Source: Nonomuraea angiospora (GTDB taxonomy: Bacteria; Actinomycetota; Actinomycetes; Streptosporangiales; Streptosporangiaceae). Taken from it: 64,000 nt of DNA. A model generated the notes under the pieces. It made no database searches, had not been told where the DNA came from, and was given only the letters and a program-made list of their open reading frames with translations. The position numbers were made by a program, and so were the translations under genes. Numbering within the stretch: the stretch's first letter is position 1; every line of letters starts with the position of its first letter. The stretch is taken from the NCBI RefSeq assembly GCF_014873145.1, contig NZ_JADBEK010000001.1:3162001-3226000 (forward strand), in the 5' to 3' direction. This document shows positions 1 through 64,000 of this stretch, piece after piece.

Positions 1-778
1 TGACGGGCATGTTCTTGAACCCGACGTTGTCGACGCGCCGGTGGACGCGGTCGAGCGCGGAGCCGATCGACAGGGCGTAGCCGCCGGCCACGTAGAGCCA
101 CGGGAGCCAGGCGCTGCCGCGTTTGTGGATGAGGTAGAGGGACATGCCGGCGATGAAGTAGGGCGCGTAGTCGGGCATGACGATCTCGTTGACGATCTCG
201 TTGCCGAGCAGGTCGGCGCCGAAGGCGGCCACCAGCCAGACGCCGGAGAAGATCAGGACGCGCCCGTACGTGACCCCGATGATCACGAGGATGACCATCA
301 GCAGGTAGAAGCGGAGCTCCGCCCACAGCGACCAGTAGACCTGGCTGGCGTCGGTGACCTTGAACAACCGCTGGAACATGGTGGCGTTCACCAGGTAGTC
401 GCCTGGTGAAAGTTTTGGGTCCAGCGCCTTGGCGCCGGTGAGCCCGTAGAGCGCCGCGGTGGCGACGAGGCTGAGCCAGTACGCGGGATAAAGGCGGACG
501 AACCTGGACCGGGCGAACGCGCCGAGGCCGCGCCCCCACACGCTCATGAGGATGACGAACCCGCTGATGATGAAGAACAGCTCGACGCCGAGGATGCCTA
601 ACCCCGCGAAGGGCGCCAGCGGCGGGAACAGCGCGGCGGGCCGGGCCCCCCAGACGGACGCGTACGCCACCAGGTAGTGGAAGGCGACGACGGCCAGGGC
701 GGCGAGGAAGCGCAGGAGGTCGAGCTCGGCCAACCGGCCGTCCCCCCGAGCATGCTTGGGCCGGTTAGGTGCGTGCAC
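1..778 (-). CDS. Acyltransferase 3 family membrane protein (C-terminus cut by the window)
   Basis: Integral-membrane acyltransferase of the family that transfers acyl groups to sugars or lipids at the cytoplasmic membrane; the acceptor is unknown. The reverse strand reads LAELDLLRFLAALAVVAFHY, then GVELFFIISGFVILMS, then RFVRLYPAYWLS, which are the N-terminal histidine segment and helices typical of the family. Further hydrophobic helices continue to the window edge, so the C-terminus is missing. The start is uncertain: no ATG is in frame, and a GTG at 778 or a TTG near 735 would fit. It follows the ammonia-lyase-like gene by 22 bp in the same direction, so they may be co-transcribed. Confidence 0.8.
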   Translation of the reverse strand, partial: MHAPNRPKHARGDGRLAELDLLRFLAALAVVAFHYLVAYASVWGARPAALFPPLAPFAGLGILGVELFFIISGFVILMSVWGRGLGAFARSRFVRLYPAYWLSLVATAALYGLTGAKALDPKLSPGDYLVNATMFQRLFKVTDASQVYWSLWAELRFYLLMVILVIIGVTYGRVLIFSGVWLVAAFGADLLGNEIVNEIVMPDYAPYFIAGMSLYLIHKRGSAWLPWLYVAGGYALSIGSALDRVHRRVDNVGFKNMPV

Positions 779-800
779 GCCCCTTTTGACGTCACGTGGA

Positions 801-1976
801 TCACTTTGGTTCCAGGGGTCCCTCCGTTCCCACCAGCAGCGGCCGCGAGGCGTCGTCGAGCGCGAGCGCGTCGCGGGCCGCGGGCGTGAGGGCGAGCAGG
901 CCGGCGGCTCCGGCGGCGCCGCACTCCGACAGGTGGACGCCGTGGCCGGCCAGGAGGCGGGCGGCGTCGGCCGCCTGGTCGTCGGTGATCGTCATGTAGA
1001 GGTCGGCGAGGTGGTGGAGGAGCTGGTGGGCGATGATCGAGGGCTCCAGGCAGTCGAGGCGGCCGAGGGCGGTGCGGCCGCCCTGGACGCGTACGGGCTC
1101 GCCGGCCCGGGCGCTCTCGAGCAGGCAGGGCGCGCCTTCCGGCTCCACCACGACGATCTTGGGCTGCTCGCCCCAGCGGTCGCGCACGTAGGCGGCCCCG
1201 GCGGCGGCGAGCCCGCCGACGCCCGCCTGGAGGAACACGTGGGTGGGCGCGCCCGCCGCCCCGTGGGGCGCGCTGTGGCCGCCGGTCGCGGCCGAGGAGC
1301 CGTTGAGACTGCCGGAGTACGCCTCGAGGCCGGCGCGCGCTCCTGGGGACGCGGCGGGGCCGCCGGCGCGCGGGGGGACGGCGGGCAGGGCGCCCGGGTC
1401 GGCGAGTTCGTCGAACAGGACGGTGTAGCCGCGCATGACGTCGAGCGGGACGCCGGTGTAGCCGTTCCAGGAGCTGTCGGCGACGAGCCGCCAGCCGTTC
1501 AGCTCGGCGGCCTCGATCGCGGCGGCCATGCTGGCCTCGTAGTCCTCGCCGCTGCGCCGCACCTCGGCGCCGAGTCCGCGCAGCCGTTGGGCGAACGCCT
1601 CGGGGACGCCTTCGCTGAGGTACACGACGCAGTCCACGCCGACCTCGGCGGCCCCGGAGGCGACGGAGACGCCGTGGTTGCCCGCGCTGGCGCACACGAA
1701 CGGCGTGCCGCCGCCCTCGTGCTCGGCGAGCAGGTGGACGGCGTACGCGCCGCCGAGCGCCTTGAAGCTGCCCAGCCCCATGCGCCCGCTCTCGTCCTTG
1801 ACGTGGACGGCTTCGGTTCCGGCCAGGCCCGGGATAGTGCGGACCGGCGTGGGCCGGTAGGAGGGGTGCCGGGCGAAGTGGGCGCGGGCCTGGCGGGCGT
1901 GCTCGGTCCCGATGAGCGCGCGGTCGTGCGCGGTGTACGGGGCGCGGGCGGGATTGAGGTACTCCATGATCGCCAT
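801..1976 (-). CDS. Diaminopropionate ammonia-lyase-like PLP enzyme
   Basis: Fold-type II PLP enzyme predicted to deaminate 2,3-diaminopropionate to pyruvate and ammonia. Visible motifs are SFKALGGAYAV (PLP-binding lysine), ASAGNHG (phosphate cup), DSSWNGYTGVPLDVMRGY (typical of the DpaL family) and a glycine-rich VFLQAGVGGLAAA. Length is 391 aa from ATG 1976; an ATG at 1967 is the alternative. Between about residues 193 and 243, just before the glycine-rich segment, sits an Ala/Gly/Ser/Pro-rich stretch not expected in the family. It keeps the frame and looks like a low-complexity insertion in a loop. Related beta-eliminating lyases of the same fold remain possible. Confidence 0.8.
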   Translation of the reverse strand: MAIMEYLNPARAPYTAHDRALIGTEHARQARAHFARHPSYRPTPVRTIPGLAGTEAVHVKDESGRMGLGSFKALGGAYAVHLLAEHEGGGTPFVCASAGNHGVSVASGAAEVGVDCVVYLSEGVPEAFAQRLRGLGAEVRRSGEDYEASMAAAIEAAELNGWRLVADSSWNGYTGVPLDVMRGYTVLFDELADPGALPAVPPRAGGPAASPGARAGLEAYSGSLNGSSAATGGHSAPHGAAGAPTHVFLQAGVGGLAAAGAAYVRDRWGEQPKIVVVEPEGAPCLLESARAGEPVRVQGGRTALGRLDCLEPSIIAHQLLHHLADLYMTITDDQAADAARLLAGHGVHLSECGAAGAAGLLALTPAARDALALDDASRPLLVGTEGPLEPK

Positions 1977-2052
1977 GCTAGGCGGGCCCGCTGCTCTCCC
2001 CGGCCCGCCACTCCGCCGGAACAAGAGCACGAGGAGAGCAGGGGGCAGCCGG

Positions 2053-4308
2053 TCAGGCGCGGTCGCGGGCGGCGGCGACGGCGGCCTGGCCGAGGCTGAC
2101 GCCGCCGTCGCCGGGCGGCACCCGCACGTGCTTGAGCACCCGGAACCCGGCCGCCCGCAGCCGGGCCACGGTGGCCTCCAGCAGCAGCGCGTTCTGGAAC
2201 ATCCCGCCCGACAGCGCCACCGCGGTCAGCCCGGTGGCGGCGCGGAGGGTGTCGCAGGCGCGGGCGACGGCGTCGGCGAGGCCGTTGTGGAAGCGGCCGG
2301 CGATGGCGCGGGTGCCGGTCCCGGCCGCCAGGTCCGCGGCGGCGGCCCGGACGAGGTCGGCGGCCTGCACGACGAGCAGGTCGCCGTGGGTGATCCCGGC
2401 CTCGTACGTGCCGCGCTCGGCCGGGTCGGCGTGCTGTTCGAGCTCGACGACGGCCTGCCCCGCGTAGGTGATCTTGTCGCGGACGCCGAGCAGCGCCGCG
2501 ACGGCGTCGAAGAGGCGGGCCGCGCTGGAGGTCAGCGGGGAGCCGGGGGCGAGCCGGAGGGCGTCGGCCCAGGGATTGCGGCGGGCCACGTCCAGGCGGG
2601 TCACGTCGAGGCCGGGGTGGTCGTCGCCGAGGTAGGCGGCGGCCATGCGCCAGGGCTGCCGGACGGCGGCGCTCCCGCCCGGCATGGGGACCTGGGCGAG
2701 GTGGCCGAGGCGTTCGTAGGAGGTCAGGTCGGCGCGCAGGAACTCGCCGCCCCACAGGGTGCCGTCGGGGCCGTGGCCGAGCCCGTCGAGGGCCACGCCG
2801 AGCACGGGCCCGGGGTCGCCGTTGTCGGCCAGGCAGGAGGCGATGTGGGCGTGGTGGTGCTGGACGCCGAGGAGCTGGACGCCGTGGATCTCCATGGCGT
2901 GCCGGGTGGACAGGTAGCCGGGGTGCAGGTCGTGCGCCACGACCTCGGGCCGGATGCCGAACAGGCCGCAGAAGTGGTCGATGCTCTCGACGAACGAGCG
3001 CAGCGTCTCCTGGTTCTCCAGGTTGCCGATGTGCTGGGAGACGAACGCGCGCCGCCCTTCGGCCAGGCAGAAGGTGCTCTTCAGCTCGGCGCCGCAGGCG
3101 AGCACCGGCCGGGGCGCGGGCCAGCGCATCGCCAGCGGCTCGGGCGCGTACCCGCGGGCCCGGCGCAGCACGGTCACCTCGCCGGCCATGGGCCGCACGA
3201 CCGAGTCGTCGGCGCGGACGTGGATGGGGCGGTCGTGGATGAGGAAGGCGTCGGCGATGCCGCTCAGGCGGGTCAGCGCGTCGTCGTCCTCGTAGGCGAT
3301 GGGCTCGCCGGAGACGTTGCCGCCGGTGAGGACCATGGGCTCGGCGAGCTCGGCGAGCAGGAGGTGGTGCAGGGCCGTGTAGGGCAGCATGAGGCCGAGG
3401 CTGCGGGTGGCGGGCGCCACGGAGGCGGCGACGGGGGCGCCGGGCAGGCGGGGCAGCAGCACGATGGGCCGGGCGCGGCCGGTGAGCAGCTCGGCGGCGT
3501 GCTCGTCGATCTCGCACAGCCGCCGCGCCTGCGCCAGGTCGGCCGCCATGACGGCGAACGGCTGCTCCTCGCGGTGCTTGCGGCCGCGCAGCAGGGCGGC
3601 GGCCTGCTCGTCGGCGGCGGGCACGGCGAGGTGGAAGCCGCCGAGGCCCTTGACGGCGACGACGCGCCCGGCGCGCAGCAGGGTGACGGCGCCGGCGACG
3701 GGGTCGCCGCACAGCTCGGTGCCGCGGGCGTCGCGCAGCCGCAGCCGGGGCCCGCAGGCGGGGCAGCAGGTGGGCTGGGCGTGGTGGCGGCGGTTGCCGG
3801 GGTCGTGGTACTCGGCGGCGCACGCCTGGCACATGCCGAAGCCGGCCATGGTGGTCAGCGGCCGGTCGTACGGGACGCCGCGCACGATCGTGAAGCGGGG
3901 CCCGCAGTTGGCGCAGTTGATGAACGGGTAGCCGTGGCGGCGGTCGGCGGGGTCGGCCAGCTCGCGCAGGCAGTCGTCGCAGGTGGCCCCGTCGGCCCGG
4001 ACGAGGGGGCGCAGCGGGCCCGACGGGAGGCCGGCGGCGATGGTGAAGCCGTTGTGGCCGGTGGGGCGGGCGCTGACGACGGTGACGCGTTCGATCTCGG
4101 ACAGGGCGGGCGCGTCGCGTTCGAGCGCGGTCAGGAACTCCTCGACGCCCGCCAGGGCGCCTTCGACCTCGATGTGCACGCCGTTGACGTCATTGTGCAC
4201 GCGCCCGGCCAGACCCAGCCGGCGGGCGAGCGCGTGCACGAAGGGACGGAAGCCGACGCCCTGGACGACGCCTTCGACGTGCACGTCTACTCGTTTGAGC
4301 GTGGTCAT
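2053..4308 (-). CDS. hypF: Carbamoyltransferase HypF (hydrogenase maturation)
   Basis: HypF uses carbamoyl phosphate and ATP to carbamoylate the C-terminal cysteine of HypE, the first step in making the cyanide ligands of [NiFe]-hydrogenase. The 751-aa protein has the full family order: an N-terminal acylphosphatase domain (VEGVVQGVGFRPF), two zinc-finger units (CDDC...CANC and CQAC...CPAC, about residues 105-180), a YrdC-like domain, and a Kae1-like domain with HHHAHIASC and SGGMFQNALL. Start at ATG 4308 puts the acylphosphatase motif at the N-terminus; the open frame upstream is spurious. No hypCDE, hydrogenase or other maturation gene lies within this window, so partners must be elsewhere. 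Confidence 0.95.
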   Translation of the reverse strand: MTTLKRVDVHVEGVVQGVGFRPFVHALARRLGLAGRVHNDVNGVHIEVEGALAGVEEFLTALERDAPALSEIERVTVVSARPTGHNGFTIAAGLPSGPLRPLVRADGATCDDCLRELADPADRRHGYPFINCANCGPRFTIVRGVPYDRPLTTMAGFGMCQACAAEYHDPGNRRHHAQPTCCPACGPRLRLRDARGTELCGDPVAGAVTLLRAGRVVAVKGLGGFHLAVPAADEQAAALLRGRKHREEQPFAVMAADLAQARRLCEIDEHAAELLTGRARPIVLLPRLPGAPVAASVAPATRSLGLMLPYTALHHLLLAELAEPMVLTGGNVSGEPIAYEDDDALTRLSGIADAFLIHDRPIHVRADDSVVRPMAGEVTVLRRARGYAPEPLAMRWPAPRPVLACGAELKSTFCLAEGRRAFVSQHIGNLENQETLRSFVESIDHFCGLFGIRPEVVAHDLHPGYLSTRHAMEIHGVQLLGVQHHHAHIASCLADNGDPGPVLGVALDGLGHGPDGTLWGGEFLRADLTSYERLGHLAQVPMPGGSAAVRQPWRMAAAYLGDDHPGLDVTRLDVARRNPWADALRLAPGSPLTSSAARLFDAVAALLGVRDKITYAGQAVVELEQHADPAERGTYEAGITHGDLLVVQAADLVRAAAADLAAGTGTRAIAGRFHNGLADAVARACDTLRAATGLTAVALSGGMFQNALLLEATVARLRAAGFRVLKHVRVPPGDGGVSLGQAAVAAARDRA

Positions 4309-4450
4309 CAGCCCAGTGTGCGCCTGATCGGGGCGGCGTGCATGCGTATCGGCCGTGTCGCCCCCGGGTCGCCCCCGGGTCACCCCTGAGTCGCCTCCGG
4401 GTCGCCGCCCGGGTCGTCGCGCCGCCCGCCGCGGCGGGGCCCGGACATGC

Positions 4451-4482
4451 GGACGGGAGGGCCGCGGCGGGCCCTCCCGTCC
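4451..4482 (-). terminator. Intrinsic terminator-like hairpin after arc
   Basis: A perfect 13-bp inverted repeat (GGACGGGAGGGCC / GGCCCTCCCGTCC) with a 6-nt loop begins 8 nt past the arc stop codon. It has no U-tract, as is common in actinomycetes. It separates arc from hypF. Confidence 0.7.
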
Positions 4483-4489
4483 GAGGGTT

Positions 4490-6262
4490 CTACAGGTACT
4501 GGCCGGTGTTGGCGACGGTGTCGATGGACCGGCCGGCTTCGGTGCCCTGCTTGCCGGAGACGAGCGTGCGGATGTAGACGATCCGCTCACCCTTCTTGCC
4601 GGAGATGCGGGCCCAGTCGTCGGGGTTGGTGGTGTTGGGCAGGTCCTCGTTCTCGGAGAACTCGTCCACGCAGGCCGTGAGCAGGTGCTGCACCCGCAGG
4701 CCCTTCTGGCCGGTTTCGAGGAACTGCTTGATGGCCATCTTCTTGCCGCGGTCGACGATGTTCTGGATCATCGCGCCGGAGTTGAAGTCCTTGAAGTAGA
4801 GGACTTCCTTGTCGCCGTTGGCGTAGGTCACCTCGAGGAAGCGGTTTTCCTCGCTCTCGGTGTACATGCGCTCGACGACGCTCTGGATCATGCCCTGGAT
4901 GGTGCCCTCGCGGGAGTCGGCGTGCTCCGTCAGGTCGTCCGGGTGCAGCGGCAGGTCGGCGATGAGGTACTTGGAGAAGATGTCCTTGGCCGCCTCGGCG
5001 TCCGGCCGCTCGATCTTGATCTTGACGTCCAGGCGGCCGGGCCGCAGGATCGCCGGGTCGATCATGTCCTCGCGGTTGGAGGCGCCGATGACGATGACGT
5101 TCTCCAGGCCCTCGACGCCGTCGATCTCCGACAGCAGCTGAGGGACGATGGTGTTCTCCACGTCGGAGGACACGCCGGAGCCTCGGGTGCGGAAGATCGA
5201 GTCCATCTCGTCGAAGAACACGATCACCGGGGTGCCCTCGGAGGCCTTCTCCCGGGCCCGCTGGAAGACCAGGCGGATGTGCCGCTCGGTCTCGCCGACG
5301 TACTTGTTGAGCAGCTCGGGGCCCTTGATGTTGAGGAAGAAGCTCTTGCCGGACTGGCCGGTCTTCTCCGCGACCTGCTTGGCCAGGGAGTTGGCGACCG
5401 CCTTGGCGATGAGCGTCTTGCCGCATCCGGGCGGGCCGTACAGCAGCACGCCCTTGGGGGGCCGGAGCTTGTGCTCGCGGAACAGGTCGGCGTGCAGGTA
5501 GGGCAGCTCGATGGCGTCCCTGATCTGCTCGATCTGCCTGCCGAGGCCGCCGATCTCCTCGTAGGAGATGTCGGGGACCTCCTCGAGGACGAGCTCTTCG
5601 ACTTCGGACTTGGGAATGCGCTCGTAGACGTAGCCGGAGCGCGGCTCGAGCAGGAGCGAGTCGCCGGCCCTGATGGGCTGGCCGACCAGCGACTCGGCCA
5701 GCCGCACGACGCGCTCTTCGTCGGCGTGCGAGATGACCAGGGCCCGCTTGCCCTCGTCGAGCAGTTCTTTCAGCATGACGATCTCGCCGACCTCTTCGTA
5801 GCCGAGGGCTTCGACCACGTTGAGCGCTTCGTTGAGCATGACCTCCTGGCCACGCCGCAGCGAGTCGATGTCGACGGCAGGGCTGACGTTCACCCGGAGC
5901 TTGCGGCCACCGGTGAACACCTCGATGGTGCCGTCTTCTCTGGCCTCGAGGAAGGTGCCGAAACCGGATGGCGGCTGCGCCAGCCGGTCGACCTCCTCCT
6001 TGAGGGCGACGATTTGGTCCCGGGCCTCCTTCAGTGTGGCGACCAGGCGTTCGTTCTGGCCGGTCACGGCCGCGAGATTCGCCTGCGCCTCATGAAGACG
6101 CTCTTCGAGGACCCTGGCCTGACGGGGTGACTCGGCCAGCTTCCGCCTCAGCGCGGTGATCTCCTCCTGGAGGAAGGAGACCTGTGTTGAAAGATCAGCG
6201 ACCTCCCGTTCGCGCTGCGCGGCTCGAGCCTCAGCATCATCGCGAGCTGCCACGCCCGTCAC
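4490..6262 (-). CDS. arc: Proteasome-associated AAA ATPase ARC/Mpa
   Basis: Ring-forming ATPase that recognises Pup-tagged proteins and threads them into the 20S proteasome. The 590-aa protein has an N-terminal coiled coil (about residues 10-75), an OB-fold region, and one AAA module with Walker A GPPGCGKT and Walker [10 protein letters not shown]. It ends in GQYL, whose penultimate tyrosine docks into the 20S alpha ring. The start is supported by an AAGGAGG-type ribosome site just upstream. It is followed by hypF and a lyase gene rather than the usual dop-pup-prcB-prcA order, so those genes must lie left of this window or elsewhere. Confidence 0.97.
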
Positions 6263-6456
6263 CTCCTTCCCAGTCGAGGGCGACTACTAAGGACCTTACC
6301 TATCTCGGGCCCCTCCGTAACCTGGCCGGGCAGTGTTCGTAGAGTGACATTCAGTATTCGGTGAATAATCCTCAATAGTGCGTTTAATACTCCCAGCACA
6401 TGCACACGGGAATCTGTTCCCGTGTCACGCACCAACGCACCCTCGTGGCCAAATTG

Positions 6457-7308
6457 TCATAGTTCTTCGGTGGTCCCCTTCGGTCGACGGCGTCTCGGCG
6501 GGGGCGTCACTCCGTCCGCCATGCGGCGGGCGGTGACCAGGAACCCCGTGTGGCCGATCATCCGATGATCCGGTCTCACCGCGAGTCCTTCGACGTGCCA
6601 GTCGCGAACCAGGGTCTCCCACGCATGCGGCTCCGTGAAACACCCGTGATCGCGAATCGTCTCGACCGTCTTGGACAACTGCGTGGTCGTGGCGACGTAA
6701 CAGCAGATCACGCCGCCCGGGGTGAGCGCCTTGGCGGCGGCGTCGACGCACTCCCACGGGGCGAGCATGTCGAGGATGACCCGGTCGACGTCGCTCTCGT
6801 CGATGGAGGCGACCAGGTCGCCGACCACCAGGCGCCAGTTGTCGTCCATGGGGCCGCCGAAGAACTTCTCCACGTTCTTGCTCGCCACGTCGGCGAACTC
6901 CTGGCGCCGTTCGTAGGAGGTGACGTGCCCGTCGGGGCCGACGGCGCGCAGCAGGAAGCACGTCAGCGCGCCGGAGCCGACACCGGCCTCGATCACCCGC
7001 GCGCCCGGGAAGACGTCGGCCATGCCGACGATCATCGAGGCGTCCTTGGGGTAGATGACGGCCGCGCCGCGCGGCATGGCCAGCGTGTAGTCCTGCAGCA
7101 GGTGGCGGAAGGCGAGGTACTGGGTGCCTCCCGAGGAGCGCACGACGGAACCCTCAGGCTGCCCGATCAGGTCGCTGTGCGGGATGGCGCCCTTGTGGGT
7201 GTGGAAGACGCCGTCCTCTTTGAGCGTGATCGTGTGGCGTTTGTTCTTGGGGTCGGTGAGCTGCACCTGATCCCCCGCCTGGAAAGGCCCATGCCTGCGG
7301 AAACCCAT
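6457..7308 (-). CDS. trmI: tRNA (adenine-58-N1)-methyltransferase TrmI
   Basis: SAM-dependent methyltransferase that makes m1A58 in the T-loop of tRNAs. The 283-aa product starts MGFRRHGPFQAGDQVQLTDPK, an N-terminal beta domain. It has the Rossmann motif ARVIEAGVGSGALT, and VDRVILDMLAPWE where the family carries its acidic and aromatic substrate-side residues. ATG 7308 was chosen because homologues begin with this short beta-barrel segment; the open frame further upstream has non-family composition. It lies upstream of arc in the same direction, the arrangement known from mycobacteria (Rv2118c and mpa). A 194-bp gap separates them, with room for a separate arc promoter. Confidence 0.95.
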   Translation of the reverse strand: MGFRRHGPFQAGDQVQLTDPKNKRHTITLKEDGVFHTHKGAIPHSDLIGQPEGSVVRSSGGTQYLAFRHLLQDYTLAMPRGAAVIYPKDASMIVGMADVFPGARVIEAGVGSGALTCFLLRAVGPDGHVTSYERRQEFADVASKNVEKFFGGPMDDNWRLVVGDLVASIDESDVDRVILDMLAPWECVDAAAKALTPGGVICCYVATTTQLSKTVETIRDHGCFTEPHAWETLVRDWHVEGLAVRPDHRMIGHTGFLVTARRMADGVTPPPRRRRPKGTTEEL

Positions 7309-7363
7309 GGCCGCAAGGTTATAGGGCTTTCGAGGGCGTCCGGACGCACGGTATCTATGGGGG

Positions 7364-8452
7364 ATGCTTCCGCGCGACGTGATCTCCACCGGTCCCCTGA
7401 TTCTCCGGCCTCCCGCGCAGGAGGACGTCGAGGCGATCGTGAAAGTGTGCAACGACCCGGTGACCGCCCGGTTCCTGCCGGCGTTGCCGTCGCCGTACCG
7501 GGCGGAGGACGCCCACGACTTCCTGGAGAAGGCGGCGGCGAAGTGGGCGAGCGGCGGCGCGGAGTACGTGATCACGCAGGACGGCGGGTACGTGGGCTCC
7601 GTCGGGGTCGTGCCGCCCGATCACTGGGGCGTGGCCTCGATCGGCTACATGGTGGCGCCGTGGGCGCGGGGCAGGAACGTCGCGGCGACGGCGGCCAGGG
7701 CGGTCACCGACTGGCTGTTCGACCACGGGGTGCGCAGGGTCGAGCTGCAGGCCGCGGTGGAGAACGTGGCGAGCCTGCGGGTGGCCGTCAAGGCCGGCTT
7801 CCTCGAGGAGGGGCGCCGGCGGGACGCCAAGCGGCTGCGCGACGGCCGCTACGTCGACATGGTCACCTTCGCCCGGCTGGCGGGGGACCCGGTGGCGGCG
7901 GAGCCGTACCTGCCGTTCTTCGCGGACGGGGAGCTGTGCGACGGCGTGGTGCGGCTGGTGCCGATGGCCGTGACGGACGCCGGCGACTTCCACCGGATGC
8001 TGGCCGACCCGACGGTGGCGGCCTATCACTTCGGGCCGACGGGCACGCTGGAGGAGCACGAGCGGCGCTGCCGCTACACCGGCTACTGGTGGGTGTCGGG
8101 GCAGCGGATCGAGCTGGCCGTCAGGGACGCGGCGTCGGGGGCGTTCGCCGGGCACATCCAGCTGGCGCACGTCGTCCCCTCGCTGGGGCAGGCCATGGTG
8201 GGCTACTCGCTGGTGCCCGAGTTCCGGGGCAAGGGGTTCATGACGCGGGCGGTCAGGCTGCTGGTGGACTGGGCGTTCGCGAACACGGCGCTGCACCGGA
8301 TCGTGGCCGGCACCGAGCCGGGCAACGCGGCCTCGCACGCGGTGCTGGAGCGGGCCGGGTTCACCCGGGAGGGCGTGCACCGGGGGCTGTTCGTCAAGGC
8401 GGACGGGACGCGGGTGGACGACCTGGCGTGGTCGGTGCTGCGTCCCGAGTGA
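7364..8452 (+). CDS. Double GNAT-domain N-acetyltransferase
   Basis: Two RimJ/RimL-like acetyltransferase domains are fused in one 362-aa chain. Domain 1 (about residues 5-170) has IGYMVAPWARGRNVAATAARAV as its acetyl-CoA loop. Domain 2 (about 185-360) has VGYSLVPEFRGKGFMTRAVRLL followed by NAASHAVLERAGF. Both halves keep the CoA-binding R/Q-G-x-G/N pattern, so both could be active. The substrate is unknown; relatives acetylate ribosomal protein N-termini, antibiotics or amino acids. The gene diverges from trmI with only 55 bp between starts, and a TATCTA-like -10 lies about 6 nt before the ATG, suggesting a leaderless mRNA. Confidence 0.85.
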   Translation: MLPRDVISTGPLILRPPAQEDVEAIVKVCNDPVTARFLPALPSPYRAEDAHDFLEKAAAKWASGGAEYVITQDGGYVGSVGVVPPDHWGVASIGYMVAPWARGRNVAATAARAVTDWLFDHGVRRVELQAAVENVASLRVAVKAGFLEEGRRRDAKRLRDGRYVDMVTFARLAGDPVAAEPYLPFFADGELCDGVVRLVPMAVTDAGDFHRMLADPTVAAYHFGPTGTLEEHERRCRYTGYWWVSGQRIELAVRDAASGAFAGHIQLAHVVPSLGQAMVGYSLVPEFRGKGFMTRAVRLLVDWAFANTALHRIVAGTEPGNAASHAVLERAGFTREGVHRGLFVKADGTRVDDLAWSVLRPE

Positions 8453-8599
8453 GGCCCGCGGGCCCGGAGGGGGCAGAAATCCCGATTTCCTGTTGAGGGC
8501 TGGTCAGGAGCCGCGTCGGGGGTGATAGTCAGGGCAGCCGCACTTCAGTTTCGCGCGATCGGGCCGCGCGATCTCTTCTCCCCCCGAGGGAGCACCGCG

Positions 8600-9139
8600 A
8601 TGTCATACGACCATGCCGATGCCGCCATGCGTGAACTCATCGCCTCGTTCTCCTGCCTGGAGGCCGTCGACCTGCTCGACCGGCTGGCGCGTACCGCCGC
8701 CGCCGTCACGGGCACGGCCTACGCGGGATTCGTGCGCGTGGACGCCCTGCGGCTGGAAGCCGACGCGATCCACACCCACGCCCCTCCCGGCGATCCCCAG
8801 CGCGTGCGCCGGTGGCTGGCCGGGTCGGGGGTGCTGAAGGAGCTGGCGACCGTGCCGGCGACGGTCCGGCTGGCGCGCGACGCGGCGGTGGGCGAGCCGG
8901 GCTTCCTGGCCACTCCCCTGCCGCTGGCGACGCGGGACCACACGTTCGTGTGGGTCGCCGGGCGAGGGTTCGGCGACGGGGACGAGCACCTGCTGAGCCG
9001 CTTCGCGACCGCCGCCGGGCGGGCGCTGGAGGCCGCGAGCGGGCTGGAGGCGGCGGTACGGCTGTTACGCGGGGTACGGGCGTTCTGCCCGGCGCAGCCG
9101 CCGCACCTGCCCGTTGCAGGCGACCGGATCCCGGGATAA
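8600..9139 (+). CDS. GAF-domain-like protein
   Basis: Small (179 aa) soluble protein resembling a single GAF domain: LLDRLARTAAAVTGTAYAGFVRVDA, then GEPGFLATPLPLATRDHTFVWVAGRGFGDGDEHLLSRFATAAGRAL. This matches the GAF strand order ending in the helix that packs on the sheet. No output domain follows, so it would be a stand-alone ligand sensor or regulatory partner. Start ATG 8600 has GAGGGA 9 nt upstream; the open frame extends to 8522 but without a family match. Ligand and partner are unknown. Confidence 0.65.
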   Translation: MSYDHADAAMRELIASFSCLEAVDLLDRLARTAAAVTGTAYAGFVRVDALRLEADAIHTHAPPGDPQRVRRWLAGSGVLKELATVPATVRLARDAAVGEPGFLATPLPLATRDHTFVWVAGRGFGDGDEHLLSRFATAAGRALEAASGLEAAVRLLRGVRAFCPAQPPHLPVAGDRIPG

Positions 9140-9164
9140 GGGACGGCCGGTCGCCGGCCCGGAT

Positions 9165-9192
9165 CGGGCGGGAAATGACCACTTCCCGCCCG
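9165..9192 (+). terminator. Terminator hairpin after the GAF gene
   Basis: Inverted repeat CGGGCGGGAA / TTCCCGCCCG with an 8-nt loop, 25 nt past the stop codon and followed by a T-rich CTCATTTGTCC. Likely terminates the GAF gene. Confidence 0.65.
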
Positions 9193-9269
9193 CCTCATTT
9201 GTCCAAAGATTTTGCGGATATTTGGCCATTTATCAATAAATCATGGCGTTACTGGCGGCGTACGGAAAA

Positions 9270-9297
9270 GCCCGCGGCCCCGGACGGGGACGCGGGC
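9270..9297 (-). terminator. Terminator after the FHA gene
   Basis: On the reverse strand a GC-rich stem (GCCCGCG...CGCGGGC plus inner C4/G4 pairing) is followed directly by CTTTTCC, a good intrinsic terminator 16 nt beyond the FHA stop codon. Confidence 0.7.
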
Positions 9298-9312
9298 GTT
9301 CCGGCGGCGGGG

Positions 9313-10791
9313 TCATCCCCGGTGCGCCTCGAAGCGGAGCGTGCGGGAGACGCCGACCCGGACCGTCGTCCCGGGGGCGATGGTGACCGGCTCGTTGGGC
9401 GGGATGTCGTAGAAGTTGGGGTCGCCGGGCGGCTGGATCTGGGTGCCGTTGACCGAGCCGAGGTCGACCAGGTTGACGTCCCAGCCGTCGAGCGCCACCC
9501 GCAGGTGGCGGCGCGACACCGAGCCGTCCGGGCTGGTCACCTTGGCGGGCCTGGCGGTGCCGCCGGCCACCTCGGGCGCCCGCTCGGGGTCGCGGCCCAG
9601 CAGGTAGTCGCTCTCCAGCGGCAGCGCGGTGCCGTCGTCGAGGATGAGCACCCCGAGCGACGGGCGCGGCCCCTTGTAGGGGACGAGGGTGCGCTGCACC
9701 AGCGCGATGCCGCAGACCGCGCAGTAGGGCGAGCGGGGGTCGTTGAAGTGGTCGTTCTTGCAGTCGACGCCGTAGACCAGGGGCCGGTCGCCGTGGTCCT
9801 GCTGCTGCTCCTGCGGCGGCTGGCCCGGGTGGTCGAAGTGGTCGGGCGGGCCGAGCAGGGGCGGCGCGGGCTGGTCGAAGTGGTCGGGCGGGCCCAGGTG
9901 CTGCGGCATCGGCTGGTCGGCCACGCCGTTGCCGGGAGGCGGCGGCTCGTCGTAGGAGGGGAACTGCTGCGGCTCCGGCAGCGGCGGCGGCTGCTCCTGC
10001 GGCGGCGCGAAGAAGGGGGCCGGCTGCTCCTGCGGCGTGTGGTAGGGCGGCTGGTCCTGGGGCGGCCCGTACGGCGGCTGATCCTGGGGCGGCCCGTACG
10101 GCGGCTGGTCCTGGGACGGGAGGTAGGGCGGCTGCTCCAGCACCGGCGCGGACTGCGGGCCCGACGGCGGCCCCGGCACGACCGGCGGCTGATCGGCCAG
10201 CGGGTAGGGCGGGCGCTCCACCGGCGCGGGCGGCTGCGGGACCAGGTCGGCCTCGAGGTGGATGGCCGTGGCGGGCATCTCGCTGGTGAGCGGCCTGGAC
10301 GGGGCGGGCGCCGAGGACCGCTCGGTGAGGTCGCCCACGACGCCGCCGCCGTGGACCACGCCGCCGTCGAAGCGGACCGCGGGGTGCGGGGTGCCGGCGC
10401 CGGGCAGGCTCAGCTCCACCCGCTCGACGGGCCCGGTGACGAGCCGGTCGGCCCAGGTCAGCGAGTCGCTGCCGGCCAGCCGCGTCTCACCGCCCGGGGT
10501 GGCGATGGTGGCCGCGGCCGAGCCGCTGACCAGGACGGCCACGCCTTCTCCGACCCGGCCGGCGACGGCACAGGTGGCCGGGTCGCCGGCCATGTTGGCC
10601 GCGAGCACCTGAGCGGCGCGGCGGGCCAGCGCCCGCCCGTCGCCGCCGGAGGCGGCCGTCTCGCGCAGGGCGTCGAGCAGGTCGTCGGCCGCGGCCTCGC
10701 CGGCGTCGCACACCAGCAGCAGCCCGCCCGCGTAGGCGACCAGCCCGTTACCGGGAAGCGGACGCACCACTCCGAAGCCTTGGTCGGTCAT
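9313..10791 (-). CDS. FHA-domain protein with proline/glutamine-rich linker
   Basis: A 492-aa protein in three parts. Residues 1-160 form a globular domain rich in Ala/Gly without a family I can name. About 165-330 is a Pro/Gln-rich linker with nine-residue repeats (QDQPPYGPP) and a second repeat (LGPPDHFD). Next comes a small cysteine motif (CKNDHFNDPRSPYCAVC), probably a zinc site. The C-terminus is an FHA domain with YLLGRDPE, SRRHLRV and DLGSVNGT, the residues that bind phosphothreonine. Such proteins read Ser/Thr-kinase signals in actinomycetes; no kinase gene is adjacent. No signal peptide or membrane helix is seen. Confidence 0.8.
   Translation of the reverse strand: MTDQGFGVVRPLPGNGLVAYAGGLLLVCDAGEAAADDLLDALRETAASGGDGRALARRAAQVLAANMAGDPATCAVAGRVGEGVAVLVSGSAAATIATPGGETRLAGSDSLTWADRLVTGPVERVELSLPGAGTPHPAVRFDGGVVHGGGVVGDLTERSSAPAPSRPLTSEMPATAIHLEADLVPQPPAPVERPPYPLADQPPVVPGPPSGPQSAPVLEQPPYLPSQDQPPYGPPQDQPPYGPPQDQPPYHTPQEQPAPFFAPPQEQPPPLPEPQQFPSYDEPPPPGNGVADQPMPQHLGPPDHFDQPAPPLLGPPDHFDHPGQPPQEQQQDHGDRPLVYGVDCKNDHFNDPRSPYCAVCGIALVQRTLVPYKGPRPSLGVLILDDGTALPLESDYLLGRDPERAPEVAGGTARPAKVTSPDGSVSRRHLRVALDGWDVNLVDLGSVNGTQIQPPGDPNFYDIPPNEPVTIAPGTTVRVGVSRTLRFEAHRG
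10051..10131 (-). repeat. 27-bp in-frame tandem repeats in the FHA gene
   Basis: Three 27-bp units (10051-10077, 10078-10104, 10105-10131) encode the linker repeat QPPYGPPQD. The first two are nearly identical and the third has diverged. Because 27 is a multiple of 3, copy-number changes would only alter linker length. Confidence 0.8.
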
Positions 10792-11135
10792 GCGTCCTCC
10801 CTCATGACGACGGCGCTGCGCTGCTCATCGGTGCCCTCGCTGCGCTCGGTCACTCATTTCTCCTCCCCGGAAGCCGGCGAATTTACGGCACCCGCACTGC
10901 CGTGCTGGCCACCAGCCATACGCATACCCAGACGAAGGGGCCGTGCCGCGGCCACGTCATCTCGATTCGGTGAACCGGTGGCCCGCGACAAACCCCTCAA
11001 CTGTGCAAGTCTGGCCAAACAGAACACTATCGGCCAGTCGTCACATCGCAGTAACCGGCCGGAGTCGGCTCCGGCCGCCCGAAACTGCTGGACACGACCC
11101 TATCCATGGCCCGCCGCTTAAACGAGTGGGACAAA
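10792..11135. other. Intergenic region between FHA and site-2 protease genes
   Basis: 344 bp without a credible gene. It must hold the FHA promoter on the reverse strand and the 3' end of the protease transcript. I see no strong palindrome or RNA gene. Confidence 0.6.
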
Positions 11136-12272
11136 TCAGACGCCCGTGAAAACCCGGTTCACGTCGGCCGTGGCGAGCACCCCGTAGATCTCGCCGCCCC
11201 GTTCCACCAGGAGGTACTCGCTGCCCGGGGCCTCGCGCATGGCGTCGATGAGCGGCTCTCCGTTGAGGTCGGCCGCGAGCACCATGGTGGGCTCCAGGGA
11301 CTTGGCGACCGAGCCGGCGCTCACCCAGGGGCGGCGGTGCTCGGGGGTGGCCTGGACGGCGGCCTCGTTCACGATCGCCAGGGGCTCGCCGTCGTGGCCG
11401 ATCACGACGAGGGCGCCCGCATTGCGCTCGGCGGCCTGCCGCAGCGCCTCCGACAGCGGCGTCTCGGCGGTCACCGGGATCGCCCTGCGCGCCAGCGCGC
11501 GGGCGTTGACCTGCGGAATCCTGGCGCGGATCTTGGCCACGCGCAGCGACTGGCTCGCGCCGAGCCAGATGAACGACGCCAGCACGAACGGCCACACCAG
11601 GTCCATCGTGTCGCTCACCTGGCCGCCCTGCAGGGCCGTGGCGATCGAGAACACGACGAGCAGCACGGCCAGCACGCGGCCGCCCCAGGCGGCGACGATG
11701 GTGCCGGAGCTGGGGTTCTTGGTCAGCTTCCAGACGCCGGCGCGGAGCATCCGGCCGCCGTCCAGGGGCAGGCCGGGCAGCAGGTTGAACACGCCGACGA
11801 TGAGGTTGGCCACCCACAGCTGCCAGATGAGCACCTCGGGGATGCCGCCGCCGTTGATCACGTAGGTGTCGGCGGCCAGGCCGAGCCCGGCCAGGCCCAG
11901 CGACAGCGCCGGCCCCGCCGCGGCGACCAGGAACTCCTTGGCCGGCGTGGGCGGCTCCTTCTCGATCTCCGAGACGCCGCCGAGCAGGTAGAGCGTGATC
12001 CTGCGCACCGGCAGGCCGTAGTACTTGGCCAGCACGCTGTGGGCCAGCTCGTGCAGCAGCACCGACACGTACAGGAGCACCGCGAACGCGAACGCGACCG
12101 CGTAGGCGGCCGTGCTGTCGAGCTCGGGCAGCATCCGGCTCACCTGGCGCTCGAACGCCCAGGTGATGAACGCCGCCACGATGAACCATGTCCACGAGAC
12201 GTACACCGGAATGCCGAACGGCTTCCCCATCCGAAGACCGGAGAACTCCCGCCGCGGGCTCTGCTCGCTCAC
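11136..12272 (-). CDS. Site-2 protease (M50) with CBS pair
   Basis: Membrane metalloprotease of the S2P family, which cleaves transmembrane substrates such as anti-sigma factors. The 378-aa protein has several membrane helices. The zinc motif HELAH is at about residue 73, and NLLPGLPLDGGRML supplies the third zinc ligand (aspartate). The C-terminal 130 residues form two CBS motifs (AIPVTAETPLSEALRQAAE...; EPTMVLAADLNGEPLIDAMREA), which bind adenosyl ligands and would tune activity to energy state. It diverges from the RecB-like gene. The cleaved substrate is unknown; no sigma/anti-sigma pair is nearby. Confidence 0.92.
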   Translation of the reverse strand: MSEQSPRREFSGLRMGKPFGIPVYVSWTWFIVAAFITWAFERQVSRMLPELDSTAAYAVAFAFAVLLYVSVLLHELAHSVLAKYYGLPVRRITLYLLGGVSEIEKEPPTPAKEFLVAAAGPALSLGLAGLGLAADTYVINGGGIPEVLIWQLWVANLIVGVFNLLPGLPLDGGRMLRAGVWKLTKNPSSGTIVAAWGGRVLAVLLVVFSIATALQGGQVSDTMDLVWPFVLASFIWLGASQSLRVAKIRARIPQVNARALARRAIPVTAETPLSEALRQAAERNAGALVVIGHDGEPLAIVNEAAVQATPEHRRPWVSAGSVAKSLEPTMVLAADLNGEPLIDAMREAPGSEYLLVERGGEIYGVLATADVNRVFTGV

Positions 12273-12386
12273 CGCACTCCTTGAACGTCCATTACGTGCT
12301 GTTGCTGCCTTGATGCTACGCGCCGAATCGGGCGATCATCGTGGCACGAAGGCTATTCTGTCGGGGTCTTGACCTAGAGTGCGTGC

Positions 12387-13247
12387 ATGACGTTGACCGA
12401 ACCGGTGATCATCGGAGCTCTCTCCCCCTCCCGGGCGGGCGATTTCATGACCTGCCCGCTGCTCTACCGCTTCCGGGTGATCGACCAGCTCCCCGAGAAG
12501 CCCTCGCAGGCCGCGGTGCGGGGCACGGTGGTGCACGCGGTCCTGGAGCGCCTCTACGACCTCCCGGCGCCGCGGCGCTCGGTCCAGGCGGCGCTGGAGC
12601 TCCTGGAGCCGCAGTGGCAGCGGCTGCTGGAGGAGGACTCACAATACGCTGAGATGTTCGCCGACGAGACCGAGCAGGCCGAGTGGCTGGTCCAGGCGCG
12701 CGGCATGCTGGAGCGCTACTTCACGCTGGAGGACCCGACGCGGCTGGAGCCCGCCGAGCGCGAGCTCTACGTCGAGGCGGTCCTCGACGGGGGGCTGATG
12801 CTGCGCGGCTACGTCGACCGGCTCGACGTGGCGCCGACCGGCGAGGTCCGGGTGGTCGACTACAAGACGGGCAGCGCGCCGGGGCCCGACTTCGAGGCCA
12901 AGGCGCTGTTCCAGATGAAGTTCTACGCCCTGGTGCTGTGGCGGCTGCGCGGCCAGGTGCCCCGGCTGCTGCAGCTGGTCTACCTGGGCGGGCAGGGCGA
13001 GGTGCTGCGCTACGCCCCGGACGAGGCCGACCTGCTGGCCACCGAGCGCAAGGTGATGGCGCTGTGGACGGCGATCGAGCGGTCGCTGGAGTCCGGCGAG
13101 TGGCGGGCCCGCCGCAGCCGCCTGTGCGACTGGTGCGACCACCAGGCCCTGTGCCCGGAGTTCGGCGGCACACCCCCGCCGACCCCCGCCCGCCGGCCGG
13201 GCGACACCACCCGCTCGCACCGCCGCGCCGCCACCGACGAGCTCTGA
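12387..13247 (+). CDS. RecB-family PD-(D/E)XK exonuclease-like protein
   Basis: Stand-alone nuclease domain of 286 aa, related to the C-terminal nuclease of RecB/AddB and Cas4. The catalytic core is GYVDRLD...VRVVDYKTG (Asp and Asp-x-Lys), preceded by a histidine helix GTVVHAVLERLYD and followed by a conserved QMKFYALVLW helix. The C-terminus CDWCDHQALCPEF, with one cysteine near the N-terminus (DFMTCPLLYRF), matches the four-cysteine iron-sulfur cluster of this group. In mycobacteria the homologue Rv2119 also neighbours trmI. No helicase is linked. The cellular role is unproven; DNA repair is the usual assumption. Confidence 0.88.
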   Translation: MTLTEPVIIGALSPSRAGDFMTCPLLYRFRVIDQLPEKPSQAAVRGTVVHAVLERLYDLPAPRRSVQAALELLEPQWQRLLEEDSQYAEMFADETEQAEWLVQARGMLERYFTLEDPTRLEPAERELYVEAVLDGGLMLRGYVDRLDVAPTGEVRVVDYKTGSAPGPDFEAKALFQMKFYALVLWRLRGQVPRLLQLVYLGGQGEVLRYAPDEADLLATERKVMALWTAIERSLESGEWRARRSRLCDWCDHQALCPEFGGTPPPTPARRPGDTTRSHRRAATDEL

Positions 13248-13362
13248 CCCACCCGGCGCCACGCGTACGGCGCGCAGGCCGGGCGGGCGCACTGCCGACA
13301 ACCGGGCGGGCCGCCGTCGCCGGTTCCGCGGGCGCGGGGGTTTGAGGGTGTATGGGCGGTAA

Positions 13363-13407
13363 TCCTCCCGAGGGAGGAGGTTACGGGTTTTCACCTGGGC
13401 CTACAGT
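13363..13407 (+). promoter_or_regulatory. Promoter and palindromic operator of the two-component pair
   Basis: TCCTCCC-GA-GGGAGGA (13363-13378) is a perfect inverted repeat with a 2-nt centre. It lies upstream of a -10-like TACAGT (13402-13407) that ends 6 nt before the GTG start at 13414. The transcript is probably leaderless. The palindrome sits around -50 to -35, where an activating response regulator would bind. Confidence 0.5.
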
Positions 13408-13413
13408 GAAGCG

Positions 13414-14589
13414 GTGCGCATAGACCGGACCACGTTCCACGACACGGTGCTCGCCGGGGTGGTGGCCGCGGCGTCGGTGGCGATGTTCGTGTTCTACGGT
13501 CCCAGCCGGCTGGCGGCGCAGGGCCTGGCGGTGGACGGCATGCGCGCGCCCGACCCGCTGGGCGGGGTCCTGGTGGTGCTGGCGTGCGTGCCCCTGGCGG
13601 CGCGCAGGCGGTGGCCGCTGGCGGCGATGTGCGCGGAGCTGGTGCCCGAGACGCTGCTGGGCGTGCTCGGCTACGGGACCGGGATCTCGGGGCTGGCCGG
13701 GCTGATGCTGCTGTACTCGGTGGCCTCCTACCGCGGGCTGGCGATGGCGCTGGCGGGGCTGCTGATCTCGCTGGTGACGTACGCGCTGGGCACCCTGGCG
13801 GGCCCGGTCAGGGCGACGAGCTGGAGCGAGCACGTCGTGGTGGCCGTGGTGCTGGTGGCGGTGTGGGGCGCGGGGCGGAGCCTGCGGTTGCGGCGGGCGT
13901 ACCTGGACGAGCTCAAGGACCGGGCGGAGCGGCTGGAGCGGGCGCGCGCGGCCGACACGAGGGCGGCCCGCGCCGAGGAGCGCTCGCGGATCGCCCGCGA
14001 GCTGCACGACGTGGTGGCCCACCACGTCAGCGTGATGACCGTGCAGGCGGCCGCGGCGCGCAGGGTGCTGGCCTCCGATCCCGACCTGGCGCGCGAGGCG
14101 CTGTCGGCGATCGAGCACACCGGCCGGATGGCGATGACGGAGATGCGCAACATCGTCGGCGTCCTGCGTACCGACGCCCGCGCCGAGCTGGGCCCGCAGC
14201 CCGGCGTGCAGGACCTGCCCGCGCTGGTGGAGCAGATGCGCGAGGCGGGGCTGCCGGCCCGGCTGGTCGTGGAGGGCGAGCCGCGGCCGCTGCCCGCCGG
14301 GATCGACCTGGCCGCCTACCGGCTGGCCCAGGAGGGGCTGACGAACAGCCTGCGGCACGCGGGGGCGGGGGCCAAGGCCGTGGTGACCGTCCGCCACGAC
14401 CCCCGTGAGCTGGACGTACGGGTGGAGGACGACGGGCTGGGGGCGGCCGGGGTGTCCCGGCGGTCAGGGCACGGTTTGGTGGGCATTCGCGAACGGGTCG
14501 CACTCTATGGTGGAATCCTCAACATCGGTCCGCTACCGGGGGGCGGTTTCGAAGTGCGGGCGAGATTCCCGTTGAAGGACGGCCAATGA
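13414..14589 (+). CDS. NarL/DesK-type sensor histidine kinase
   Basis: Membrane sensor of 391 aa. Four or five hydrophobic segments (residues 10-160) are followed by a short coiled coil and a HisKA_3 dimerisation domain, RIARELHDVVAHHVSVM, with the phospho-accepting histidine at residue 198. The HATPase domain shows YRLAQEGLTNSLRHA (N box) and DDGLG / GHGLVGIRERV (G boxes). The stop overlaps the response-regulator start by 4 bp, so they are translationally coupled. There is little extracellular loop, so it probably senses membrane state or a small lipophilic signal. The stimulus is unknown. Confidence 0.93.
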   Translation: MRIDRTTFHDTVLAGVVAAASVAMFVFYGPSRLAAQGLAVDGMRAPDPLGGVLVVLACVPLAARRRWPLAAMCAELVPETLLGVLGYGTGISGLAGLMLLYSVASYRGLAMALAGLLISLVTYALGTLAGPVRATSWSEHVVVAVVLVAVWGAGRSLRLRRAYLDELKDRAERLERARAADTRAARAEERSRIARELHDVVAHHVSVMTVQAAAARRVLASDPDLAREALSAIEHTGRMAMTEMRNIVGVLRTDARAELGPQPGVQDLPALVEQMREAGLPARLVVEGEPRPLPAGIDLAAYRLAQEGLTNSLRHAGAGAKAVVTVRHDPRELDVRVEDDGLGAAGVSRRSGHGLVGIRERVALYGGILNIGPLPGGGFEVRARFPLKDGQ

Positions 14590-15269
14590 CGATCAGAGTG
14601 CTGCTGGTGGACGACCAGCCGCTGCTGCGCACGGGATTCCGCCTGATTCTGGAGGCCGAGTCCGACATCACGGTGGTGGGGCAGGCCGGCGACGGCAAGG
14701 ACGCCATGGAGCAGACGCGGGCGCTGCTGCCCGACGTGGTGCTGATGGACATCCGCATGCCGGGCGTCGACGGCATCGAGGCGACCCGCAGGATCGTGCG
14801 GGAGGCGGCGCCGACGGCGCACGTGCCGAAGGTGCTGGTGCTGACGACGTTCGACCTCGACGAGTACATCGTGGAGGCGCTGCGCTCGGGCGCGTCCGGG
14901 TTCCTGCTGAAGGACGTGCCGCCCGACGAGCTGGTGCAGGCGATCCGGGTGGTGGCGGCGGGCGACGCGATCGTGGCGCCCAGCGTGACGCGGCGGCTGC
15001 TCGACAGGTTCTCCAAGCGGCTGCCGTCGGCGTACGAGCAGCCCGCTCCGGCGCGGCTGGACCGGCTGACGGAGCGGGAGCTGGAGGTGCTGCGGCTGAT
15101 CGCCAAGGGCATGTCCAACGCGGAGATCGCGGCCAAGCTCGTGGTGAGCGAGACGACGGTCAAGACCCACGTCGGCAACGTGCTGACCAAGCTGGGGCTG
15201 CGCGACCGCGTGCAGGCCGTGGTGCTGGCCTACGAGACCGGGCTGATCACGCCGGGCACGTACTCCTGA
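14586..15269 (+). CDS. LuxR/NarL-family response regulator
   Basis: Partner of the upstream kinase. The 227-aa protein has a receiver domain with acidic pair Asp9/Asp10, phospho-acceptor Asp55 ([10 protein letters not shown]) and switch residues VLVLTTFD and LLKDV. A C-terminal LuxR helix-turn-helix is at about residues 155-215 ([29 protein letters not shown] begins it). The palindrome upstream of the kinase is its most likely target, giving autoregulation. Expression of the adjacent convergent peptide transporter need not depend on it. Confidence 0.93.
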
Positions 15270-15294
15270 GATCGGGGCGCGCCCCGATCTCAGG
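15265..15294. terminator. Bidirectional terminator, 30-bp perfect palindrome
   Basis: The 15-base half-site CCTGAGATCGGGGCG is followed immediately by its exact reverse complement. The palindrome contains the response-regulator stop codon and ends 6 bp before the stop of the convergent oppF-like gene. It can terminate both transcripts. Confidence 0.75.
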
Positions 15295-15300
15295 ACACGA

Positions 15301-16329
15301 TCAGGACGCGGCGGCGGGCGCGGCCTCCGCCGAGGCGGGGGCGTTCTCCGGGAAGTGGCAGGCGACGCGGTGGCCGCTGGCCAGCTCCTCCAGGGGCGGC
15401 TCGACCGTCTTGCAGATCTCCTGCGCCTTCCAGCAGCGGGTGTGGAAGCGGCAGGCGGGCGGCGGGTTGAGCGGGCTGGGCACGTCGCCGGACAGCCGGA
15501 TGCGCTCGCGCTCCTTGCGCGCCTTGGGGTCGGGCACGGGCACGGCCGACATCAGGGCGTTGGTGTACGGGTGCATCGGCGCGCTGTAGAGCTGCTTGCG
15601 GTCGCCGATCTCCACGATCTTGCCCAGGTACATGACGGCCACGCGGTCGCTGATGTGCCGCACCACCGACAGGTCGTGGGCGATCACGACGTAGGTGAGG
15701 TCCAACTCGTTCTGCAGGTCTTCGAGCAGGTTGACGACCTGGGCCTGGATGGAGACGTCGAGCGCGGAGACCGGCTCGTCGGCGATGATCAGCTTGGGCT
15801 TGAGCGCGAGGGTGCGGGCGATGCCGATGCGCTGCCGCTGGCCGCCGGAGAACTCGTGCGGGTAGCGGTTGTAGTGCTCGGGGTTGAGCCCGACCAGGGC
15901 GAGAATGTCCTGGACGGCCCGCTTGACGCCGTGCTCGGTCTTGACGCCCTGGATGCGGAACGGCGCGCCGACGATGGTGCCGACCGTGTGGCGGGGGTTG
16001 AGCGACGAGTAGGGGTCCTGGAAGATCATCTGCATGTCGCGGCGGAGCGGCCTCAGCTTGCCCTGCCCCATGTGCGTGATGTCCTCGCCCTCGAAGACCA
16101 CCTTGCCGGCGGTGGGCTCGAGGAGCCGGGTGACCAGCCGGCCGGTGGTGGACTTGCCGCAGCCGGACTCCCCCACCAGGCCTAGCGTCTCGCCCTTGAA
16201 CACGTCGAAGCTGATCCCGTCGACCGCCTTGACGGCGCCGACCTGCCGCTTGAGCAGGCCCTTCGTCACGGGGAAGTGCTTCTCCAGGCCCTGTACGGAA
16301 AGGAGCGGCTCGTTCTTGGGCTCGGTCAC
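15301..16329 (-). CDS. Oligopeptide/dipeptide ABC transporter ATPase (OppF-type)
   Basis: Second ATPase of the peptide importer. The 342-aa protein has Walker [10 protein letters not shown], signature SGGQRQR, Walker [14 protein letters not shown] and the C-terminal Opp/Dpp extension with cysteines ([16 protein letters not shown]). That extension binds an iron-sulfur cluster in some members. It starts at GTG 16329, overlapping the preceding gene's stop by 4 bp (GTGA). Last gene of the five-gene operon. Confidence 0.94.
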
Positions 16330-17354
16330 TGGGTCTCCAGCAGTGGCTTGATCTCGTTCTCCCACAGCTCCCGCCGCTCCGTCCGGTCCATGTGGCAGCG
16401 CACCAGGTGGCCGCCCTGGGTCTGGAGCAGGTCCGGGACCTCGGACTTGGCCTTGCCTCCGGTCCGCTCCGCGTACGGGCAGCGGGGGTGGAAGGCGCAG
16501 CCCGGCGGCACGTTGATCAGCGACGGCGGGGAGCCCTTGATCGGCAGCAGCCGGTCGGTGGGCTCCCGGTCGAGCCGGGGCATCGATCCCAGTAGACCCC
16601 ACGTGTAGGGGTGCTCGGGACGGTAGAAGATGTCGTCGGCGCTGCCGTACTCGATGCACTTGCCCGCGTACATGACCAGGATGTCGTCGGACAGCTCGGC
16701 CACCACGCCCAGGTCGTGGGTGATGATGATCAGCGCGGAGTTGAACTCGCGCTGCAGGTCGACCATGAGGTCGAGGATCTGGGCCTGCACGGTCACGTCG
16801 AGCGCGGTGGTGGGCTCGTCGGCGATGAGCAGCTCGGGGTCGCACGACAGCGCCATGGCGATCATGGCGCGCTGGCGCATGCCGCCGGAGAACTCGTGCG
16901 GGTAGGAGTCGACGCGGCGCTGCGGCTCGGGGATGCCGACCCGGCCGAGCATGTCGATGGCGTGCTTCTTCGCCACGGCCTTGGTGACCTTGTGGTGGAT
17001 GCGGTACGCCTCGATGATCTGGTCGCCGACCGTGTAGAAGGGGTGCATCGACGACAGCGGATCCTGGAAGATCATCGCCATCTTCTTGCCGCGCAGCCCG
17101 CGCACGTGCTCCTGCGAGGCGCCGACGAGCTCCTCGCCGTCGAGCCAGATCTCGCCGGAGACGTTGGCGCCCTTGCCCTTGTGCAGGCCGAGGATGCCGA
17201 GGCTGGTGACCGACTTGCCGGAGCCGGACTCGCCGACGATGCCGAGCGTCTTGCCGCGTTCGAGGTCGAACGTCAGCCCGTCGACGGACTTGACCAGGCC
17301 GTCGTCGGTCGGAAAGTGGATCTTGAGGTCTTTGACCTGGAGGAACGCGCTCAT
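16326..17354 (-). CDS. Oligopeptide/dipeptide ABC transporter ATPase (OppD-type)
   Basis: First ATPase of the importer, 342 aa. Walker A is GESGSGKSV, signature SGGMRQR, Walker B ELLIADEPTTALD, and a C-terminal oligo-HPY domain carries the cysteine motif (PPGCAFHPRCPYAE). Its ATG overlaps the end of the permease gene by 4 bp (ATGA), and its own stop overlaps the oppF-type GTG. The four-base overlaps on both sides show strict coupling of the permease and two ATPases. Confidence 0.94.
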   Translation of the reverse strand: MSAFLQVKDLKIHFPTDDGLVKSVDGLTFDLERGKTLGIVGESGSGKSVTSLGILGLHKGKGANVSGEIWLDGEELVGASQEHVRGLRGKKMAMIFQDPLSSMHPFYTVGDQIIEAYRIHHKVTKAVAKKHAIDMLGRVGIPEPQRRVDSYPHEFSGGMRQRAMIAMALSCDPELLIADEPTTALDVTVQAQILDLMVDLQREFNSALIIITHDLGVVAELSDDILVMYAGKCIEYGSADDIFYRPEHPYTWGLLGSMPRLDREPTDRLLPIKGSPPSLINVPPGCAFHPRCPYAERTGGKAKSEVPDLLQTQGGHLVRCHMDRTERRELWENEIKPLLETQ

Positions 17355-18364
17355 GCCAGCCTCACCCTCGGGTCCACGACCGCGTAGAGCAGGTCGACGA
17401 TCAGGTTGGCCACGATGATGAAGACCGCCGCCACCAGGGTGACGCCCATCACCTGGGGGAGGTCGTTGCGCTCGATGGCGTCCCTGGCGTACTTGCCGAT
17501 GCCGGGCAGCGAGAACGTGCTCTCGGTCAGCACCGCGCCGCCGAGCAGCAGGCCCAGGTCCAGGCCGAACATGGTCAGCACCGGGGTGAGCGTGGCTCTC
17601 AGCCCGTGTTTGAGCACCACGGCCCGCTCGGGCAGGCCCTTGGCCCTGGCCGTGCGTATGTAGTCCTCGGACATGGTCTCCAGCATGCCCGCCCTGGTGA
17701 GCCGGGCGTAGCCGGCGGCGTACAGGAAGGCGAGCGTGATCCAGGGCAGCATCAGGTTGTTGGCCCAGGTGAGCGGATCCTCGCTGAACGGCACCCAGTC
17801 GGCGACGTCGCCGACGAGGCCGAGCTGGTCACGGAAGATGGCCAGCGACACGATGCCGGTGAAGAAGATCGGCAGCGACACGCCGGCCAGGGCGACGCCC
17901 ATGGAGATGCGGTCGAAGAAGCTGCCGCGCCGCAGCGCGGAGACCACGCCGGTGGCCACGCCGAAGACGACCCACACCACGGCCGCGCCGAGCGCGAGCG
18001 ACAGTGTGATCGGTATGCGGTCGAGCAGGTCGGGCAGGACCGGGTTCTGCGTGACGTACGAGTAACCGAGGCAGGGCGCCGGGCACAGCTCGACACCGGG
18101 GCCGTAGTTACGCTCGACGCCGACGAAGATGCCCTTCACGAACCGCCCGTACTGGACCAGAAGCGGGTCGTAGAACCCCAGGCGGATCGCCGTATCGTGG
18201 ATGACCTGCTCGTTGGCGGCCTTGCCGACGTAACGAGAGGCGAGGTCGTCAGCGGACATCCCAGCGAGCCGAGGCACGAGGAAGAAGATGGCGAACGTCG
18301 TGATGCTCACCACGAAGAGCAGCATGACGGCCGCTATCAACCGTCTGAGAATGTATGTGAACAC
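17351..18364 (-). CDS. Peptide ABC transporter permease (OppB-type)
   Basis: Inner-membrane permease of 337 aa with six helices. It starts MFTYILRRLIAAVMLLFVVS, the typical first helix, and carries the coupling-loop motif RTARAKGLPERAVVLKHGLR (EAA-like) that contacts the ATPases. The periplasmic loop after helix 1 (about residues 30-100) is characteristic of OppB/DppB. It is placed after the binding protein, separated by an intercistronic hairpin. Confidence 0.93.
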   Translation of the reverse strand: MFTYILRRLIAAVMLLFVVSITTFAIFFLVPRLAGMSADDLASRYVGKAANEQVIHDTAIRLGFYDPLLVQYGRFVKGIFVGVERNYGPGVELCPAPCLGYSYVTQNPVLPDLLDRIPITLSLALGAAVVWVVFGVATGVVSALRRGSFFDRISMGVALAGVSLPIFFTGIVSLAIFRDQLGLVGDVADWVPFSEDPLTWANNLMLPWITLAFLYAAGYARLTRAGMLETMSEDYIRTARAKGLPERAVVLKHGLRATLTPVLTMFGLDLGLLLGGAVLTESTFSLPGIGKYARDAIERNDLPQVMGVTLVAAVFIIVANLIVDLLYAVVDPRVRLA

Positions 18365-18377
18365 TGATCTCGGCCAT

Positions 18378-18406
18378 GGCGGCCGGGCCTCGTGAGCCCG
18401 GCCGCC
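18378..18406 (-). terminator. Intercistronic hairpin between binding protein and permease
   Basis: Perfect 11-bp stem (GGCGGCCGGGC / GCCCGGCCGCC), 7-nt loop, in the 93-bp gap after the binding-protein stop. Such hairpins commonly stabilise the binding-protein mRNA or partly terminate, giving more binding protein than membrane components. Confidence 0.6.
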
Positions 18407-18457
18407 GGAGCCTTCACCTGCTTTCGACGTACGTGTCCGGCGGGGTCGCCTGACCGA

Positions 18458-20224
18458 TTACTGGGTGCTCAGCGTGAGGTACTCGTACATGCCCCAGTTC
18501 TGGCTGACGAAGACGTTCTTCAGCGTCGGCGGCCGGTAGAACAGGCCGTGCGCCCAGACGTAGGGCAGGATGAACGCCGAGTCCATGACCTGCTTGTCGA
18601 CCTGCGCCCAGATGGCGTTGCGCTTGGCGGCGTCGGTCTCCGCGGCCGCCTGGTCGATGAGCTCGTCGATCTTCGGGTCCTTGACGCCGAGGTTGGTGTT
18701 ACCGGCGTCGCGGATGACACGGCTGTCGACGATCTGCTGGAAGAAGCCGAAGCCCTCGGGGTAGTCGGCGCCCCAGCCGTAGACCATGAGGCCGAGGTTG
18801 TTCTTCTTGGCGAAGTCGGGCTTGCCGGCGTACAGCTTGAAGTAGTCGCCCTGCGGGTAGCCCTTGATCTCCAGCTTGATGCCGACGCGGCCGAGCGACT
18901 GCTGCAGCGACTCGGCGGTCAGCTTCTCGGCGGCGCGCTCGTTGCGGTAGGAGATGGTGGTGCTGAAGCCGTTGGGCTGGCCACAGGCCGCCAGCTCCTC
19001 CTTGGCCTTGGTGAGGTCGCCGGTCGGGTTGGCCTCGACGCCGTACGGGTCGATCTTCTGGTAGCCGGTCATCTTCGACGGCATGAGGCTGAGCGCGACG
19101 TCGCCACCGGCGTCGGGGCCGCCGTAGGCGCCCTGGATCGCGGAGCGGTCGGCCGCGTACATCACGGCCTTGCGGCAGTGGATGTTGTCGAACGGCTTGA
19201 CGTCACCGTTGATGTTGGTGAACCAGGTCCGGTCGATCGGGGCCGAGTCGGCGTACTGCTTGACCTTCGGGTCGGTCAGGACCGTCTTGCGGGCGTTGGC
19301 CGCCACGCCGGTGCTGTTGATCTTGACGTCGATCTTGCCGGACAGCAGGCGCTGGTCGAGGTCGTCCTCGTTCTGGCCGAGCAGCACCTCGATGGAGTCG
19401 TTGAGCTGCTTGCGGTTGGGGTCGGTGGCCGGGTCCCAGTTGGGGTTCTTCACGAGCTCGATGCGCTTGGTGAGCTCGTGCGACTTGAACATGTAGGGGC
19501 CGGTCGCGACCGGGTGCTCCTTGTACTTCGAGCCGGTGTCCTTGGCCTCGGGCACGGGGGCCGTCTGCGGGAGCATGGCGAAGTAGTCGAAACCGCCGTA
19601 CGCCTTCTTCAGGTGGAAGACGACGGTGGAGTCGTCGGGCGTCTCGATGGCCTTGAAGTCGTCGAGCTTGCCCTTCATCTTGTACGGGCCGGTGTAGCCC
19701 TGCACGTCGAGCCAGTCGTTGAAGTAGGTCGGGCCGCTGGGCAGGATGTCCTTGTCCAGCGAGCGGGCCACGGCGTACTTGACGTCCTTCGACGTCACCG
19801 GGGTGCCGTCCTCGAACTTGATGCCCTTGCGCAGCTTGTACGTCCACGTCTTGCCGCCGTCGCTGGGCTTGCCCAGGTCCTCGGCCAGGTCGCCGACGAG
19901 CTGCAGGCCCTCCTCGCCCGGCACCGGCTTGAACATGGTCAGCGCGCGGGTGTAGAGGCGGGAGAAGTTCCACGCGTAGCCGTAGTACTGGTCACCAGGG
20001 TCGACGGAGTCGAAGTCGCCCGGCATGCCCATGTGCAGGGTGCCGCCGGTCTTCTCCGACGGGTTGACGACCTGCGTGACACCCGCGTTGTACTGGCTCG
20101 CGGGCTTGTCGTCACTGCCGGTGCCGCTGGTGCTCTTGGCACCGCCACCGCCGCCACACGCCGAGACGACCACGGCGAGAGCGGCGGTCATCGCCACTGC
20201 CGACGCCTTTGATCTTGTCTTCAT
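18458..20224 (-). CDS. Peptide-binding lipoprotein (SBP family 5)
   Basis: Extracellular substrate-binding component, 588 aa. A basic N-terminus and hydrophobic segment end in a lipobox VSAC with Cys23, followed by a glycine linker, so it is a lipoprotein. Family-5 features include WTYKLRKGIKFEDGTPVTSKDVKYAV and the ligand-domain segment VMYAADRSAIQGAYGG. Peptides are the commonest substrates, but family 5 also binds nickel, sugars and other ligands. An AAGGGGTGTG ribosome site precedes the ATG. Confidence 0.94.
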   Translation of the reverse strand: MKTRSKASAVAMTAALAVVVSACGGGGGAKSTSGTGSDDKPASQYNAGVTQVVNPSEKTGGTLHMGMPGDFDSVDPGDQYYGYAWNFSRLYTRALTMFKPVPGEEGLQLVGDLAEDLGKPSDGGKTWTYKLRKGIKFEDGTPVTSKDVKYAVARSLDKDILPSGPTYFNDWLDVQGYTGPYKMKGKLDDFKAIETPDDSTVVFHLKKAYGGFDYFAMLPQTAPVPEAKDTGSKYKEHPVATGPYMFKSHELTKRIELVKNPNWDPATDPNRKQLNDSIEVLLGQNEDDLDQRLLSGKIDVKINSTGVAANARKTVLTDPKVKQYADSAPIDRTWFTNINGDVKPFDNIHCRKAVMYAADRSAIQGAYGGPDAGGDVALSLMPSKMTGYQKIDPYGVEANPTGDLTKAKEELAACGQPNGFSTTISYRNERAAEKLTAESLQQSLGRVGIKLEIKGYPQGDYFKLYAGKPDFAKKNNLGLMVYGWGADYPEGFGFFQQIVDSRVIRDAGNTNLGVKDPKIDELIDQAAAETDAAKRNAIWAQVDKQVMDSAFILPYVWAHGLFYRPPTLKNVFVSQNWGMYEYLTLSTQ

Positions 20225-20281
20225 CGACCTGACACACCCCTTGTATCTAGGAGTTGAGAACTTGCTGAAAACTCACGAGGG

Positions 20282-21280
20282 CTATCGGGCCTTGGGGTCG
20301 AAGGCGTCCCTGAGGCCGTCACCGAGCAGGTTGAACGCCAGCACGGTGATGAAGATCGCGAGACCGGGGAAGATCATGAAGTTGGGCGCCACCTGGTAGT
20401 TGTGGACGGCGTCCGACAGCATGCCTCCCCACGTGGGAGTCGGCGGCCGCACGCCCACGCCGAGGAACGACAGCGCGGCCTCGAACAGGATGTTCGAGGG
20501 GATCAGCAGCGTCGAGTAGACGAGGATCGGCGCCAGGAGGTTGGGCAGGATCTCCTTGAACAGGATGGTGTGGTTGCGCGCGCCCAGGCTCCTGGACGCG
20601 TCGACGAACTCCCGTTCGCGCAGGGACAGCGTCTGCCCCCGGATGATGCGCCCGATATAGGGCCAGTTGAAGAACCCGATGATGAACACCAGCAGGCTGA
20701 TCCGCAGCGTGTCGCCCGACATGCCGAACGCCTTGTCGGGGATGACGCCGGCCAGCGCCAGCGCGAACACCAGCAGCGGGAAGGCCAGGAAGATGTCCAT
20801 GAGGCGGCTGATGACGGTGTCGACCCAGCCGCCGAAGAAGCCGGCGATCATCCCGAGGACGGTGCCGAGCACCACGCACAGCAGGGTCGCGAAGAACGCG
20901 ATCAGCAGCGAGATGCGGGCCCCGTACAGGACGCGGCTGAACAGGTCGCGGCCCGAGTCGGGCTCCACGCCGAACAGGAAGTCGCTGCTGATGCCGCCGA
21001 AGGCGCCCAGCGGCGCGCCGATGGAGGGGTCGAGCTTCTCCCGGTGCCACTCGCCCGGCGGGTGCCCGAACCACGACACCAGCAGCGGGGCGAAGACGGC
21101 GACCAGGATGAGCAGGAGGATGACGATGCCACCGGTCATCGCGATGCGGTCGCGCTTGAGGCGCATCCACGCGATCTGCCCCAGGGAACGTCCCCTGATG
21201 ACCGAGGTCCCCGTCCCGTCAAGAACGGTCTCCGGCCCTGCTTCGATGGCCGATTCCGGAACATCGAGCGGTGCGGTCAT
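20282..21280 (-). CDS. Peptide ABC transporter permease (OppC-type)
   Basis: Second permease and first gene of the operon, 332 aa from ATG 21280. That start has a GGGG-type ribosome site 9 nt upstream; the in-frame ATG at 21310 has none. It carries a cytoplasmic N-terminal tail, then IAWMRLKRDRIAMTGGIVIL, the OppC_N motif. The coupling loop is EFVDASRSLGARNHTILFKEILPN. OppC is first here, before the binding protein, while OppB follows it, an order less common than SBP-B-C-D-F. Confidence 0.92.
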   Translation of the reverse strand: MTAPLDVPESAIEAGPETVLDGTGTSVIRGRSLGQIAWMRLKRDRIAMTGGIVILLLILVAVFAPLLVSWFGHPPGEWHREKLDPSIGAPLGAFGGISSDFLFGVEPDSGRDLFSRVLYGARISLLIAFFATLLCVVLGTVLGMIAGFFGGWVDTVISRLMDIFLAFPLLVFALALAGVIPDKAFGMSGDTLRISLLVFIIGFFNWPYIGRIIRGQTLSLREREFVDASRSLGARNHTILFKEILPNLLAPILVYSTLLIPSNILFEAALSFLGVGVRPPTPTWGGMLSDAVHNYQVAPNFMIFPGLAIFITVLAFNLLGDGLRDAFDPKAR

Positions 21281-21545
21281 GCCAGTAGCCCCCTGGATTC
21301 CAGACGACATCGTCCGTGTCGGCGCGGTCCCGGTCAGGGTAGTGCGCCCATGCGTATGCGGTCCGCGTGTCGCGGCCCCAGGAGGCAGAATCTATGGCCT
21401 GAGCTGCTGTGACTAGTCCCTCTGAGCTCTATGTGGCTCAACTGTGATTGACCAGAAACTCATTCGTATCGATCTTGAGGAGAATGTCTACGAGCCGTCC
21501 CGGTTGCGTCTCGGAACTGTGACACAGCCCAATTCGCCCGTGGAT

Positions 21546-22016
21546 TCAGCTGATGCCACGCTTTTTGAGCAGCGCCTCGATATCGGAGAAATCGTCCTCC
21601 GCTTTGGGAGACTGCTTGGGGGCGACGGCCGGCTGCTGAGGCTTGGGGGCGGCTTTGTTCGCTGAGGGCTTAACGTCGGGGGCCTCTGCGGGGGTCTTCT
21701 TCCTGAAGCTCGCCAGTTTCCGGCCGCGCATGACGCCCGAGGCGACGAACAGCACCACCGACAGCCCCGCCACGGCGACGCCCGCCCACACCAACGGGTT
21801 GAACACCAACTGCGTCACGAAACCCACGACGGTGGCGCCGATGGTCCACAGCGCCTGCAGCGCGCCAGTCAGATAGGCCGCCACCGGCAGCAGCGCCCAC
21901 GCTGCCATCCGCATCCCCGAGGCCGCTCCCCTGCGCCTGAAGGCCAGAAAACTGAACACCAGGCCCACCGCCGTCAGTCCGGCGCACAGCGGCAGCCAGG
22001 CGATCGAATTGAACAT
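21546..22016 (-). CDS. Small membrane protein of unknown function
   Basis: 156 aa with four predicted membrane helices (about residues 3-20, 31-50, 55-75, 80-100). A charged cytoplasmic tail follows, rich in Lys/Pro/Ala (KKTPAEAPDVKPSANKAAPK), ending in a short acidic helix DDFSDIEALLKKRGIS. I do not recognise a family. ATG 22016 was preferred over the in-frame ATG at 22031 because GAGGGGCGG lies 4-12 nt before it. The conserved-looking acidic C-terminal helix could be a docking peptide, but that is inference. It is transcribed toward the peptide operon but separated from it by 265 bp. Confidence 0.65.
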   Translation of the reverse strand: MFNSIAWLPLCAGLTAVGLVFSFLAFRRRGAASGMRMAAWALLPVAAYLTGALQALWTIGATVVGFVTQLVFNPLVWAGVAVAGLSVVLFVASGVMRGRKLASFRKKTPAEAPDVKPSANKAAPKPQQPAVAPKQSPKAEDDFSDIEALLKKRGIS

Positions 22017-22351
22017 CACGCCGCCCCTCATATCGACTACGTCTCCCATCCTGGCACGCGAAACGCCGACCGCCCCTCCTCCGCAAGAACCACTTGCCCC
22101 CTAAGGGTCTGACTTGCCACCCCAGGGCCGGCGGTCGCGATCGGGTTCGCGAGCGCCCACCGCCGCGACCGGCGACGTTCCGGCCGCGCGACATCGCCCA
22201 CCGCCCGCCCCTCCCTCCCGGGCCGATCGCGGCGCCGCCGCCTCTGCTCCGGGCTCGTGGAGCGTTGGCACGGGCGGTCCCCGATGGGCGGGCCGGCGGG
22301 ATGCGGCAAGGAGGACGCAGGCTCGGGAGGTGGGGACGGATGGGGCGGGGG
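22017..22351. other. Intergenic region
   Basis: 335 bp between the small membrane protein and the HAD gene, both on the reverse strand. Very GC-rich. It should contain the promoter of the membrane-protein gene; I see no RNA gene or clear palindrome. Confidence 0.5.
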
Positions 22352-22996
22352 TCAGGTCGAGATGAGGGCCCGGAGGTCGGCGACGGTGACCTGCTCCAGG
22401 GACGGCACCACCAGCCGGCCGGGGGCGGGGTCGACCTCCAGCAGGCTCGGGACGGCCACCACCGCGCAGCCCGCCGCCGTCGCGGCCGCCACGCCGTTCG
22501 GAGAGTCCTCCAGCACCACGCACCGCACCGGCTCCACCCCGAGCAGCCGCGCGGCCGTCAGGTACGGCTCGGGGTCAGGCTTGGTACGCGTGACGTCGTC
22601 CGCCGTGACCACCGCGTCGAACCGGTCACGCCCCACGCTCTTGAGCACCGCCTCCGCGATCTCCTTCAGCGACGAGGTGACCAGCCCCACGGGCACCCCC
22701 TCGTCCCGCAGCGCGTCCAGCAGTTCCAAGGCACCCGGCATGGCGTAGACGCCCGCCGTCAGCCGCCGCACCATCCCGCCGGTCATCCACTCCCGCACCG
22801 TCGCGGCGGGCACGTCGGCCCCGGACACGGCCAGCATGTAGTCGACCGTCCGCTCCATGGATCCGCCCAGCAGGTGGACCTGGTGCTCCGGTGTCCATTG
22901 GGCGCCGAGCCTGGCCATCACGTCCGTCTCGATCTCCAGCCAGACGCGCTCGCTGTCGACCAGCAGCCCGTCCATGTCGAAGAAGACCGCTTCCAT
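22352..22996 (-). CDS. HAD-superfamily hydrolase (beta-phosphoglucomutase-like)
   Basis: Cytoplasmic HAD phosphatase or phosphomutase, 214 aa. Motif I is FFDMDGLLVDS (Asp7, Asp9), the helical cap is at residues 15-90, motif II is VGLVTSS, motif III TKPDPEPYL and motif IV VVLEDSPNG. Aspartates in motif I followed by the alpha-helical cap place it with the beta-PGM/phosphoglycolate group; the sugar phosphate substrate is not predictable. Its last 39 codons are duplicated in inverted orientation 659 bp away (23147-23263). Confidence 0.88.
   Translation of the reverse strand: MEAVFFDMDGLLVDSERVWLEIETDVMARLGAQWTPEHQVHLLGGSMERTVDYMLAVSGADVPAATVREWMTGGMVRRLTAGVYAMPGALELLDALRDEGVPVGLVTSSLKEIAEAVLKSVGRDRFDAVVTADDVTRTKPDPEPYLTAARLLGVEPVRCVVLEDSPNGVAAATAAGCAVVAVPSLLEVDPAPGRLVVPSLEQVTVADLRALIST
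22371..22487 (-). repeat. Inverted repeat copy A (inside the HAD gene 3' end)
   Basis: 117-bp segment covering the HAD motif-IV tail. Its reverse complement recurs at 23147-23263 with 4 mismatches by my base-by-base comparison, all clustered in one 6-bp block. The two copies flank 659 bp that include the rest of the HAD gene and its promoter. Confidence 0.9.
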
Positions 22997-23699
22997 GCCT
23001 GTCCCCGATCGGTAGTGTTTTGCCCGCCATTGTCTCCACCCCGCCCGCTACGCGGCCAGGCCACCCCCTTCACCGGCCACCCGTGCTGCACCGATCCGTC
23101 CACCGGCAGAGCCGCCTTGGTGCCGGCGGCCGGCCCTACGGCGTGGGGCCGCGACGGCGGCGGGCTGCGCGGTGGTGGCCGTCCCGAGCCTGCCGGCCAT
23201 CGACCCCGCCCCCGGCCGGCTGGTGGTGCCGTCCCTGGAGCAGGTCACCGTCGCCGACCTCCGCGATCGCCGGCCGGTGACCGGCGGGCCGCAGGGGCCG
23301 GGCGCTGGTCGTTCCTCCGCGGGTGAACGGCGTACCGACTCGGTGCCGGGTGCCCTCCCCCGCCGCCGGTGGGCGCCGGTGGAGCAGCGGGCCATGAGCC
23401 TCCATCTCCCTCCGACCGGAGAGACCGCCCACCCCCGACTCGTGCGCCACAAGAGCCGCCATCCCCGCCGACCGGAAGATGACCGTCCGCCCCGGCTCGG
23501 GAAGCCGCCATCCACCCCCGGCCAGGAAGCAGCCACCCGCCCGCCAACCGGAGAGCGACCGCGGCCGGCGCAGAGAGCCGCCACCCTCACGGACCGGAAA
23601 GCAACCGCCCACCCGCCAACCAGGGAAGGGCCGTCCCTTCGGTCCAAGGAGCCGCCGTCCGCCCGCCGGCCGGTGAAGGGCCGAGCGGGCAGGGGTGGA
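22997..23699. other. Intergenic region with duplicated fragment and degenerate repeats
   Basis: 703 bp between the HAD start and the metH stop. 22997-23146 is presumably the HAD promoter. 23147-23263 is the inverted copy of the HAD tail. 23264-23699 contains loosely repeated motifs such as ACCGGA(A/G)AG and ACCGCCCACCCGCCAACC and encodes nothing recognisable; the long open frames there result from base composition. Confidence 0.6.
23147..23263 (+). pseudogene. Inverted copy B: fragment of the HAD gene 3' end
   Basis: In the plus direction this encodes AAGCAVVAVPSLPAIDPAPG and continues VVPSLEQVTVADL, the tail of the HAD protein at 22352-22996, without start codon or the other motifs. The clustered differences (LEV in the gene, PAI here) suggest a duplication that has begun to diverge. 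Frame and most bases are kept, so the event is recent or gene conversion maintains it. Confidence 0.85.
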
Positions 23700-27164
<3,465 letters not shown>

Positions 27165-27291
27165 GGGGTAGAGCTTATCGGGTGCGGCCTGGAGCCCTAC
27201 TCGCAAGCGGCTCGTACGCCTGTTCGCCCTGAGCGCGAAACCGGGGCCTCCAGGGGCGCGAGCGCCCCGGCCTGCGGAACCCGGGCCGCCC

Positions 27292-27569
27292 TGGGATGGG
27301 TGCCGGGCGGCCCTGGGATGGGTGCCGGGCGGCCCTGGGATGGGTGCCGGGCGGCCCTGGGATGGGTGCCGGGCGGCCCTGGGCGGGTGCCGGGCGGCCC
27401 TGGGCGGGTGCCGGGCGGCCCTGGGCGGGTGCCGGGCGGCCCTGGGCGGGTGCCGGGCGGCCCTGGGCGGGTGCCGGGCGGCCCTGGGCGGGTGCCGGGC
27501 GGCCCTGGGCGGGTGCCGGGCGGCCCTGGGCGGGTGCGGGGCGAGCCTGGGCGGGTGCCGGGCGCTATT
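27292..27569. repeat. GC-rich 22/21-bp tandem repeat array
   Basis: Four perfect 22-bp units (27292-27379) built on TGGGATGGGTGCCGGG plus CGGCCC are followed by seven perfect 21-bp units (27380-27526) with TGGGCGGGTGCCGGG plus CGGCCC. A degenerate unit (27527-27547) and a partial unit follow. The unit switch is a 1-bp deletion combined with an A/T-to-C change. The plus strand has dense G-runs. It fills the divergent promoter space between metH and the uspA-like gene. Confidence 0.95.
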
Positions 27570-27612
27570 GTACCGACTGTCAATTGAACGCCGCGTCCAA
27601 TTGGAGGTCTCC

Positions 27613-28068
27613 GTGACCTACCGCACCGTGCTCGTCGGCACCGACGGCTCGGCCTCCTCCTTCCGCGCCGTCTCGGCGGCGGCGTCCCTGGCCGCGGCGA
27701 CCGGCGCCACCCTGGTCCTGGCCTGCGCGTACCTGCCGATGCGGGAGAGCGAGCGCGCCGCGGCCGCCGACCGGCTGGGCGACCTCGCGTACAAGGTGGG
27801 CGGCTCCACCCCGGCCGACGACGCCCTGCGGGCGGCGCGCGGGCACGCCGTGGCGGCCGGCGCCTCGGACGTCGTGCTGGCCGCCGAGCAGGGGGACGCC
27901 GTGGACGTGCTGGTCTCGCTGGCCGCCCGGCACCGCGCCGACCTGCTCGTGGTCGGCAATCGCGGGCTCAACAGCCTGGCGGGGCGGCTGCTCGGCTCCG
28001 TGCCGTCCGCGGTCTCCCACCGCGCCGCCTGCGACGTCCTGATCGTCCACACGACCGACGGGCGCTGA
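27613..28068 (+). CDS. Universal stress protein (UspA family)
   Basis: Single Usp domain of 151 aa that starts YRTVLVGTDGSASSFRAV and ends in the ATP-binding motif GNRGLNSLAGRLLGSVPSAV followed by CDVLIVH. This G-2x-G-9x-G-S pattern marks the nucleotide-binding branch. Start GTG 27613 has GGAGGT five bases upstream. It diverges from metH across the tandem repeat array. Such proteins respond to starvation or hypoxia; a specific partner cannot be inferred. Confidence 0.92.
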   Translation: MTYRTVLVGTDGSASSFRAVSAAASLAAATGATLVLACAYLPMRESERAAAADRLGDLAYKVGGSTPADDALRAARGHAVAAGASDVVLAAEQGDAVDVLVSLAARHRADLLVVGNRGLNSLAGRLLGSVPSAVSHRAACDVLIVHTTDGR

Positions 28069-29056
28069 CCCGCCCCCTTCCCTAGCCCTTTACGCGCACG
28101 CGCGCGCGAGAGGCGCCGGGCATACGGGGGCCGTGCGGCGCGGTGGTCGTGGCGCAGTGAGTGCAGGTGGAGTGGCGCGCGCTGCCCCGGATGACGCAGA
28201 TGGCGCGGTGCGCGGCTCCGGGGACGCGGATGGCCTAAGTCGCAGGAAGATCACGTCTGCGCCGCAGCGGTAGATATCTGGCTACAGGGGGCATATCTGC
28301 GCATAGAACCGCACATTGCACACGAGGCGCATCAACCGCAGGAGACGCAGAGCTTGCAGAAGACGCATCAGGCGCAGAGGCAGGGCACAGCGGGCGCGGG
28401 AAGCACCGCGCGCACGGACGCCTCGGTACAGGGGCGATCGGCGCGGCGGCAGTTGCTGCAGGGGCGCATGGTGCTGCAGGCGGAGGCACAGCGGGCGGGG
28501 ATGCGGGCGACGTCGGCCGGCGAGGTGCGAAGGGCCGGCGGCCCAGGAGGGTTGCGGGCGATGGAGAGGCATCGACAACGCCAGAGGCGGCCGAGTGGAG
28601 GAGTGCCGGAGGGGGCGAACGCCGGAGAGGCGCGGGAGCCCGGGCGGGCAGACGAGTGCGGCAGCGCCGGAGGGACGCGGCGGTGCCGGCGGCGAGCAGG
28701 TGCAGGAGTGCGGGCGAGACGCGGCGATGCGGGCGGCTGGCAGGCGCAGGAGTGCAGGAGAGACGCGGCGATGCGGGCGGCGGCCGAGTGTGGGGGGTGC
28801 TGGAGGGGTTGCGGGTGCTGGAGGCGGGATAAAGGTGCAGGAGGTATGGGTGACGTGGGGTGGTGCAGGGGTTTCGGACGGGCGTGGTGGCGGGCTGGGA
28901 TGGGTGGTGGGGAGGCGCGGTGAGGTGTTCGCCTGAGGGCACGGGGATGGCGCGTTCGCGCTTGACAGGCGGGTTGCGCGTTCGCGGGGAGATCGGTGAC
29001 GCCGAGTACTCCCGACCGCATAGGCTAAGCAAGACGATGGAGAGAGGAGGCGACAC
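28069..29056. other. Gene-free, purine-rich repetitive region
   Basis: 988 bp without a gene I can support. Open frames on both strands are low-complexity (Arg/Gly or Pro/Ser/Arg) and lack ribosome sites. The plus strand is rich in GCAGGAG / GACGCGGCG motifs. An imperfect direct repeat of about 45 bp, GCAGGAGTGC(G/A)GG...GAGACGCGGCGATGCGGGCGGC, occurs at about 28702 and 28747. An alternating CGCGCACGCGCGCGCGAG tract lies near 28095. The PAC2 promoter must be at the right end, where TTGACA occurs at 28962. Confidence 0.6.
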
Positions 29057-29911
29057 GTGATAGAGCTCGAAAGGCTCCCCGAGCTCGTAGACCCGGTGCT
29101 CATTGCCGCGTTCGAGGGGTGGAACGACGCGGGCGAGGCCTCTAGCGGTGTGATCGCCCATCTCGAGTCCGCCTGGAAGGCCGAGCCGCTGATCGCGCTC
29201 GACCCGGACGACTACTACGACTTCCAGGTCACCCGGCCCGTCGTGGAGATGGGCGAGGGGCTGACGCGTTCGATCGTGTGGCCGACGACGCGGCTGCTGC
29301 GCGCCCGCCCGCCGGGTCTGGAGCGCGACGTCGTGCTGCTGCGCGGCATCGAGCCCAACATGCGCTGGCGCTCGTTCTGCGCCGACATCATCGAGATCTG
29401 CCGCGAGCTGGGCATCGAGCTGGCCGTCATGCTGGGCGCGCTGCTCAACGACTCGCCGCACACCCGGCCCGTGCCCATTCTCGGGGGCGCCACGGACGAG
29501 GGGCTGGCCCGTTCGACCAACCTGGAGCTGAGCCGCTACGAAGGCCCGACCGGCATCGTCGGGGTGCTGCAGCACGCGTTCGGCGAGGCGGGGCTGGACG
29601 CCATCTCGCTGTGGGCGTCGGTGCCGCACTACGTCGCCCAGCCGCCCAACCCGAAGGCGACGCTCGCGCTGCTGCGCCGCCTGGAGGACGTGCTGGAGAT
29701 CCCCATGCCCCTGGGCGACCTCGACGAGGAGGCCCGCGCGTGGGAGCGCGGCGTCGACGAGCTGGCCTCGCAGGACAGCGAGGTGGCCGAGTACGTCAAG
29801 GAGCTGGAGGAGCGCAAGGACGCCGCCGAGTTGCCCGAGGCCAGCGGCGACGCGATCGCGGCGGAGTTCGAGCGTTACCTGCGCCGCCGGGACCGGGACA
29901 CTGACAGCTAA
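29057..29911 (+). CDS. PAC2-family protein (proteasome-assembly-chaperone-like)
   Basis: 284-aa soluble protein of the PAC2/DUF75 superfamily, related by fold to eukaryotic proteasome assembly chaperone 2. It starts VIELERLPELVDPVLIAAFEGWNDAGEAS, the diagnostic N-terminus, and has LARSTNLELSRYEGPTGIVGVLQ and SLWASVPHYVAQPPNPKATLALLRRLE. The C-terminus is acidic and coiled. It starts at GTG 29057 with GAGAGGAGG upstream. The mycobacterial counterpart (Rv2125) lies near metH and, more distantly, the proteasome genes. Whether it assists bacterial proteasome assembly is unproven. Confidence 0.88.
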   Translation: MIELERLPELVDPVLIAAFEGWNDAGEASSGVIAHLESAWKAEPLIALDPDDYYDFQVTRPVVEMGEGLTRSIVWPTTRLLRARPPGLERDVVLLRGIEPNMRWRSFCADIIEICRELGIELAVMLGALLNDSPHTRPVPILGGATDEGLARSTNLELSRYEGPTGIVGVLQHAFGEAGLDAISLWASVPHYVAQPPNPKATLALLRRLEDVLEIPMPLGDLDEEARAWERGVDELASQDSEVAEYVKELEERKDAAELPEASGDAIAAEFERYLRRRDRDTDS

Positions 29912-30076
29912 CCCTCAGGGATAAAAACCGCGAAATTTTCGGGATTTCGGGTAATAATCGGGGCCGTACAAGATTGCACCATGCTGGGGCTCCAGACACA
30001 AACCCGATAAATCCAGAAAACCCCTCGGCTTCGCGCCGTGATGCCTACTCAACTGACCGCGCACGTTAGGCACGCC

Positions 30077-30631
30077 ATGGCGACTTCCCAAGTTGACCCG
30101 CACCAAAGAAGTCAGGACACCAGGCGCCGCGTCCTCGAGATGGCCGTCTCCCTGCGGGAGGACCGCTCCGGGGGCTCCGTGGACCACTTCCTCGCGCTGC
30201 TGCAGGACCGCCTTCCGCTCTGGCTGAGCATTCTTCACGATCTCTCTTATCGCATCGGAAAAGGGAGCGTAGCGGACAACCTTCTCCCTGTTGCCCGAGC
30301 GGGCATTAATTACTACATCGACGTACAGAGTGCGGCACTTCCCGCTTTCACCTCGCCGAAGGTGACGGTCCGCTTCCGCGAGGCCGTCCGCGACACGGGG
30401 CTGGGGCCGCGCACCGAAGTCGCACCGCTGGCCGCGTACCTGGCGGCCGAGCAGGACCTCGGGCGGATAGGGCCCGAGGTGGACCCGGAGGCCAGCGCGC
30501 GACTGCTGATCGCGGGCTGCTTCCACCGGGCCTATCTCGAGATGTTCGTCGGGGCCGACGCCGGCCCGACGCTGGAGGCCAGTGCTCGCGAGATCGTTCG
30601 CGAGCTGCGCCTCGATCCCGTCCCCGCCTGA
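30077..30631 (+). CDS. TetR-like ligand-domain protein lacking a recognisable HTH
   Basis: A 184-aa all-helical protein. The stretch ADNLLPVARAGINYYIDVQSAALPAF through PEASARLLIAGCFHRAYLEMFVG resembles the C-terminal ligand/dimerisation domain of TetR regulators. The N-terminus has only a helix-1-like DTRRRVLEMAVSLRED; the usual helix-turn-helix with YYHF-type ending is absent, and only 165 bp separate it from PAC2. It could be a truncated regulator, an HTH-less modulator, or a member with a strongly diverged DNA-binding part. The start is uncertain (GTG 30038, ATG 30041 or ATG 30077), all with weak ribosome sites. Confidence 0.55.
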   Translation: MATSQVDPHQRSQDTRRRVLEMAVSLREDRSGGSVDHFLALLQDRLPLWLSILHDLSYRIGKGSVADNLLPVARAGINYYIDVQSAALPAFTSPKVTVRFREAVRDTGLGPRTEVAPLAAYLAAEQDLGRIGPEVDPEASARLLIAGCFHRAYLEMFVGADAGPTLEASAREIVRELRLDPVPA

Positions 30632-30638
30632 AATCCGA

Positions 30639-30697
30639 ACATACGGCGACAGCGCTCCGGCCCGCCTGACATCCAGAGACGGACATACGGCGACAGC
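30639..30697 (+). repeat. Short direct repeats downstream of the TetR-like gene
   Basis: The 15-mer ACATACGGCGACAGC occurs at 30639-30653 and 30683-30697, within a longer imperfect repeat of about 32 bp, just before the terminator hairpin. Confidence 0.7.
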
Positions 30698-30700
30698 ACC

Positions 30701-30737
30701 CCGGCCCCGCCCGCGGCGATCCCGCGGGCGGGGCCGG
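30701..30737 (+). terminator. Strong hairpin terminator
   Basis: Perfect 16-bp stem (CCGGCCCCGCCCGCGG and its complement) with a 5-nt loop, followed by GGGTTTCG. It ends the transcript of the TetR-like ligand-domain gene before the tetR operator. Confidence 0.75.
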
Positions 30738-30763
30738 GGGTTTCGCATGCTCTGGCCAAGAGA

Positions 30764-30799
30764 CTGAACACGCGTTTAGCATGCTGAACATGTGTTCAG
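30764..30799. promoter_or_regulatory. Double operator over the tetR start
   Basis: CTGAACA-TG-TGTTCAG (30784-30799) is a perfect inverted repeat overlapping the start codon. A related CTGAACA-CG-CGTTTAG (30764-30779, 5 of 7 arm bases paired) lies exactly 20 bp upstream, two helical turns away. The arrangement fits cooperative autorepression by the TetR protein encoded immediately downstream. Confidence 0.65.
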
Positions 30800-31440
30800 C
30801 GCATGCGGACCTGACCGCCCAGGCCAAGATCCGGGACGCGGCCATCGCCCACTTCGCCCGCGACGGCTTCCAGAAGACGAACCTGCGGGCCGTCGCCGCC
30901 ACCGCGGGCGTGAGCGCCGCCCTGGTCATCCACCACTTCGGCAGCAAGGAGAAGCTGCGCGGCGCCTGCGACGACCATGTGCTCGGCGTGCTGGTACGCC
31001 GGGCGCACGAGGCCGGGACGTCCGGCCTGCTGGGCGAGTTCATGGCGAACCCGGAGGAGTACCAGCTCCAGGTGCGCTACATGGTCCGGGCGATCGAGGA
31101 GGACACCCCGGCGGGGGCCAGGTTCGCCGACGCGCTGGTGGCCGAGTCGGAGTCGATCCTGCGGGCCGGGATCGCCGAAGGTTCGGTGCGGCCGTCCTCG
31201 GACGTTCGGGCGCTGGCCGTGCTCACCGTGCTGACCAGCCTGGCCACGCTGACCATGGCCCCGCCGCTGACGCGCGCGCTCGGGCACGACGGCTTCGGCC
31301 CCGAGGTCCTGCGCCGGATGACGCTGCCCACGCTGGAGCTCTTCACCCACGGCCTGTACGCGGACGACGCGCCGCTGAAGGCGGCCAAGGCCGCCTGGGA
31401 GGCCGCCCAGGAGAGCAGCCGCTCAAGAGAACAGGGATGA
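30781..31440 (+). CDS. TetR-family transcriptional regulator
   Basis: 219-aa repressor. The N-terminal HTH reads KIRDAAIAHFARDGFQKTNLRAVAATAGVSAALVIHHFGSKEKLR when joined from residues about 15-60, and a larger ligand-binding C-terminal domain follows. Start is ATG 30781 or 30790; no ribosome site fits either, and the operator covers both, so a leaderless transcript is likely. It ends 4 bp before the methyltransferase start and probably controls its own two-gene operon. The inducer is unknown. Confidence 0.9.
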   Translation: MLNMCSAHADLTAQAKIRDAAIAHFARDGFQKTNLRAVAATAGVSAALVIHHFGSKEKLRGACDDHVLGVLVRRAHEAGTSGLLGEFMANPEEYQLQVRYMVRAIEEDTPAGARFADALVAESESILRAGIAEGSVRPSSDVRALAVLTVLTSLATLTMAPPLTRALGHDGFGPEVLRRMTLPTLELFTHGLYADDAPLKAAKAAWEAAQESSRSREQG

Positions 31441-31444
31441 ATGA

Positions 31445-32269
31445 ATGATGGCGACCCCGCTTCCCGCTCTGACCCCCCTCCAGGACACCCTGTGGCTGAC
31501 GCTGTGCGGCAGGGCGCTCGACAACCGCCTGCCGCGCCCCGTCCTGGGCGACCGGATGGCCGACGAGATCGTCCGCAAGGTCGGCTACGACTACGGCAAG
31601 CTCCACATCCCCTCCTCCAGCGCCCTCTACATCGCGCACCGGGCCAGGAAGCTGGACGAGATCGCCCGGCGCTTCCTCGCCCGCCACCCTGACGCGATCG
31701 GCCTGGACCTGGGGACCGGCCTCGACAGCCGGGCGCTGCGCGTCGCCCCGCCGCCCACCGCCGCATGGCACGACGTCGACTTCCCCGAGGTCGTCGCCGC
31801 CCGGCGGCGGCTGCTGCCGGAGGACGCCAGGCCCCACGACCTCGCCGCGGACGTCACCGACCCCGCGTGGCTGGACGGCCTGCCCACCGACCGGCCGGCG
31901 GTGATCGTCGCCGACGGGCTGATCGCGTTCCTGTCCCTGGAGGAGATGATCGCGCTGGTGAACCGCCTCATCGGCCACTTCCCCACCGGCGAGATCGCCT
32001 TCAACGGCTACAGCAGGTTCGCCGTGTGGGCCCAGAAGCGGGTCGCCGTCGGCAGGAACGTCGTCGACGTCTCCAAGTTCCCCGGACTCGACGACCCACG
32101 GGAGCCCGAACGCTGGCACCCGAAGCTGAAGCTGGTCAAGGAGGTCCTCATGACGCGGGAGCCGGAGGTGGCCGGGTTCCCGGCCTGGCTGCGGCTGATG
32201 AACCGCCTGACCGCCCCCAGCGCGGCACTGTCGCGGAAGGGGAACGTCGTTCTCCATTACCGGTTCTAA
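31445..32269 (+). CDS. Leucine-carboxyl-methyltransferase-type (PPM1/TcmP) SAM methyltransferase
   Basis: 274-aa class I methyltransferase. The LCM-family pattern is visible: TLWLTLCGRALDNR near the N-terminus, SAM motif IGLDLGTGLDSRALRV, HDVDFPEVVAARRRLLP (family-specific acidic motif 2) and VIVADGLIAFLSLEEM. Bacterial members are often O-methyltransferases of polyketides or other small molecules. Two consecutive ATGs (31445, 31448) follow the tetR stop by 4 bp. The operon with tetR suggests a detoxifying or signalling modification induced by the TetR ligand, which is inference. Confidence 0.88.
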   Translation: MMATPLPALTPLQDTLWLTLCGRALDNRLPRPVLGDRMADEIVRKVGYDYGKLHIPSSSALYIAHRARKLDEIARRFLARHPDAIGLDLGTGLDSRALRVAPPPTAAWHDVDFPEVVAARRRLLPEDARPHDLAADVTDPAWLDGLPTDRPAVIVADGLIAFLSLEEMIALVNRLIGHFPTGEIAFNGYSRFAVWAQKRVAVGRNVVDVSKFPGLDDPREPERWHPKLKLVKEVLMTREPEVAGFPAWLRLMNRLTAPSAALSRKGNVVLHYRF

Positions 32270-32274
32270 GGGCT

Positions 32275-32291
32275 AGACTGATTGTCAGTCT
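32275..32291. promoter_or_regulatory. Perfect palindrome AGACTGA-TTG-TCAGTCT
   Basis: A 7-bp inverted repeat with 3-nt centre in the 46-bp gap between the methyltransferase and the epimerase. Without a GC-rich stem it is a poor terminator. The symmetry and position upstream of the epimerase start (32316) fit a TetR-class operator, different in sequence from the CTGAACA operator of the local tetR. Confidence 0.5.
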
Positions 32292-32315
32292 CACTGATGA
32301 TTTGGAGAGCTGACC

Positions 32316-33269
32316 ATGATTCTGATCACCGGCGGGCTGGGCTTCATCGGCACGCACACCACCCAGGCCCTGCTCGACCTCGGCGAATCCTGCGTGCTCG
32401 TCCAGCGCAGGCCCGCCGTACTGCCCGAGAGGTTCGCGAACGCGCCCGTCGTCGTCGAACAGGCCGACCTCACCGACGAGGCGGCCCTCCTGGCCGTCGG
32501 CGAGCGGCACAAGATCACCGGCATCCTGCACCTGGCCGGCTCCATCCCGTGGCCGCCCGGTGCGTACCAGCCCCTGGAGGGCGCGGACAAGTCCATCCGG
32601 AGCCTCCTGAACGTGTTCCGCGCCGCGAGCGAGTGGCAGGTGGCGCGGCTCGGCCTGGCCAGCACGATCGGCGTGTACGGCGGCGTCACCGGCGAGGGCG
32701 CGCTCAAGGAGGACCTCCCCCTGCCGATGATGTCACCCCACCCGATCCCGGCGTTCAAGAAGATCGGCGAGCTGCTCGGCGACCATCTGGCCGGCGCCAT
32801 GGGCCTCGACGTGGTCCACTACCGCATCGGCGCCATCTGGGGCCCGCTCGGCCACCCCCAGTCGCCGTTCTTCGCCGCGCCCCAGCTCGTGCACGCGTCC
32901 GCCCGGGGCACCGAACCCGACCTGTCCGCGCTGCGCGCCGGCGCGTACGCGCAGGACGGCATCGACCTGTGCTACGTGAAGGACTGCGGCCGCGCCCTCG
33001 CCCTGCTCCAGCTCGCGGACCGGCTGTCGCACCGCACGTACAACGTGGCCTCCGGCAGGGCGACGACCAACGGCGAGGTCGCCGCGGCGATCAGGAAGCT
33101 CGTCCCCGACGCCCGCGTCGGCCTCCCCGAGGGCCGCGACCCCGCCGCGCGCGACACCTGGCTCGACATCACCCGCCTGCGTGAGGACACGGGATACGAG
33201 CCCGCCTACGACACCGAGCGGGCGGTCGCCGACTACCTGGGCTGGCTGCGCGCCGGGAACGAGCGCTAG
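32316..33269 (+). CDS. NAD-dependent epimerase/dehydratase (extended SDR)
   Basis: 317-aa Rossmann protein with MILITGGLGFIGTHTTQAL (NAD(P) motif GxxGxxG), LHLAGS, and LASTIGVYGG. The catalytic YxxxK is hard to find: at the expected place the sequence is PIPAFKKIGELLG, so tyrosine appears replaced. It may be a reductase or epimerase with altered catalysis. GGAGAG lies 12 nt before the start. The neighbouring methyltransferase and palindrome suggest an induced small-molecule modification unit. Confidence 0.82.
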   Translation: MILITGGLGFIGTHTTQALLDLGESCVLVQRRPAVLPERFANAPVVVEQADLTDEAALLAVGERHKITGILHLAGSIPWPPGAYQPLEGADKSIRSLLNVFRAASEWQVARLGLASTIGVYGGVTGEGALKEDLPLPMMSPHPIPAFKKIGELLGDHLAGAMGLDVVHYRIGAIWGPLGHPQSPFFAAPQLVHASARGTEPDLSALRAGAYAQDGIDLCYVKDCGRALALLQLADRLSHRTYNVASGRATTNGEVAAAIRKLVPDARVGLPEGRDPAARDTWLDITRLREDTGYEPAYDTERAVADYLGWLRAGNER

Positions 33270-33273
33270 GCGC

Positions 33274-34461
33274 TCAGCCTCCGAGAGCGGCCAGGCGGCC
33301 CACCGTACCGTCGATGACCTGCGTGTAGACCGCCTCGGTGAGCTCGGCCACGCGCGCCCAGCCGTACCTCTCCCGGGCCCTGAGCGCCCCGGCGGCGGCG
33401 AGCTCCGCCCGCCTGCGCGGGTGGTCGAGCACGTCGCTCAGCGCCCTGGCCAGGGCGCGCGGGCGGCGCGGCGGCACCAGGACGCCGCAGCCGGCGACCG
33501 TGTCCAGGTGCCCCCCGACCGCCGAGGCCACGACGGGCACGCCGCACGCCATCGCCTCGATCGCCACCATGCCGAACGGCTCGTACCACGGCACCGCCAC
33601 CAGGACGTCGGCCGAGCGCATCAGCGCCGGCACGTGCTCGCGCGGCACGCTGCCGATCACGTGGACCCGGCGTTCGAGCCCGTACGCCCGCGCCAGCTCG
33701 TACAGCCTGACCGCCTCCTCGTCGTCCTCACCGCCGCCCGCGATCACCAGGTCGGCGTCCGGGATCCGGCGCAGCGCCCTGATCACGGTGTCCACGCCCT
33801 TGCGCGGCACCAGCCTGCCGATGCTGAGGATCATCCTGCCGCCCGTGCCCGGCGCCACGGGCCCGTCGGGGCGGAACACCGACAGGTCCACCCCGCACGG
33901 CACGACCGCGATGCGCCGCTCGGGGACGCCCATCGCGCGCAGCTCGGCCACCTCGTCGCCGCAGGTGGCCAGCACGGCGTCGGCGCGCCTGCCGATCGCG
34001 CGCTCGGTGTCGATCCGGTGGGCGGGGCTGGTGTCGGCGTCGCCCTGCCAGCGCCGCTTGACGGTGCCGAGCGCGTGGAACGTCTGCACCACCGGCACCC
34101 CGCCGGCCGCCTGCAGCGCCGCCTGCCCGCTCATCCAGAAGTGGGCGTGGACGACGTCCGGGGGGCTCGCGGCCCAGCGGTCGGCCAGGCGCGCGGCGAA
34201 CTCCCCCAGGTACGGGGGCAGCTCGTCCTTGGGGAGGGGGACCGGCGGGCCGGCCGTGACGTACTCGACCGTGACGCCCGGCGCCATGATGACCGACCGG
34301 GGCTGCCGCTCGGACGAGCGCCGGGTGTGGACGACGACCGTGTGCCCGCGCCCGGCCAGCGCGCGGGCCAGTTCGGCGACGTGGACGTTCTGGCCGCCGG
34401 AGTCGACGCCGCCGACCGGCGCCAGCGGGTCCGCGTGCTCGGAGATGAGATCTATCTTCAC
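33274..34461 (-). CDS. GT4-type glycosyltransferase
   Basis: 395-aa retaining glycosyltransferase of the GT-B fold. The N-terminus KIDLISEHADPLAPVGGVDS and GGQNVHVAELARALAGRGH resembles sucrose-synthase-like GT4 enzymes. The C-terminal domain has SIGRLVPRKGVDTVIRAL and the nucleotide-sugar E-x7-E motif PWYEPFGMVAIEAMACG. It starts at GTG 34461, overlapping the GT9 gene's stop (GTGA). Donor and acceptor are unknown; coupling with GT9 and a heptose phosphatase points to extracellular polysaccharide or glycolipid synthesis. Confidence 0.9.
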   Translation of the reverse strand: MKIDLISEHADPLAPVGGVDSGGQNVHVAELARALAGRGHTVVVHTRRSSERQPRSVIMAPGVTVEYVTAGPPVPLPKDELPPYLGEFAARLADRWAASPPDVVHAHFWMSGQAALQAAGGVPVVQTFHALGTVKRRWQGDADTSPAHRIDTERAIGRRADAVLATCGDEVAELRAMGVPERRIAVVPCGVDLSVFRPDGPVAPGTGGRMILSIGRLVPRKGVDTVIRALRRIPDADLVIAGGGEDDEEAVRLYELARAYGLERRVHVIGSVPREHVPALMRSADVLVAVPWYEPFGMVAIEAMACGVPVVASAVGGHLDTVAGCGVLVPPRRPRALARALSDVLDHPRRRAELAAAGALRARERYGWARVAELTEAVYTQVIDGTVGRLAALGG

Positions 34462-35690
34462 TGCGTCAGCTCCCTTACTGCCTTGACCACCTGCTCGCTT
34501 GTCACGTGAGACAGGCACGGGTGCCCGGGCACCGGACAGTCGCGCGCCCTGCTCGCGCGGCAGGGCGCCTCCTGGTCTCCGAGCAGCACCGTGGGCACCC
34601 CGTACGGGGCCCACCGCGCCGCGGGGACGACGGGGGCGAACAGGCTCACGACCGGTGTCCCGACCGCCGCGGCCAGGTGCGCGGGGCCGGTGTTGCCCGC
34701 CACGAGCACGCTGGCGCCGTCGATGACGGCGGCGAGTTCGGCGAAGGTGGTCACGCCTCCGAGGTCGGCGGCGTCTTCGCCGGCCACGTAGGCGGTGAGG
34801 TCACGTTCGTTGCCGGTCACGACGACCCGGTGTCCGTCCTGCGCCAGCTCCCTCACGGTCCGCCGATGCCGTTCGGCCGGCCAGGTCCGCGCGGGGGCCG
34901 ATGCCCCTGGGTGCACCACGACGTACGTGCCTTTGCCGGCATCCGCGCCGGCGCCGGCCCCCAGCAGGTGCCCCAAATTTGCGCTGATATCCGGCAATGG
35001 CCGCTGAACAGCGAGTTTGCCGTCATCGCCCGCCGGCAGCTCGAACCCGGCCGCCCTGGCGACCGCCAGCATCCGCTCCGCCTCCGGCACGTCGACGCTC
35101 TCGTCCACGACGTGCCGCACGTCCAGGAGCGAGCCGGGGTAGTCGTTGCTGATGGCCGTGATCCTGCGGACGCCGGCCAGCCTGAGCAGCAGCGCCAGCG
35201 GGAGCGCCGACTGGTGGAACGAGGTGAGGATCACCGCCTCGTCCACGCCCGCGAGCCTGCCGACCAGGTCGGCCGCCTGCCCCTTGGTGACGGGCGGCGG
35301 GGTGTGGTCGATCCACGGGGCCCGCCATTCGATCACCCGGTCCACGCCGGGCAGCAGCTCGGCCGCCGCCCTGCCGCCGGGGCCGGCCAGGAAGACGACC
35401 TCGCGGGCCAGCGTGCGCACGGCCCTGACGGCGGGCCCGGCCAGCAGCACGTCGCCGGCGCCGTCCAGCCGAGCCACCAGCACCCGGCCCCGGTCGTCCG
35501 GGCCGCGGCGGCCGGCGGCGCGGACGACCGGCTTCCTGGCCGACGCGCGCGGGACGGTTCGCATCCTGCGGCGCGGGGGCGAACCGCACAGCACCGCTCC
35601 CGGCATCCGGCCGCTCGTCGCCGCCTGCGCGCGCGGGCACCAGGTGGCGGCCGGGTCGTGGAACATCGCGTCGATGCCGAGAAACCTCAT
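34458..35690 (-). CDS. GT9 (heptosyltransferase-type) glycosyltransferase with foreign N-terminus
   Basis: 410-aa open frame. From about residue 68 it is a GT9 enzyme: RVLVARLDGAGDVLLAGPAVRA, then VHPGASAPARTWPAERHRR and VLVAGNTGPAHLAAAVGTPVVSLFAPV, the ADP-heptose-transferase-like C-terminal motif. The first 15 residues, MRFLGIDAMFHDPAA, instead match the beginning of CmcH/NodU-type carbamoyltransferases (MRILG-x-N-AxFHDPAA). A good ribosome site (GAGGGGG) precedes ATG 35690. Residues 16-67 resemble neither family. I infer an in-frame fusion after deletion of most of a carbamoyltransferase gene. An internal ATG at 35564 could give the normal GT9 protein. Confidence 0.85.
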   Translation of the reverse strand: MRFLGIDAMFHDPAATWCPRAQAATSGRMPGAVLCGSPPRRRMRTVPRASARKPVVRAAGRRGPDDRGRVLVARLDGAGDVLLAGPAVRAVRTLAREVVFLAGPGGRAAAELLPGVDRVIEWRAPWIDHTPPPVTKGQAADLVGRLAGVDEAVILTSFHQSALPLALLLRLAGVRRITAISNDYPGSLLDVRHVVDESVDVPEAERMLAVARAAGFELPAGDDGKLAVQRPLPDISANLGHLLGAGAGADAGKGTYVVVHPGASAPARTWPAERHRRTVRELAQDGHRVVVTGNERDLTAYVAGEDAADLGGVTTFAELAAVIDGASVLVAGNTGPAHLAAAVGTPVVSLFAPVVPAARWAPYGVPTVLLGDQEAPCRASRARDCPVPGHPCLSHVTSEQVVKAVRELTQ

Positions 35691-35858
35691 CGTTCCCCCT
35701 CAGAGGCCGGGAACCGCTACCGAGAGGAGCGATGCTCCAACCTTCCCCATAGCGTTGAGCAGCGCAAACAGGAGAAACGGCCTGGAGTTGGTCACGTTGA
35801 GTAGTTGTTTGCCCGGTCAGGCCCCGGGTAGCTGGCGGACACGCGACGGAGGTGGAAG

Positions 35859-36449
35859 GTGTTCGAAAAGCGACGTCCCGGCGCGGTACTCTTCGACCGG
35901 GACGGGACCTTGATCAGGGACGTGCCGTACAACGGTGACCCGAAGCTCGTCGAGCCCATGCCGGGCGCGATGGAGGCGGTGGCCAGGCTCAGACGGGCCG
36001 AGGTGCCGGTGGCCGTGGTCACCAACCAGTCCGGCGTGGCCAAGGGCCTGCTGTCACCGGACGACATGGATCAGGTGAACGCCCGGGTGGAGGAGCTGCT
36101 GGGGCCGTTCGACGCGTGGGCGATCTGCGTGCACGACGACGCCGACGGCTGCACCTGCCGCAAACCGGCGCCCGGCCTCGTGATCAGGGCCGCCGCCGTG
36201 CTCGACGTCAGCCCCCGCGACTGCGTGGTCGTGGGGGACATCGGCAGGGACATGGAGGCGGCCAGGGCCGCCGGCGCCAGGGGCATCCTGGTCCCCACCC
36301 CGCAGACGCGCCAGGAGGAGATCATGCAGGCCACCGAGGTCGCGGACGACCTGATCGACGTCGTCGACCTGGTGCTCAGCGACGCGGAGGCGCCGGTGCC
36401 GGCCATCAGCGCCCCGTGGGCCCGCGCCCTCGGCTGGAGCCGCTGGTGA
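35859..36449 (+). CDS. HAD-IIIA phosphatase (GmhB-like heptose-1,7-bisphosphate phosphatase)
   Basis: 196-aa phosphatase with VLFDRDGTLIRDVPYN (nucleophile Asp13, acid Asp15), AVVTNQSGVAKG and CRKPAPGLV, then VVVGDIGRDMEAA. The loop CVHDDADGCTCRKP carries Cys/His residues that bind zinc in GmhB. The family removes the 7-phosphate of D-glycero-D-manno-heptose 1,7-bisphosphate or histidinol phosphate; here the adjacent GT9 favours heptose. GTG start at 35859 has GGAGGTGG upstream. Divergent from the GT9/GT4 pair across 168 bp. Confidence 0.88.
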   Translation: MFEKRRPGAVLFDRDGTLIRDVPYNGDPKLVEPMPGAMEAVARLRRAEVPVAVVTNQSGVAKGLLSPDDMDQVNARVEELLGPFDAWAICVHDDADGCTCRKPAPGLVIRAAAVLDVSPRDCVVVGDIGRDMEAARAAGARGILVPTPQTRQEEIMQATEVADDLIDVVDLVLSDAEAPVPAISAPWARALGWSRW

Positions 36450-36495
36450 GCCGGCGGAGGTATGAGAGCAGGTCGCGTGGGTAGGCGCCAGCACC

Positions 36496-36738
36496 ATGAT
36501 GATGCTCGACTGGACCCGCAGGGCCGCCTGCCTCGACCTGGACCCGGAATTGTTCTTCCCGATCTCTCTGGAAGGGCCCAGCCAGTCACAGGCCGAACGG
36601 GCCAAGCACGTGTGCGCCGGCTGCCCCGTACGTGAGCCGTGCCTGGAGTACGCGCTGACCACGCGGCAGGCGTACGGCGTGTGGGGTGGCACCGACCCGC
36701 AGCAGCGCAGGGAGCTCGTCCTGCGCTCGGCCGCCTGA
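36496..36738 (+). CDS. WhiB-family iron-sulfur transcriptional regulator
   Basis: 80-aa Wbl protein. Four cysteines hold a [4Fe-4S] cluster: RAACLD (Cys12) and KHVCAGCPVREPCLEYAL (C-x2-C-x5-C). The turn GVWGGTD and a basic tail follow, as in Wbl proteins that bind sigma factor region 4. Three ATGs in a row (36496, 36499, 36502) make the exact start uncertain. Only 46 bp separate it from the HAD gene. The paralogue type cannot be fixed by eye. Confidence 0.93.
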   Translation: MMMLDWTRRAACLDLDPELFFPISLEGPSQSQAERAKHVCAGCPVREPCLEYALTTRQAYGVWGGTDPQQRRELVLRSAA

Positions 36739-36751
36739 CCGACCCCCCGGC

Positions 36752-37234
36752 TCAGCCGGGAAGAGCCGCAGCGAGGAAGCGCTCCCGCTCGGCCGCCTCC
36801 AGGTGGTCGCTGAACAGCACGCCGTCGAGGTGGTCGACCTCGTGCTGCAGCACCCGGGCCAGCACCCCCAGCGCGCGGACCGTCACAGGCTTGCCCAGCA
36901 TGTCGCGGCCACGCGCTGTGACCATGTAGGAACGTTCCAGTGGCCACCACAGCCCCGGCGCCGACAGGCACGCCTCGTCGGCCGTGACCCGCCGCTCCGA
37001 CAGCTCGAGGCGCGGGTTGACCAGATGGCCCGACTTGCCGTCGTAGGAGTAGACCACCACCCGTACCGGCTCGCCCACCTGCGGCGCCGCCAGGCCCGCG
37101 CGGCCGGCGCCGGCGCGCATGGTGGCGGTCAGCGACTTGACCAGGCGCCGCAGCTCCCGGTCGAAGTCTTGGACCGGCTCCGCGACCGAACGCAGCACCG
37201 GATCGTCGAACGTGCGAATAGGCCGGACCGTCAC
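36752..37234 (-). CDS. def: Peptide deformylase
   Basis: 160-aa metalloenzyme that removes the formyl group from nascent N-terminal methionine. All three motifs are present: GRAGLAAPQVG (motif 1), DEACLSAPG (motif 2, Cys metal ligand; the usual Gly of EGCLS is Ala) and QHEVDHLDG (motif 3, His ligands and catalytic Glu). Convergent with whiB, 13 bp between stops. Actinomycetes often carry two or more deformylases; this may not be the only one. Confidence 0.94.
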   Translation of the reverse strand: MTVRPIRTFDDPVLRSVAEPVQDFDRELRRLVKSLTATMRAGAGRAGLAAPQVGEPVRVVVYSYDGKSGHLVNPRLELSERRVTADEACLSAPGLWWPLERSYMVTARGRDMLGKPVTVRALGVLARVLQHEVDHLDGVLFSDHLEAAERERFLAAALPG

Positions 37235-37386
37235 CCGCTACTCCCCGATAGGCCGCGTCGTCACCGTCAACGTTTCCCGTGACCGCGCCTCGCCAATCCC
37301 TGAGGACCTGGCTTGTAGCACAGCGGTAACAGAGGGGACCCGCGGGCGAAACCACCCGAAAGCAGTATCGGAGGGTGATCTCACTT

Positions 37387-37437
37387 GCGTCACACGTGCC
37401 TGTGATGCCTGGCCGGGTGCTCGGGGCCCGGCCAGGC
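37387..37437 (+). promoter_or_regulatory. Leader palindrome and attenuator-like hairpin
   Basis: A TCACA-N6-TGTGA inverted repeat (37390-37405) is followed by a perfect 11-bp stem GCCTGGCCGGG / CCCGGCCAGGC with 9-nt loop (37407-37437). The stem ends 26 nt before the start of the uroporphyrinogen-synthase-like gene. The position suits a regulated terminator or an RNA-binding site in the leader; the palindrome could be an operator. Confidence 0.5.
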
Positions 37438-37463
37438 GTCTTCGACTACCTGGAGGTGCCGGC

Positions 37464-38630
37464 ATGAGCGTGCTTGCCCTTGAGGGCGGGTCCTCCCCGG
37501 AGACGGCCCCCGACGCCCTGGCGGGCTTCACGGTCGGCGTGACCGCGACGAGGCGGCGCGAGGAGTTCGGCGCGCTGCTGGAGCGGCGCGGCGCCCGGGT
37601 GGTCAGCGCCCCCGCGATCCGGCTGGTCCCGCTGGCCGAGGACGCCGACCTGCTCGCCGCGACCCGGCTCAGCCTGGCCGAGCCGCTCGACGACGTGGTG
37701 GTCACCACCGGCGTCGGCTTCCGCGGGTGGATGGCCGCCGCCGAGGGCTGGGGCCTGTCGGCCGATCTGGGCGAGCACCTGGCGAACGCGCGGCTGCTGA
37801 CCCGCGGCCCCAAGGCCCGGGGCGCGGTACGCGCCGCCGGCCTCAACGACCACTGGACGCCTGCCACCGAGTCGTGCCAGGAGGTCAAGCAGTACCTGCT
37901 CGACCAGGACCTGCGCGGGCGGCGCATCGCGGTGCAGCAGCACGGCGAGCCGCTCAGCGACTTCGTGGCGGACCTGCGCGAGGCGGGGGCCGAGGTGATC
38001 GAGATCCCGGTCTACCGGTGGCTGCCGTACCGCGACATCTCGCCGCTGCGCCGCCTCATCAGCCAGACCATCTCCGGCTCGGTGGACGCGGTGGCCTTCA
38101 CCAGCGCGCCCGCCGTGCACGCGATGCTGGGCGCGGCCCGCTCGGAAGGGCTGGAGGAGTCGCTGCTGGCGGCCTTCAGCGGGACGGTCGTGGCCGCCTG
38201 CGTCGGGCCCGTCACCGCCGAGCCGCTGACCTCGCGCGGCGTGCCGACGCTGCAGCCCGAACGCTCGCGCCTCGGCGCGCTGGCCCGCGCCCTGGCCCGG
38301 CACCTGCCCGAGCACGGGGTGACCCGGCTCGTGGCGGGCGAGCACCGGCTGGAGATCCGCGGCCACGCGGTGGTGGTGGACGGCGAGCTGCGCCCGCTGC
38401 CCCCGGCCCCGATGGCGGTGCTCAAGCGCCTGGCCGACAAGCCGGGTCACGTGGTGTCCCGCGCCGACCTGCGTACCGTGCTGCCCGGCAGCATCGCGCG
38501 CGACTCGGCCGAGCACGCGGTGGAGATGGCGATCACGCGGCTGCGGCGGGCGCTCGGGCCGAGCGGGATCGTGGAGACGGTGGTCAAGCGCGGCTACCGG
38601 CTGGCCTGCCAGTACGAGGCGGGGCTGTGA
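37464..38630 (+). CDS. Uroporphyrinogen-III synthase-like protein with winged-helix domain
   Basis: 388 aa in two parts. Residues 15-270 resemble HemD (GFTVGVTATRRREEFGALLERRGA, VVVTTGVGFRGWM, GSVDAVAFTSAPAVHAML). Residues 285-388 form an OmpR/PhoB-type winged-helix (LPPAPMAVLKRLADKPGHVVSRADLRTVLPG, VEMAITRLRRALG, IVETVVKRGYRLA). This bifunctional layout is known in actinobacteria beside a CbiX-like gene and nitrite reductase (Rv0260c-Rv0259c), where it may be a tetrapyrrole-sensing regulator. ATG 37464 has TGGAGGT upstream. No nirBD is within the window. Confidence 0.9.
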   Translation: MSVLALEGGSSPETAPDALAGFTVGVTATRRREEFGALLERRGARVVSAPAIRLVPLAEDADLLAATRLSLAEPLDDVVVTTGVGFRGWMAAAEGWGLSADLGEHLANARLLTRGPKARGAVRAAGLNDHWTPATESCQEVKQYLLDQDLRGRRIAVQQHGEPLSDFVADLREAGAEVIEIPVYRWLPYRDISPLRRLISQTISGSVDAVAFTSAPAVHAMLGAARSEGLEESLLAAFSGTVVAACVGPVTAEPLTSRGVPTLQPERSRLGALARALARHLPEHGVTRLVAGEHRLEIRGHAVVVDGELRPLPPAPMAVLKRLADKPGHVVSRADLRTVLPGSIARDSAEHAVEMAITRLRRALGPSGIVETVVKRGYRLACQYEAGL

Positions 38631-39361
38631 CGGGACGTACGGCCACGCTGGTCCTGGCCGCGCACGGCACGCGCAGTGCCGCCGGGGAGTCGACCCTGTC
38701 GGCCCTGGCGGAGACGGTCAGGATGGCCCGTCCCGGGCACCGGGTCGAGCTGAGCTACCTCGAGATCAGCTCGCCCCTGCTGTCCGACGTGCTGCCCGCC
38801 GTCCGCGGACCCGTGGTCGTCGTCCCGCTGCTGCTGGCGGGCGGCTACCACGCCCACATCGACCTGCCGGAGGTCATCGCCTCCCGCCGCCCCGACGCCG
38901 TGATCGCCGGCTGGCTGGGGCCGCACCGGCTGCTGACCTCCGCGCTGGCCCGCAAGCTGGCGCGCGCCGGCCTGCGCGCCACGGACGCGGTCCTGCTCGG
39001 GGCCGCGGGCTCCTCCGACCCGTCCGCCCTGGCCGACGTCCGCGCCGCCGCCCACCGGCTCGCCGTGCGCCTGGCCCGGCCGGTCACGGCCGCCTTCGCC
39101 TCGGCCGGCTCGCCGTCCCTGGAGGAGGCCATGGAACGGCTCGGCTCGACCCCGGCCGCGCGGGTGGCCATCGCCTCGTACGTGCTCGCGCCCGGCCACT
39201 TCCACGACCGGCTGGCTTCGGCGGGGGCGGGGCTGGTGAGCGACCCGCTCGGGCCGGATCCGGACGTGGCGGCGCTCATCTGGCACCGCTACGACACAGC
39301 CCTCGCCAGGCGCCACCCGCTCGCTCCGCGTTCACCCGGCTTGCACCAGGCGTCCCTGTAA
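38627..39361 (+). CDS. CbiX/sirohydrochlorin chelatase-like protein
   Basis: 244 aa, overlapping the preceding stop by 4 bp (GTGA). Two repeated CbiX-like halves are seen: LVLAAHGTRSAAGESTLSAL with the catalytic histidine, VVVPLLLAGGYHAHIDLPEV with the metal-binding histidine, and a second half with VLLGAAGSSDPSALADV and ASYVLAPGHFHDRLA. It would insert iron or cobalt into sirohydrochlorin to make sirohaem or a cobalamin precursor. Its partner gene and known family context favour sirohaem for nitrite or sulfite reduction. Confidence 0.88.
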   Translation: MTGRTATLVLAAHGTRSAAGESTLSALAETVRMARPGHRVELSYLEISSPLLSDVLPAVRGPVVVVPLLLAGGYHAHIDLPEVIASRRPDAVIAGWLGPHRLLTSALARKLARAGLRATDAVLLGAAGSSDPSALADVRAAAHRLAVRLARPVTAAFASAGSPSLEEAMERLGSTPAARVAIASYVLAPGHFHDRLASAGAGLVSDPLGPDPDVAALIWHRYDTALARRHPLAPRSPGLHQASL

Positions 39362-39412
39362 CGGAGGGTCGCGGCTTCTCGGCGGGGGCGCCCGCGGATG
39401 GTTGCGCACGGC

Positions 39413-40567
39413 CTACGGCCAGGCCGGTCGAGCGACGTCCAGGGCCCGGACCGCGTCCTCGTCGACCTCCACGCCCAGGCCGGGGCCGGAGGGCACCCGA
39501 GCGGTGCCGTTGCTGATCACAACGTCTGGACCGCGTACGTAAGGCGATCGGACGAACTGGGGGCCGTTGAGGTCGGCCGGGTGAGTGATGCCGAACGCCG
39601 CGAACAGGTGGAGGGAGGCCGCCAGGCCCAGGGCGGAGTCCGTTAGGCCGGAGCCGACGATGCCGATGCCGCTGTCTTCGGCCAGCGAGCAGAGGCGGCG
39701 GGACAGCTGGAGGCCGCCGGTTCGCTGGACCTTGGCCACGGCCAGGTCGAGGGCGCCGAGATGAATGAAGGTGGCCAGGTCGGACGGGTGGACCAGGCTT
39801 TCGTCGAGGGCGATCGGGATCGGGCTCCGGTCGCGCAGCCGGCTCAGGCCGATCGGGTCGTTGGCCCGAAGCGGCTGTTCGAGCAGGCTGACGGCCAGTG
39901 GCTCGATGCGGCGTGCCAGGCGGAGCGCCTGGTCGAGGGTGTAGGCCTGGTTGGCGTCGATCCAGAGCGGCGCGTCGGGCGCGCGGGCGCGGACCGCGGC
40001 CACCCGCTCGGCGTCGTGTTCGGGAGAAGAGCTGCCCACTTTCGTCTTGAACGCCCGATATCCGGCCGCCAGGCCCTCTTCCGTCTCCCTGGCCGCCGAT
40101 TCCGGGTCGGCGCCCGACACGATCCAGGCCAGGGGGATCTCGTCAACCCGGCGTTGGCCCCAGAGCTCGCCGATGGAGACGCCCAGGGCCCGGCCGACGA
40201 GGTCGTGCAGGGCCACGTCGACCGCCGCCTTGGCCAAGGGGGCACCGAGGGTGTAGCCGGGACTGATGGCACGCCCGAACAGGCGGACCGCGCCGTCGAG
40301 GTCCCAGGCCGGGTGGCCGAGCAGGGCCGGGGCCAGGTATCCGCGGATGGTCGAGACGATGCTCTCCGTCGTCTCGTAGGTCCAGGTCGGGGCCGGAGTG
40401 GCTTCTCCCCACCCGGTCAAGCCGTCCGCGCCGACGCGGACCAGGACACGGGCATGCGCGCCGCCCGCGCGGGTGACGGTGCCGCCGGAGATCTTGAAGT
40501 CCCGGAGCGCGGGCAGGTGCAGGACAAAGCATTCGACCGAGTCCACGGTCATTCTCGAGCCGGGCAC
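39413..40567 (-). CDS. Enolase-superfamily enzyme (muconate-lactonising subgroup)
   Basis: 384-aa (beta/alpha)7-beta barrel enzyme. MLE-subgroup residues are present: FKTKVG (KxK, catalytic Lys), the three metal ligands in WIDANQAY, SLLEQPL and ALDESL, and the opposite lysine in VAKVQRTGG. This subgroup includes muconate cycloisomerases, o-succinylbenzoate synthases and dipeptide epimerases, so the reaction is undecided. GTG 40567 is chosen because GAAGGAGGAAA lies directly before it; ATG 40552 is the alternative. It diverges from the GntR/LacI hybrid regulator and probably belongs to its regulon. Confidence 0.88.
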   Translation of the reverse strand: MPGSRMTVDSVECFVLHLPALRDFKISGGTVTRAGGAHARVLVRVGADGLTGWGEATPAPTWTYETTESIVSTIRGYLAPALLGHPAWDLDGAVRLFGRAISPGYTLGAPLAKAAVDVALHDLVGRALGVSIGELWGQRRVDEIPLAWIVSGADPESAARETEEGLAAGYRAFKTKVGSSSPEHDAERVAAVRARAPDAPLWIDANQAYTLDQALRLARRIEPLAVSLLEQPLRANDPIGLSRLRDRSPIPIALDESLVHPSDLATFIHLGALDLAVAKVQRTGGLQLSRRLCSLAEDSGIGIVGSGLTDSALGLAASLHLFAAFGITHPADLNGPQFVRSPYVRGPDVVISNGTARVPSGPGLGVEVDEDAVRALDVARPAWP

Positions 40568-40665
40568 TTTCCTCCTTCAGAAAGGAAGGAATTCATTCCA
40601 TAAAGCCGCACCTCAGAGAGGGTGACAGGCAGGAGGAAATCACGAAATTAACTGTTAAACAACTA

Positions 40666-40694
40666 TTGACCGTGTATTGCGGCTCAGGCATGAT
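40666..40694 (+). promoter_or_regulatory. Promoter of the hybrid regulator (leaderless)
   Basis: TTGACC (40666-40671) and CATGAT (40689-40694) are separated by 17 bp. Transcription would begin about 7 nt later, at the ATG of 40702, so the mRNA is probably leaderless. Confidence 0.55.
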
Positions 40695-40701
40695 TCCGGC
40701 C

Positions 40702-41808
40702 ATGACACCGCCAAACGGTCCGAATTCCTTCCCTCAGGGAATGAAATCGGAAAAGGTCGCGGCCGCGCTGCGGGAGCAGATCGCCGACGAGGGCTGGCCC
40801 GTCGGCGCCCGGCTGCCGACCGAGCCGGAGCTGGCCGCGACCTTCGGCGTCGGGGTCAACACCGTCCGGCGAGCGGTGGGGATCCTGGTGGACGAGGGCG
40901 TCGTGGTGCGGCGGCAGGGTTCGGGCACCTACGTGGTGAGCCGGCCCGCGCCGACCGGCCGCAGGCTCATCGGCGTGCTCGTCCCCTCGACCTCGTACTA
41001 CTACCCGCGGGTCATCGAAGGCATCGAGCAGGCGCTGACCGCGGCCGGCGCCGGAGTCATTCTCGCCAGCTCCGAGAACCAACCCGGCCTGGAGCACGCC
41101 CAGACCCGCAGGCTTCTCGACAGCGGAGCCGAGGGGCTCATCCTCGTGCCCAACCTGAACGTCATGGACGACCCCCAGGCGCACATCGAGGCCCTGCGCA
41201 AACTGCCCGTCCCGTACGTGCTGGTCGAACGCCGTCCGCCGATGCCGGAGCCGGACGACCCGACCTCCTACGTCGTCACCAACCATGTCGGCGGCGTTCA
41301 CACCGCGGTCCGGCACCTGGTCGGACTCGGCCACTCCAGGATCGGTTTCGCCGGGCGGGTCAGAACCGGGAACGCCGACGTCGTCGCCGATGGATTCGAA
41401 CGCGCGGCCCGGGCGTTGGGCGTCGAACGGGTCGCCGAGGCGGTCGTCAGGCGCACGGAGTGGCCGGCCGAGGAACTGTTCGCCTTCGCCCGGGACTGCC
41501 GCGACCACCGGGTGAGCGCCGTCTTCTGCCACGGCGACCGCGACGCCGCGACGCTCGTCGTCCAGGCACGCAGGCTCGGCCTGCGGGTACCGGACGACCT
41601 GGCGCTCGTCACCTACGACGATGACGTCGTCGACCTGATCGACCCTCCGCTCACCGCGGTGGCCCCGCCCAAACCACAGGTCGGAGCGCTGGCCGCACAA
41701 CTGCTCCTGCGCCGCATCGACGACCCCGACCTCCCGGCCCACCGGATCGAACTGCAGCCCCGGCTCGTCATCCGATCCTCCTGCGGCGGGAACCGCACGA
41801 CTCCTTAG
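40702..41808 (+). CDS. GntR-HTH / LacI-type sugar-binding hybrid regulator
   Basis: 368-aa regulator. Residues 12-75 form a GntR winged helix (VAAALREQIADEGWPVGARL, PTEPELAATFGVGVNTVRRAV, QGSGTYVV). Residues 85-360 are a periplasmic-binding-protein-like effector domain (IGVLVPSTSYYYPRVIEGIEQAL, DDLALVTYDDDVVDLIDPPLTAV), the AraR-like architecture used for sugar-responsive repressors. ATG 40702 fits the leaderless promoter; ATG 40690 is possible. It sits between the divergent enolase gene and the importer operon (74 bp downstream), so it likely controls both. Confidence 0.9.
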   Translation: MTPPNGPNSFPQGMKSEKVAAALREQIADEGWPVGARLPTEPELAATFGVGVNTVRRAVGILVDEGVVVRRQGSGTYVVSRPAPTGRRLIGVLVPSTSYYYPRVIEGIEQALTAAGAGVILASSENQPGLEHAQTRRLLDSGAEGLILVPNLNVMDDPQAHIEALRKLPVPYVLVERRPPMPEPDDPTSYVVTNHVGGVHTAVRHLVGLGHSRIGFAGRVRTGNADVVADGFERAARALGVERVAEAVVRRTEWPAEELFAFARDCRDHRVSAVFCHGDRDAATLVVQARRLGLRVPDDLALVTYDDDVVDLIDPPLTAVAPPKPQVGALAAQLLLRRIDDPDLPAHRIELQPRLVIRSSCGGNRTTP

Positions 41809-41882
41809 CCCCCCAGAACGACCGATCACCTTTTCGTCGCCTCCCAGGCAACGCGTCACCCCCCAGGAGAGCAGGTACCCCC

Positions 41883-43205
41883 ATGCCTGAAAGAGAACGT
41901 TCCAGAATCGCCGCGCTCGGGACGGCCCTGACCCTGACCCTGACCACGATCGCGGCCTGCGGCGGAGGTGGCGGCGAAGCGGCCGGCGGCAAGGTCACCC
42001 TGACGCTCGGCTACTACGCCGAAGCCGGTGGCCCCGCGGACGGCACGATGCGCAAGCTGGTCGACCAGTTCACCAAGGCCAACCCCGGCATCGAGGTGAA
42101 GATCGAATCCGCCGACTACGACCAGTTCTACAAGCGCCTGCGCACCCAGCTCGCCGGCGGTCAGGCACCCGACGTGTGGCTGTCCGACGGCGTCCTCGTC
42201 CAGGAGTTCAGCGGCCGCAACAGCCTGCGCGACCTCACCAAGTACGCCTCCGACCTCGACCTCGCCGGCTACTACGGCATCGACATCATCAAGAAGGGCG
42301 ACCCGCAGGGACGCCTGTTCGGCTTCCCGCAGGGCGCCCAGTCCACCGCGCTGTTCTACAACAAGGCGATCTTCGCCAAGGCCGGGGTGGAGCCGCCGAC
42401 CGCGGACTGGACCTACGACGACCTTCTCGCCGCGGCCAAGAAGCTCACCCAGGACACCAACGGCGACGGCAAGACCGACGTCTACGGCTTCCGCGCCTAC
42501 TCGCCCAGCTTCGTCGAGAGCTGGTGGCCGATGGTCAAGGCTTTCGGCGGCGACGTCCTCGCCGACAACGGGAAGATCGCGATCGACAGCCCGCAGAGCC
42601 GCGAGGCCCTCACCTGGATGAACCGGGCGATGTACGAGGAGAAGATCGCCCCCGACCCGGTGACCACCGAGGCCCTGGGCAAGTCCCAGATCCTGTTCCC
42701 GAGCGGCATCGTGGCGATGCAGTTCGGCATCTACGCCCGGATCCAGACCGCGGCCCAGGGCAAGATCGACATGGGGGCCGTGCCGCTGCCGAAGGGGCCG
42801 ACCGGGCAGCGCGGCGACCTCGCCAACATCAACTCCTGGGTGGTCAACCGCGCCTCGTCCGAGCCCGAGGCCGCGGCCGCCTGGAAGTGGATCAAGTTCT
42901 TCGCCGGCGAGGGGCCGCAGGCCGAGTGGATGTCCATCGGCGAGGCCATTCCGATCAACAAGAAGGTCGCGCAGACCCCGGCGTTCCTCAACCCCGCCAC
43001 GCCTCCCACCGATCGCAGGCCCTTCACCGACGCCCTCGCGGACGCCGATGACCTCGGCCTGAACCCGGTGTGGAGCGAGTACACCGCCGCGATCACCAAA
43101 CAGGTCACCGCCGCGCTGTCGAAGCAGACCGGGATCGAGGACGCGCTGAAGATCGCGCAGACCGACGCCCAGGCCGTCGTCGACCGGTTCAAGCCGGCCG
43201 GATGA
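41883..43205 (+). CDS. Sugar ABC transporter substrate-binding lipoprotein (family 1)
   Basis: 440-aa extracellular binding protein. Signal peptide with lipobox IAAC (Cys26), then a Gly-rich linker. Family-1 signatures include LVDQFTKANPGIEVKIESADYDQFYKRLRTQLAGGQAPDVW and the aromatic-rich cleft segments FYNKAIFAKAGVEPPTADWTYDDLL. It binds mono- or oligosaccharides. AGGAGAG precedes the ATG. First gene of the catabolic operon. Confidence 0.93.
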   Translation: MPERERSRIAALGTALTLTLTTIAACGGGGGEAAGGKVTLTLGYYAEAGGPADGTMRKLVDQFTKANPGIEVKIESADYDQFYKRLRTQLAGGQAPDVWLSDGVLVQEFSGRNSLRDLTKYASDLDLAGYYGIDIIKKGDPQGRLFGFPQGAQSTALFYNKAIFAKAGVEPPTADWTYDDLLAAAKKLTQDTNGDGKTDVYGFRAYSPSFVESWWPMVKAFGGDVLADNGKIAIDSPQSREALTWMNRAMYEEKIAPDPVTTEALGKSQILFPSGIVAMQFGIYARIQTAAQGKIDMGAVPLPKGPTGQRGDLANINSWVVNRASSEPEAAAAWKWIKFFAGEGPQAEWMSIGEAIPINKKVAQTPAFLNPATPPTDRRPFTDALADADDLGLNPVWSEYTAAITKQVTAALSKQTGIEDALKIAQTDAQAVVDRFKPAG

Positions 43206-43239
43206 CCCGGCACATCAAGGGACGGGAAGGGGCCGGCAA

Positions 43240-44130
43240 GTGGCGGCCATGACCGGATCCGGAAAGCTCGTCGAGAAGCTGTGGGCGGGCCTGTTCGCCT
43301 CCCCCTACCTGGCCCACCTCGTCCTGCTCACGGCCTGGCCCGTCCTGGCCCTGAGTTACCTCAGCTTCACCGATTACGACACCGTCTCCTCGCCGAACTG
43401 GATCGGCCTGGACAACTACACCAGGCTGCTGAAGGACGAGCACTTCTGGAACAGCCTGCTCAACACGGGCCTGTTCGCCCTCCTCTACGTGCCGCTGCAG
43501 ACGGTCCTGGCGCTCGTTCTGGCCGTCGGCCTCAACCAGCGGTTGAGGTTCATGCCGTTGCTGCGCGGCGCCTATTTCGTCCCGGTCGTATCGTCCTGGG
43601 TGGTCATCGCCTACGTCGCCGACGCGGTGTTCAACCCGCGCACCGGTTCGGCCAACACCGTCCTCGGCTGGTTCGGGGCCGACCCGCAGACCTGGCTCAA
43701 AAGCCCCGCGCTGGTCATCCCGACCCTCGCCCTGGTGGCGGTCTGGAAGGGCGTCGGCTACATGATGGTGCTCTTCCTGGCCGGGTTGCAGTCCATTCCG
43801 AAGGAGCTGTACGAGGCAGCCGAAGTGGACGGCGCCGGGCCCGTCCGCCGCTTCTGGCGGATCACCGTTCCGGCCGTGTCCGGGACGACGTTCCTCGTCC
43901 TGGTGCTGTCGACGATCTCGGTCCTTCAGGCCTTCGAGCAGGTCTACGTCATGACGGGCGGCGGGCCGGGCGATGCCAGCGAGGTGACCGTGCTGTACAT
44001 GTACCGGCAGGGCTTCGAGTTCTTCCAGATGGGCTATGCGGCCGCCGTCGCCTGGGTGCTGTTCGGCATCACCCTCGTCCTCACCCTTTTCCAGCTGTGG
44101 CTCCAGCGGAAGTGGGTGCACTATGCCTAG
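43240..44130 (+). CDS. Sugar ABC transporter permease (MalF/UgpA-type)
   Basis: 296-aa permease with six helices; FASPYLAHLVLLTAWPVLALSYLSF begins the first. The coupling loop is SIPKELYEAAEVDGAGPVRRFWRITVP (EAA motif). GTG 43240 is 9 nt after GGAAGGGG; ATG 43249 is an alternative. It ends 8 bp inside the next permease gene. Confidence 0.93.
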   Translation: MAAMTGSGKLVEKLWAGLFASPYLAHLVLLTAWPVLALSYLSFTDYDTVSSPNWIGLDNYTRLLKDEHFWNSLLNTGLFALLYVPLQTVLALVLAVGLNQRLRFMPLLRGAYFVPVVSSWVVIAYVADAVFNPRTGSANTVLGWFGADPQTWLKSPALVIPTLALVAVWKGVGYMMVLFLAGLQSIPKELYEAAEVDGAGPVRRFWRITVPAVSGTTFLVLVLSTISVLQAFEQVYVMTGGGPGDASEVTVLYMYRQGFEFFQMGYAAAVAWVLFGITLVLTLFQLWLQRKWVHYA

Positions 44131-44968
44131 CCGCGTCCTCAAGCGCGGCGTGCGGCCCGGCCGCCTGCTGGCCTACACGTTCGTCGTCTCCGGCGCCGTG
44201 ATCATGCTGCTGCCGTTCGTGACGTCCCTGTTCAACTCGCTCAAGTCCTACGCCGACTTCATCGCCATCCCGCAGACGCTGCTGCCCGACCCGCCGGTCT
44301 GGTCGAACTACACCGAGGTGTGGGGCCGGGCCCCGTTCGCGACGTACGCGATCAACAGCTTCGTCATCGCGGGACTGGCGACGATCGGGGCCGTGATCAG
44401 CAGCGCGATGGTCGGGCACGCGATGGCCCGGATGCGCCTGCCGCTGCGCAACGCCCTGCTGACCGCCGCGCTCGCCACGCTCATGCTGCCGACGGTGGTG
44501 ACGATCATCCCGACGTTCATCATGTTCCGCGAGTTCGGCTGGCTGGACACCTTTTTGCCGCTGATCGTCCCGTTCTGGCTCGCCACCCCCTTCGGGATCT
44601 TCCTGATGCGGCAGGCGTTCCTGGCCATCCCCAAGGACTTCATGGAGGCCGCCACCCTCGACGGCGCCGGCCTCTGGACGGTCTTCGCCCGGATCCACCT
44701 GCCGCTGGTCAAGCCGTCCCTGGCGACGCTCGCCGTCTTCACCTTCATGACGTCCTGGGGCGCGGTCCTCGAACCGACGGTCTACCTGACCTCCCCGGAG
44801 AAACTGACCCTCCCCATCGGGGTGATGGGCCTGCGCGGCCAGTTCGTCGGCAACGACCAACTGGTGACGGCCGGGGCCCTGATGTCGCTCGTCCCGATCC
44901 TCGTGGTCTTCATCGTCGCCCAGCGCTACTTCGTGCGCGGCGCAGCGGCCTCCGGCCTCAAGGGCTGA
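44123..44968 (+). CDS. Sugar ABC transporter permease (MalG/UgpE-type)
   Basis: 281-aa permease, overlapping the previous gene by 8 bp. Six helices, with the EAA loop IPKDFMEAATLDGAGLWTVFARIHLP. No cognate ATPase gene follows, as usual for actinomycete sugar importers that share a global ATPase of the MsiK type encoded elsewhere. Confidence 0.93.
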   Translation: MPSRVLKRGVRPGRLLAYTFVVSGAVIMLLPFVTSLFNSLKSYADFIAIPQTLLPDPPVWSNYTEVWGRAPFATYAINSFVIAGLATIGAVISSAMVGHAMARMRLPLRNALLTAALATLMLPTVVTIIPTFIMFREFGWLDTFLPLIVPFWLATPFGIFLMRQAFLAIPKDFMEAATLDGAGLWTVFARIHLPLVKPSLATLAVFTFMTSWGAVLEPTVYLTSPEKLTLPIGVMGLRGQFVGNDQLVTAGALMSLVPILVVFIVAQRYFVRGAAASGLKG

Positions 44969-44994
44969 GCCCGCCCAAGCCTAAGGAGTTGTTT

Positions 44995-46014
44995 GTGCCT
45001 ACCATCGAGCCCTCGTTCCGGCTCGGCCTCATCGGTACCGGCATCGTCGGCGACCTGCATCTGCGGGCCGCGCGGAACCTGCCCCAGGTCACGGTCGGCG
45101 CGGTTTGCGACATCCGCGCCGACGCCGCGCGGAGCATGGCCGAGGAGGCGGGCGCCACCGCCTACACCTCGCACCGGGAGATGCTCGCCCGTGAGCGGCT
45201 GGACGGCGTGATCATCACCTCGCCGCACAACCTGCACGCCGAGATGACCGTGGACGCGGCCGGCGCGGGTGTGCACGTCCTGGTGGAGAAGCCGATGGCC
45301 ACCACGGTCGCCGACTGCACCGCGATGATCGAAGCCTGCGCGGCCGCCGGGGTGACGCTCGCCGTCGGGCACGTGCTGCGCTTCAGCGCCCACGCCCACC
45401 AGGCCGCGGCGCTCCTGGCCTCCGGTGAGCTCGGCCCGGTCCACGCGATCAACCACCGCAGAACGGCCCATTACGAGCGCGGCTCACGCCCCGACTGGTT
45501 CTTCGACCCGGTCGTGGCCGGCGGCGGCATCGTGATGAACGTCGGCACCCATGGCCTCGACCGCATCCAGTGGCTCGGCGCCGGCGAGGTCGAGTCGGTC
45601 CACGCCCACCTGTGGAAGCGGGGCGGCCTGGACATCGAGACCGACGCGATCGGCGTCGTCGGCCTGTCGAGCGGCGTCAAGGCGAGCTTCCTGTTCACCA
45701 GCGCCGGCCTGCCCTTCACCGACGAGACGGTCGTCATCTGCGAACGGGGCTCCCTGCGCTGGTCGGCCACCGAGGGCACCTTCGTCAGCGAAGGCGGTAC
45801 CGAGCGGCAGATCGCGCCGGGCGGGGACCATCCGGTGGCGGCCTTCACCGAGCAGCTCGCCGACTTCGCCGACGCCTGCACGACGGGCCGGCCGCCGCTG
45901 GTCGGGGGCGACTACGGCCGGTCCGTCGTGGCCGCCGTCCTGGCGATCTACGAGTCGGCCGGCCACGGTCGCCCCGAAACGGTCGGCTCCGCCTTGCTGA
46001 GGAGCACGGCATGA
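44995..46014 (+). CDS. Gfo/Idh/MocA-family oxidoreductase
   Basis: 339-aa NAD(P)-dependent sugar dehydrogenase. Rossmann motif LGLIGTGIVGDLHLRAARN, the family motif VEKPMA, and GGGIVMNVGTHGLDRIQWL with the catalytic-type histidine. GTG 44995 has AAGGAG upstream. It probably oxidises a sugar, aminosugar or inositol derivative brought in by the importer. It overlaps the isomerase start by 4 bp. Confidence 0.9.
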   Translation: MPTIEPSFRLGLIGTGIVGDLHLRAARNLPQVTVGAVCDIRADAARSMAEEAGATAYTSHREMLARERLDGVIITSPHNLHAEMTVDAAGAGVHVLVEKPMATTVADCTAMIEACAAAGVTLAVGHVLRFSAHAHQAAALLASGELGPVHAINHRRTAHYERGSRPDWFFDPVVAGGGIVMNVGTHGLDRIQWLGAGEVESVHAHLWKRGGLDIETDAIGVVGLSSGVKASFLFTSAGLPFTDETVVICERGSLRWSATEGTFVSEGGTERQIAPGGDHPVAAFTEQLADFADACTTGRPPLVGGDYGRSVVAAVLAIYESAGHGRPETVGSALLRSTA

Positions 46015-46787
46015 GCGGGCGCCTGGCCTTCAGCACCCTCGGCTGCCCCGGCGCACCGGTCGAGCAGGTGATCGAGCTGGCACGCGAGCACGGCTGCGAA
46101 GGCATCGAGCTGCGCTGCGCCACCGGCGAGATCCTTCCGCCCGCGGCCGCCGACGCCGAGGCCCGGACGGTCGGGGCCCGGTTCGCGGAAGCGGGCATCG
46201 AGATCGTCTGCCTCGCCTCCTACGTGCAGGTCGGGATGCCGGGCGAGGAGGCCGCGCTCGCCCGGCATCTGGAGCTCGCGCGGCTGGCCGGCGCGTCGTT
46301 CGTACGGGTCTTCGGAGGGGACCCGGACGATCCCGGCGTGGCGGCCCACGCCGTCACGACCCTGCGAGCCGGGGCCGAGAGCGCCGCACGGTCCGGTGTG
46401 CGGATCCTGCTCGAGACCCATGACGCCTTCCTCACCGGACGCGCCGTCGCCGGAGTGCTCGACCAGGTCGGCTCCCCGCACGTCGGAGCCCTCTGGGACG
46501 TGGTCAACCCGTGGCGCGCGGGCGAGCCCCCGGCCGTCACGGCCGAGGCGCTGCGTCCCTGGCTGGCCCACGTCCAGGTCAAGGACGTCGCCTCCGTCAC
46601 CGATCTCGCGCCCGTGCTGCCGGGCGCCGGAGCCGTGCCCCTCGACGCGTTCGCCGGGGAACTGGCCCGTCTCGGCTATGGCGGCTGGACCTCCCTGGAG
46701 TGGGAGGCCGCCTGGTACCCGCAGGCCGCGCCCCTGTATGAGGCCCTGTCCGCCTTCCGCTCGCTGACGTTGGAGCACATCCGATGA
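46011..46787 (+). CDS. Sugar phosphate isomerase/epimerase (xylose-isomerase-like TIM barrel)
   Basis: 258-aa AP-endonuclease-2-like barrel: LAFSTLGCPGAPVEQVIELAREHGCEGIELR, LLETHDAF and ALWDVVNPW with metal-binding Glu/Asp, AHVQVKDV, and final WTSLEWE. Members act as sugar isomerases, hydroxypyruvate isomerases or keto-sugar epimerases. Overlaps genes on both sides by 4 bp (ATGA), showing tight coupling with the oxidoreductase and SDR. Confidence 0.88.
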   Translation: MSGRLAFSTLGCPGAPVEQVIELAREHGCEGIELRCATGEILPPAAADAEARTVGARFAEAGIEIVCLASYVQVGMPGEEAALARHLELARLAGASFVRVFGGDPDDPGVAAHAVTTLRAGAESAARSGVRILLETHDAFLTGRAVAGVLDQVGSPHVGALWDVVNPWRAGEPPAVTAEALRPWLAHVQVKDVASVTDLAPVLPGAGAVPLDAFAGELARLGYGGWTSLEWEAAWYPQAAPLYEALSAFRSLTLEHIR

Positions 46788-47803
46788 TCGAGAACCTGAA
46801 CGATCTGCGCGAAGCGCTCAGCGCCCCCTCCGAGGCCGTGGCCGACGGCCTCGCCCGCACCGAAGGCGACCTGATGCTGCTGGGCGCCGGAGGCAAGATC
46901 GGCCCCGGCCTCGCGGTGATGGCCCGCCGCGCCCTCGACGCCCGCGGTTCCACCGCCCGGGTCATCGCCGTCGCACGCACCCTCTCCGGCGACGACGAGA
47001 CGTTCATGAAGCAGGCCGGAGTGGAGATCGTCCGGGCCGACCTGCTCGACCACGCCGACCTGGCCCGCCTGCCCGAGGCCGAGCGCGTCGTCTACCTGGC
47101 CGGACGCAAGTTCGGCACGCACGGCTCCGAACCCGGCACCTGGGCGCTCAACACCTACCTGCCGGGACGCGTCATGCGGCGCTTCCCCGCATCGCGCGTC
47201 GTCGCCTTCTCCACCGGAAATGTCTACCCCCTGGTACCGGTGACCAGCGGCGGAGCCGACGAGACCACCCCTGCGAGCCCTGTCGGCGAATACGCGCAGT
47301 CCTGCCTGGGCCGCGAACGCGTCATCGAGCACTTCTCGCGCGCCCAGGGCACCCCGGCCGCCATCGTCCGCCTGAACTACGCCGTCGAGATGCGCTACGG
47401 CGTCCTGCTCGAACTGGCGCAGGCCGTCCTCCGGGGCGAGCCGATCGACCTGGCGACGGGCAGCGTCAACGTCATCTGGCAGGGCGACGTCAACGCCATG
47501 ACGCTGAGCCTCTTCGAGCACTGCGCCACCCCGCCGCTGATCCTCAACATGGCCGGACCCGAGACCGCGTCGGTCCGCTGGCTGGCCGGGCAGCTGGCCG
47601 CGCGCCTCGGGGTCACGCCGCGCTTCACCGGTGGTGAGGAGCCCACGGCCCTGCTCTCCAACGCCGCACGCTCGCACGCCCTGTTCGGCTACCCGACGGT
47701 TCCGCTGATGCGCCTCCTCGACGAGACCGCCCGCTGGGTGGCCGAGGGGGGAGCGGTGCACGGCAAGGCCACCCACTTCCAAGAACGAGAAGGACGCTTC
47801 TGA
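46784..47803 (+). CDS. Atypical NAD-dependent epimerase (SDR)
   Basis: 339-aa extended SDR: LMLLGAGGKIGPGLAVMARRAL (NAD motif), VVYLAGRKFGT, VAFSTGNVYPLVP. At the catalytic site it reads GEYAQSCLGRERVIEHF, so the YxxxK lysine is cysteine. The Tyr is kept. Either the enzyme is catalytically altered or another lysine serves. Homologues in sugar operons are annotated as epimerases or uronate-type dehydrogenases. Its stop shares one base with the next start. Confidence 0.85.
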   Translation: MIENLNDLREALSAPSEAVADGLARTEGDLMLLGAGGKIGPGLAVMARRALDARGSTARVIAVARTLSGDDETFMKQAGVEIVRADLLDHADLARLPEAERVVYLAGRKFGTHGSEPGTWALNTYLPGRVMRRFPASRVVAFSTGNVYPLVPVTSGGADETTPASPVGEYAQSCLGRERVIEHFSRAQGTPAAIVRLNYAVEMRYGVLLELAQAVLRGEPIDLATGSVNVIWQGDVNAMTLSLFEHCATPPLILNMAGPETASVRWLAGQLAARLGVTPRFTGGEEPTALLSNAARSHALFGYPTVPLMRLLDETARWVAEGGAVHGKATHFQEREGRF

Positions 47804-48873
47804 TGCCAGCCATCCTGGCGCCCGCCGCAGCACGCACCCTGCTCGAAGGCGTCATCATCCCCGCACACCCCCTCGTCATCACCGCCGACGGCACGCTCGA
47901 CGAGCGCCGCCAGCGAGCGCTGACCCGGTACTACCTCGACGCCGGCGCGGGCGGCCTCGCCGTCGGCGTCCACACCACCCAGTTCGGCATCCGCACGGCG
48001 GGCCTGCTGGAGCCGGTGCTGCGGCTGGCCGCGGAGGAAGCCGCCACGGCCGCCGCTCGGGCGGACGGCCCGGCCCCGGTGCTGGTCGCGGGCGTGGCAG
48101 GCGGTACGGCGGAGGCCGTCCGCGAGGCCGAGATGGCCGCCTCCCTGAGCTACGACCTGGCCATGGTCATCGTGCGCGGGCTGGACCACCTGCCTGACCG
48201 CGAGCTCGTCGCCCACCTGGCCGAGATCGGTGAGGTGCTGCCGCTGTGCGGGTTCTACCTGCAGCCGGCCGTGGGCGGTCGCGTCCTCGGCGTGGACTTC
48301 TGGCGCCAGGCGGCCCAGCTCCCGGCGCTGCGTGCGGTGAAGATCGCGCCGTTCGACCGCTACCGCACGATCGACGTGGTCCGGGCGGTCTGCGAGTCCG
48401 GCCGGGCCGAGGAGATCGCCCTGTACACCGGCAACGACGACAACATCCTCGTCGACCTGCTCACCGAGTTCTCCATCGAGGTGGACGGCGAGCCGGTGGT
48501 CAAGCGCATCGTCGGCGGCCTGCTCGGCCAGACGGCGGTGTGGACCCACCGCGCCGTCGAGCTGCTGAACCGCGCCCACGAGGCGGTCAGGAGCGGGCAG
48601 GTGGACACCGAGCTGCTCACCCTCGCCGCGCGGCTCACCGACGCCAACGGCGCGGTCTTCGACGTGGCGCACGGGTTCGCGGGCTGCATCGCCGGAGTGC
48701 ACGAGGTGCTGCGCCGCCAGGGCCTGCTGGCCGAGGTACGGCTGCTCGACCCGGCCGAGGGCCTGTCGCCCGGCCAGGCCGAAGAGCTCGACCGCGTCAT
48801 CGCCGCCTACCCCGAGCTGGTGGACGACGAGTTCGTCGCCCGGCACCGCGACGCGTGGCTGAAGGCGGCGTGA
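47803..48873 (+). CDS. Dihydrodipicolinate-synthase-family aldolase
   Basis: 356-aa TIM-barrel enzyme of the DHDPS/NAL class. It begins with LEGVIIPAHPLVITADGTLDERRQRAL and GAGGLAVGVHTTQF and carries a Schiff-base lysine in LRAVKIAPFDRY. The usual catalytic tyrosine is probably within GFYLQPAVGG. Class members cleave 2-keto-3-deoxy sugar acids or N-acylneuraminate, which suits the end of a uronate-degrading pathway. Its substrate is not determinable. It overlaps the lyase gene by 4 bp (GTGA). Confidence 0.85.
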   Translation: MPAILAPAAARTLLEGVIIPAHPLVITADGTLDERRQRALTRYYLDAGAGGLAVGVHTTQFGIRTAGLLEPVLRLAAEEAATAAARADGPAPVLVAGVAGGTAEAVREAEMAASLSYDLAMVIVRGLDHLPDRELVAHLAEIGEVLPLCGFYLQPAVGGRVLGVDFWRQAAQLPALRAVKIAPFDRYRTIDVVRAVCESGRAEEIALYTGNDDNILVDLLTEFSIEVDGEPVVKRIVGGLLGQTAVWTHRAVELLNRAHEAVRSGQVDTELLTLAARLTDANGAVFDVAHGFAGCIAGVHEVLRRQGLLAEVRLLDPAEGLSPGQAEELDRVIAAYPELVDDEFVARHRDAWLKAA

Positions 48874-51800
48874 AGAAGATCACCGCCTTACTGGCGGCGC
48901 TGATCGTGGCCTCGGCGCCGCTTCAGGCGATGCCCTCCCCCGCCGCGGCCGCCGCCGACGGGCAGAACCTGGTGCCGAACCCCGGGTTCGAGACGACCAC
49001 GCCCTCAACCGAAGCCTGCCCGGCGCCCGCCTGGTGCACACCGTGGCAGAGCTCCACCTACACGATCGACACCGCGGTGGCCGCCGAGGGCGAACGCTCG
49101 ATGCGGATCGACGGCTCGCCGGCCAAGAAGATCGGCGGCTTCGTCACCGTCCCGCTCAACCAGACGACCACCCCCATCGTGCACATCTCGGCCAAGGTGA
49201 AACTGGATGCGATCACCCTGGCCGACTACACCGACTTCCCCGGCGCGGCCCGCGTCTCGCTCAGCTTCAGCTACGTCGACAGCGCGGGGAGCACCGTCTA
49301 CACAGGCTCCGGCCTGCTCGGGGGCATCCTCACCGGCAGCACGGACTGGACCACCGTGCAGGGCACCTTCAAGGTGCCGCCGCTGACCACCCGGGTCCAG
49401 ATCATCAACACCGTGCAGACCTCCACCGGCACCATGTGGGTGGACGACGTGCGGGTGACACCTGGATCGGCCTGGCTCTACCCCGAACGCGCCACCAAGA
49501 AGGCCGCGCCGGGCAGCGACGCGACGTTCCTCGTCACGGTCACCAACCGGCGGGCCGTGGCCGACACGCTGCGACTCGCGGTGGACCGCGGCACGGTGAG
49601 CCCGGCGGTGACCGCGCCGCTGAAGCCGGGCGAGTCCACCCTGGCCACGGTGACGGTTCCCGGCGCGGGCTCGGCCGTACTGACCGCCACGCCCAGTGGT
49701 GACGCGGCATCCGCGCGGCGGGCCACGCTCACGGTGGAGGAGGCCACCGCCAAAGGCGGCGAGCCTCGGGTCTACGCGACGCCCGCGGAGCTGGAAACCC
49801 TGCGCAAGCGCATTTCGGGGCAGCCGTGGGCGGCCAAGGCCTTCGACACCACCGTCAAGGCGGAGGCCGATGCCTGGCTGGGCAGGCCGCTGGACAAGAC
49901 GGTCTTCCACGGCGGCTGGAGCGGCAACTTCAAATGCCCCGGCACCAACACCATGCTGACCTTCGACTACGACAGCCCCACGAGCCACCGGTGCCCGCTC
50001 GACGGCAAGACCTACAGCGGCGAGCCGTACGACAGCGCATGGGTGGAGATCTGGCACAACAACGCCGCGCAGGGCGCCTCCGATCTGGCGCTCGCCTACC
50101 GGGTGACAGGCGGCGAGCAGTACGCGGCCAAAGCGCGCGACATCCTGCTCTACTACGCCGATCGGTTCCTGGCGGTGCCGCTCAACCCGCTCTACGGGCG
50201 CATCCATTACCAGTCGCTGGACGAGGCGGTCGCGGCCATCGGGCTGATCGACGCCTACGACCTGATCCGCGACGGCCTCACCGAGGCCGAGCGGGTGAAC
50301 ATCGAGGGCAACCTGCTGCGCCCGCTGGCCGAGCTGCTGATCTCCAGCCCGATGGCGACCTCCAACTTCCAGGCGTGGACGGCCGCGGCGGTGCACGGGG
50401 CCGGCGCGGCGATCGACGACGCCGGACTGCGCGATACCGCGCTGAAGGACACCGAGTTCCTGCTGGACAAGGCGATCGTGAGCGACGGCTGGTGGTGGGA
50501 GGGCTCGGCCAGCTACCACCTGTACGCGCTCCAGGCGCTCACCCAGGTCGCCATCTCGGCGCGGGAGAAGGACTACCCGCACGATCCGCGCTTCAAGTCG
50601 ATGTACACCACGCTGCTGCCGTACCTGTACCCGGACCAGACCGTACCCGCGGCCGGTGACGGCGGCACCTGGGGACGGAGGTTCGGCCCCAACTTCACGA
50701 TGTTCGCCGAATGGGCCTATGCCACCTACGCCGACCCGGACTTCGCCGCCGGGCTCGGGCTGGCCTACCACAATCTCGGCCAGCCGCGGGGCGACCGGTG
50801 GGCGCTGCGGTACGGCGCCGACGAGATCCCGAAGAGCTCGGGGGTACGGCAGCGCAGCACGACCTTCCGCGGCCTGGGCGAGACCGTGCTGCGCGGCGGC
50901 GAGCCGGCCAACCTCATCCCCAACGGGGACTTCACGGAGGCGGCGCTGGAGGATGCGGGCAAGCCGGCCTCCTGGGCGCTGACCGGGACCTGGAAGAAGG
51001 GCGCCGTGACGGGCCGGGCGACCCAGACCTTCCCGGTGGACGGCACTCGCCTGTCACACCTGCGGCTGTCGGTCCTGGGCCGTGGAGCGGTCACGCTGAC
51101 CTTCCTCGACGGCAAGGGCAGGAAGATCAGCGCGACCGAAGGGGAGACGGAGCTCCAGGTGCCGGTCAAGGCGCGTGCCGTACGGCTGGCCATCGACGGC
51201 GGCTTCGAGCGGCTCGACCTGTGGCCGGCCGACCTGGCCCGGGACGGCGGCTTCGAGGACGGCGGCAAGGCCTGGGCCCGCGAGGGCCGCACGGCGATCT
51301 CGCCGCTCGCCTACCGCGGCGGCTCGGCGGCGACGGCCAGGCAAGGGCGCTGGAGCAGCGACATCCCGGTCACCGGCGGCCTCGTCGGCACCGTCGAGCT
51401 GACGGCACGCGTCCAGGGGACCGGCCGGATCGAGCTGTCGTTCGTGAACAAGGACGGCACGACCACCGAGCCCGTCTCCACGGCCTTCCTGGGCACCTGG
51501 AAGGCGGTCGCGGCGCGCGGCGCGGTTCCGCGTGAGGCGGTCGCGGCACGGGTGGCGCTCGTCTCGGACAGGGGCGTGGGCTTCTTCGACGACGTCGCCC
51601 TGCTGTACGGCTCGGCGGTGGACCCCTTCCAGGCCGACGCGATCCGGATGGACCACGGCATCCCGGGCGGCAGCCATGGTCACGCCGACAAGCTCCACAT
51701 CGACGTGACCGGCGGCGGGCTGCAGTCGACCGACCTCGGGATGGTCTACGGCTCCGACAACGCCGACCTGACCAACAACTGGTACCGCGAGACCGTCTCG

Positions 51801-52736
51801 CACAACACGGTCGTCGTGGACGGGCGGAGCCAGGACCGGGCCATGCGCGGCTCGCTGAACTTCTTCGGCACCACACCCGGGCTGCGGGTGGCCGACGCCG
51901 GGGCCAAGGACGGGGACGTGGCCATCCGCCGTGCGGACCTGATGACCGACCGTTACACGCTCGACGTGTTCGACGCCTCGGGAAGCACCGCGCACCGCTA
52001 CGACCAGTCGTGGCACGGGCAGGGAACGCTGGAGGTCGGCGGGCCCGCCATGACGCCGCCGCCCTGCGGCGACTGCGTGCTGGACCCGGCCGACACCGAC
52101 TTCGGCTACCACCGGCTCAAGCGGGTCGCCGAGGGCACCGCGGCGGACGGGCGGTGGAAGGCGCAGTGGACCTCCGACACGGGGGTGCTCTCGCTGCGGT
52201 CGCTGGAGCCGGTCTCGACCGGAGTCCTGCACACCAGCGGGCCGGGCGAGGCCACCACCGGCCGGCCCATTCCGTTCCTGCTGGCCAGGCGGGAGGGGGC
52301 GGCGAAGACGCGGTTCACCACGCTGATCGAGACCCGCTCGCCGGCTGACCGGCCGGCCGTGAGCGACGGCCGGCGGATCGCCGACGGGCACGTCCAGGTC
52401 GACCTGGCCGACGGTGTCCGCGACGACGTGCTCTTCGACTCCGGCTACGCGCTGCTCAGACGGGCCGCGAACGGTTCACCGGTCAGTGTGGACCTGATGC
52501 GCCGCGCCGCGGTCTCCGTGGACGGCGTCGACTGGGTCAAGGTCTCGCGGCCGATCGAGCGGGCGTCGGTGGCCTACGCCGGGTCCGAGCTGCGGCTGAC
52601 GGTGCCGCGCGGAGAGCCCGGACGGTATGAGATTTCGGTTCACGCGCCGGGCGTACGCGATGTCACCCTCAACACGCGCTCCGTTGAATTCGCCCGGTCC
52701 GGTGACATGATCACCGTCGCCGTCACCGTCTCCTAG
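48870..52736 (+). CDS. Secreted multi-domain heparinase II/III-like polysaccharide lyase
   Basis: 1288 aa. Signal peptide (residues 1-30, ending AAAAADGQ). A CBM4/9-like beta-sandwich at about 33-190 (NLVPNPGFE...TMWVDDVRVTPG). A linker, then an (alpha/alpha) toroid from about 298 (PRVYATPAELETLRKRI, SNFQAWTAAAVHGAGAAI, WWWEGSASYHLYALQALTQ). A second carbohydrate-binding-like segment at about 680-910 (NLIPNGDFTEAA). The heparinase C-terminal sandwich from about 920 has SHGHADKLHIDV and WYRETVSHNTVVVDGRSQ, where catalytic His/Tyr residues lie. It cleaves uronate-containing polysaccharide by beta-elimination outside the cell. Unusually it is translationally coupled to cytosolic catabolic genes. 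Confidence 0.88.
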   Translation: MKKITALLAALIVASAPLQAMPSPAAAAADGQNLVPNPGFETTTPSTEACPAPAWCTPWQSSTYTIDTAVAAEGERSMRIDGSPAKKIGGFVTVPLNQTTTPIVHISAKVKLDAITLADYTDFPGAARVSLSFSYVDSAGSTVYTGSGLLGGILTGSTDWTTVQGTFKVPPLTTRVQIINTVQTSTGTMWVDDVRVTPGSAWLYPERATKKAAPGSDATFLVTVTNRRAVADTLRLAVDRGTVSPAVTAPLKPGESTLATVTVPGAGSAVLTATPSGDAASARRATLTVEEATAKGGEPRVYATPAELETLRKRISGQPWAAKAFDTTVKAEADAWLGRPLDKTVFHGGWSGNFKCPGTNTMLTFDYDSPTSHRCPLDGKTYSGEPYDSAWVEIWHNNAAQGASDLALAYRVTGGEQYAAKARDILLYYADRFLAVPLNPLYGRIHYQSLDEAVAAIGLIDAYDLIRDGLTEAERVNIEGNLLRPLAELLISSPMATSNFQAWTAAAVHGAGAAIDDAGLRDTALKDTEFLLDKAIVSDGWWWEGSASYHLYALQALTQVAISAREKDYPHDPRFKSMYTTLLPYLYPDQTVPAAGDGGTWGRRFGPNFTMFAEWAYATYADPDFAAGLGLAYHNLGQPRGDRWALRYGADEIPKSSGVRQRSTTFRGLGETVLRGGEPANLIPNGDFTEAALEDAGKPASWALTGTWKKGAVTGRATQTFPVDGTRLSHLRLSVLGRGAVTLTFLDGKGRKISATEGETELQVPVKARAVRLAIDGGFERLDLWPADLARDGGFEDGGKAWAREGRTAISPLAYRGGSAATARQGRWSSDIPVTGGLVGTVELTARVQGTGRIELSFVNKDGTTTEPVSTAFLGTWKAVAARGAVPREAVAARVALVSDRGVGFFDDVALLYGSAVDPFQADAIRMDHGIPGGSHGHADKLHIDVTGGGLQSTDLGMVYGSDNADLTNNWYRETVSHNTVVVDGRSQDRAMRGSLNFFGTTPGLRVADAGAKDGDVAIRRADLMTDRYTLDVFDASGSTAHRYDQSWHGQGTLEVGGPAMTPPPCGDCVLDPADTDFGYHRLKRVAEGTAADGRWKAQWTSDTGVLSLRSLEPVSTGVLHTSGPGEATTGRPIPFLLARREGAAKTRFTTLIETRSPADRPAVSDGRRIADGHVQVDLADGVRDDVLFDSGYALLRRAANGSPVSVDLMRRAAVSVDGVDWVKVSRPIERASVAYAGSELRLTVPRGEPGRYEISVHAPGVRDVTLNTRSVEFARSGDMITVAVTVS

Positions 52737-52745
52737 GAGCTCGCC

Positions 52746-53348
52746 ATGGCAGCGCACCTGCGGCCCTACCATCCTGCCGACCTGGCCGGGATCTACCGGG
52801 TGTGCCTGCTCGTCGACGGGGCGGGCCGGGCGGAGGCACCCCGCTTCCACGCCCCCGACCTGCCCGGTCACCTCTACGCGGGGCCGTACGCGGTCGCCGA
52901 TCCCGGCCTGGCCTTCGTCGTCGCCGACGAGCACGGGATCGGCGGCTACATCGTCGCCACCGCGTGCACCGAGGAGTTCCTCGGGTGGGCCCGCGAGCAC
53001 TGGTGGCCGGTGCTGCGCGAGCAGTACCCCCGCCATCGCGACCCCGGCGACGGCACCCTCGACCACCGGTACGTCGATGTGATCCACGACTACCCGGACG
53101 CGCCCCGGCCCTGGTTCGCCAGCCACCCGGCCCAGGCGCACATCAAGCTCACCGCGCGGCTGCAGGGCAGCGGCTGGGGCCACCGCCTCATGTCAGCCCT
53201 GATCGCGTCGTTGCGGGAACGGCAGGTGCCCGGCCTGCACCTCGGCGTCGCCGAGACCAACGGCCGGGCCCTGGCCTTCTACGCCGCGCTCGGCTTCACC
53301 GAAGCCGAGCGTCACCCCTGGGGACGCACGCTCGTCCTCGATCTCTGA
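52746..53348 (+). CDS. GNAT acetyltransferase resembling the O-GlcNAcase HAT-like domain
   Basis: 200-aa single GNAT domain. It begins LRPYHPADLAGIYRVCLLVDGAG and has the long insert YPRHRDPGDGTLDHRYVDVIHDYP. The acetyl-CoA region HIKLTARLQGSGWGHRLMSAL precedes LGVAETNGRALAFYAALGF. The insert and the PWFASHPAQAHIKL segment resemble actinomycete acetyltransferases related to the C-terminal domain of human O-GlcNAcase; this rests on memory of the family. Placement between two secreted lyases and beside GH20 suggests acetylation of an amino-sugar product. No signal peptide, so cytosolic. Confidence 0.8.
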   Translation: MAAHLRPYHPADLAGIYRVCLLVDGAGRAEAPRFHAPDLPGHLYAGPYAVADPGLAFVVADEHGIGGYIVATACTEEFLGWAREHWWPVLREQYPRHRDPGDGTLDHRYVDVIHDYPDAPRPWFASHPAQAHIKLTARLQGSGWGHRLMSALIASLRERQVPGLHLGVAETNGRALAFYAALGFTEAERHPWGRTLVLDL

Positions 53349-53362
53349 ACAGGAGCCAGCTC

Positions 53363-54610
53363 ATGAGAGGAAAAGTCCTCACCGCACTCGTCTCCTTATT
53401 CGCCCTCGTCCCCGGCACCGCCCTGGCCGCACCCCGCGTCAACACCTTCGAACGGCCCGAGCGGGGCAGCGCCTACACCCTGAGCCAGTGGGCGGCCGAC
53501 GGGTGGAGCGCCCCCTGGCAGGAGGGCATGGACACCCGTACCTGGATCGACGGTTACAACTTCAACCACTCGGGCGGCAAGTCGCTGCGCGTCTTCTACC
53601 CCAAGGGCAAGATCGGACCGGCCGACTCCGGCGCCCAGGCGCCGCTCGCGCTGAGCCCGGCCCGCGAGTACTACCTGTCCTACTGGGCGCGCTACAGCAG
53701 CGACTTCAGCTGGGGCACCACGGAGTTCGCCGGGAAACTGGGACTCGGCCTGGCGGGCGGCAAGGCGTGCTCGGGAGGCCAGGTCTGCGACGGCTACAAC
53801 GGCTTCAGCTCGCGTATGATCTGGCGGCGCGACAACGGCCAAGCGGCGATTTACTACTACCACATGGGTCACGCCGGGCAGTACGGCGACTACGCCGTGC
53901 TCAAACGCAACGGCGCCGACATCCTCTATCCGCGCGGGGAATGGTTCAACATCGTCCAGCGCCTCAAGGTCAACACCGTCACCAACGGTAACGCCAACCC
54001 CGACGGCGAGATCGAGATCTTCTACAACGGCGTCTCCGCCGCCACCGTCACCGGGCTGCGCTTCGTGCGCAACGGCGACCTGATCGACAGGGCCTACTTC
54101 TCCTCCTTCTTCGGCGGGGCGGACACCACTTTCGCACCTGCCAACGACTCCTGGATCTGGTACGACGACCTCAAGGTGTCGACCAACCGGGCCGACATCT
54201 GCGAGCTGGCGCCCGGCGGCTGCCACACCCGGACCTTCCAGGCCGAGAGCTACAGCGCGATGAAGGGCGTGATCACCGAGCCCACGCCCGACACGGGTGG
54301 CGGGCAGCACGTCGGCTCCTTCGACAGCACCGACTGGATCGCCTTCGGCGGGGTCACCATCCCGTCGGCCGGTCGTTACCTGGTGGAGTACCGCGTCGCG
54401 TCGCCGCACGACGGCGGGGTGATCTCGCTGGACATCAACGAAGGCGCCACGCCGCTCGGAAACGTCGACTTGCCGAACACCGGGAGCTGGTCGAGCTACC
54501 GGACGATCTCCCGTGAAGTCGACCTACCCGCCGGGACACACCAGTTCGGCGTCTACGCGGCGACGGGCGGCTTCAACCTCAACTGGTGGAAGATCACCCG
54601 GCTCTACTGA
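53363..54610 (+). CDS. Secreted PL14-like polysaccharide lyase with CBM6
   Basis: 415 aa. Signal peptide ending ALAAPRV. A beta-jelly-roll lyase domain (about 22-275) has REYYLSYWARYSSDFSWG, WFNIVQRLKVNTV and DRAYFSSFFGG followed by DSWIWYDDLKVS, resembling alginate/glucuronan lyases of family 14. C-terminal CBM6 (about 288-415) has FQAESYSAMKGV, STDWIAFGGVTIPSAGRY and FNLNWWKITRLY. CAGGAG precedes ATG 53363. Together with the heparinase-like enzyme it would depolymerise an acidic polysaccharide. Confidence 0.85.
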   Translation: MRGKVLTALVSLFALVPGTALAAPRVNTFERPERGSAYTLSQWAADGWSAPWQEGMDTRTWIDGYNFNHSGGKSLRVFYPKGKIGPADSGAQAPLALSPAREYYLSYWARYSSDFSWGTTEFAGKLGLGLAGGKACSGGQVCDGYNGFSSRMIWRRDNGQAAIYYYHMGHAGQYGDYAVLKRNGADILYPRGEWFNIVQRLKVNTVTNGNANPDGEIEIFYNGVSAATVTGLRFVRNGDLIDRAYFSSFFGGADTTFAPANDSWIWYDDLKVSTNRADICELAPGGCHTRTFQAESYSAMKGVITEPTPDTGGGQHVGSFDSTDWIAFGGVTIPSAGRYLVEYRVASPHDGGVISLDINEGATPLGNVDLPNTGSWSSYRTISREVDLPAGTHQFGVYAATGGFNLNWWKITRLY

Positions 54611-54629
54611 ACCGCCACGAGGTGGCACT

Positions 54630-54661
54630 CGAACAGGCCGTGATGGTGCGCGGCCTGTTCG
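54630..54661 (+). terminator. Hairpin between the PL14-like and GH20 genes
   Basis: Perfect 11-bp stem CGAACAGGCCG / CGGCCTGTTCG, 10-nt loop, 20 nt past the lyase stop and 84 nt before the GH20 start. No U-tract. It probably ends the main operon or attenuates into GH20. Confidence 0.6.
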
Positions 54662-54744
54662 GGGCCGCAACACGCCCTGCCGGGGAGGCCGGCGTCGTCC
54701 GCGCACTGCCGTCGATCCCTTCCGAGACCTGTGAGGAAAGCCGC

Positions 54745-56355
54745 ATGAGCCTCGTCCCCTTGCCCGCCGCCGTGATCCCGGCCTATGGAGTCTTCGCCCT
54801 CACCGCGGAAACCGGCCTGACCGCGCCGGACGCCCTGCATGGAGTCCTGGCATGGTTACAGGGAACCCTGCGCGCGGGGACCCGGCTACCCCTGCGCGAG
54901 TCGGCGTCCGGATCGATCCGGCTGGAACTCGCCCCGGATCTCGCCCCCGAGTCCTACCGTCTGCGGGTCACCCCCGACCACGTGCGCATCGAGGGCGGCG
55001 ACCCCGCAGGCGTGTTCTACGGCTGCCAGACGCTGCTGCAGCTGCTCCCGCCCGCCGTACACCGACGGTCATGCACAGCCCCCGGCACGGAGTGGGTCAT
55101 CGGCGCGACCACCATCACCGACGCGCCGCGCTTTCCGTGGCGCGGAGTCCTGCTCGACGTCGCACGGCACTTCATGCCGGTGCACGACGTGCTCAGGTTC
55201 ATCGACCAGATGGCGGCGCACCGGCTCAACCGGCTCCACCTCCACCTCACCGACGACCAGGGCTGGCGTCTGGAGATCCGGCGTTACCCCCGTCTGACCT
55301 CGGTGGGAGGGTGGCGTACGGAGACCCAGATCGGTTCCGGGCCGGACGCGGGGACCGATGGCCGGCCGCACGGCGGCTATTACACCCATGACGACATCCG
55401 CGAGATCGTCGCCTATGCCGCCGGACGGTTCGTCACGGTGGTGCCGGAGATCGAGATGCCCGGCCATGTCCGCGCCGCCCTGGCCGCCTACCCCGAACTC
55501 GGCGCCGGGGCCGAGCGGCTGCCGGTGTGGACCCGCTGGGGCATCGACGATCACGTGCTCAACGCCGAGGAGCACACCGTCAGGTTCTTCTGCGACGTGT
55601 TCGACGAGGTGATCGAGCTGTTCCCGTCGCCGTATGTCTGCGTGGGCGGCGACGAGGCCCCGAAGACCCGCCTGCGTCACGATCCGGCCTCGCGGGCCAG
55701 AGCCGCCGAACTCGGGCTCGACAGCGTGGACCGGTTGCCGGGATGGTTCCTGGGGCGCATCGGCCGTCACCTGGCCGGGCGCGGCCGCCGCCTGCTCGGC
55801 TGGGACGACCTGCTCGAAGGCGACCTGCCGGTCGATGCGACGCTCCTGTCCTGGCGCGGCATGTCCGGCGCCGTCGTCGCGGCCCGCCGGGGGCACGATG
55901 TGATCAGCTGCCCCGACAACTACGCCTACCTCGACTACCGGCAGTCGGACCTGGACACGGAGCCGATACCGCAGTCCGTCGTCCTGGACCTCGACCGCGT
56001 CTACGCCTTCGAGCCCGTGCCCGCGGAGCTCTCTCCCGAGGAAGCCAGGCATGTGATCGGAGGCCAGGCCAACATCTGGACGGAGTACATGGACTCCCGA
56101 CGTGTGGTCGACTATTTCGCCTTTCCCCGCCTGGCGGCGATCGCGGAAGTCCTGTGGACTCCGGCCCCTCTGCGTGACCTGCCCGGTTTCCGCGGGCGCA
56201 TGGAAACCCACCTGCTGCGCCTGGAGGCCATGGGAATCGAGTTCCGCCGGCCGCAGGGCCCGAAACCGTGGCAGCAGCGGCCCGGGATCGCCGGACGCCC
56301 CAGGACCGAGGAGGAACGCGACGCCCACATCGCCCGCATCACCGGCCGGTCATAG
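54745..56355 (+). CDS. GH20 beta-N-acetylhexosaminidase
   Basis: 536-aa glycosidase that removes terminal beta-GlcNAc or beta-GalNAc by substrate-assisted catalysis. N-terminal GH20b-like domain (residues 1-125) and a TIM barrel from FPWRGVLLDVARHFMPVHDV, with HLHLTDDQGWRLEI, VPEIEMPGH and the catalytic pair Asp303-Glu304 in VGGDEAPK. GGQANIWTEY near the end holds the substrate tryptophan and tyrosine. No signal peptide is seen, so it should act on imported oligosaccharides. GAGGAAAG precedes ATG 54745. Confidence 0.93.
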   Translation: MSLVPLPAAVIPAYGVFALTAETGLTAPDALHGVLAWLQGTLRAGTRLPLRESASGSIRLELAPDLAPESYRLRVTPDHVRIEGGDPAGVFYGCQTLLQLLPPAVHRRSCTAPGTEWVIGATTITDAPRFPWRGVLLDVARHFMPVHDVLRFIDQMAAHRLNRLHLHLTDDQGWRLEIRRYPRLTSVGGWRTETQIGSGPDAGTDGRPHGGYYTHDDIREIVAYAAGRFVTVVPEIEMPGHVRAALAAYPELGAGAERLPVWTRWGIDDHVLNAEEHTVRFFCDVFDEVIELFPSPYVCVGGDEAPKTRLRHDPASRARAAELGLDSVDRLPGWFLGRIGRHLAGRGRRLLGWDDLLEGDLPVDATLLSWRGMSGAVVAARRGHDVISCPDNYAYLDYRQSDLDTEPIPQSVVLDLDRVYAFEPVPAELSPEEARHVIGGQANIWTEYMDSRRVVDYFAFPRLAAIAEVLWTPAPLRDLPGFRGRMETHLLRLEAMGIEFRRPQGPKPWQQRPGIAGRPRTEEERDAHIARITGRS

Positions 56356-56439
56356 GCGTTGACGCTGCTTGATCCTGGCGATCCCTGGCCGCGCGCCGGG
56401 CCGCGCCGATGGCCTCCGCCGATGGCCTCGGCGGGCACC

Positions 56440-56720
56440 GATCGGGCCGGGCGGGTGAGGACGCGGCGGACGGTATCCGCGGGCACCTTGGGCTCGCGGT
56501 CCTCGGTGAGCAGCCCGTTCGGCTCCTGCTCGGTGTCCGTCAGCCGGGTCCAGCAGAGGCCGGCCGGCTCCGGGTTGTCCAGTACCGCGTCCACGAGCTG
56601 CCGGAACCTCTCGGCCGGTTCCTCGGTGGAGCCGACGGTGGCGTACCCGTGCCAGGGCTCGTCCCGCGCCGGGCGGAGGCTGGTCCCGCCGCTCGCGGAC
56701 AGCACCACCGGCCGGCGATA
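56440..56720 (-). pseudogene. C-terminal remnant of a glycoside hydrolase family 2 gene
   Basis: The reverse-strand frame reads RRPVVLSASGGTSLRP, EPWHGYATVGSTEEPAERFR and GLCWTRLTDTEQEPNGLLTE followed by DREPKVPADTVRRVL. This is the end of GH2 enzymes (PVV-x-EFGG; AGFCYTQLTDVEQEVNGLLT-DR-PK). The catalytic EFGG glutamate is replaced (SASGG) and everything upstream is missing. An ATG at 56786 opens the same frame right beside operator 1, and the frame runs past the homology to 56112. It is a decayed former member of this locus. Confidence 0.75.
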
Positions 56721-56784
56721 CGGTTCCCATGGGGGCTCCGGTCCGTCTTCATGCGATGCCGACCGGCCTCGATCGAGGCTCCGC

Positions 56785-56800
56785 ATGTTTGCGCAAACTT
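56785..56800. promoter_or_regulatory. LacI-type operator 1
   Basis: ATGTTTGCGCAAACTT contains the perfect 12-bp palindrome GTTTGCGCAAAC and differs by one base from the symmetric consensus ATGTTTGCGCAAACAT. It adjoins the ATG of the GH2 remnant frame. Confidence 0.8.
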
Positions 56801-56904
56801 AAGCTCGGCACCTGTCATCGTCGAGACCGCTGTTGTGAGGTTCGGAGAGGTTGCGCTCCACCTCGATATATCCGCATGTCCAGCCACTCTAAGAGAATGC
56901 AACG

Positions 56905-56920
56905 ATGTTTGCGGAAACAT
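56905..56920. promoter_or_regulatory. LacI-type operator 2 (lacI-like promoter)
   Basis: ATGTTTGCGGAAACAT, one mismatch from the consensus, lies 71 bp upstream of the LacI-family start; autoregulation is expected. It is 120 bp from operator 1, a spacing that would permit looping by a tetramer. Confidence 0.8.
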
Positions 56921-56990
56921 CAACCATGGCTATCACCCTCCAGAGATGCCGCTGTACTCTGTCGGCGACGACGAAGGGAGACGACCCGGC

Positions 56991-58028
56991 ATGGCTCGAC
57001 TACCGGGGACGAGAGCGTCAGGCGGCCCGTCGATGGCGGACGTCGCCAAGCTCGCCGGCGTCTCGGGCCAGACCGTGTCCCGGGTCGTGAACGGCAACGA
57101 CCGGGTGACCGCCGACACCAGACTCAAGGTCGAGACGGCCATGAGACAGCTCGGCTACCGCGCCAACATCGCCGCGCGGGCGCTGGCCACCGGCCGGTTC
57201 GGCACGATCGGCGTCGTCATGTTCAACCTCAGCGCCGTGCTCAACGTCTGCATCCTCGAGGCCGTCGTGACCGGCGCCCAGGCCCGCGGCTACTCGGTGA
57301 GCGTCGCGATGGTCGACGGCCCGACCGAGAAGGACATCCGCGCCGCCGTCCGCGGCCTCACCGACCGTGCGGTGGACGGCGTGATCGTGATCGAGGCCCG
57401 GGTGCTCGACACCCCGCAACTGCACCTCCCCGAGGAGGTGCCCGTGGTGATCGCCGACAGCAGGGCGGCGCACCGGCACCCCACCTTCGGCATGGACGAG
57501 GCCGCCGGCGTCCGCGCCGCCGTGGACCACCTGCTCGGGCTCGGCCACGCCACCGTGCACCACGTGGCCGGACCGACCGGCTCGAACCCGGCACAGCGAC
57601 GCAGGGCTGCCTGGCAGCGGCTGCTGAAACGCTCGGGCCGCGCCGTCCCCCCACCCGCCGTCGGCGACTGGTCCCCGCAGTCGGGGTACGACGCCGCACG
57701 CCGCCTGCTGGCCGGCGACGACGTGAGCGCCGTCTTCGCCGCCAACGACCAGATGGCCGCGGGCGTGCTCAGGGCCGCCGCCGAGCTGGGCCGCAAGGTG
57801 CCGGACGACCTGAGCGTCGTCGGCTTCGACGACCTCGACTTCACACCGTTCCTCGCCCCGCCGCTGACGACCGTCCGCCAGGACCTCGCGGCGGTGGGAC
57901 GCCGCTGCCTCGAACACCTGATCGCGCGGATCGAGGCGCCGCCCGGGATCGAGGCGGCCCAGCCCGCCAGCAGGTTCGTCCGCCCGGAACTCGTGATCAG
58001 AGCGTCCACCGCGCCCCCACGCCGCTGA
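56991..58028 (+). CDS. LacI-family transcriptional regulator
   Basis: 345-aa repressor. HTH MADVAKLAGVSGQTVSRVVN (about residues 14-33) and hinge YRANIAARALATGR. Sugar-binding core from TIGVVMFNLSAV to VGFDDLDFTPFLAPPLTTVRQDL. ATG 56991 has GAAGGGAGA upstream. GCGC-centred palindromes are the classic target of this family; three occur nearby, upstream of this gene, of the secreted glycosidase and of the GH2 remnant. Confidence 0.93.
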   Translation: MARLPGTRASGGPSMADVAKLAGVSGQTVSRVVNGNDRVTADTRLKVETAMRQLGYRANIAARALATGRFGTIGVVMFNLSAVLNVCILEAVVTGAQARGYSVSVAMVDGPTEKDIRAAVRGLTDRAVDGVIVIEARVLDTPQLHLPEEVPVVIADSRAAHRHPTFGMDEAAGVRAAVDHLLGLGHATVHHVAGPTGSNPAQRRRAAWQRLLKRSGRAVPPPAVGDWSPQSGYDAARRLLAGDDVSAVFAANDQMAAGVLRAAAELGRKVPDDLSVVGFDDLDFTPFLAPPLTTVRQDLAAVGRRCLEHLIARIEAPPGIEAAQPASRFVRPELVIRASTAPPRR

Positions 58029-58045
58029 GCCCGCCGCCACGGCCA

Positions 58046-58075
58046 TTGACAGGCCGATCAAGTTAGCGCAAACAT
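58046..58075 (+). promoter_or_regulatory. Promoter and LacI-type operator 3 of the secreted glycosidase
   Basis: A TTGACA -35 at 58046-58051 is followed by AAGTTAGCGCAAACAT (58060-58075), 14 of 16 bases identical to the consensus operator. The operator covers the spacer and the probable -10 (AAACAT at 58070), so the LacI protein would block polymerase directly. Confidence 0.75.
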
Positions 58076-58162
58076 GACTTCGCGGATGTGCCACCGACAC
58101 TGTGGCCAGGTTCCTCCGCCCCTCTCCCCCGCACTTCTCCGAGCCCCAGGGAGCAAGGCCCC

Positions 58163-59323
58163 ATGCCGCTTCGCCGACTATCGATCATCGCGCTGACCGC
58201 CGTCCTCGCCGCCTCGGCCACCACGCACACCGCCGCCGCCGCTGAAGGCAGGCCTGTGAAACTTGCGTACGGCGCCCTGGGCGCCAACTTCAACCAGAAC
58301 CTCGACGCGCTGGACTACCGGGAGCTTCGCGAGGCCAAGGCCCGATGGGTCCGCGGGTTCTTCCCGATGCCCGCCACCGACCAGGGCGATCCCGCCGCGC
58401 ACTTCGCGATCCGCACCATCACCCAGGCAGCCGGGCGAGGCCACGACACCATCCTCAGCCTGAAGTTCCCCTACGACCGGACCTCCTTCCCCGCGCCCGG
58501 CAGCGCCCGGATGGCCGCCGAACTGGCCCGCCTGGACCGGGTCCTGCCCACTGTGCTGAACAAGGTGGACATCATCACGATCGGCAACGAGCCGTTCATC
58601 GAGAGCCTGCCCGCCGAGCGCGACGCGCGGCTCAACGAGTTCTACGAGACCGTCGCCCGACACGTGATCGACTACAGGCGCCAGCACTGCGGCGCGGACT
58701 GCCGCACCGTGCTCTACATGGGCGCGCTGAACCGGCTCGACCTGCCCGACCGCCGCACGCCGGCGGCCGAGCGCTGGATGACCTTCGTCCGCGAGACGCC
58801 GGAGATCGAGGGCGTCGACATCCACCCGCACGTGCCCTCGCCCCAGGCCGTCCAGCCGTTCCTCGACTACATCCTGCCGCGGATGCGCCCGCAACAGACG
58901 TTCCTCGTCACCGAGTTCTCCCTCGTGCATCACTGGAGACAGCACCTGCGCGACACCGTCGCCACCAAGTTCGCACAGCAGTACGGCTTCGCCCCGGACA
59001 CCCAGGTCTGGCAGGTGATCAAGGCCGCCATCAACAAGCCGTTCAGCGAGCGGAAGTGGGACGACTTCCTGACCAGCAGCCCGTGGTTCACCAGTCAGGC
59101 CGGCTTCCTGCGCGACCAGATGAAGCTGTACCGGAGCACCGGGCGGCTGGCGGTCGCCACCTACGCCTTCAAGCAGGACGATGCGATGGTCGAGGACTTC
59201 GGCCCTGACAAAACCCCGTGGCTGCTCAACAGCGTGTACGCCCCCTACACCGTGCAGCCCCGCGGCGCCATGTCGGGGCGCGGCTACTGGCTCGACGACT
59301 TCCGCGCGCTGCAACAGCGCTGA
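58163..59323 (+). CDS. Secreted clan GH-A-like glycoside hydrolase, family unassigned
   Basis: 386 aa. Signal peptide MPLRRLSIIALTAVLAASAT ending near THTAAAAEG. The mature part looks like a TIM barrel with two plausible catalytic glutamates: Glu143 in IITIGNEPF (Asn-Glu, acid/base of clan A) and Glu251 in FLVTEFSL (nucleophile). Other barrel segments are WVRGFFPM, VDIHPHVP and ATYAFKQDD. I cannot place it in a numbered family. It is controlled by operator 3, so it serves the same substrate as the LacI regulon. AGGGAGCAAGG precedes ATG 58163. Confidence 0.75.
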   Translation: MPLRRLSIIALTAVLAASATTHTAAAAEGRPVKLAYGALGANFNQNLDALDYRELREAKARWVRGFFPMPATDQGDPAAHFAIRTITQAAGRGHDTILSLKFPYDRTSFPAPGSARMAAELARLDRVLPTVLNKVDIITIGNEPFIESLPAERDARLNEFYETVARHVIDYRRQHCGADCRTVLYMGALNRLDLPDRRTPAAERWMTFVRETPEIEGVDIHPHVPSPQAVQPFLDYILPRMRPQQTFLVTEFSLVHHWRQHLRDTVATKFAQQYGFAPDTQVWQVIKAAINKPFSERKWDDFLTSSPWFTSQAGFLRDQMKLYRSTGRLAVATYAFKQDDAMVEDFGPDKTPWLLNSVYAPYTVQPRGAMSGRGYWLDDFRALQQR

Positions 59324-59557
59324 CCACCATCACCAGTGCGCTGTCCGCGGCCGGCTACGATCCTCGGTGGCGACCAGGACGTCGAGGAGCAGCTCCTGCA
59401 GCTCGGCCCGGGCCGCGCACGGGCTCCTCGTACGGGTGGCCGCTGGTTGCGGTACTCGCACAGCGCCCAGCCCCTGACCGGCGATGTCACCGACGTCCAC
59501 GCTGATGGGCAACGGCGTCCATCACCGCGCTCCTACCGCTGATCGGTCGAGCCGCTC

Positions 59558-60232
59558 TCAGCCCTTGGCCATGGAGTCCAGCAACCAGTTGTATCGCAGG
59601 CGCAGTGCGCGCTCCCAACCGGCCGCCGCGGCACCGACCGCGAGCGTGATGTTGAGCCATCCCGGCAAATGGATGGGCGAGGTGAAAGTCCCGAAGCGCT
59701 GCGTTACCGGGGGGAATTTATAAACCACTTCGATGAGCTGCGGGATGAGGAGAAGCAGCGGGATGACGAGCAAGATCAGTGAGCAGAAAGCGATCCAGCG
59801 GCTCAGTGCGGGGTGCTCGCGGGCGAGGTGCGCGCGGCGTCCTTCACCGGAGCCGCGATCCGGGATGAGTTGGTGCTCGGTCCCCTCGGCAGTGACGTAG
59901 TGGCAGCGCTTGAGGCCGAAGGCTGTCGGTGCTACTTCGATCGTGCCGCCCTGGACGGCAAAAACGGCGGGGAGCTTGGACTCGGCGTGATGCCTGCCGT
60001 CGAGGTACAGGTGGGCTTTACCCTTGCCGTTGTCGGACAGAAACCGCTGCACATGGTTGACGTCGATGGCATAGACCACCTGCCGGCCATCATCGTTCTT
60101 CAGCGGAAGATAGAACAATGCCCGGGAAAGCGGCTGCCACCAGCGGAAACGCTTGAGCGAACGTCCATTTCCGGGCTGAACCCGTTGCACGGCCCGGCTT
60201 CTCCGCCAGTCCTTCAACATCTCAGGCTCCAC
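59558..60232 (-). CDS. Unknown membrane protein in the MerR operon
   Basis: 224 aa, no recognised family. Residues 1-130 are soluble and beta-rich (FYLPLKNDDGRQVVYAIDVNHVQRFLSDNGKGKAHLYLDGR, read in two parts), with HVQRFLSDNGKG notable. Two membrane helices lie at about 148-168 (IAFCSLILLVIPLLLLIPQL) and 190-210. GC content is lower than in the neighbours. It starts 31 bp after the merR stop in the same direction, so the regulator and this protein are probably co-transcribed. The C-terminus YNWLLDSMAKG is cytoplasmic by prediction. Function unknown. Confidence 0.65.
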   Translation of the reverse strand: MEPEMLKDWRRSRAVQRVQPGNGRSLKRFRWWQPLSRALFYLPLKNDDGRQVVYAIDVNHVQRFLSDNGKGKAHLYLDGRHHAESKLPAVFAVQGGTIEVAPTAFGLKRCHYVTAEGTEHQLIPDRGSGEGRRAHLAREHPALSRWIAFCSLILLVIPLLLLIPQLIEVVYKFPPVTQRFGTFTSPIHLPGWLNITLAVGAAAAGWERALRLRYNWLLDSMAKG

Positions 60233-60263
60233 ATCATCATTCGGAAAGCGCTTCGGCGAGACC

Positions 60264-61022
60264 TCAGTCGTGGGCAGCGCCGTGCCGGGGTGTGTCGTCG
60301 TTCGTGTCCGTCGCCTGTCCGAGGAGGACGTTCAGGCGCTGCAGGACTCGTAGCTGTGCGGGGTTGTAGAGCTCCACCAGCGCGTGTGCCATCGTGCTCT
60401 CGGCCAGCTCCGCTCCTCGTGGCGAATCCGCCACCGGGTCGTTCGACCACGGGTGCTCCTCCCGCATCCTGCGCACCAGTGGCAGAATTCGCTCGGCAAC
60501 CCGGTCGACCGTGGCATCGTCGGCCTCCGGGGGAAGGGCGTCGAAATCGTCACCGACGTCGTCGCGCACGGCGATGATCCGACGGAATTCCTCCATGCCC
60601 TCCTCGCTGAAAACCGTCGAAAAAATCATGAACAAGGACTGGTTCGTGTCGGAGAGTTCTTGAGAGAGGGGCGCGAATTCGGGCAGCGCATGCATCGGTG
60701 CGCGATGACGCAAGATGACAGCCAGCTCCGCACGCACCCGCTGGAGCCGTTCGATCGTCGCCTCCAGCTCGGCGTCCAGCACCCGGATCTCCTCTTCCGA
60801 CTCCTCGTCGGCCTGCCCCATCGCGGCGATCTGCGACAGCGGCAACCCCAGATCACGCAACCGCTTGATCTGCAACAGCCGGATCAGATGCGAGACCTTG
60901 TACTGCTTGTACCCGTTGGCCGCGCGCTCGGGCATATCCAGCAACCCGATCTCGTGGTAATGCCGAATGGCCTTCACCGTCGAGCCCGTAAGATCGGCAA
61001 GCTGCCGGGTGCTCCACGCCAT
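60264..61022 (-). CDS. MerR-family transcriptional regulator
   Basis: 252-aa regulator. N-terminal winged helix STRQLADLTGSTVKAIRHYH, EIGLLDMPERAANGYKQY, LLQIKRLRDLGLPLSQIAAM. A coiled coil (residues 80-115) is followed by a larger C-terminal domain without the cysteines of metal sensors, so an organic ligand is likely. ATG 61022 gives the standard MerR N-terminus. Two MerR-type promoters with the palindrome TGCCC-CAA-GGGCA lie upstream, one for each direction. Confidence 0.9.
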   Translation of the reverse strand: MAWSTRQLADLTGSTVKAIRHYHEIGLLDMPERAANGYKQYKVSHLIRLLQIKRLRDLGLPLSQIAAMGQADEESEEEIRVLDAELEATIERLQRVRAELAVILRHRAPMHALPEFAPLSQELSDTNQSLFMIFSTVFSEEGMEEFRRIIAVRDDVGDDFDALPPEADDATVDRVAERILPLVRRMREEHPWSNDPVADSPRGAELAESTMAHALVELYNPAQLRVLQRLNVLLGQATDTNDDTPRHGAAHD

Positions 61023-61081
61023 TCTCTGCCTTCCTCGTCGTCCGCGACTGCAGGTGTCCCACCCCACGCGTCCCTTACGAC

Positions 61082-61112
61082 AGTCCACACCATGCCCCAA
61101 GGGCACAGTCAA
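61082..61112 (-). promoter_or_regulatory. MerR-type promoter of the merR gene
   Basis: On the reverse strand TTGACT and TGGACT are 19 bp apart, with GTGCCC-TTG-GGGCA(T) symmetric in the spacer. The long spacer is the hallmark of promoters untwisted by MerR activators. Autoregulation expected. Confidence 0.65.
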
Positions 61113-61198
61113 AACGGGGCCCAGACGTGTCGCCCGCGCCCGAACGGGGCTCTTCTCCAACCGCGACAACCGCTCCGTGGCCGGATCTGTGGCGCTTC

Positions 61199-61229
61199 TT
61201 GACCGTGCCCCAAGGGCACGCTGTTAGCT
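61199..61229 (+). promoter_or_regulatory. MerR-type promoter facing the hydrolase gene
   Basis: TTGACC (61199-61204), 19-bp spacer containing the perfect inverted repeat GTGCCC-CAA-GGGCAC, then TTAGCT (61224-61229). It shares the palindrome with the merR promoter and points to the alpha/beta hydrolase gene at 61517. Confidence 0.65.
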
Positions 61230-61516
61230 CGGTGTCGCAAACAGCACGACCAGGGGAGCCACCTGACGGCCGGCCCTGCGGTTTCGTCGCGCGCCGGCCG
61301 AGTATCCGTGGCTGACCAGCCTGGGGTCACGCGCCCTGACCGGTGACGAACGCGCGGCCAGGACAGTGGCGCCGGCGCTGCGGGATCCGTACAACGAGGC
61401 GCAGCTCGACGTGCTCTGCCGCATGCACGTCCACGCCGTCCGCGGTGCCGCGCCGGACGTGGGCTCTGCTCGCACCTCCGGCCCTCATACGCCCCTCCGA
61501 CAATGGGAGAAAGCAC

Positions 61517-63076
61517 ATGCCATATAGCACGAGATCGGCCGTCTTCATGGGGGCCGCGGCACTGACGCTGCTGCTCGGCGCCTGCGCCGGTCAGGCCGGC
61601 GCGGCCGGCACTCTCCAGGCCGGTCAGCAGCCCGCCTCGCCCGGCACCGGCCTGGACCGCTTCTACGGGCAGAAACTGGCGTTCAAGCCCTGCGATCCGC
61701 AGATGCCGCCGGGCGCACCGGCCGTCGAAGCCGAGTGCGCGCGGCTCAAGGTGCCGCTCGACTACGGAAAGCCGGAGGGTGAACAGGCGGAGATCGCGTT
61801 GCTGCGGGTGCCCGCGCGGGGCAAGGATCCGATCGGGTCGCTCGTGCTGAATCCCGGCGGTCCCGGCTTCGGTGGCACGGATCACGCGGCCATCACCGCC
61901 GCCGTGTGGGCGAAATCGCCGATCACCGAGCGCTTCGACCTGGTCGGGTTCGACCCGCGCGGTGTCGGCGCCTCGACCCCGGCGCTCGACTGCTACACCG
62001 ACGCCGAGCGCGACCGCGACGCCAAGCTCTCCTCGATCCCCGCCGGCCTGGACGACTGGACCAAGCAGGAAACCCGCCGGCTCGTCGAGCAGTGCGCCGA
62101 GCGCTCCGGCGGCAAGCAGGTGCTCGCACACGTCGGCACCCGCGACGTCGCGCGGGACATGGACGTGCTGCGCCAGGCCCTGGGGGATGAGAAGCTCTCC
62201 TTCGCCGGCACCAGCTACGGCAGCCGGCTGGGCGCCGTGTACGCGGAGATGTTCCCGAAGAAGGTCCGCGCGCTGGTGCTCGACGGGGCGATGGACCCGC
62301 TGGCGGGCACCCACGAGCGACGTGTTCAGCAGGCCACCGGGACGCAGGCCGCGTTCGAGCGCCTGGCCGCCTCGTGCGCCACCAAGAAGGACTGCCCGCT
62401 CGGCACCGACCCGAAGCGCGCCACCAAGGAGTTCCAGAAACTCGTCAGGCCGCTGGTCGACAAGCCCGCGCGGACGTCCGACGGGCGCGGGCTGACGTTC
62501 GGCCAGGCGGTCGAGGGAGTGACGGCCGCGATGTACAGCAAGGCGAGCTGGCCCGACGCGATCGCGGGCATCGCCGAGGTGAAGGCCGGCAAGGGCGACA
62601 CCCTGCTGAAGCTGCGCGACAGCTACCACGGGCGGACCGCCGACGGCGGCTACCCCGACTCGCTCGAGGCCACGCTGGCGATCAACTGCCTGGACGAGGA
62701 GCGCCACACGCCGAAGCAGGAGACCGCGATGAACCGGGCGTGGTTCCGGGCGGCGCCGTTCACCGACCACGGCCGTCCGATCAAGCTGGCGCGCGACGGC
62801 TGCGAGCAGTGGCCCGTCAAGCCGACGCTCGGCTACCCGTACGCCACCGGCGTCAAGGGCTTGCCCGACACCCTCACGGTCTCCGTCACGGGCGATCCCG
62901 TGACGCCGCACGAGGGCGGCGTCACGCTGGCCAAGGAACTGGGCGGCAGCCTGCTCACCGTCGAGGGCGAGCAGCACGGCGCCCTCCTGGCCGGCAACGC
63001 CTGCGTCAACGAGGCCGTGGCCGCCTACCTCATCGACCTCAAGTCCCCGGAGGAAGGGGCGCGGTGCAAGCTCTGA
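61517..63076 (+). CDS. Secreted alpha/beta-hydrolase exopeptidase (tripeptidyl aminopeptidase-like lipoprotein)
   Basis: 519 aa. Lipoprotein signal with lipobox LGAC. Alpha/beta-hydrolase fold with oxyanion loop LVLNPGGPGFGG, nucleophile Ser233 in GTSYGS, Asp460 in TGDPVTP and His487 in GEQHGA. The C-terminal TAP-like domain and several cysteines (probable disulfides) match Streptomyces SlpD/tripeptidyl-aminopeptidase relatives, which trim peptides or act on esters outside the cell. GGGAGAAAG precedes ATG 61517. A MerR-type promoter upstream suggests induction by the ligand of the divergent regulator. Confidence 0.9.
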   Translation: MPYSTRSAVFMGAAALTLLLGACAGQAGAAGTLQAGQQPASPGTGLDRFYGQKLAFKPCDPQMPPGAPAVEAECARLKVPLDYGKPEGEQAEIALLRVPARGKDPIGSLVLNPGGPGFGGTDHAAITAAVWAKSPITERFDLVGFDPRGVGASTPALDCYTDAERDRDAKLSSIPAGLDDWTKQETRRLVEQCAERSGGKQVLAHVGTRDVARDMDVLRQALGDEKLSFAGTSYGSRLGAVYAEMFPKKVRALVLDGAMDPLAGTHERRVQQATGTQAAFERLAASCATKKDCPLGTDPKRATKEFQKLVRPLVDKPARTSDGRGLTFGQAVEGVTAAMYSKASWPDAIAGIAEVKAGKGDTLLKLRDSYHGRTADGGYPDSLEATLAINCLDEERHTPKQETAMNRAWFRAAPFTDHGRPIKLARDGCEQWPVKPTLGYPYATGVKGLPDTLTVSVTGDPVTPHEGGVTLAKELGGSLLTVEGEQHGALLAGNACVNEAVAAYLIDLKSPEEGARCKL

Positions 63077-63210
63077 GCCGGGTACTGGCACGTCGAAGAC
63101 TCCTGCGATCGGCCTGACGGCCAGGACCAGGCTCTGCGCTCCGCCATACACCGTCCCGCCGATCCGGCACTGGGGAGGTGCGGGATGGTGTGGGGGGGCG
63201 TGGCGTTACC

Positions 63211-63275
63211 GGCCCGATGTGCGGGCCCGATGTGCCGGGCCGACGTGCCGGGCCGATGTGCCGGGCCGACGTGCC
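63211..63275. repeat. 13-14-bp tandem repeats
   Basis: Five units of GGGCCGA(C/T)GTGCC and close variants (63211, 63223, 63237, 63250, 63263). The C/T alternates in the last three units, making a 26-bp higher-order period. Confidence 0.85.
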
Positions 63276-63346
63276 GGCCTGACGGGCTGGGCCGCGGGGC
63301 GGGCCAGGGTCTTCGCGGCGCGACGCCTCGCACGGCGCCGCTGAAT

Positions 63347-63411
63347 CCGACCGTCCCGCAGAGCGCCGTTCAACCGATGGTCCCGCCGAGCGCCGTTCGA
63401 CCCGGCGCTCG
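63347..63411 (-). terminator. 27-bp duplication forming a terminator hairpin after mshC
   Basis: Two 27-bp direct copies (63347-63373, 63374-63400), both containing GAGCGCCGTTC. The second copy plus downstream bases forms a stem CGAGCGCCG / CGGCGCTCG (63387-63411) 11 bp beyond the mshC stop on the reverse strand. Confidence 0.65.
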
Positions 63412-63421
63412 CGGGACGGCG

Positions 63422-64000
63422 TCAGAGGGCGATGCCCAGGAGGGCGTCTGCGAGGTCGCGCACCAGGGCGGGGGCGGTGGCGTCGGGGCCGCCCCGGGTG
63501 AGGGCCTCGTCGGCCCAGGCGTCGATGGCGGACAGGGCGCCCGGGGAGTCGAGGTCGTCGGCCAGCCGGGCGCGTACCGTGGCCAGCAGTTCGTCGGCGT
63601 GCGGCCCCGACGGCAGCGCGACCGCCGAGCGCCAGCGCTCCAGCCGCCGCTCGGCGTCGGCCATCAGGGACGGGACGTACTCCCAGTCCGCGCGATAGTG
63701 GTGGGCCAGCAGCACCAGCCGGACCGCCATCGGGTCGTGGGCCACCCGCAGCCTGGACACGAACACCAGGTTGCCCTTGGACTTGGACATCTTCTCGCCG
63801 TCCAGCGCCACCATGCCCGCGTGCGTGTAGAACTTGGCGAACGGCCACTCGCCGGTCAGGGCGTGCCCCTCGGAGGCGCCGCACTCGTGGTGCGGGAAGA
63901 TCAGGTCCGAGCCGCCGCCCGCCACGTCGTAGCCGCCCCCCAGGCTGTCCAGGGCGATCGCCGTGCACTCGATGTGCCATCCGGGCCGCCCCCGGCCCAG
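63422..64000 (-). CDS. mshC: Mycothiol ligase MshC (5' part outside the window)
   Basis: C-terminal 192 residues of the cysteine:glucosaminyl-inositol ligase, which makes the amide bond of mycothiol using ATP. Class I synthetase-like motifs: [20 protein letters not shown] (zinc-site region), [19 protein letters not shown] and the ATP loop [18 protein letters not shown]. The [11 protein letters not shown] form is more typical of MshC than of cysteinyl-tRNA synthetase CysS, and the protein ends soon after the DALR-like helices, as MshC does. CysS remains the alternative. In mycobacteria mshC lies a few genes from the PAC2 gene; here about 33 kb separate them. Confidence 0.85.

Follow-up and report, generated by a model that had tools for sequence, protein, structure and literature searches.

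A candidate polyuronate operon in Nonomuraea angiospora encodes a PL17-like lyase with phenylalanine in place of an active-site histidine

The product of g10, a gene in a 64-kb window of Nonomuraea angiospora (the whole stretch of DNA that was analysed), is a member of a rare PL17-like lyase family in which an active-site His is replaced by Phe. The gene belongs to a unit of twelve, g1-g12, which we tentatively read from its sequence, with a little less than even confidence, as an inducible operon (g1 being divergent) for a glucuronan-type polyuronate. The stretch resolves into three units (Table 1), with gene identities as an earlier sequence-only reading had described them: each gene class was found by Pfam/NCBIfam profiles and PDB sequence comparison. 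That reading had also proposed a uronate-polysaccharide system in which extracellular lyases and intracellular catabolism are made as one unit, and this is supported by the gene overlaps, the synteny and the one operator region; from these, one apparent transcription unit follows.

Table 1. Units, genes and signals in the window
Feature	Coordinates	Strand	Basis or remark
Unit A, twelve genes g1-g12	39,413-54,610		order kept in Nonomuraea soli
Unit B, GH20 alone (g13)
Unit C, LacI (g14) and secreted protein (g15)			LacI boxes of their own
g1, enolase-superfamily (MR_MLE, MLE-subgroup-like) enzyme	39413..40567	-	Pfam MR_MLE_C, 185.6 bits
GntR operator-like palindrome GGAAGGAATTCATTCC	40584..40599	.	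between g1 and g2
Sigma-70-like promoter TTGACC-17-CATGAT	40666..40694	+	for g2-g12, read by eye
g2, regulator with GntR DNA-binding and sugar-binding (Peripla_BP_3) domains	40702..41808	+	Pfam, synteny
Second, weaker operator-like site	40717..40732	.	4 mismatches, 3' of promoter
g3, sugar ABC importer solute-binding protein	41883..43205	+	SBP_bac_1, 137 bits
g4, ABC permease	43249..44130	+	BPD_transp_1
g5, ABC permease	44123..44968	+	BPD_transp_1
g6, Gfo/Idh/MocA sugar oxidoreductase	44995..46014	+	Pfam GFO_IDH_MocA, 103 bits
g7, AP_endonuc_2 (sugar phosphate isomerase/epimerase-like) TIM barrel	46011..46787	+	Pfam, 104 bits
g8, extended SDR, YxxxC replacing YxxxK	46784..47803	+	Pfam Epimerase, 33 bits
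g9, DHDPS/NAL-superfamily class I aldolase-type enzyme	47803..48873	+
g10, probably secreted 1288-aa lyase	48870..52736	+	Pfam; PL17 by sequence and fold
g11, GNAT resembling O-GlcNAcase HAT domain	52746..53348	+	PDB sequence comparison
g12, probably secreted PL14-type lyase with CBM6	53363..54610	+	Pfam
Hairpin after g12	54622..54668	+	stem core CGAACAGGCC/GGCCTGTTCG

The gene overlaps of 1-4 bp that had been claimed are real (g6-g7, -4 bp; g7-g8, -4; g8-g9, -1; g9-g10, -4), and the further junctions g4-g5, g10-g11 and g11-g12 measure -8, +9 and +14 bp. Gene order is conserved in another genome as well: in N. soli all twelve genes stand in the same order and strand, at 67-90% identity. The unit ends earlier than had been supposed. 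A single large locus is contradicted by the 134-bp gap between g12 and g13, which holds a strong hairpin, by a 635-bp gap between g13 and g14, and by the three relatives fetched, in which no ortholog of the GH20, of LacI g14 or of g15 was found beside the lyase genes; the flank covered beyond g12 was 8.1 kb for N. soli and 2.1 kb for Nocardia aurea, and for Umezawaea it was 10 kb beyond g10. The hairpin (the 54608-54690 fold has -46.3 kcal/mol, z -2.89, with 2 of 200 shuffles equally good) is without a T-run and is likely the operon end.

Joint control by two regulators, the other part of the single-locus proposal, fares no better: GntR-type and LacI sites form two separate sets. One 20-kb locus under two regulators was rejected, the palindrome lying at g1/g2 alone and the window's LacI boxes before g14 and g15 alone; upstream of the GH20 gene there is neither a GntR-type palindrome (at up to 3 mismatches) nor a LacI box. 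The g1/g2 palindrome has one mismatch against GGAATGAATTCATTCC and is the sole match at up to 3 mismatches in the 64 kb, where 0.04 would be expected. It recurs at the g1/g2 starts of relatives. Over nine loci having g1 or g2, 28 of the 29 operator-like sites fall within 160 bp of the start of either gene (0.75 expected over all that DNA). At up to 4 mismatches no such site was found in nine other loci, in the plasmid loci L058 and L061, or in L003, whose g2 end is missing. Operator-like sites precede g1 both where it is divergent from g2, as in the window, and where it is convergent and behind g9, as in the sister loci discussed below. The promoter-like pair, with a spacing of 17 or 18, was also read by eye in L002, L046 and L051, and second sites beside g2 occur also in L002, L044, L046, L048 and L051; g2 itself may start at 40741.

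The lyase g10 comprises a CBM4_9 domain, a PL17-type toroid, inserted beta domains and a heparinase-C sandwich, behind a start that looks signal-like by eye. It had been called heparinase II/III-like, and the heparinase-C part is indeed present, but it stands closest to PL17 alginate lyases, both in sequence (77.7 bits for the best single sequence, 185 bits for the profile) and in fold, with the toroid and antiparallel beta-sheet of that family. N499, Y549 and H938, corresponding to PL17 Asn201, Tyr258 and the sandwich His in Alg17c numbering, are invariant in 25 of 25 rows. At the His202 position, F500 in g10, Phe stands in 21 of 21 family members, and all 4 distant relatives have Trp. Of the 20 close relatives of g10, one analysis took in 12 and another all 20. 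The same His-to-Phe change has been engineered in the PL17 enzyme Smlt2602, where H208F gained exolytic glucuronan activity and Trp at that position gave little poly-GlcA activity (PMC4765187). F500 is the one feature that would suggest glucuronan lyase activity for g10, and one position, known from another enzyme background, says little about the substrate. Some observations count against glucuronan: Smlt2602 H208F retained ~30% of its alginate activity; the four distant g10 relatives carry Trp, a residue with little poly-GlcA activity when placed in Smlt2602; and Tyr450 of Alg17c, the second PL17 tyrosine, which acts as general base or assists it, has no clear counterpart in g10, no Tyr being aligned in that column while Y960 aligns to Tyr446 (sequence alignment only).

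The second lyase, g12, matches Polysacc_lyase_14 (PF21294) at 82.9 bits against a cut-off of 27, and CBM_6 at 101 bits, and its start too is signal-like by eye. Its nearest solved relative, at 59.5 bits, is Aly36B, named an alginate lyase and, going by its name, presumably PL36; that this is not a glucuronan lyase also counts against the glucuronan reading. Close relatives (67-80%) occur in Cohnella, Paenibacillus and actinomycetes, among the matches listed, and we know of no characterised member. In g12 the catalytic Lys and Tyr of Aly36B, which are the residues changed in 6kcv, are conserved. Against vAL-1 g12 scores 13.5 bits (E 0.35), and against the alginate lyase 5gmt, which is PL14 (PMC8145301), 41.7 bits. 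For both lyase domains the closest solved relatives are named alginate lyases, which would fit alginate or another mannuronate polymer as the substrate; g10 would then be a PL17-type exolytic oligoalginate lyase of the ordinary kind, and g12 would be an alginate lyase too. We consider this improbable, given that Phe replaces His202 in every family member and that this change lowered the activity of Smlt2602 on alginate and poly-ManA to ~30% (PMC4765187). The hosts that were named argue in the same direction: they are mainly soil genera, not brown-algal ones.

The earlier reading had the polysaccharide contain an aminosugar, and a GH20 and a GNAT raise this alternative: a polymer in which uronate alternates with N-acetylhexosamine, either resembling a glycosaminoglycan or being a microbial exopolysaccharide, from which the lyases would yield unsaturated uronyl-hexosamine fragments while GH20 and GNAT took the hexosamine part. 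In five sister loci (L045, L046, L047, L048 and L051) g1-g9 recur as a module, with a GH20 placed after g7 and before g8; their importer proteins are 57-70% identical to g3-g5, and they have no match to g10-g12. L051 adds a GH18 chitinase gene ~4.5 kb behind g1. The best solved relatives of g11 are 3zj0 and 4bmh (98 bits for 3zj0), followed by chains named Protein O-GlcNAcase (52 bits), and a chitin-binding PF02839 domain occurs in 9 of the 120 listed relatives of g12. For GH88/GH105 (PF07470) the window genome has one match, at a distance of 7.7 Mb, and Umezawaea three. Such signs of hexosamine (the GNAT and the sister-locus GH20) and these PF07470 matches count against glucuronan. We nevertheless judge the alternating polymer rather unlikely. 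The window GH20, which had been called cytosolic and indeed has no signal-like start by eye, falls beyond both the conserved unit and its operator. It was rejected as an ortholog of the sister-locus GH20s, to which it is 39.7-42.1% identical (46% in a separate comparison). Its identity to a different GH20 group of the genus, present in 43 of 54 Nonomuraea genomes, is 51-61%, its own second copy included. Moreover, genome searches for PF07470 were negative in N. soli, in N. aurea and in the two sister-locus genomes searched, G031 and G052, and the lack of a match in N. soli disfavours the usual uronate-hexosamine disaccharide route; nor does the Umezawaea stretch have a match to the GNAT g11. 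Double GNATs near or between SDR and DHDPS genes in Sulfitobacter, Tistrella and Aquisphaera, and beside an SDR in Halomontanus, were rejected as relatives of g11 (best BLASTP E 2.7).

Among the intracellular enzymes, the best solved relatives of g1 are chloromuconate cycloisomerases (PDB sequence comparison), and its K-x-K, D, E, D and K positions are conserved in 8 aligned sequences including the window's (L054, a 28% match, was left out). In g7, E/D/H/E residues that we take to be of metal type are likewise conserved in 8 aligned sequences, the window's included. The classical Tyr-x-x-x-Lys of extended SDRs is lacking in g8: YxxxC is found in all 18 genome copies, counting that of the window, and in 9 of the 10 from plasmids (27 of 28 together), and the Rhodococcus copy has Val at the Lys position. 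The Schiff-base Lys, Tyr, Thr-Thr carboxylate site and TIM barrel of DHDPS/NAL class I enzymes are present in g9 (30 of its 120 listed relatives were compared). The SDR-aldolase pair g8-g9 is widespread, and we know of no function for it; ten of the 19 or 23 plasmid records were covered. Both g6 and g7 families occur near the pair in Mesobacillus, Aquisphaera and Nitratireductor records, which would suit another alternative, the intracellular cleavage of a glycosidic bond by g6 and g7 acting together through C3 oxidation and beta-elimination. Neither a hydrolase nor GH88 would then be needed to split unsaturated uronyl or hexosaminyl disaccharides. In levoglucosan and phlorizin/puerarin breakdown, Gfo/Idh and "sugar phosphate isomerase" enzymes cleave in this way, with two AP_endonuc_2 genes (eliminase and hydratase) to the single one here, although LgdB2 can replace LgdB1 in part (PMC7676230, PMC10628242). 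The C3 specificity of g6 and g7 is itself putative, and the Umezawaea stretch has g6 and no match to g7; this alternative, too, we hold to have a low probability.

On the glucuronan reading, the substrate would be poly-beta-1,4-glucuronate or glucuronate-rich blocks in a matrix such as the fungal wall. Secreted g12, anchored on its target by CBM6, would cut chains internally, and secreted g10 would take unsaturated uronate units singly from chain ends. Uptake would fall to the CUT1-type importer g3-g5 (the start of g3 is lipobox-like by eye) with a shared ATPase, no ATPase gene being found among g1-g15; CUT1 importers usually carry oligosaccharides, a preference that counts against this reading. 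Inside the cell, g6, g7, g8 and perhaps g1 may convert 4-deoxy-5-ketouronate to a 3-deoxy-2-keto acid, from which g9 would release pyruvate, a kinase-free route in a locus that encodes no kinase. A sugar ligand would free g2 and open the palindrome-flanked promoter, both g1 and g2-g12 being controlled. What was computed here is which genes are present, their conserved order, the operator-like sites, and the folds and catalytic residues of the lyases; the substrate, the endo and exo roles, secretion and the intracellular step order we infer. A broader proposal, which we regard as doubtful, is that g10 founds a family of natural exolytic glucuronan lyases with a Phe signature feeding a kinase-free uronate pathway, that the core g8-g9 is a widespread uncharacterised sugar-acid splitting unit, and that the module g1-g9 is combined with varying sets of polysaccharide-degrading enzymes, the two lyases in this locus and a GH20 in the sister loci. 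If true, there would be a natural polyglucuronate system in soil actinomycetes, a laboratory mutation would become a substrate predictor for a lyase family, and attention would be drawn to a widespread two-gene metabolic unit of uncharacterised chemistry.

Bacterial alginate and pectin catabolism runs via 4-deoxy-5-ketouronate and 2-keto-3-deoxygluconate, and g1-g12 have in common with it lyases, import, reductase-type enzymes and a pyruvate-forming aldolase. They differ in having no kinase or KDPG aldolase in the locus, in the DHDPS class of the aldolase, in an SDR without the usual Lys and in the types of regulator and importer. The Agrobacterium oxidative uronate pathway (Udh, lactone cycloisomerase and keto-deoxyglucarate dehydratase) shares the combination of SDR, enolase-superfamily and DHDPS-class enzymes; unlike its Udh, g8 has no PDB match to a chain named uronate dehydrogenase, and g1 scores better against muconate cycloisomerases than against 4ggb, which we take to be the lactone cycloisomerase. 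With PL14 lyases and Aly36B, g12 shares PF21294 and the catalytic Lys and Tyr, and it differs by its fused CBM6. The exolytic oligoalginate lyases of PL17 (Alg17c, Smlt2602, AlgL17) have the two-part fold, the catalytic Asn and Tyr and the HGHxDKL histidines in common with g10, which is set apart by Phe for His202, the lack of a clear Tyr450 counterpart, the CBM4_9 in front and the extra inserted beta domains. Smlt2602 H208F and g10 both place Phe beside the catalytic Asn, a laboratory mutation in the former and a natural, invariant residue in the g10 family.

Gene models were built from reading frames and codon-position GC, and gene identities were taken from Pfam and NCBIfam. All the gene classes named in the sequence-only reading are indeed present in the window, which has a GC content of 67-75% and yielded no tRNA genes; the genome itself is a single contig of 13.09 Mb. 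A protein assigned to Nonomuraea angiospora matches g10 at 99% identity, which, together with the recurrence of g1-g12 in Nonomuraea soli, places the window in Nonomuraea or very close to it. The reported overlaps between consecutive genes also stand (4 bp for g6-g7, g7-g8 and g9-g10; 1 bp for g8-g9). That reading had envisaged one large polysaccharide locus extending through g15, to be sought as a conserved gene order elsewhere, and here the outcome is divided. In Nonomuraea soli, the order and strands of g1-g12 are kept at 67-90% identity, with AlkZ-like and SecA genes after g12. In Nocardia aurea, where the contig begins within g8, g8-g12 are kept and followed by a Mutator transposase. In Umezawaea endophytica, g2, g6, g8, g9, g10 and g12 are found in rearranged order, with a DNA ligase gene behind g10 and a less closely related importer, whose permeases share 31-36% identity with those of the window. 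Orthologs of g13 (GH20), g14 (LacI) and g15 were not found in any of the three stretches, the g14 matches there being only homologs of the GntR regulator g2. No match to the MR_MLE gene g1 at E<=1e-60 was found in the whole genomes of U. endophytica and N. aurea. As a side observation, two reading frames hold g10 in N. aurea, and the Mutator-type transposase gene directly adjoins g12. A hairpin lies 3' of g12 in a stretch that folds at -46.3 kcal/mol (z -2.89).

Within the window, LacI boxes (ATGTTTGCGCAAACAT, <=3 mismatches) occur only before g14 and g15. They also lie beside g15 in two other genomes (G020 and G028), both of which have their GH20 matches elsewhere. The g15 protein has no Pfam match at E<=0.5. 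Of the 54 Nonomuraea genomes, the window's included, 11 encode it; N. soli does not.

Features located in this part
Feature	Position	Remarks
Uroporphyrinogen-III synthase fused to winged-helix DNA-binding domain	window 37119-38630	NCBIfam PRK07239
Palindrome GGAATGAATTCATTCC	window 40584	g1/g2 divergent promoter
SDR beside DHDPS-class protein (g8-g9)	window 46784-48873; L043, L049, L050, L052-L054, L056-L063, L065-L067	SDR YxxxC in all except L067
LacI boxes	window 56785, 56905, 58060	
LacI regulator and 386-aa g15, signal-like start (g14-g15)	window 56991-59323	three LacI boxes
Own-genome paralog of SDR/DHDPS-class pair	G000:C1:4349137	beside Gfo, DegT, hydantoinase A/B genes

The palindrome has a single match in the window at <=3 mismatches, against 0.04 expected. 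Raising the limit to 4 mismatches gives 29 sites across nine loci, and 28 lie <=160 bp from a g1 or g2 start, in zones making up 2.2% of the DNA scanned. Twenty first-order random versions of these loci gave a mean of 0.75 sites (maximum 2), but the consensus was derived from the same nine loci, so that the two are not independent. The better argument is the position of the sites, together with their absence from eleven other g9-bearing loci scanned. Since sites still precede g1 in sister loci, where it lies convergent at the opposite end of the operon, we take g1 to be co-regulated with the operon.

Five sister loci (L045-L048 and L051) carry GntR, importer, Gfo, AP2, an internal GH20, SDR, DHDPS and convergent MR_MLE genes, and a sixth (L044) is alike but lacks the GH20; none of the six has a g10, g11 or g12 match. 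L051 also has a GH18 chitinase gene close by. It follows that g1-g9 is a module coupled to differing polysaccharide enzymes, the internal GH20 being an alternative front end.

The g8-g9 pair occurs across several bacterial phyla. The two genes lie <=1 kb apart in 14 of 15 genome loci taken and in 17 of 19 g9-bearing plasmid records; the g8 listing, which covered 20 of 23 rows, did not include the other two. Among 148 genomes close to that of the window, 50 have a relative of g9, but only 2 of 396 sampled across the phylum do (own counted in both). In g9, of DHDPS/HOGA fold, Lys180, Tyr152 and Thr58-Thr59 are kept in 31/31 sequences; YxxxC is found in 27/28 g8 sequences. Partners differ (Gfo, AP2, MR_MLE, MFS, TTT and ABC transporters), and from the frequent pairing, spread and varying partners we read g8-g9 as a putative general sugar-acid unit. 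The SDR also matches haloarchaeal plasmids, with no g9 match there among the matches listed. A GNAT family of 274-286 aa, unrelated to g11, is found in L060, L063, L064 and L065. In Aquisphaera, Sulfitobacter and Tistrella its gene lies between or near those for SDR and DHDPS, while a haloarchaeal plasmid has it at a distance of 5 kb from the SDR.

Substrate, secretion, endo or exo roles, the order of g6-g9, and the roles of g1 and g11 are predictions. We favour polyglucuronate, which would be cut to monomers, because of the F500 signature of the PL17-like lyase g10, its PL14 partner, and the lack of a GH88/GH105 match (PF07470, which we take to cover both) in the N. soli genome. A hexosamine may also be part of the substrate, given the GH20 of sister loci, the HAT-like GNAT g11, and one PF07470 match in the window's genome. 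Among relatives of the PL14-type lyase g12, one protein of 433 aa (P0171) is listed with both PL14 and GntR domains, which may be a fusion or an assembly artefact. A PF02839 domain occurs on g12 relatives and would fit fungal walls as the target; those of Mucorales contain polyglucuronate and chitosan.
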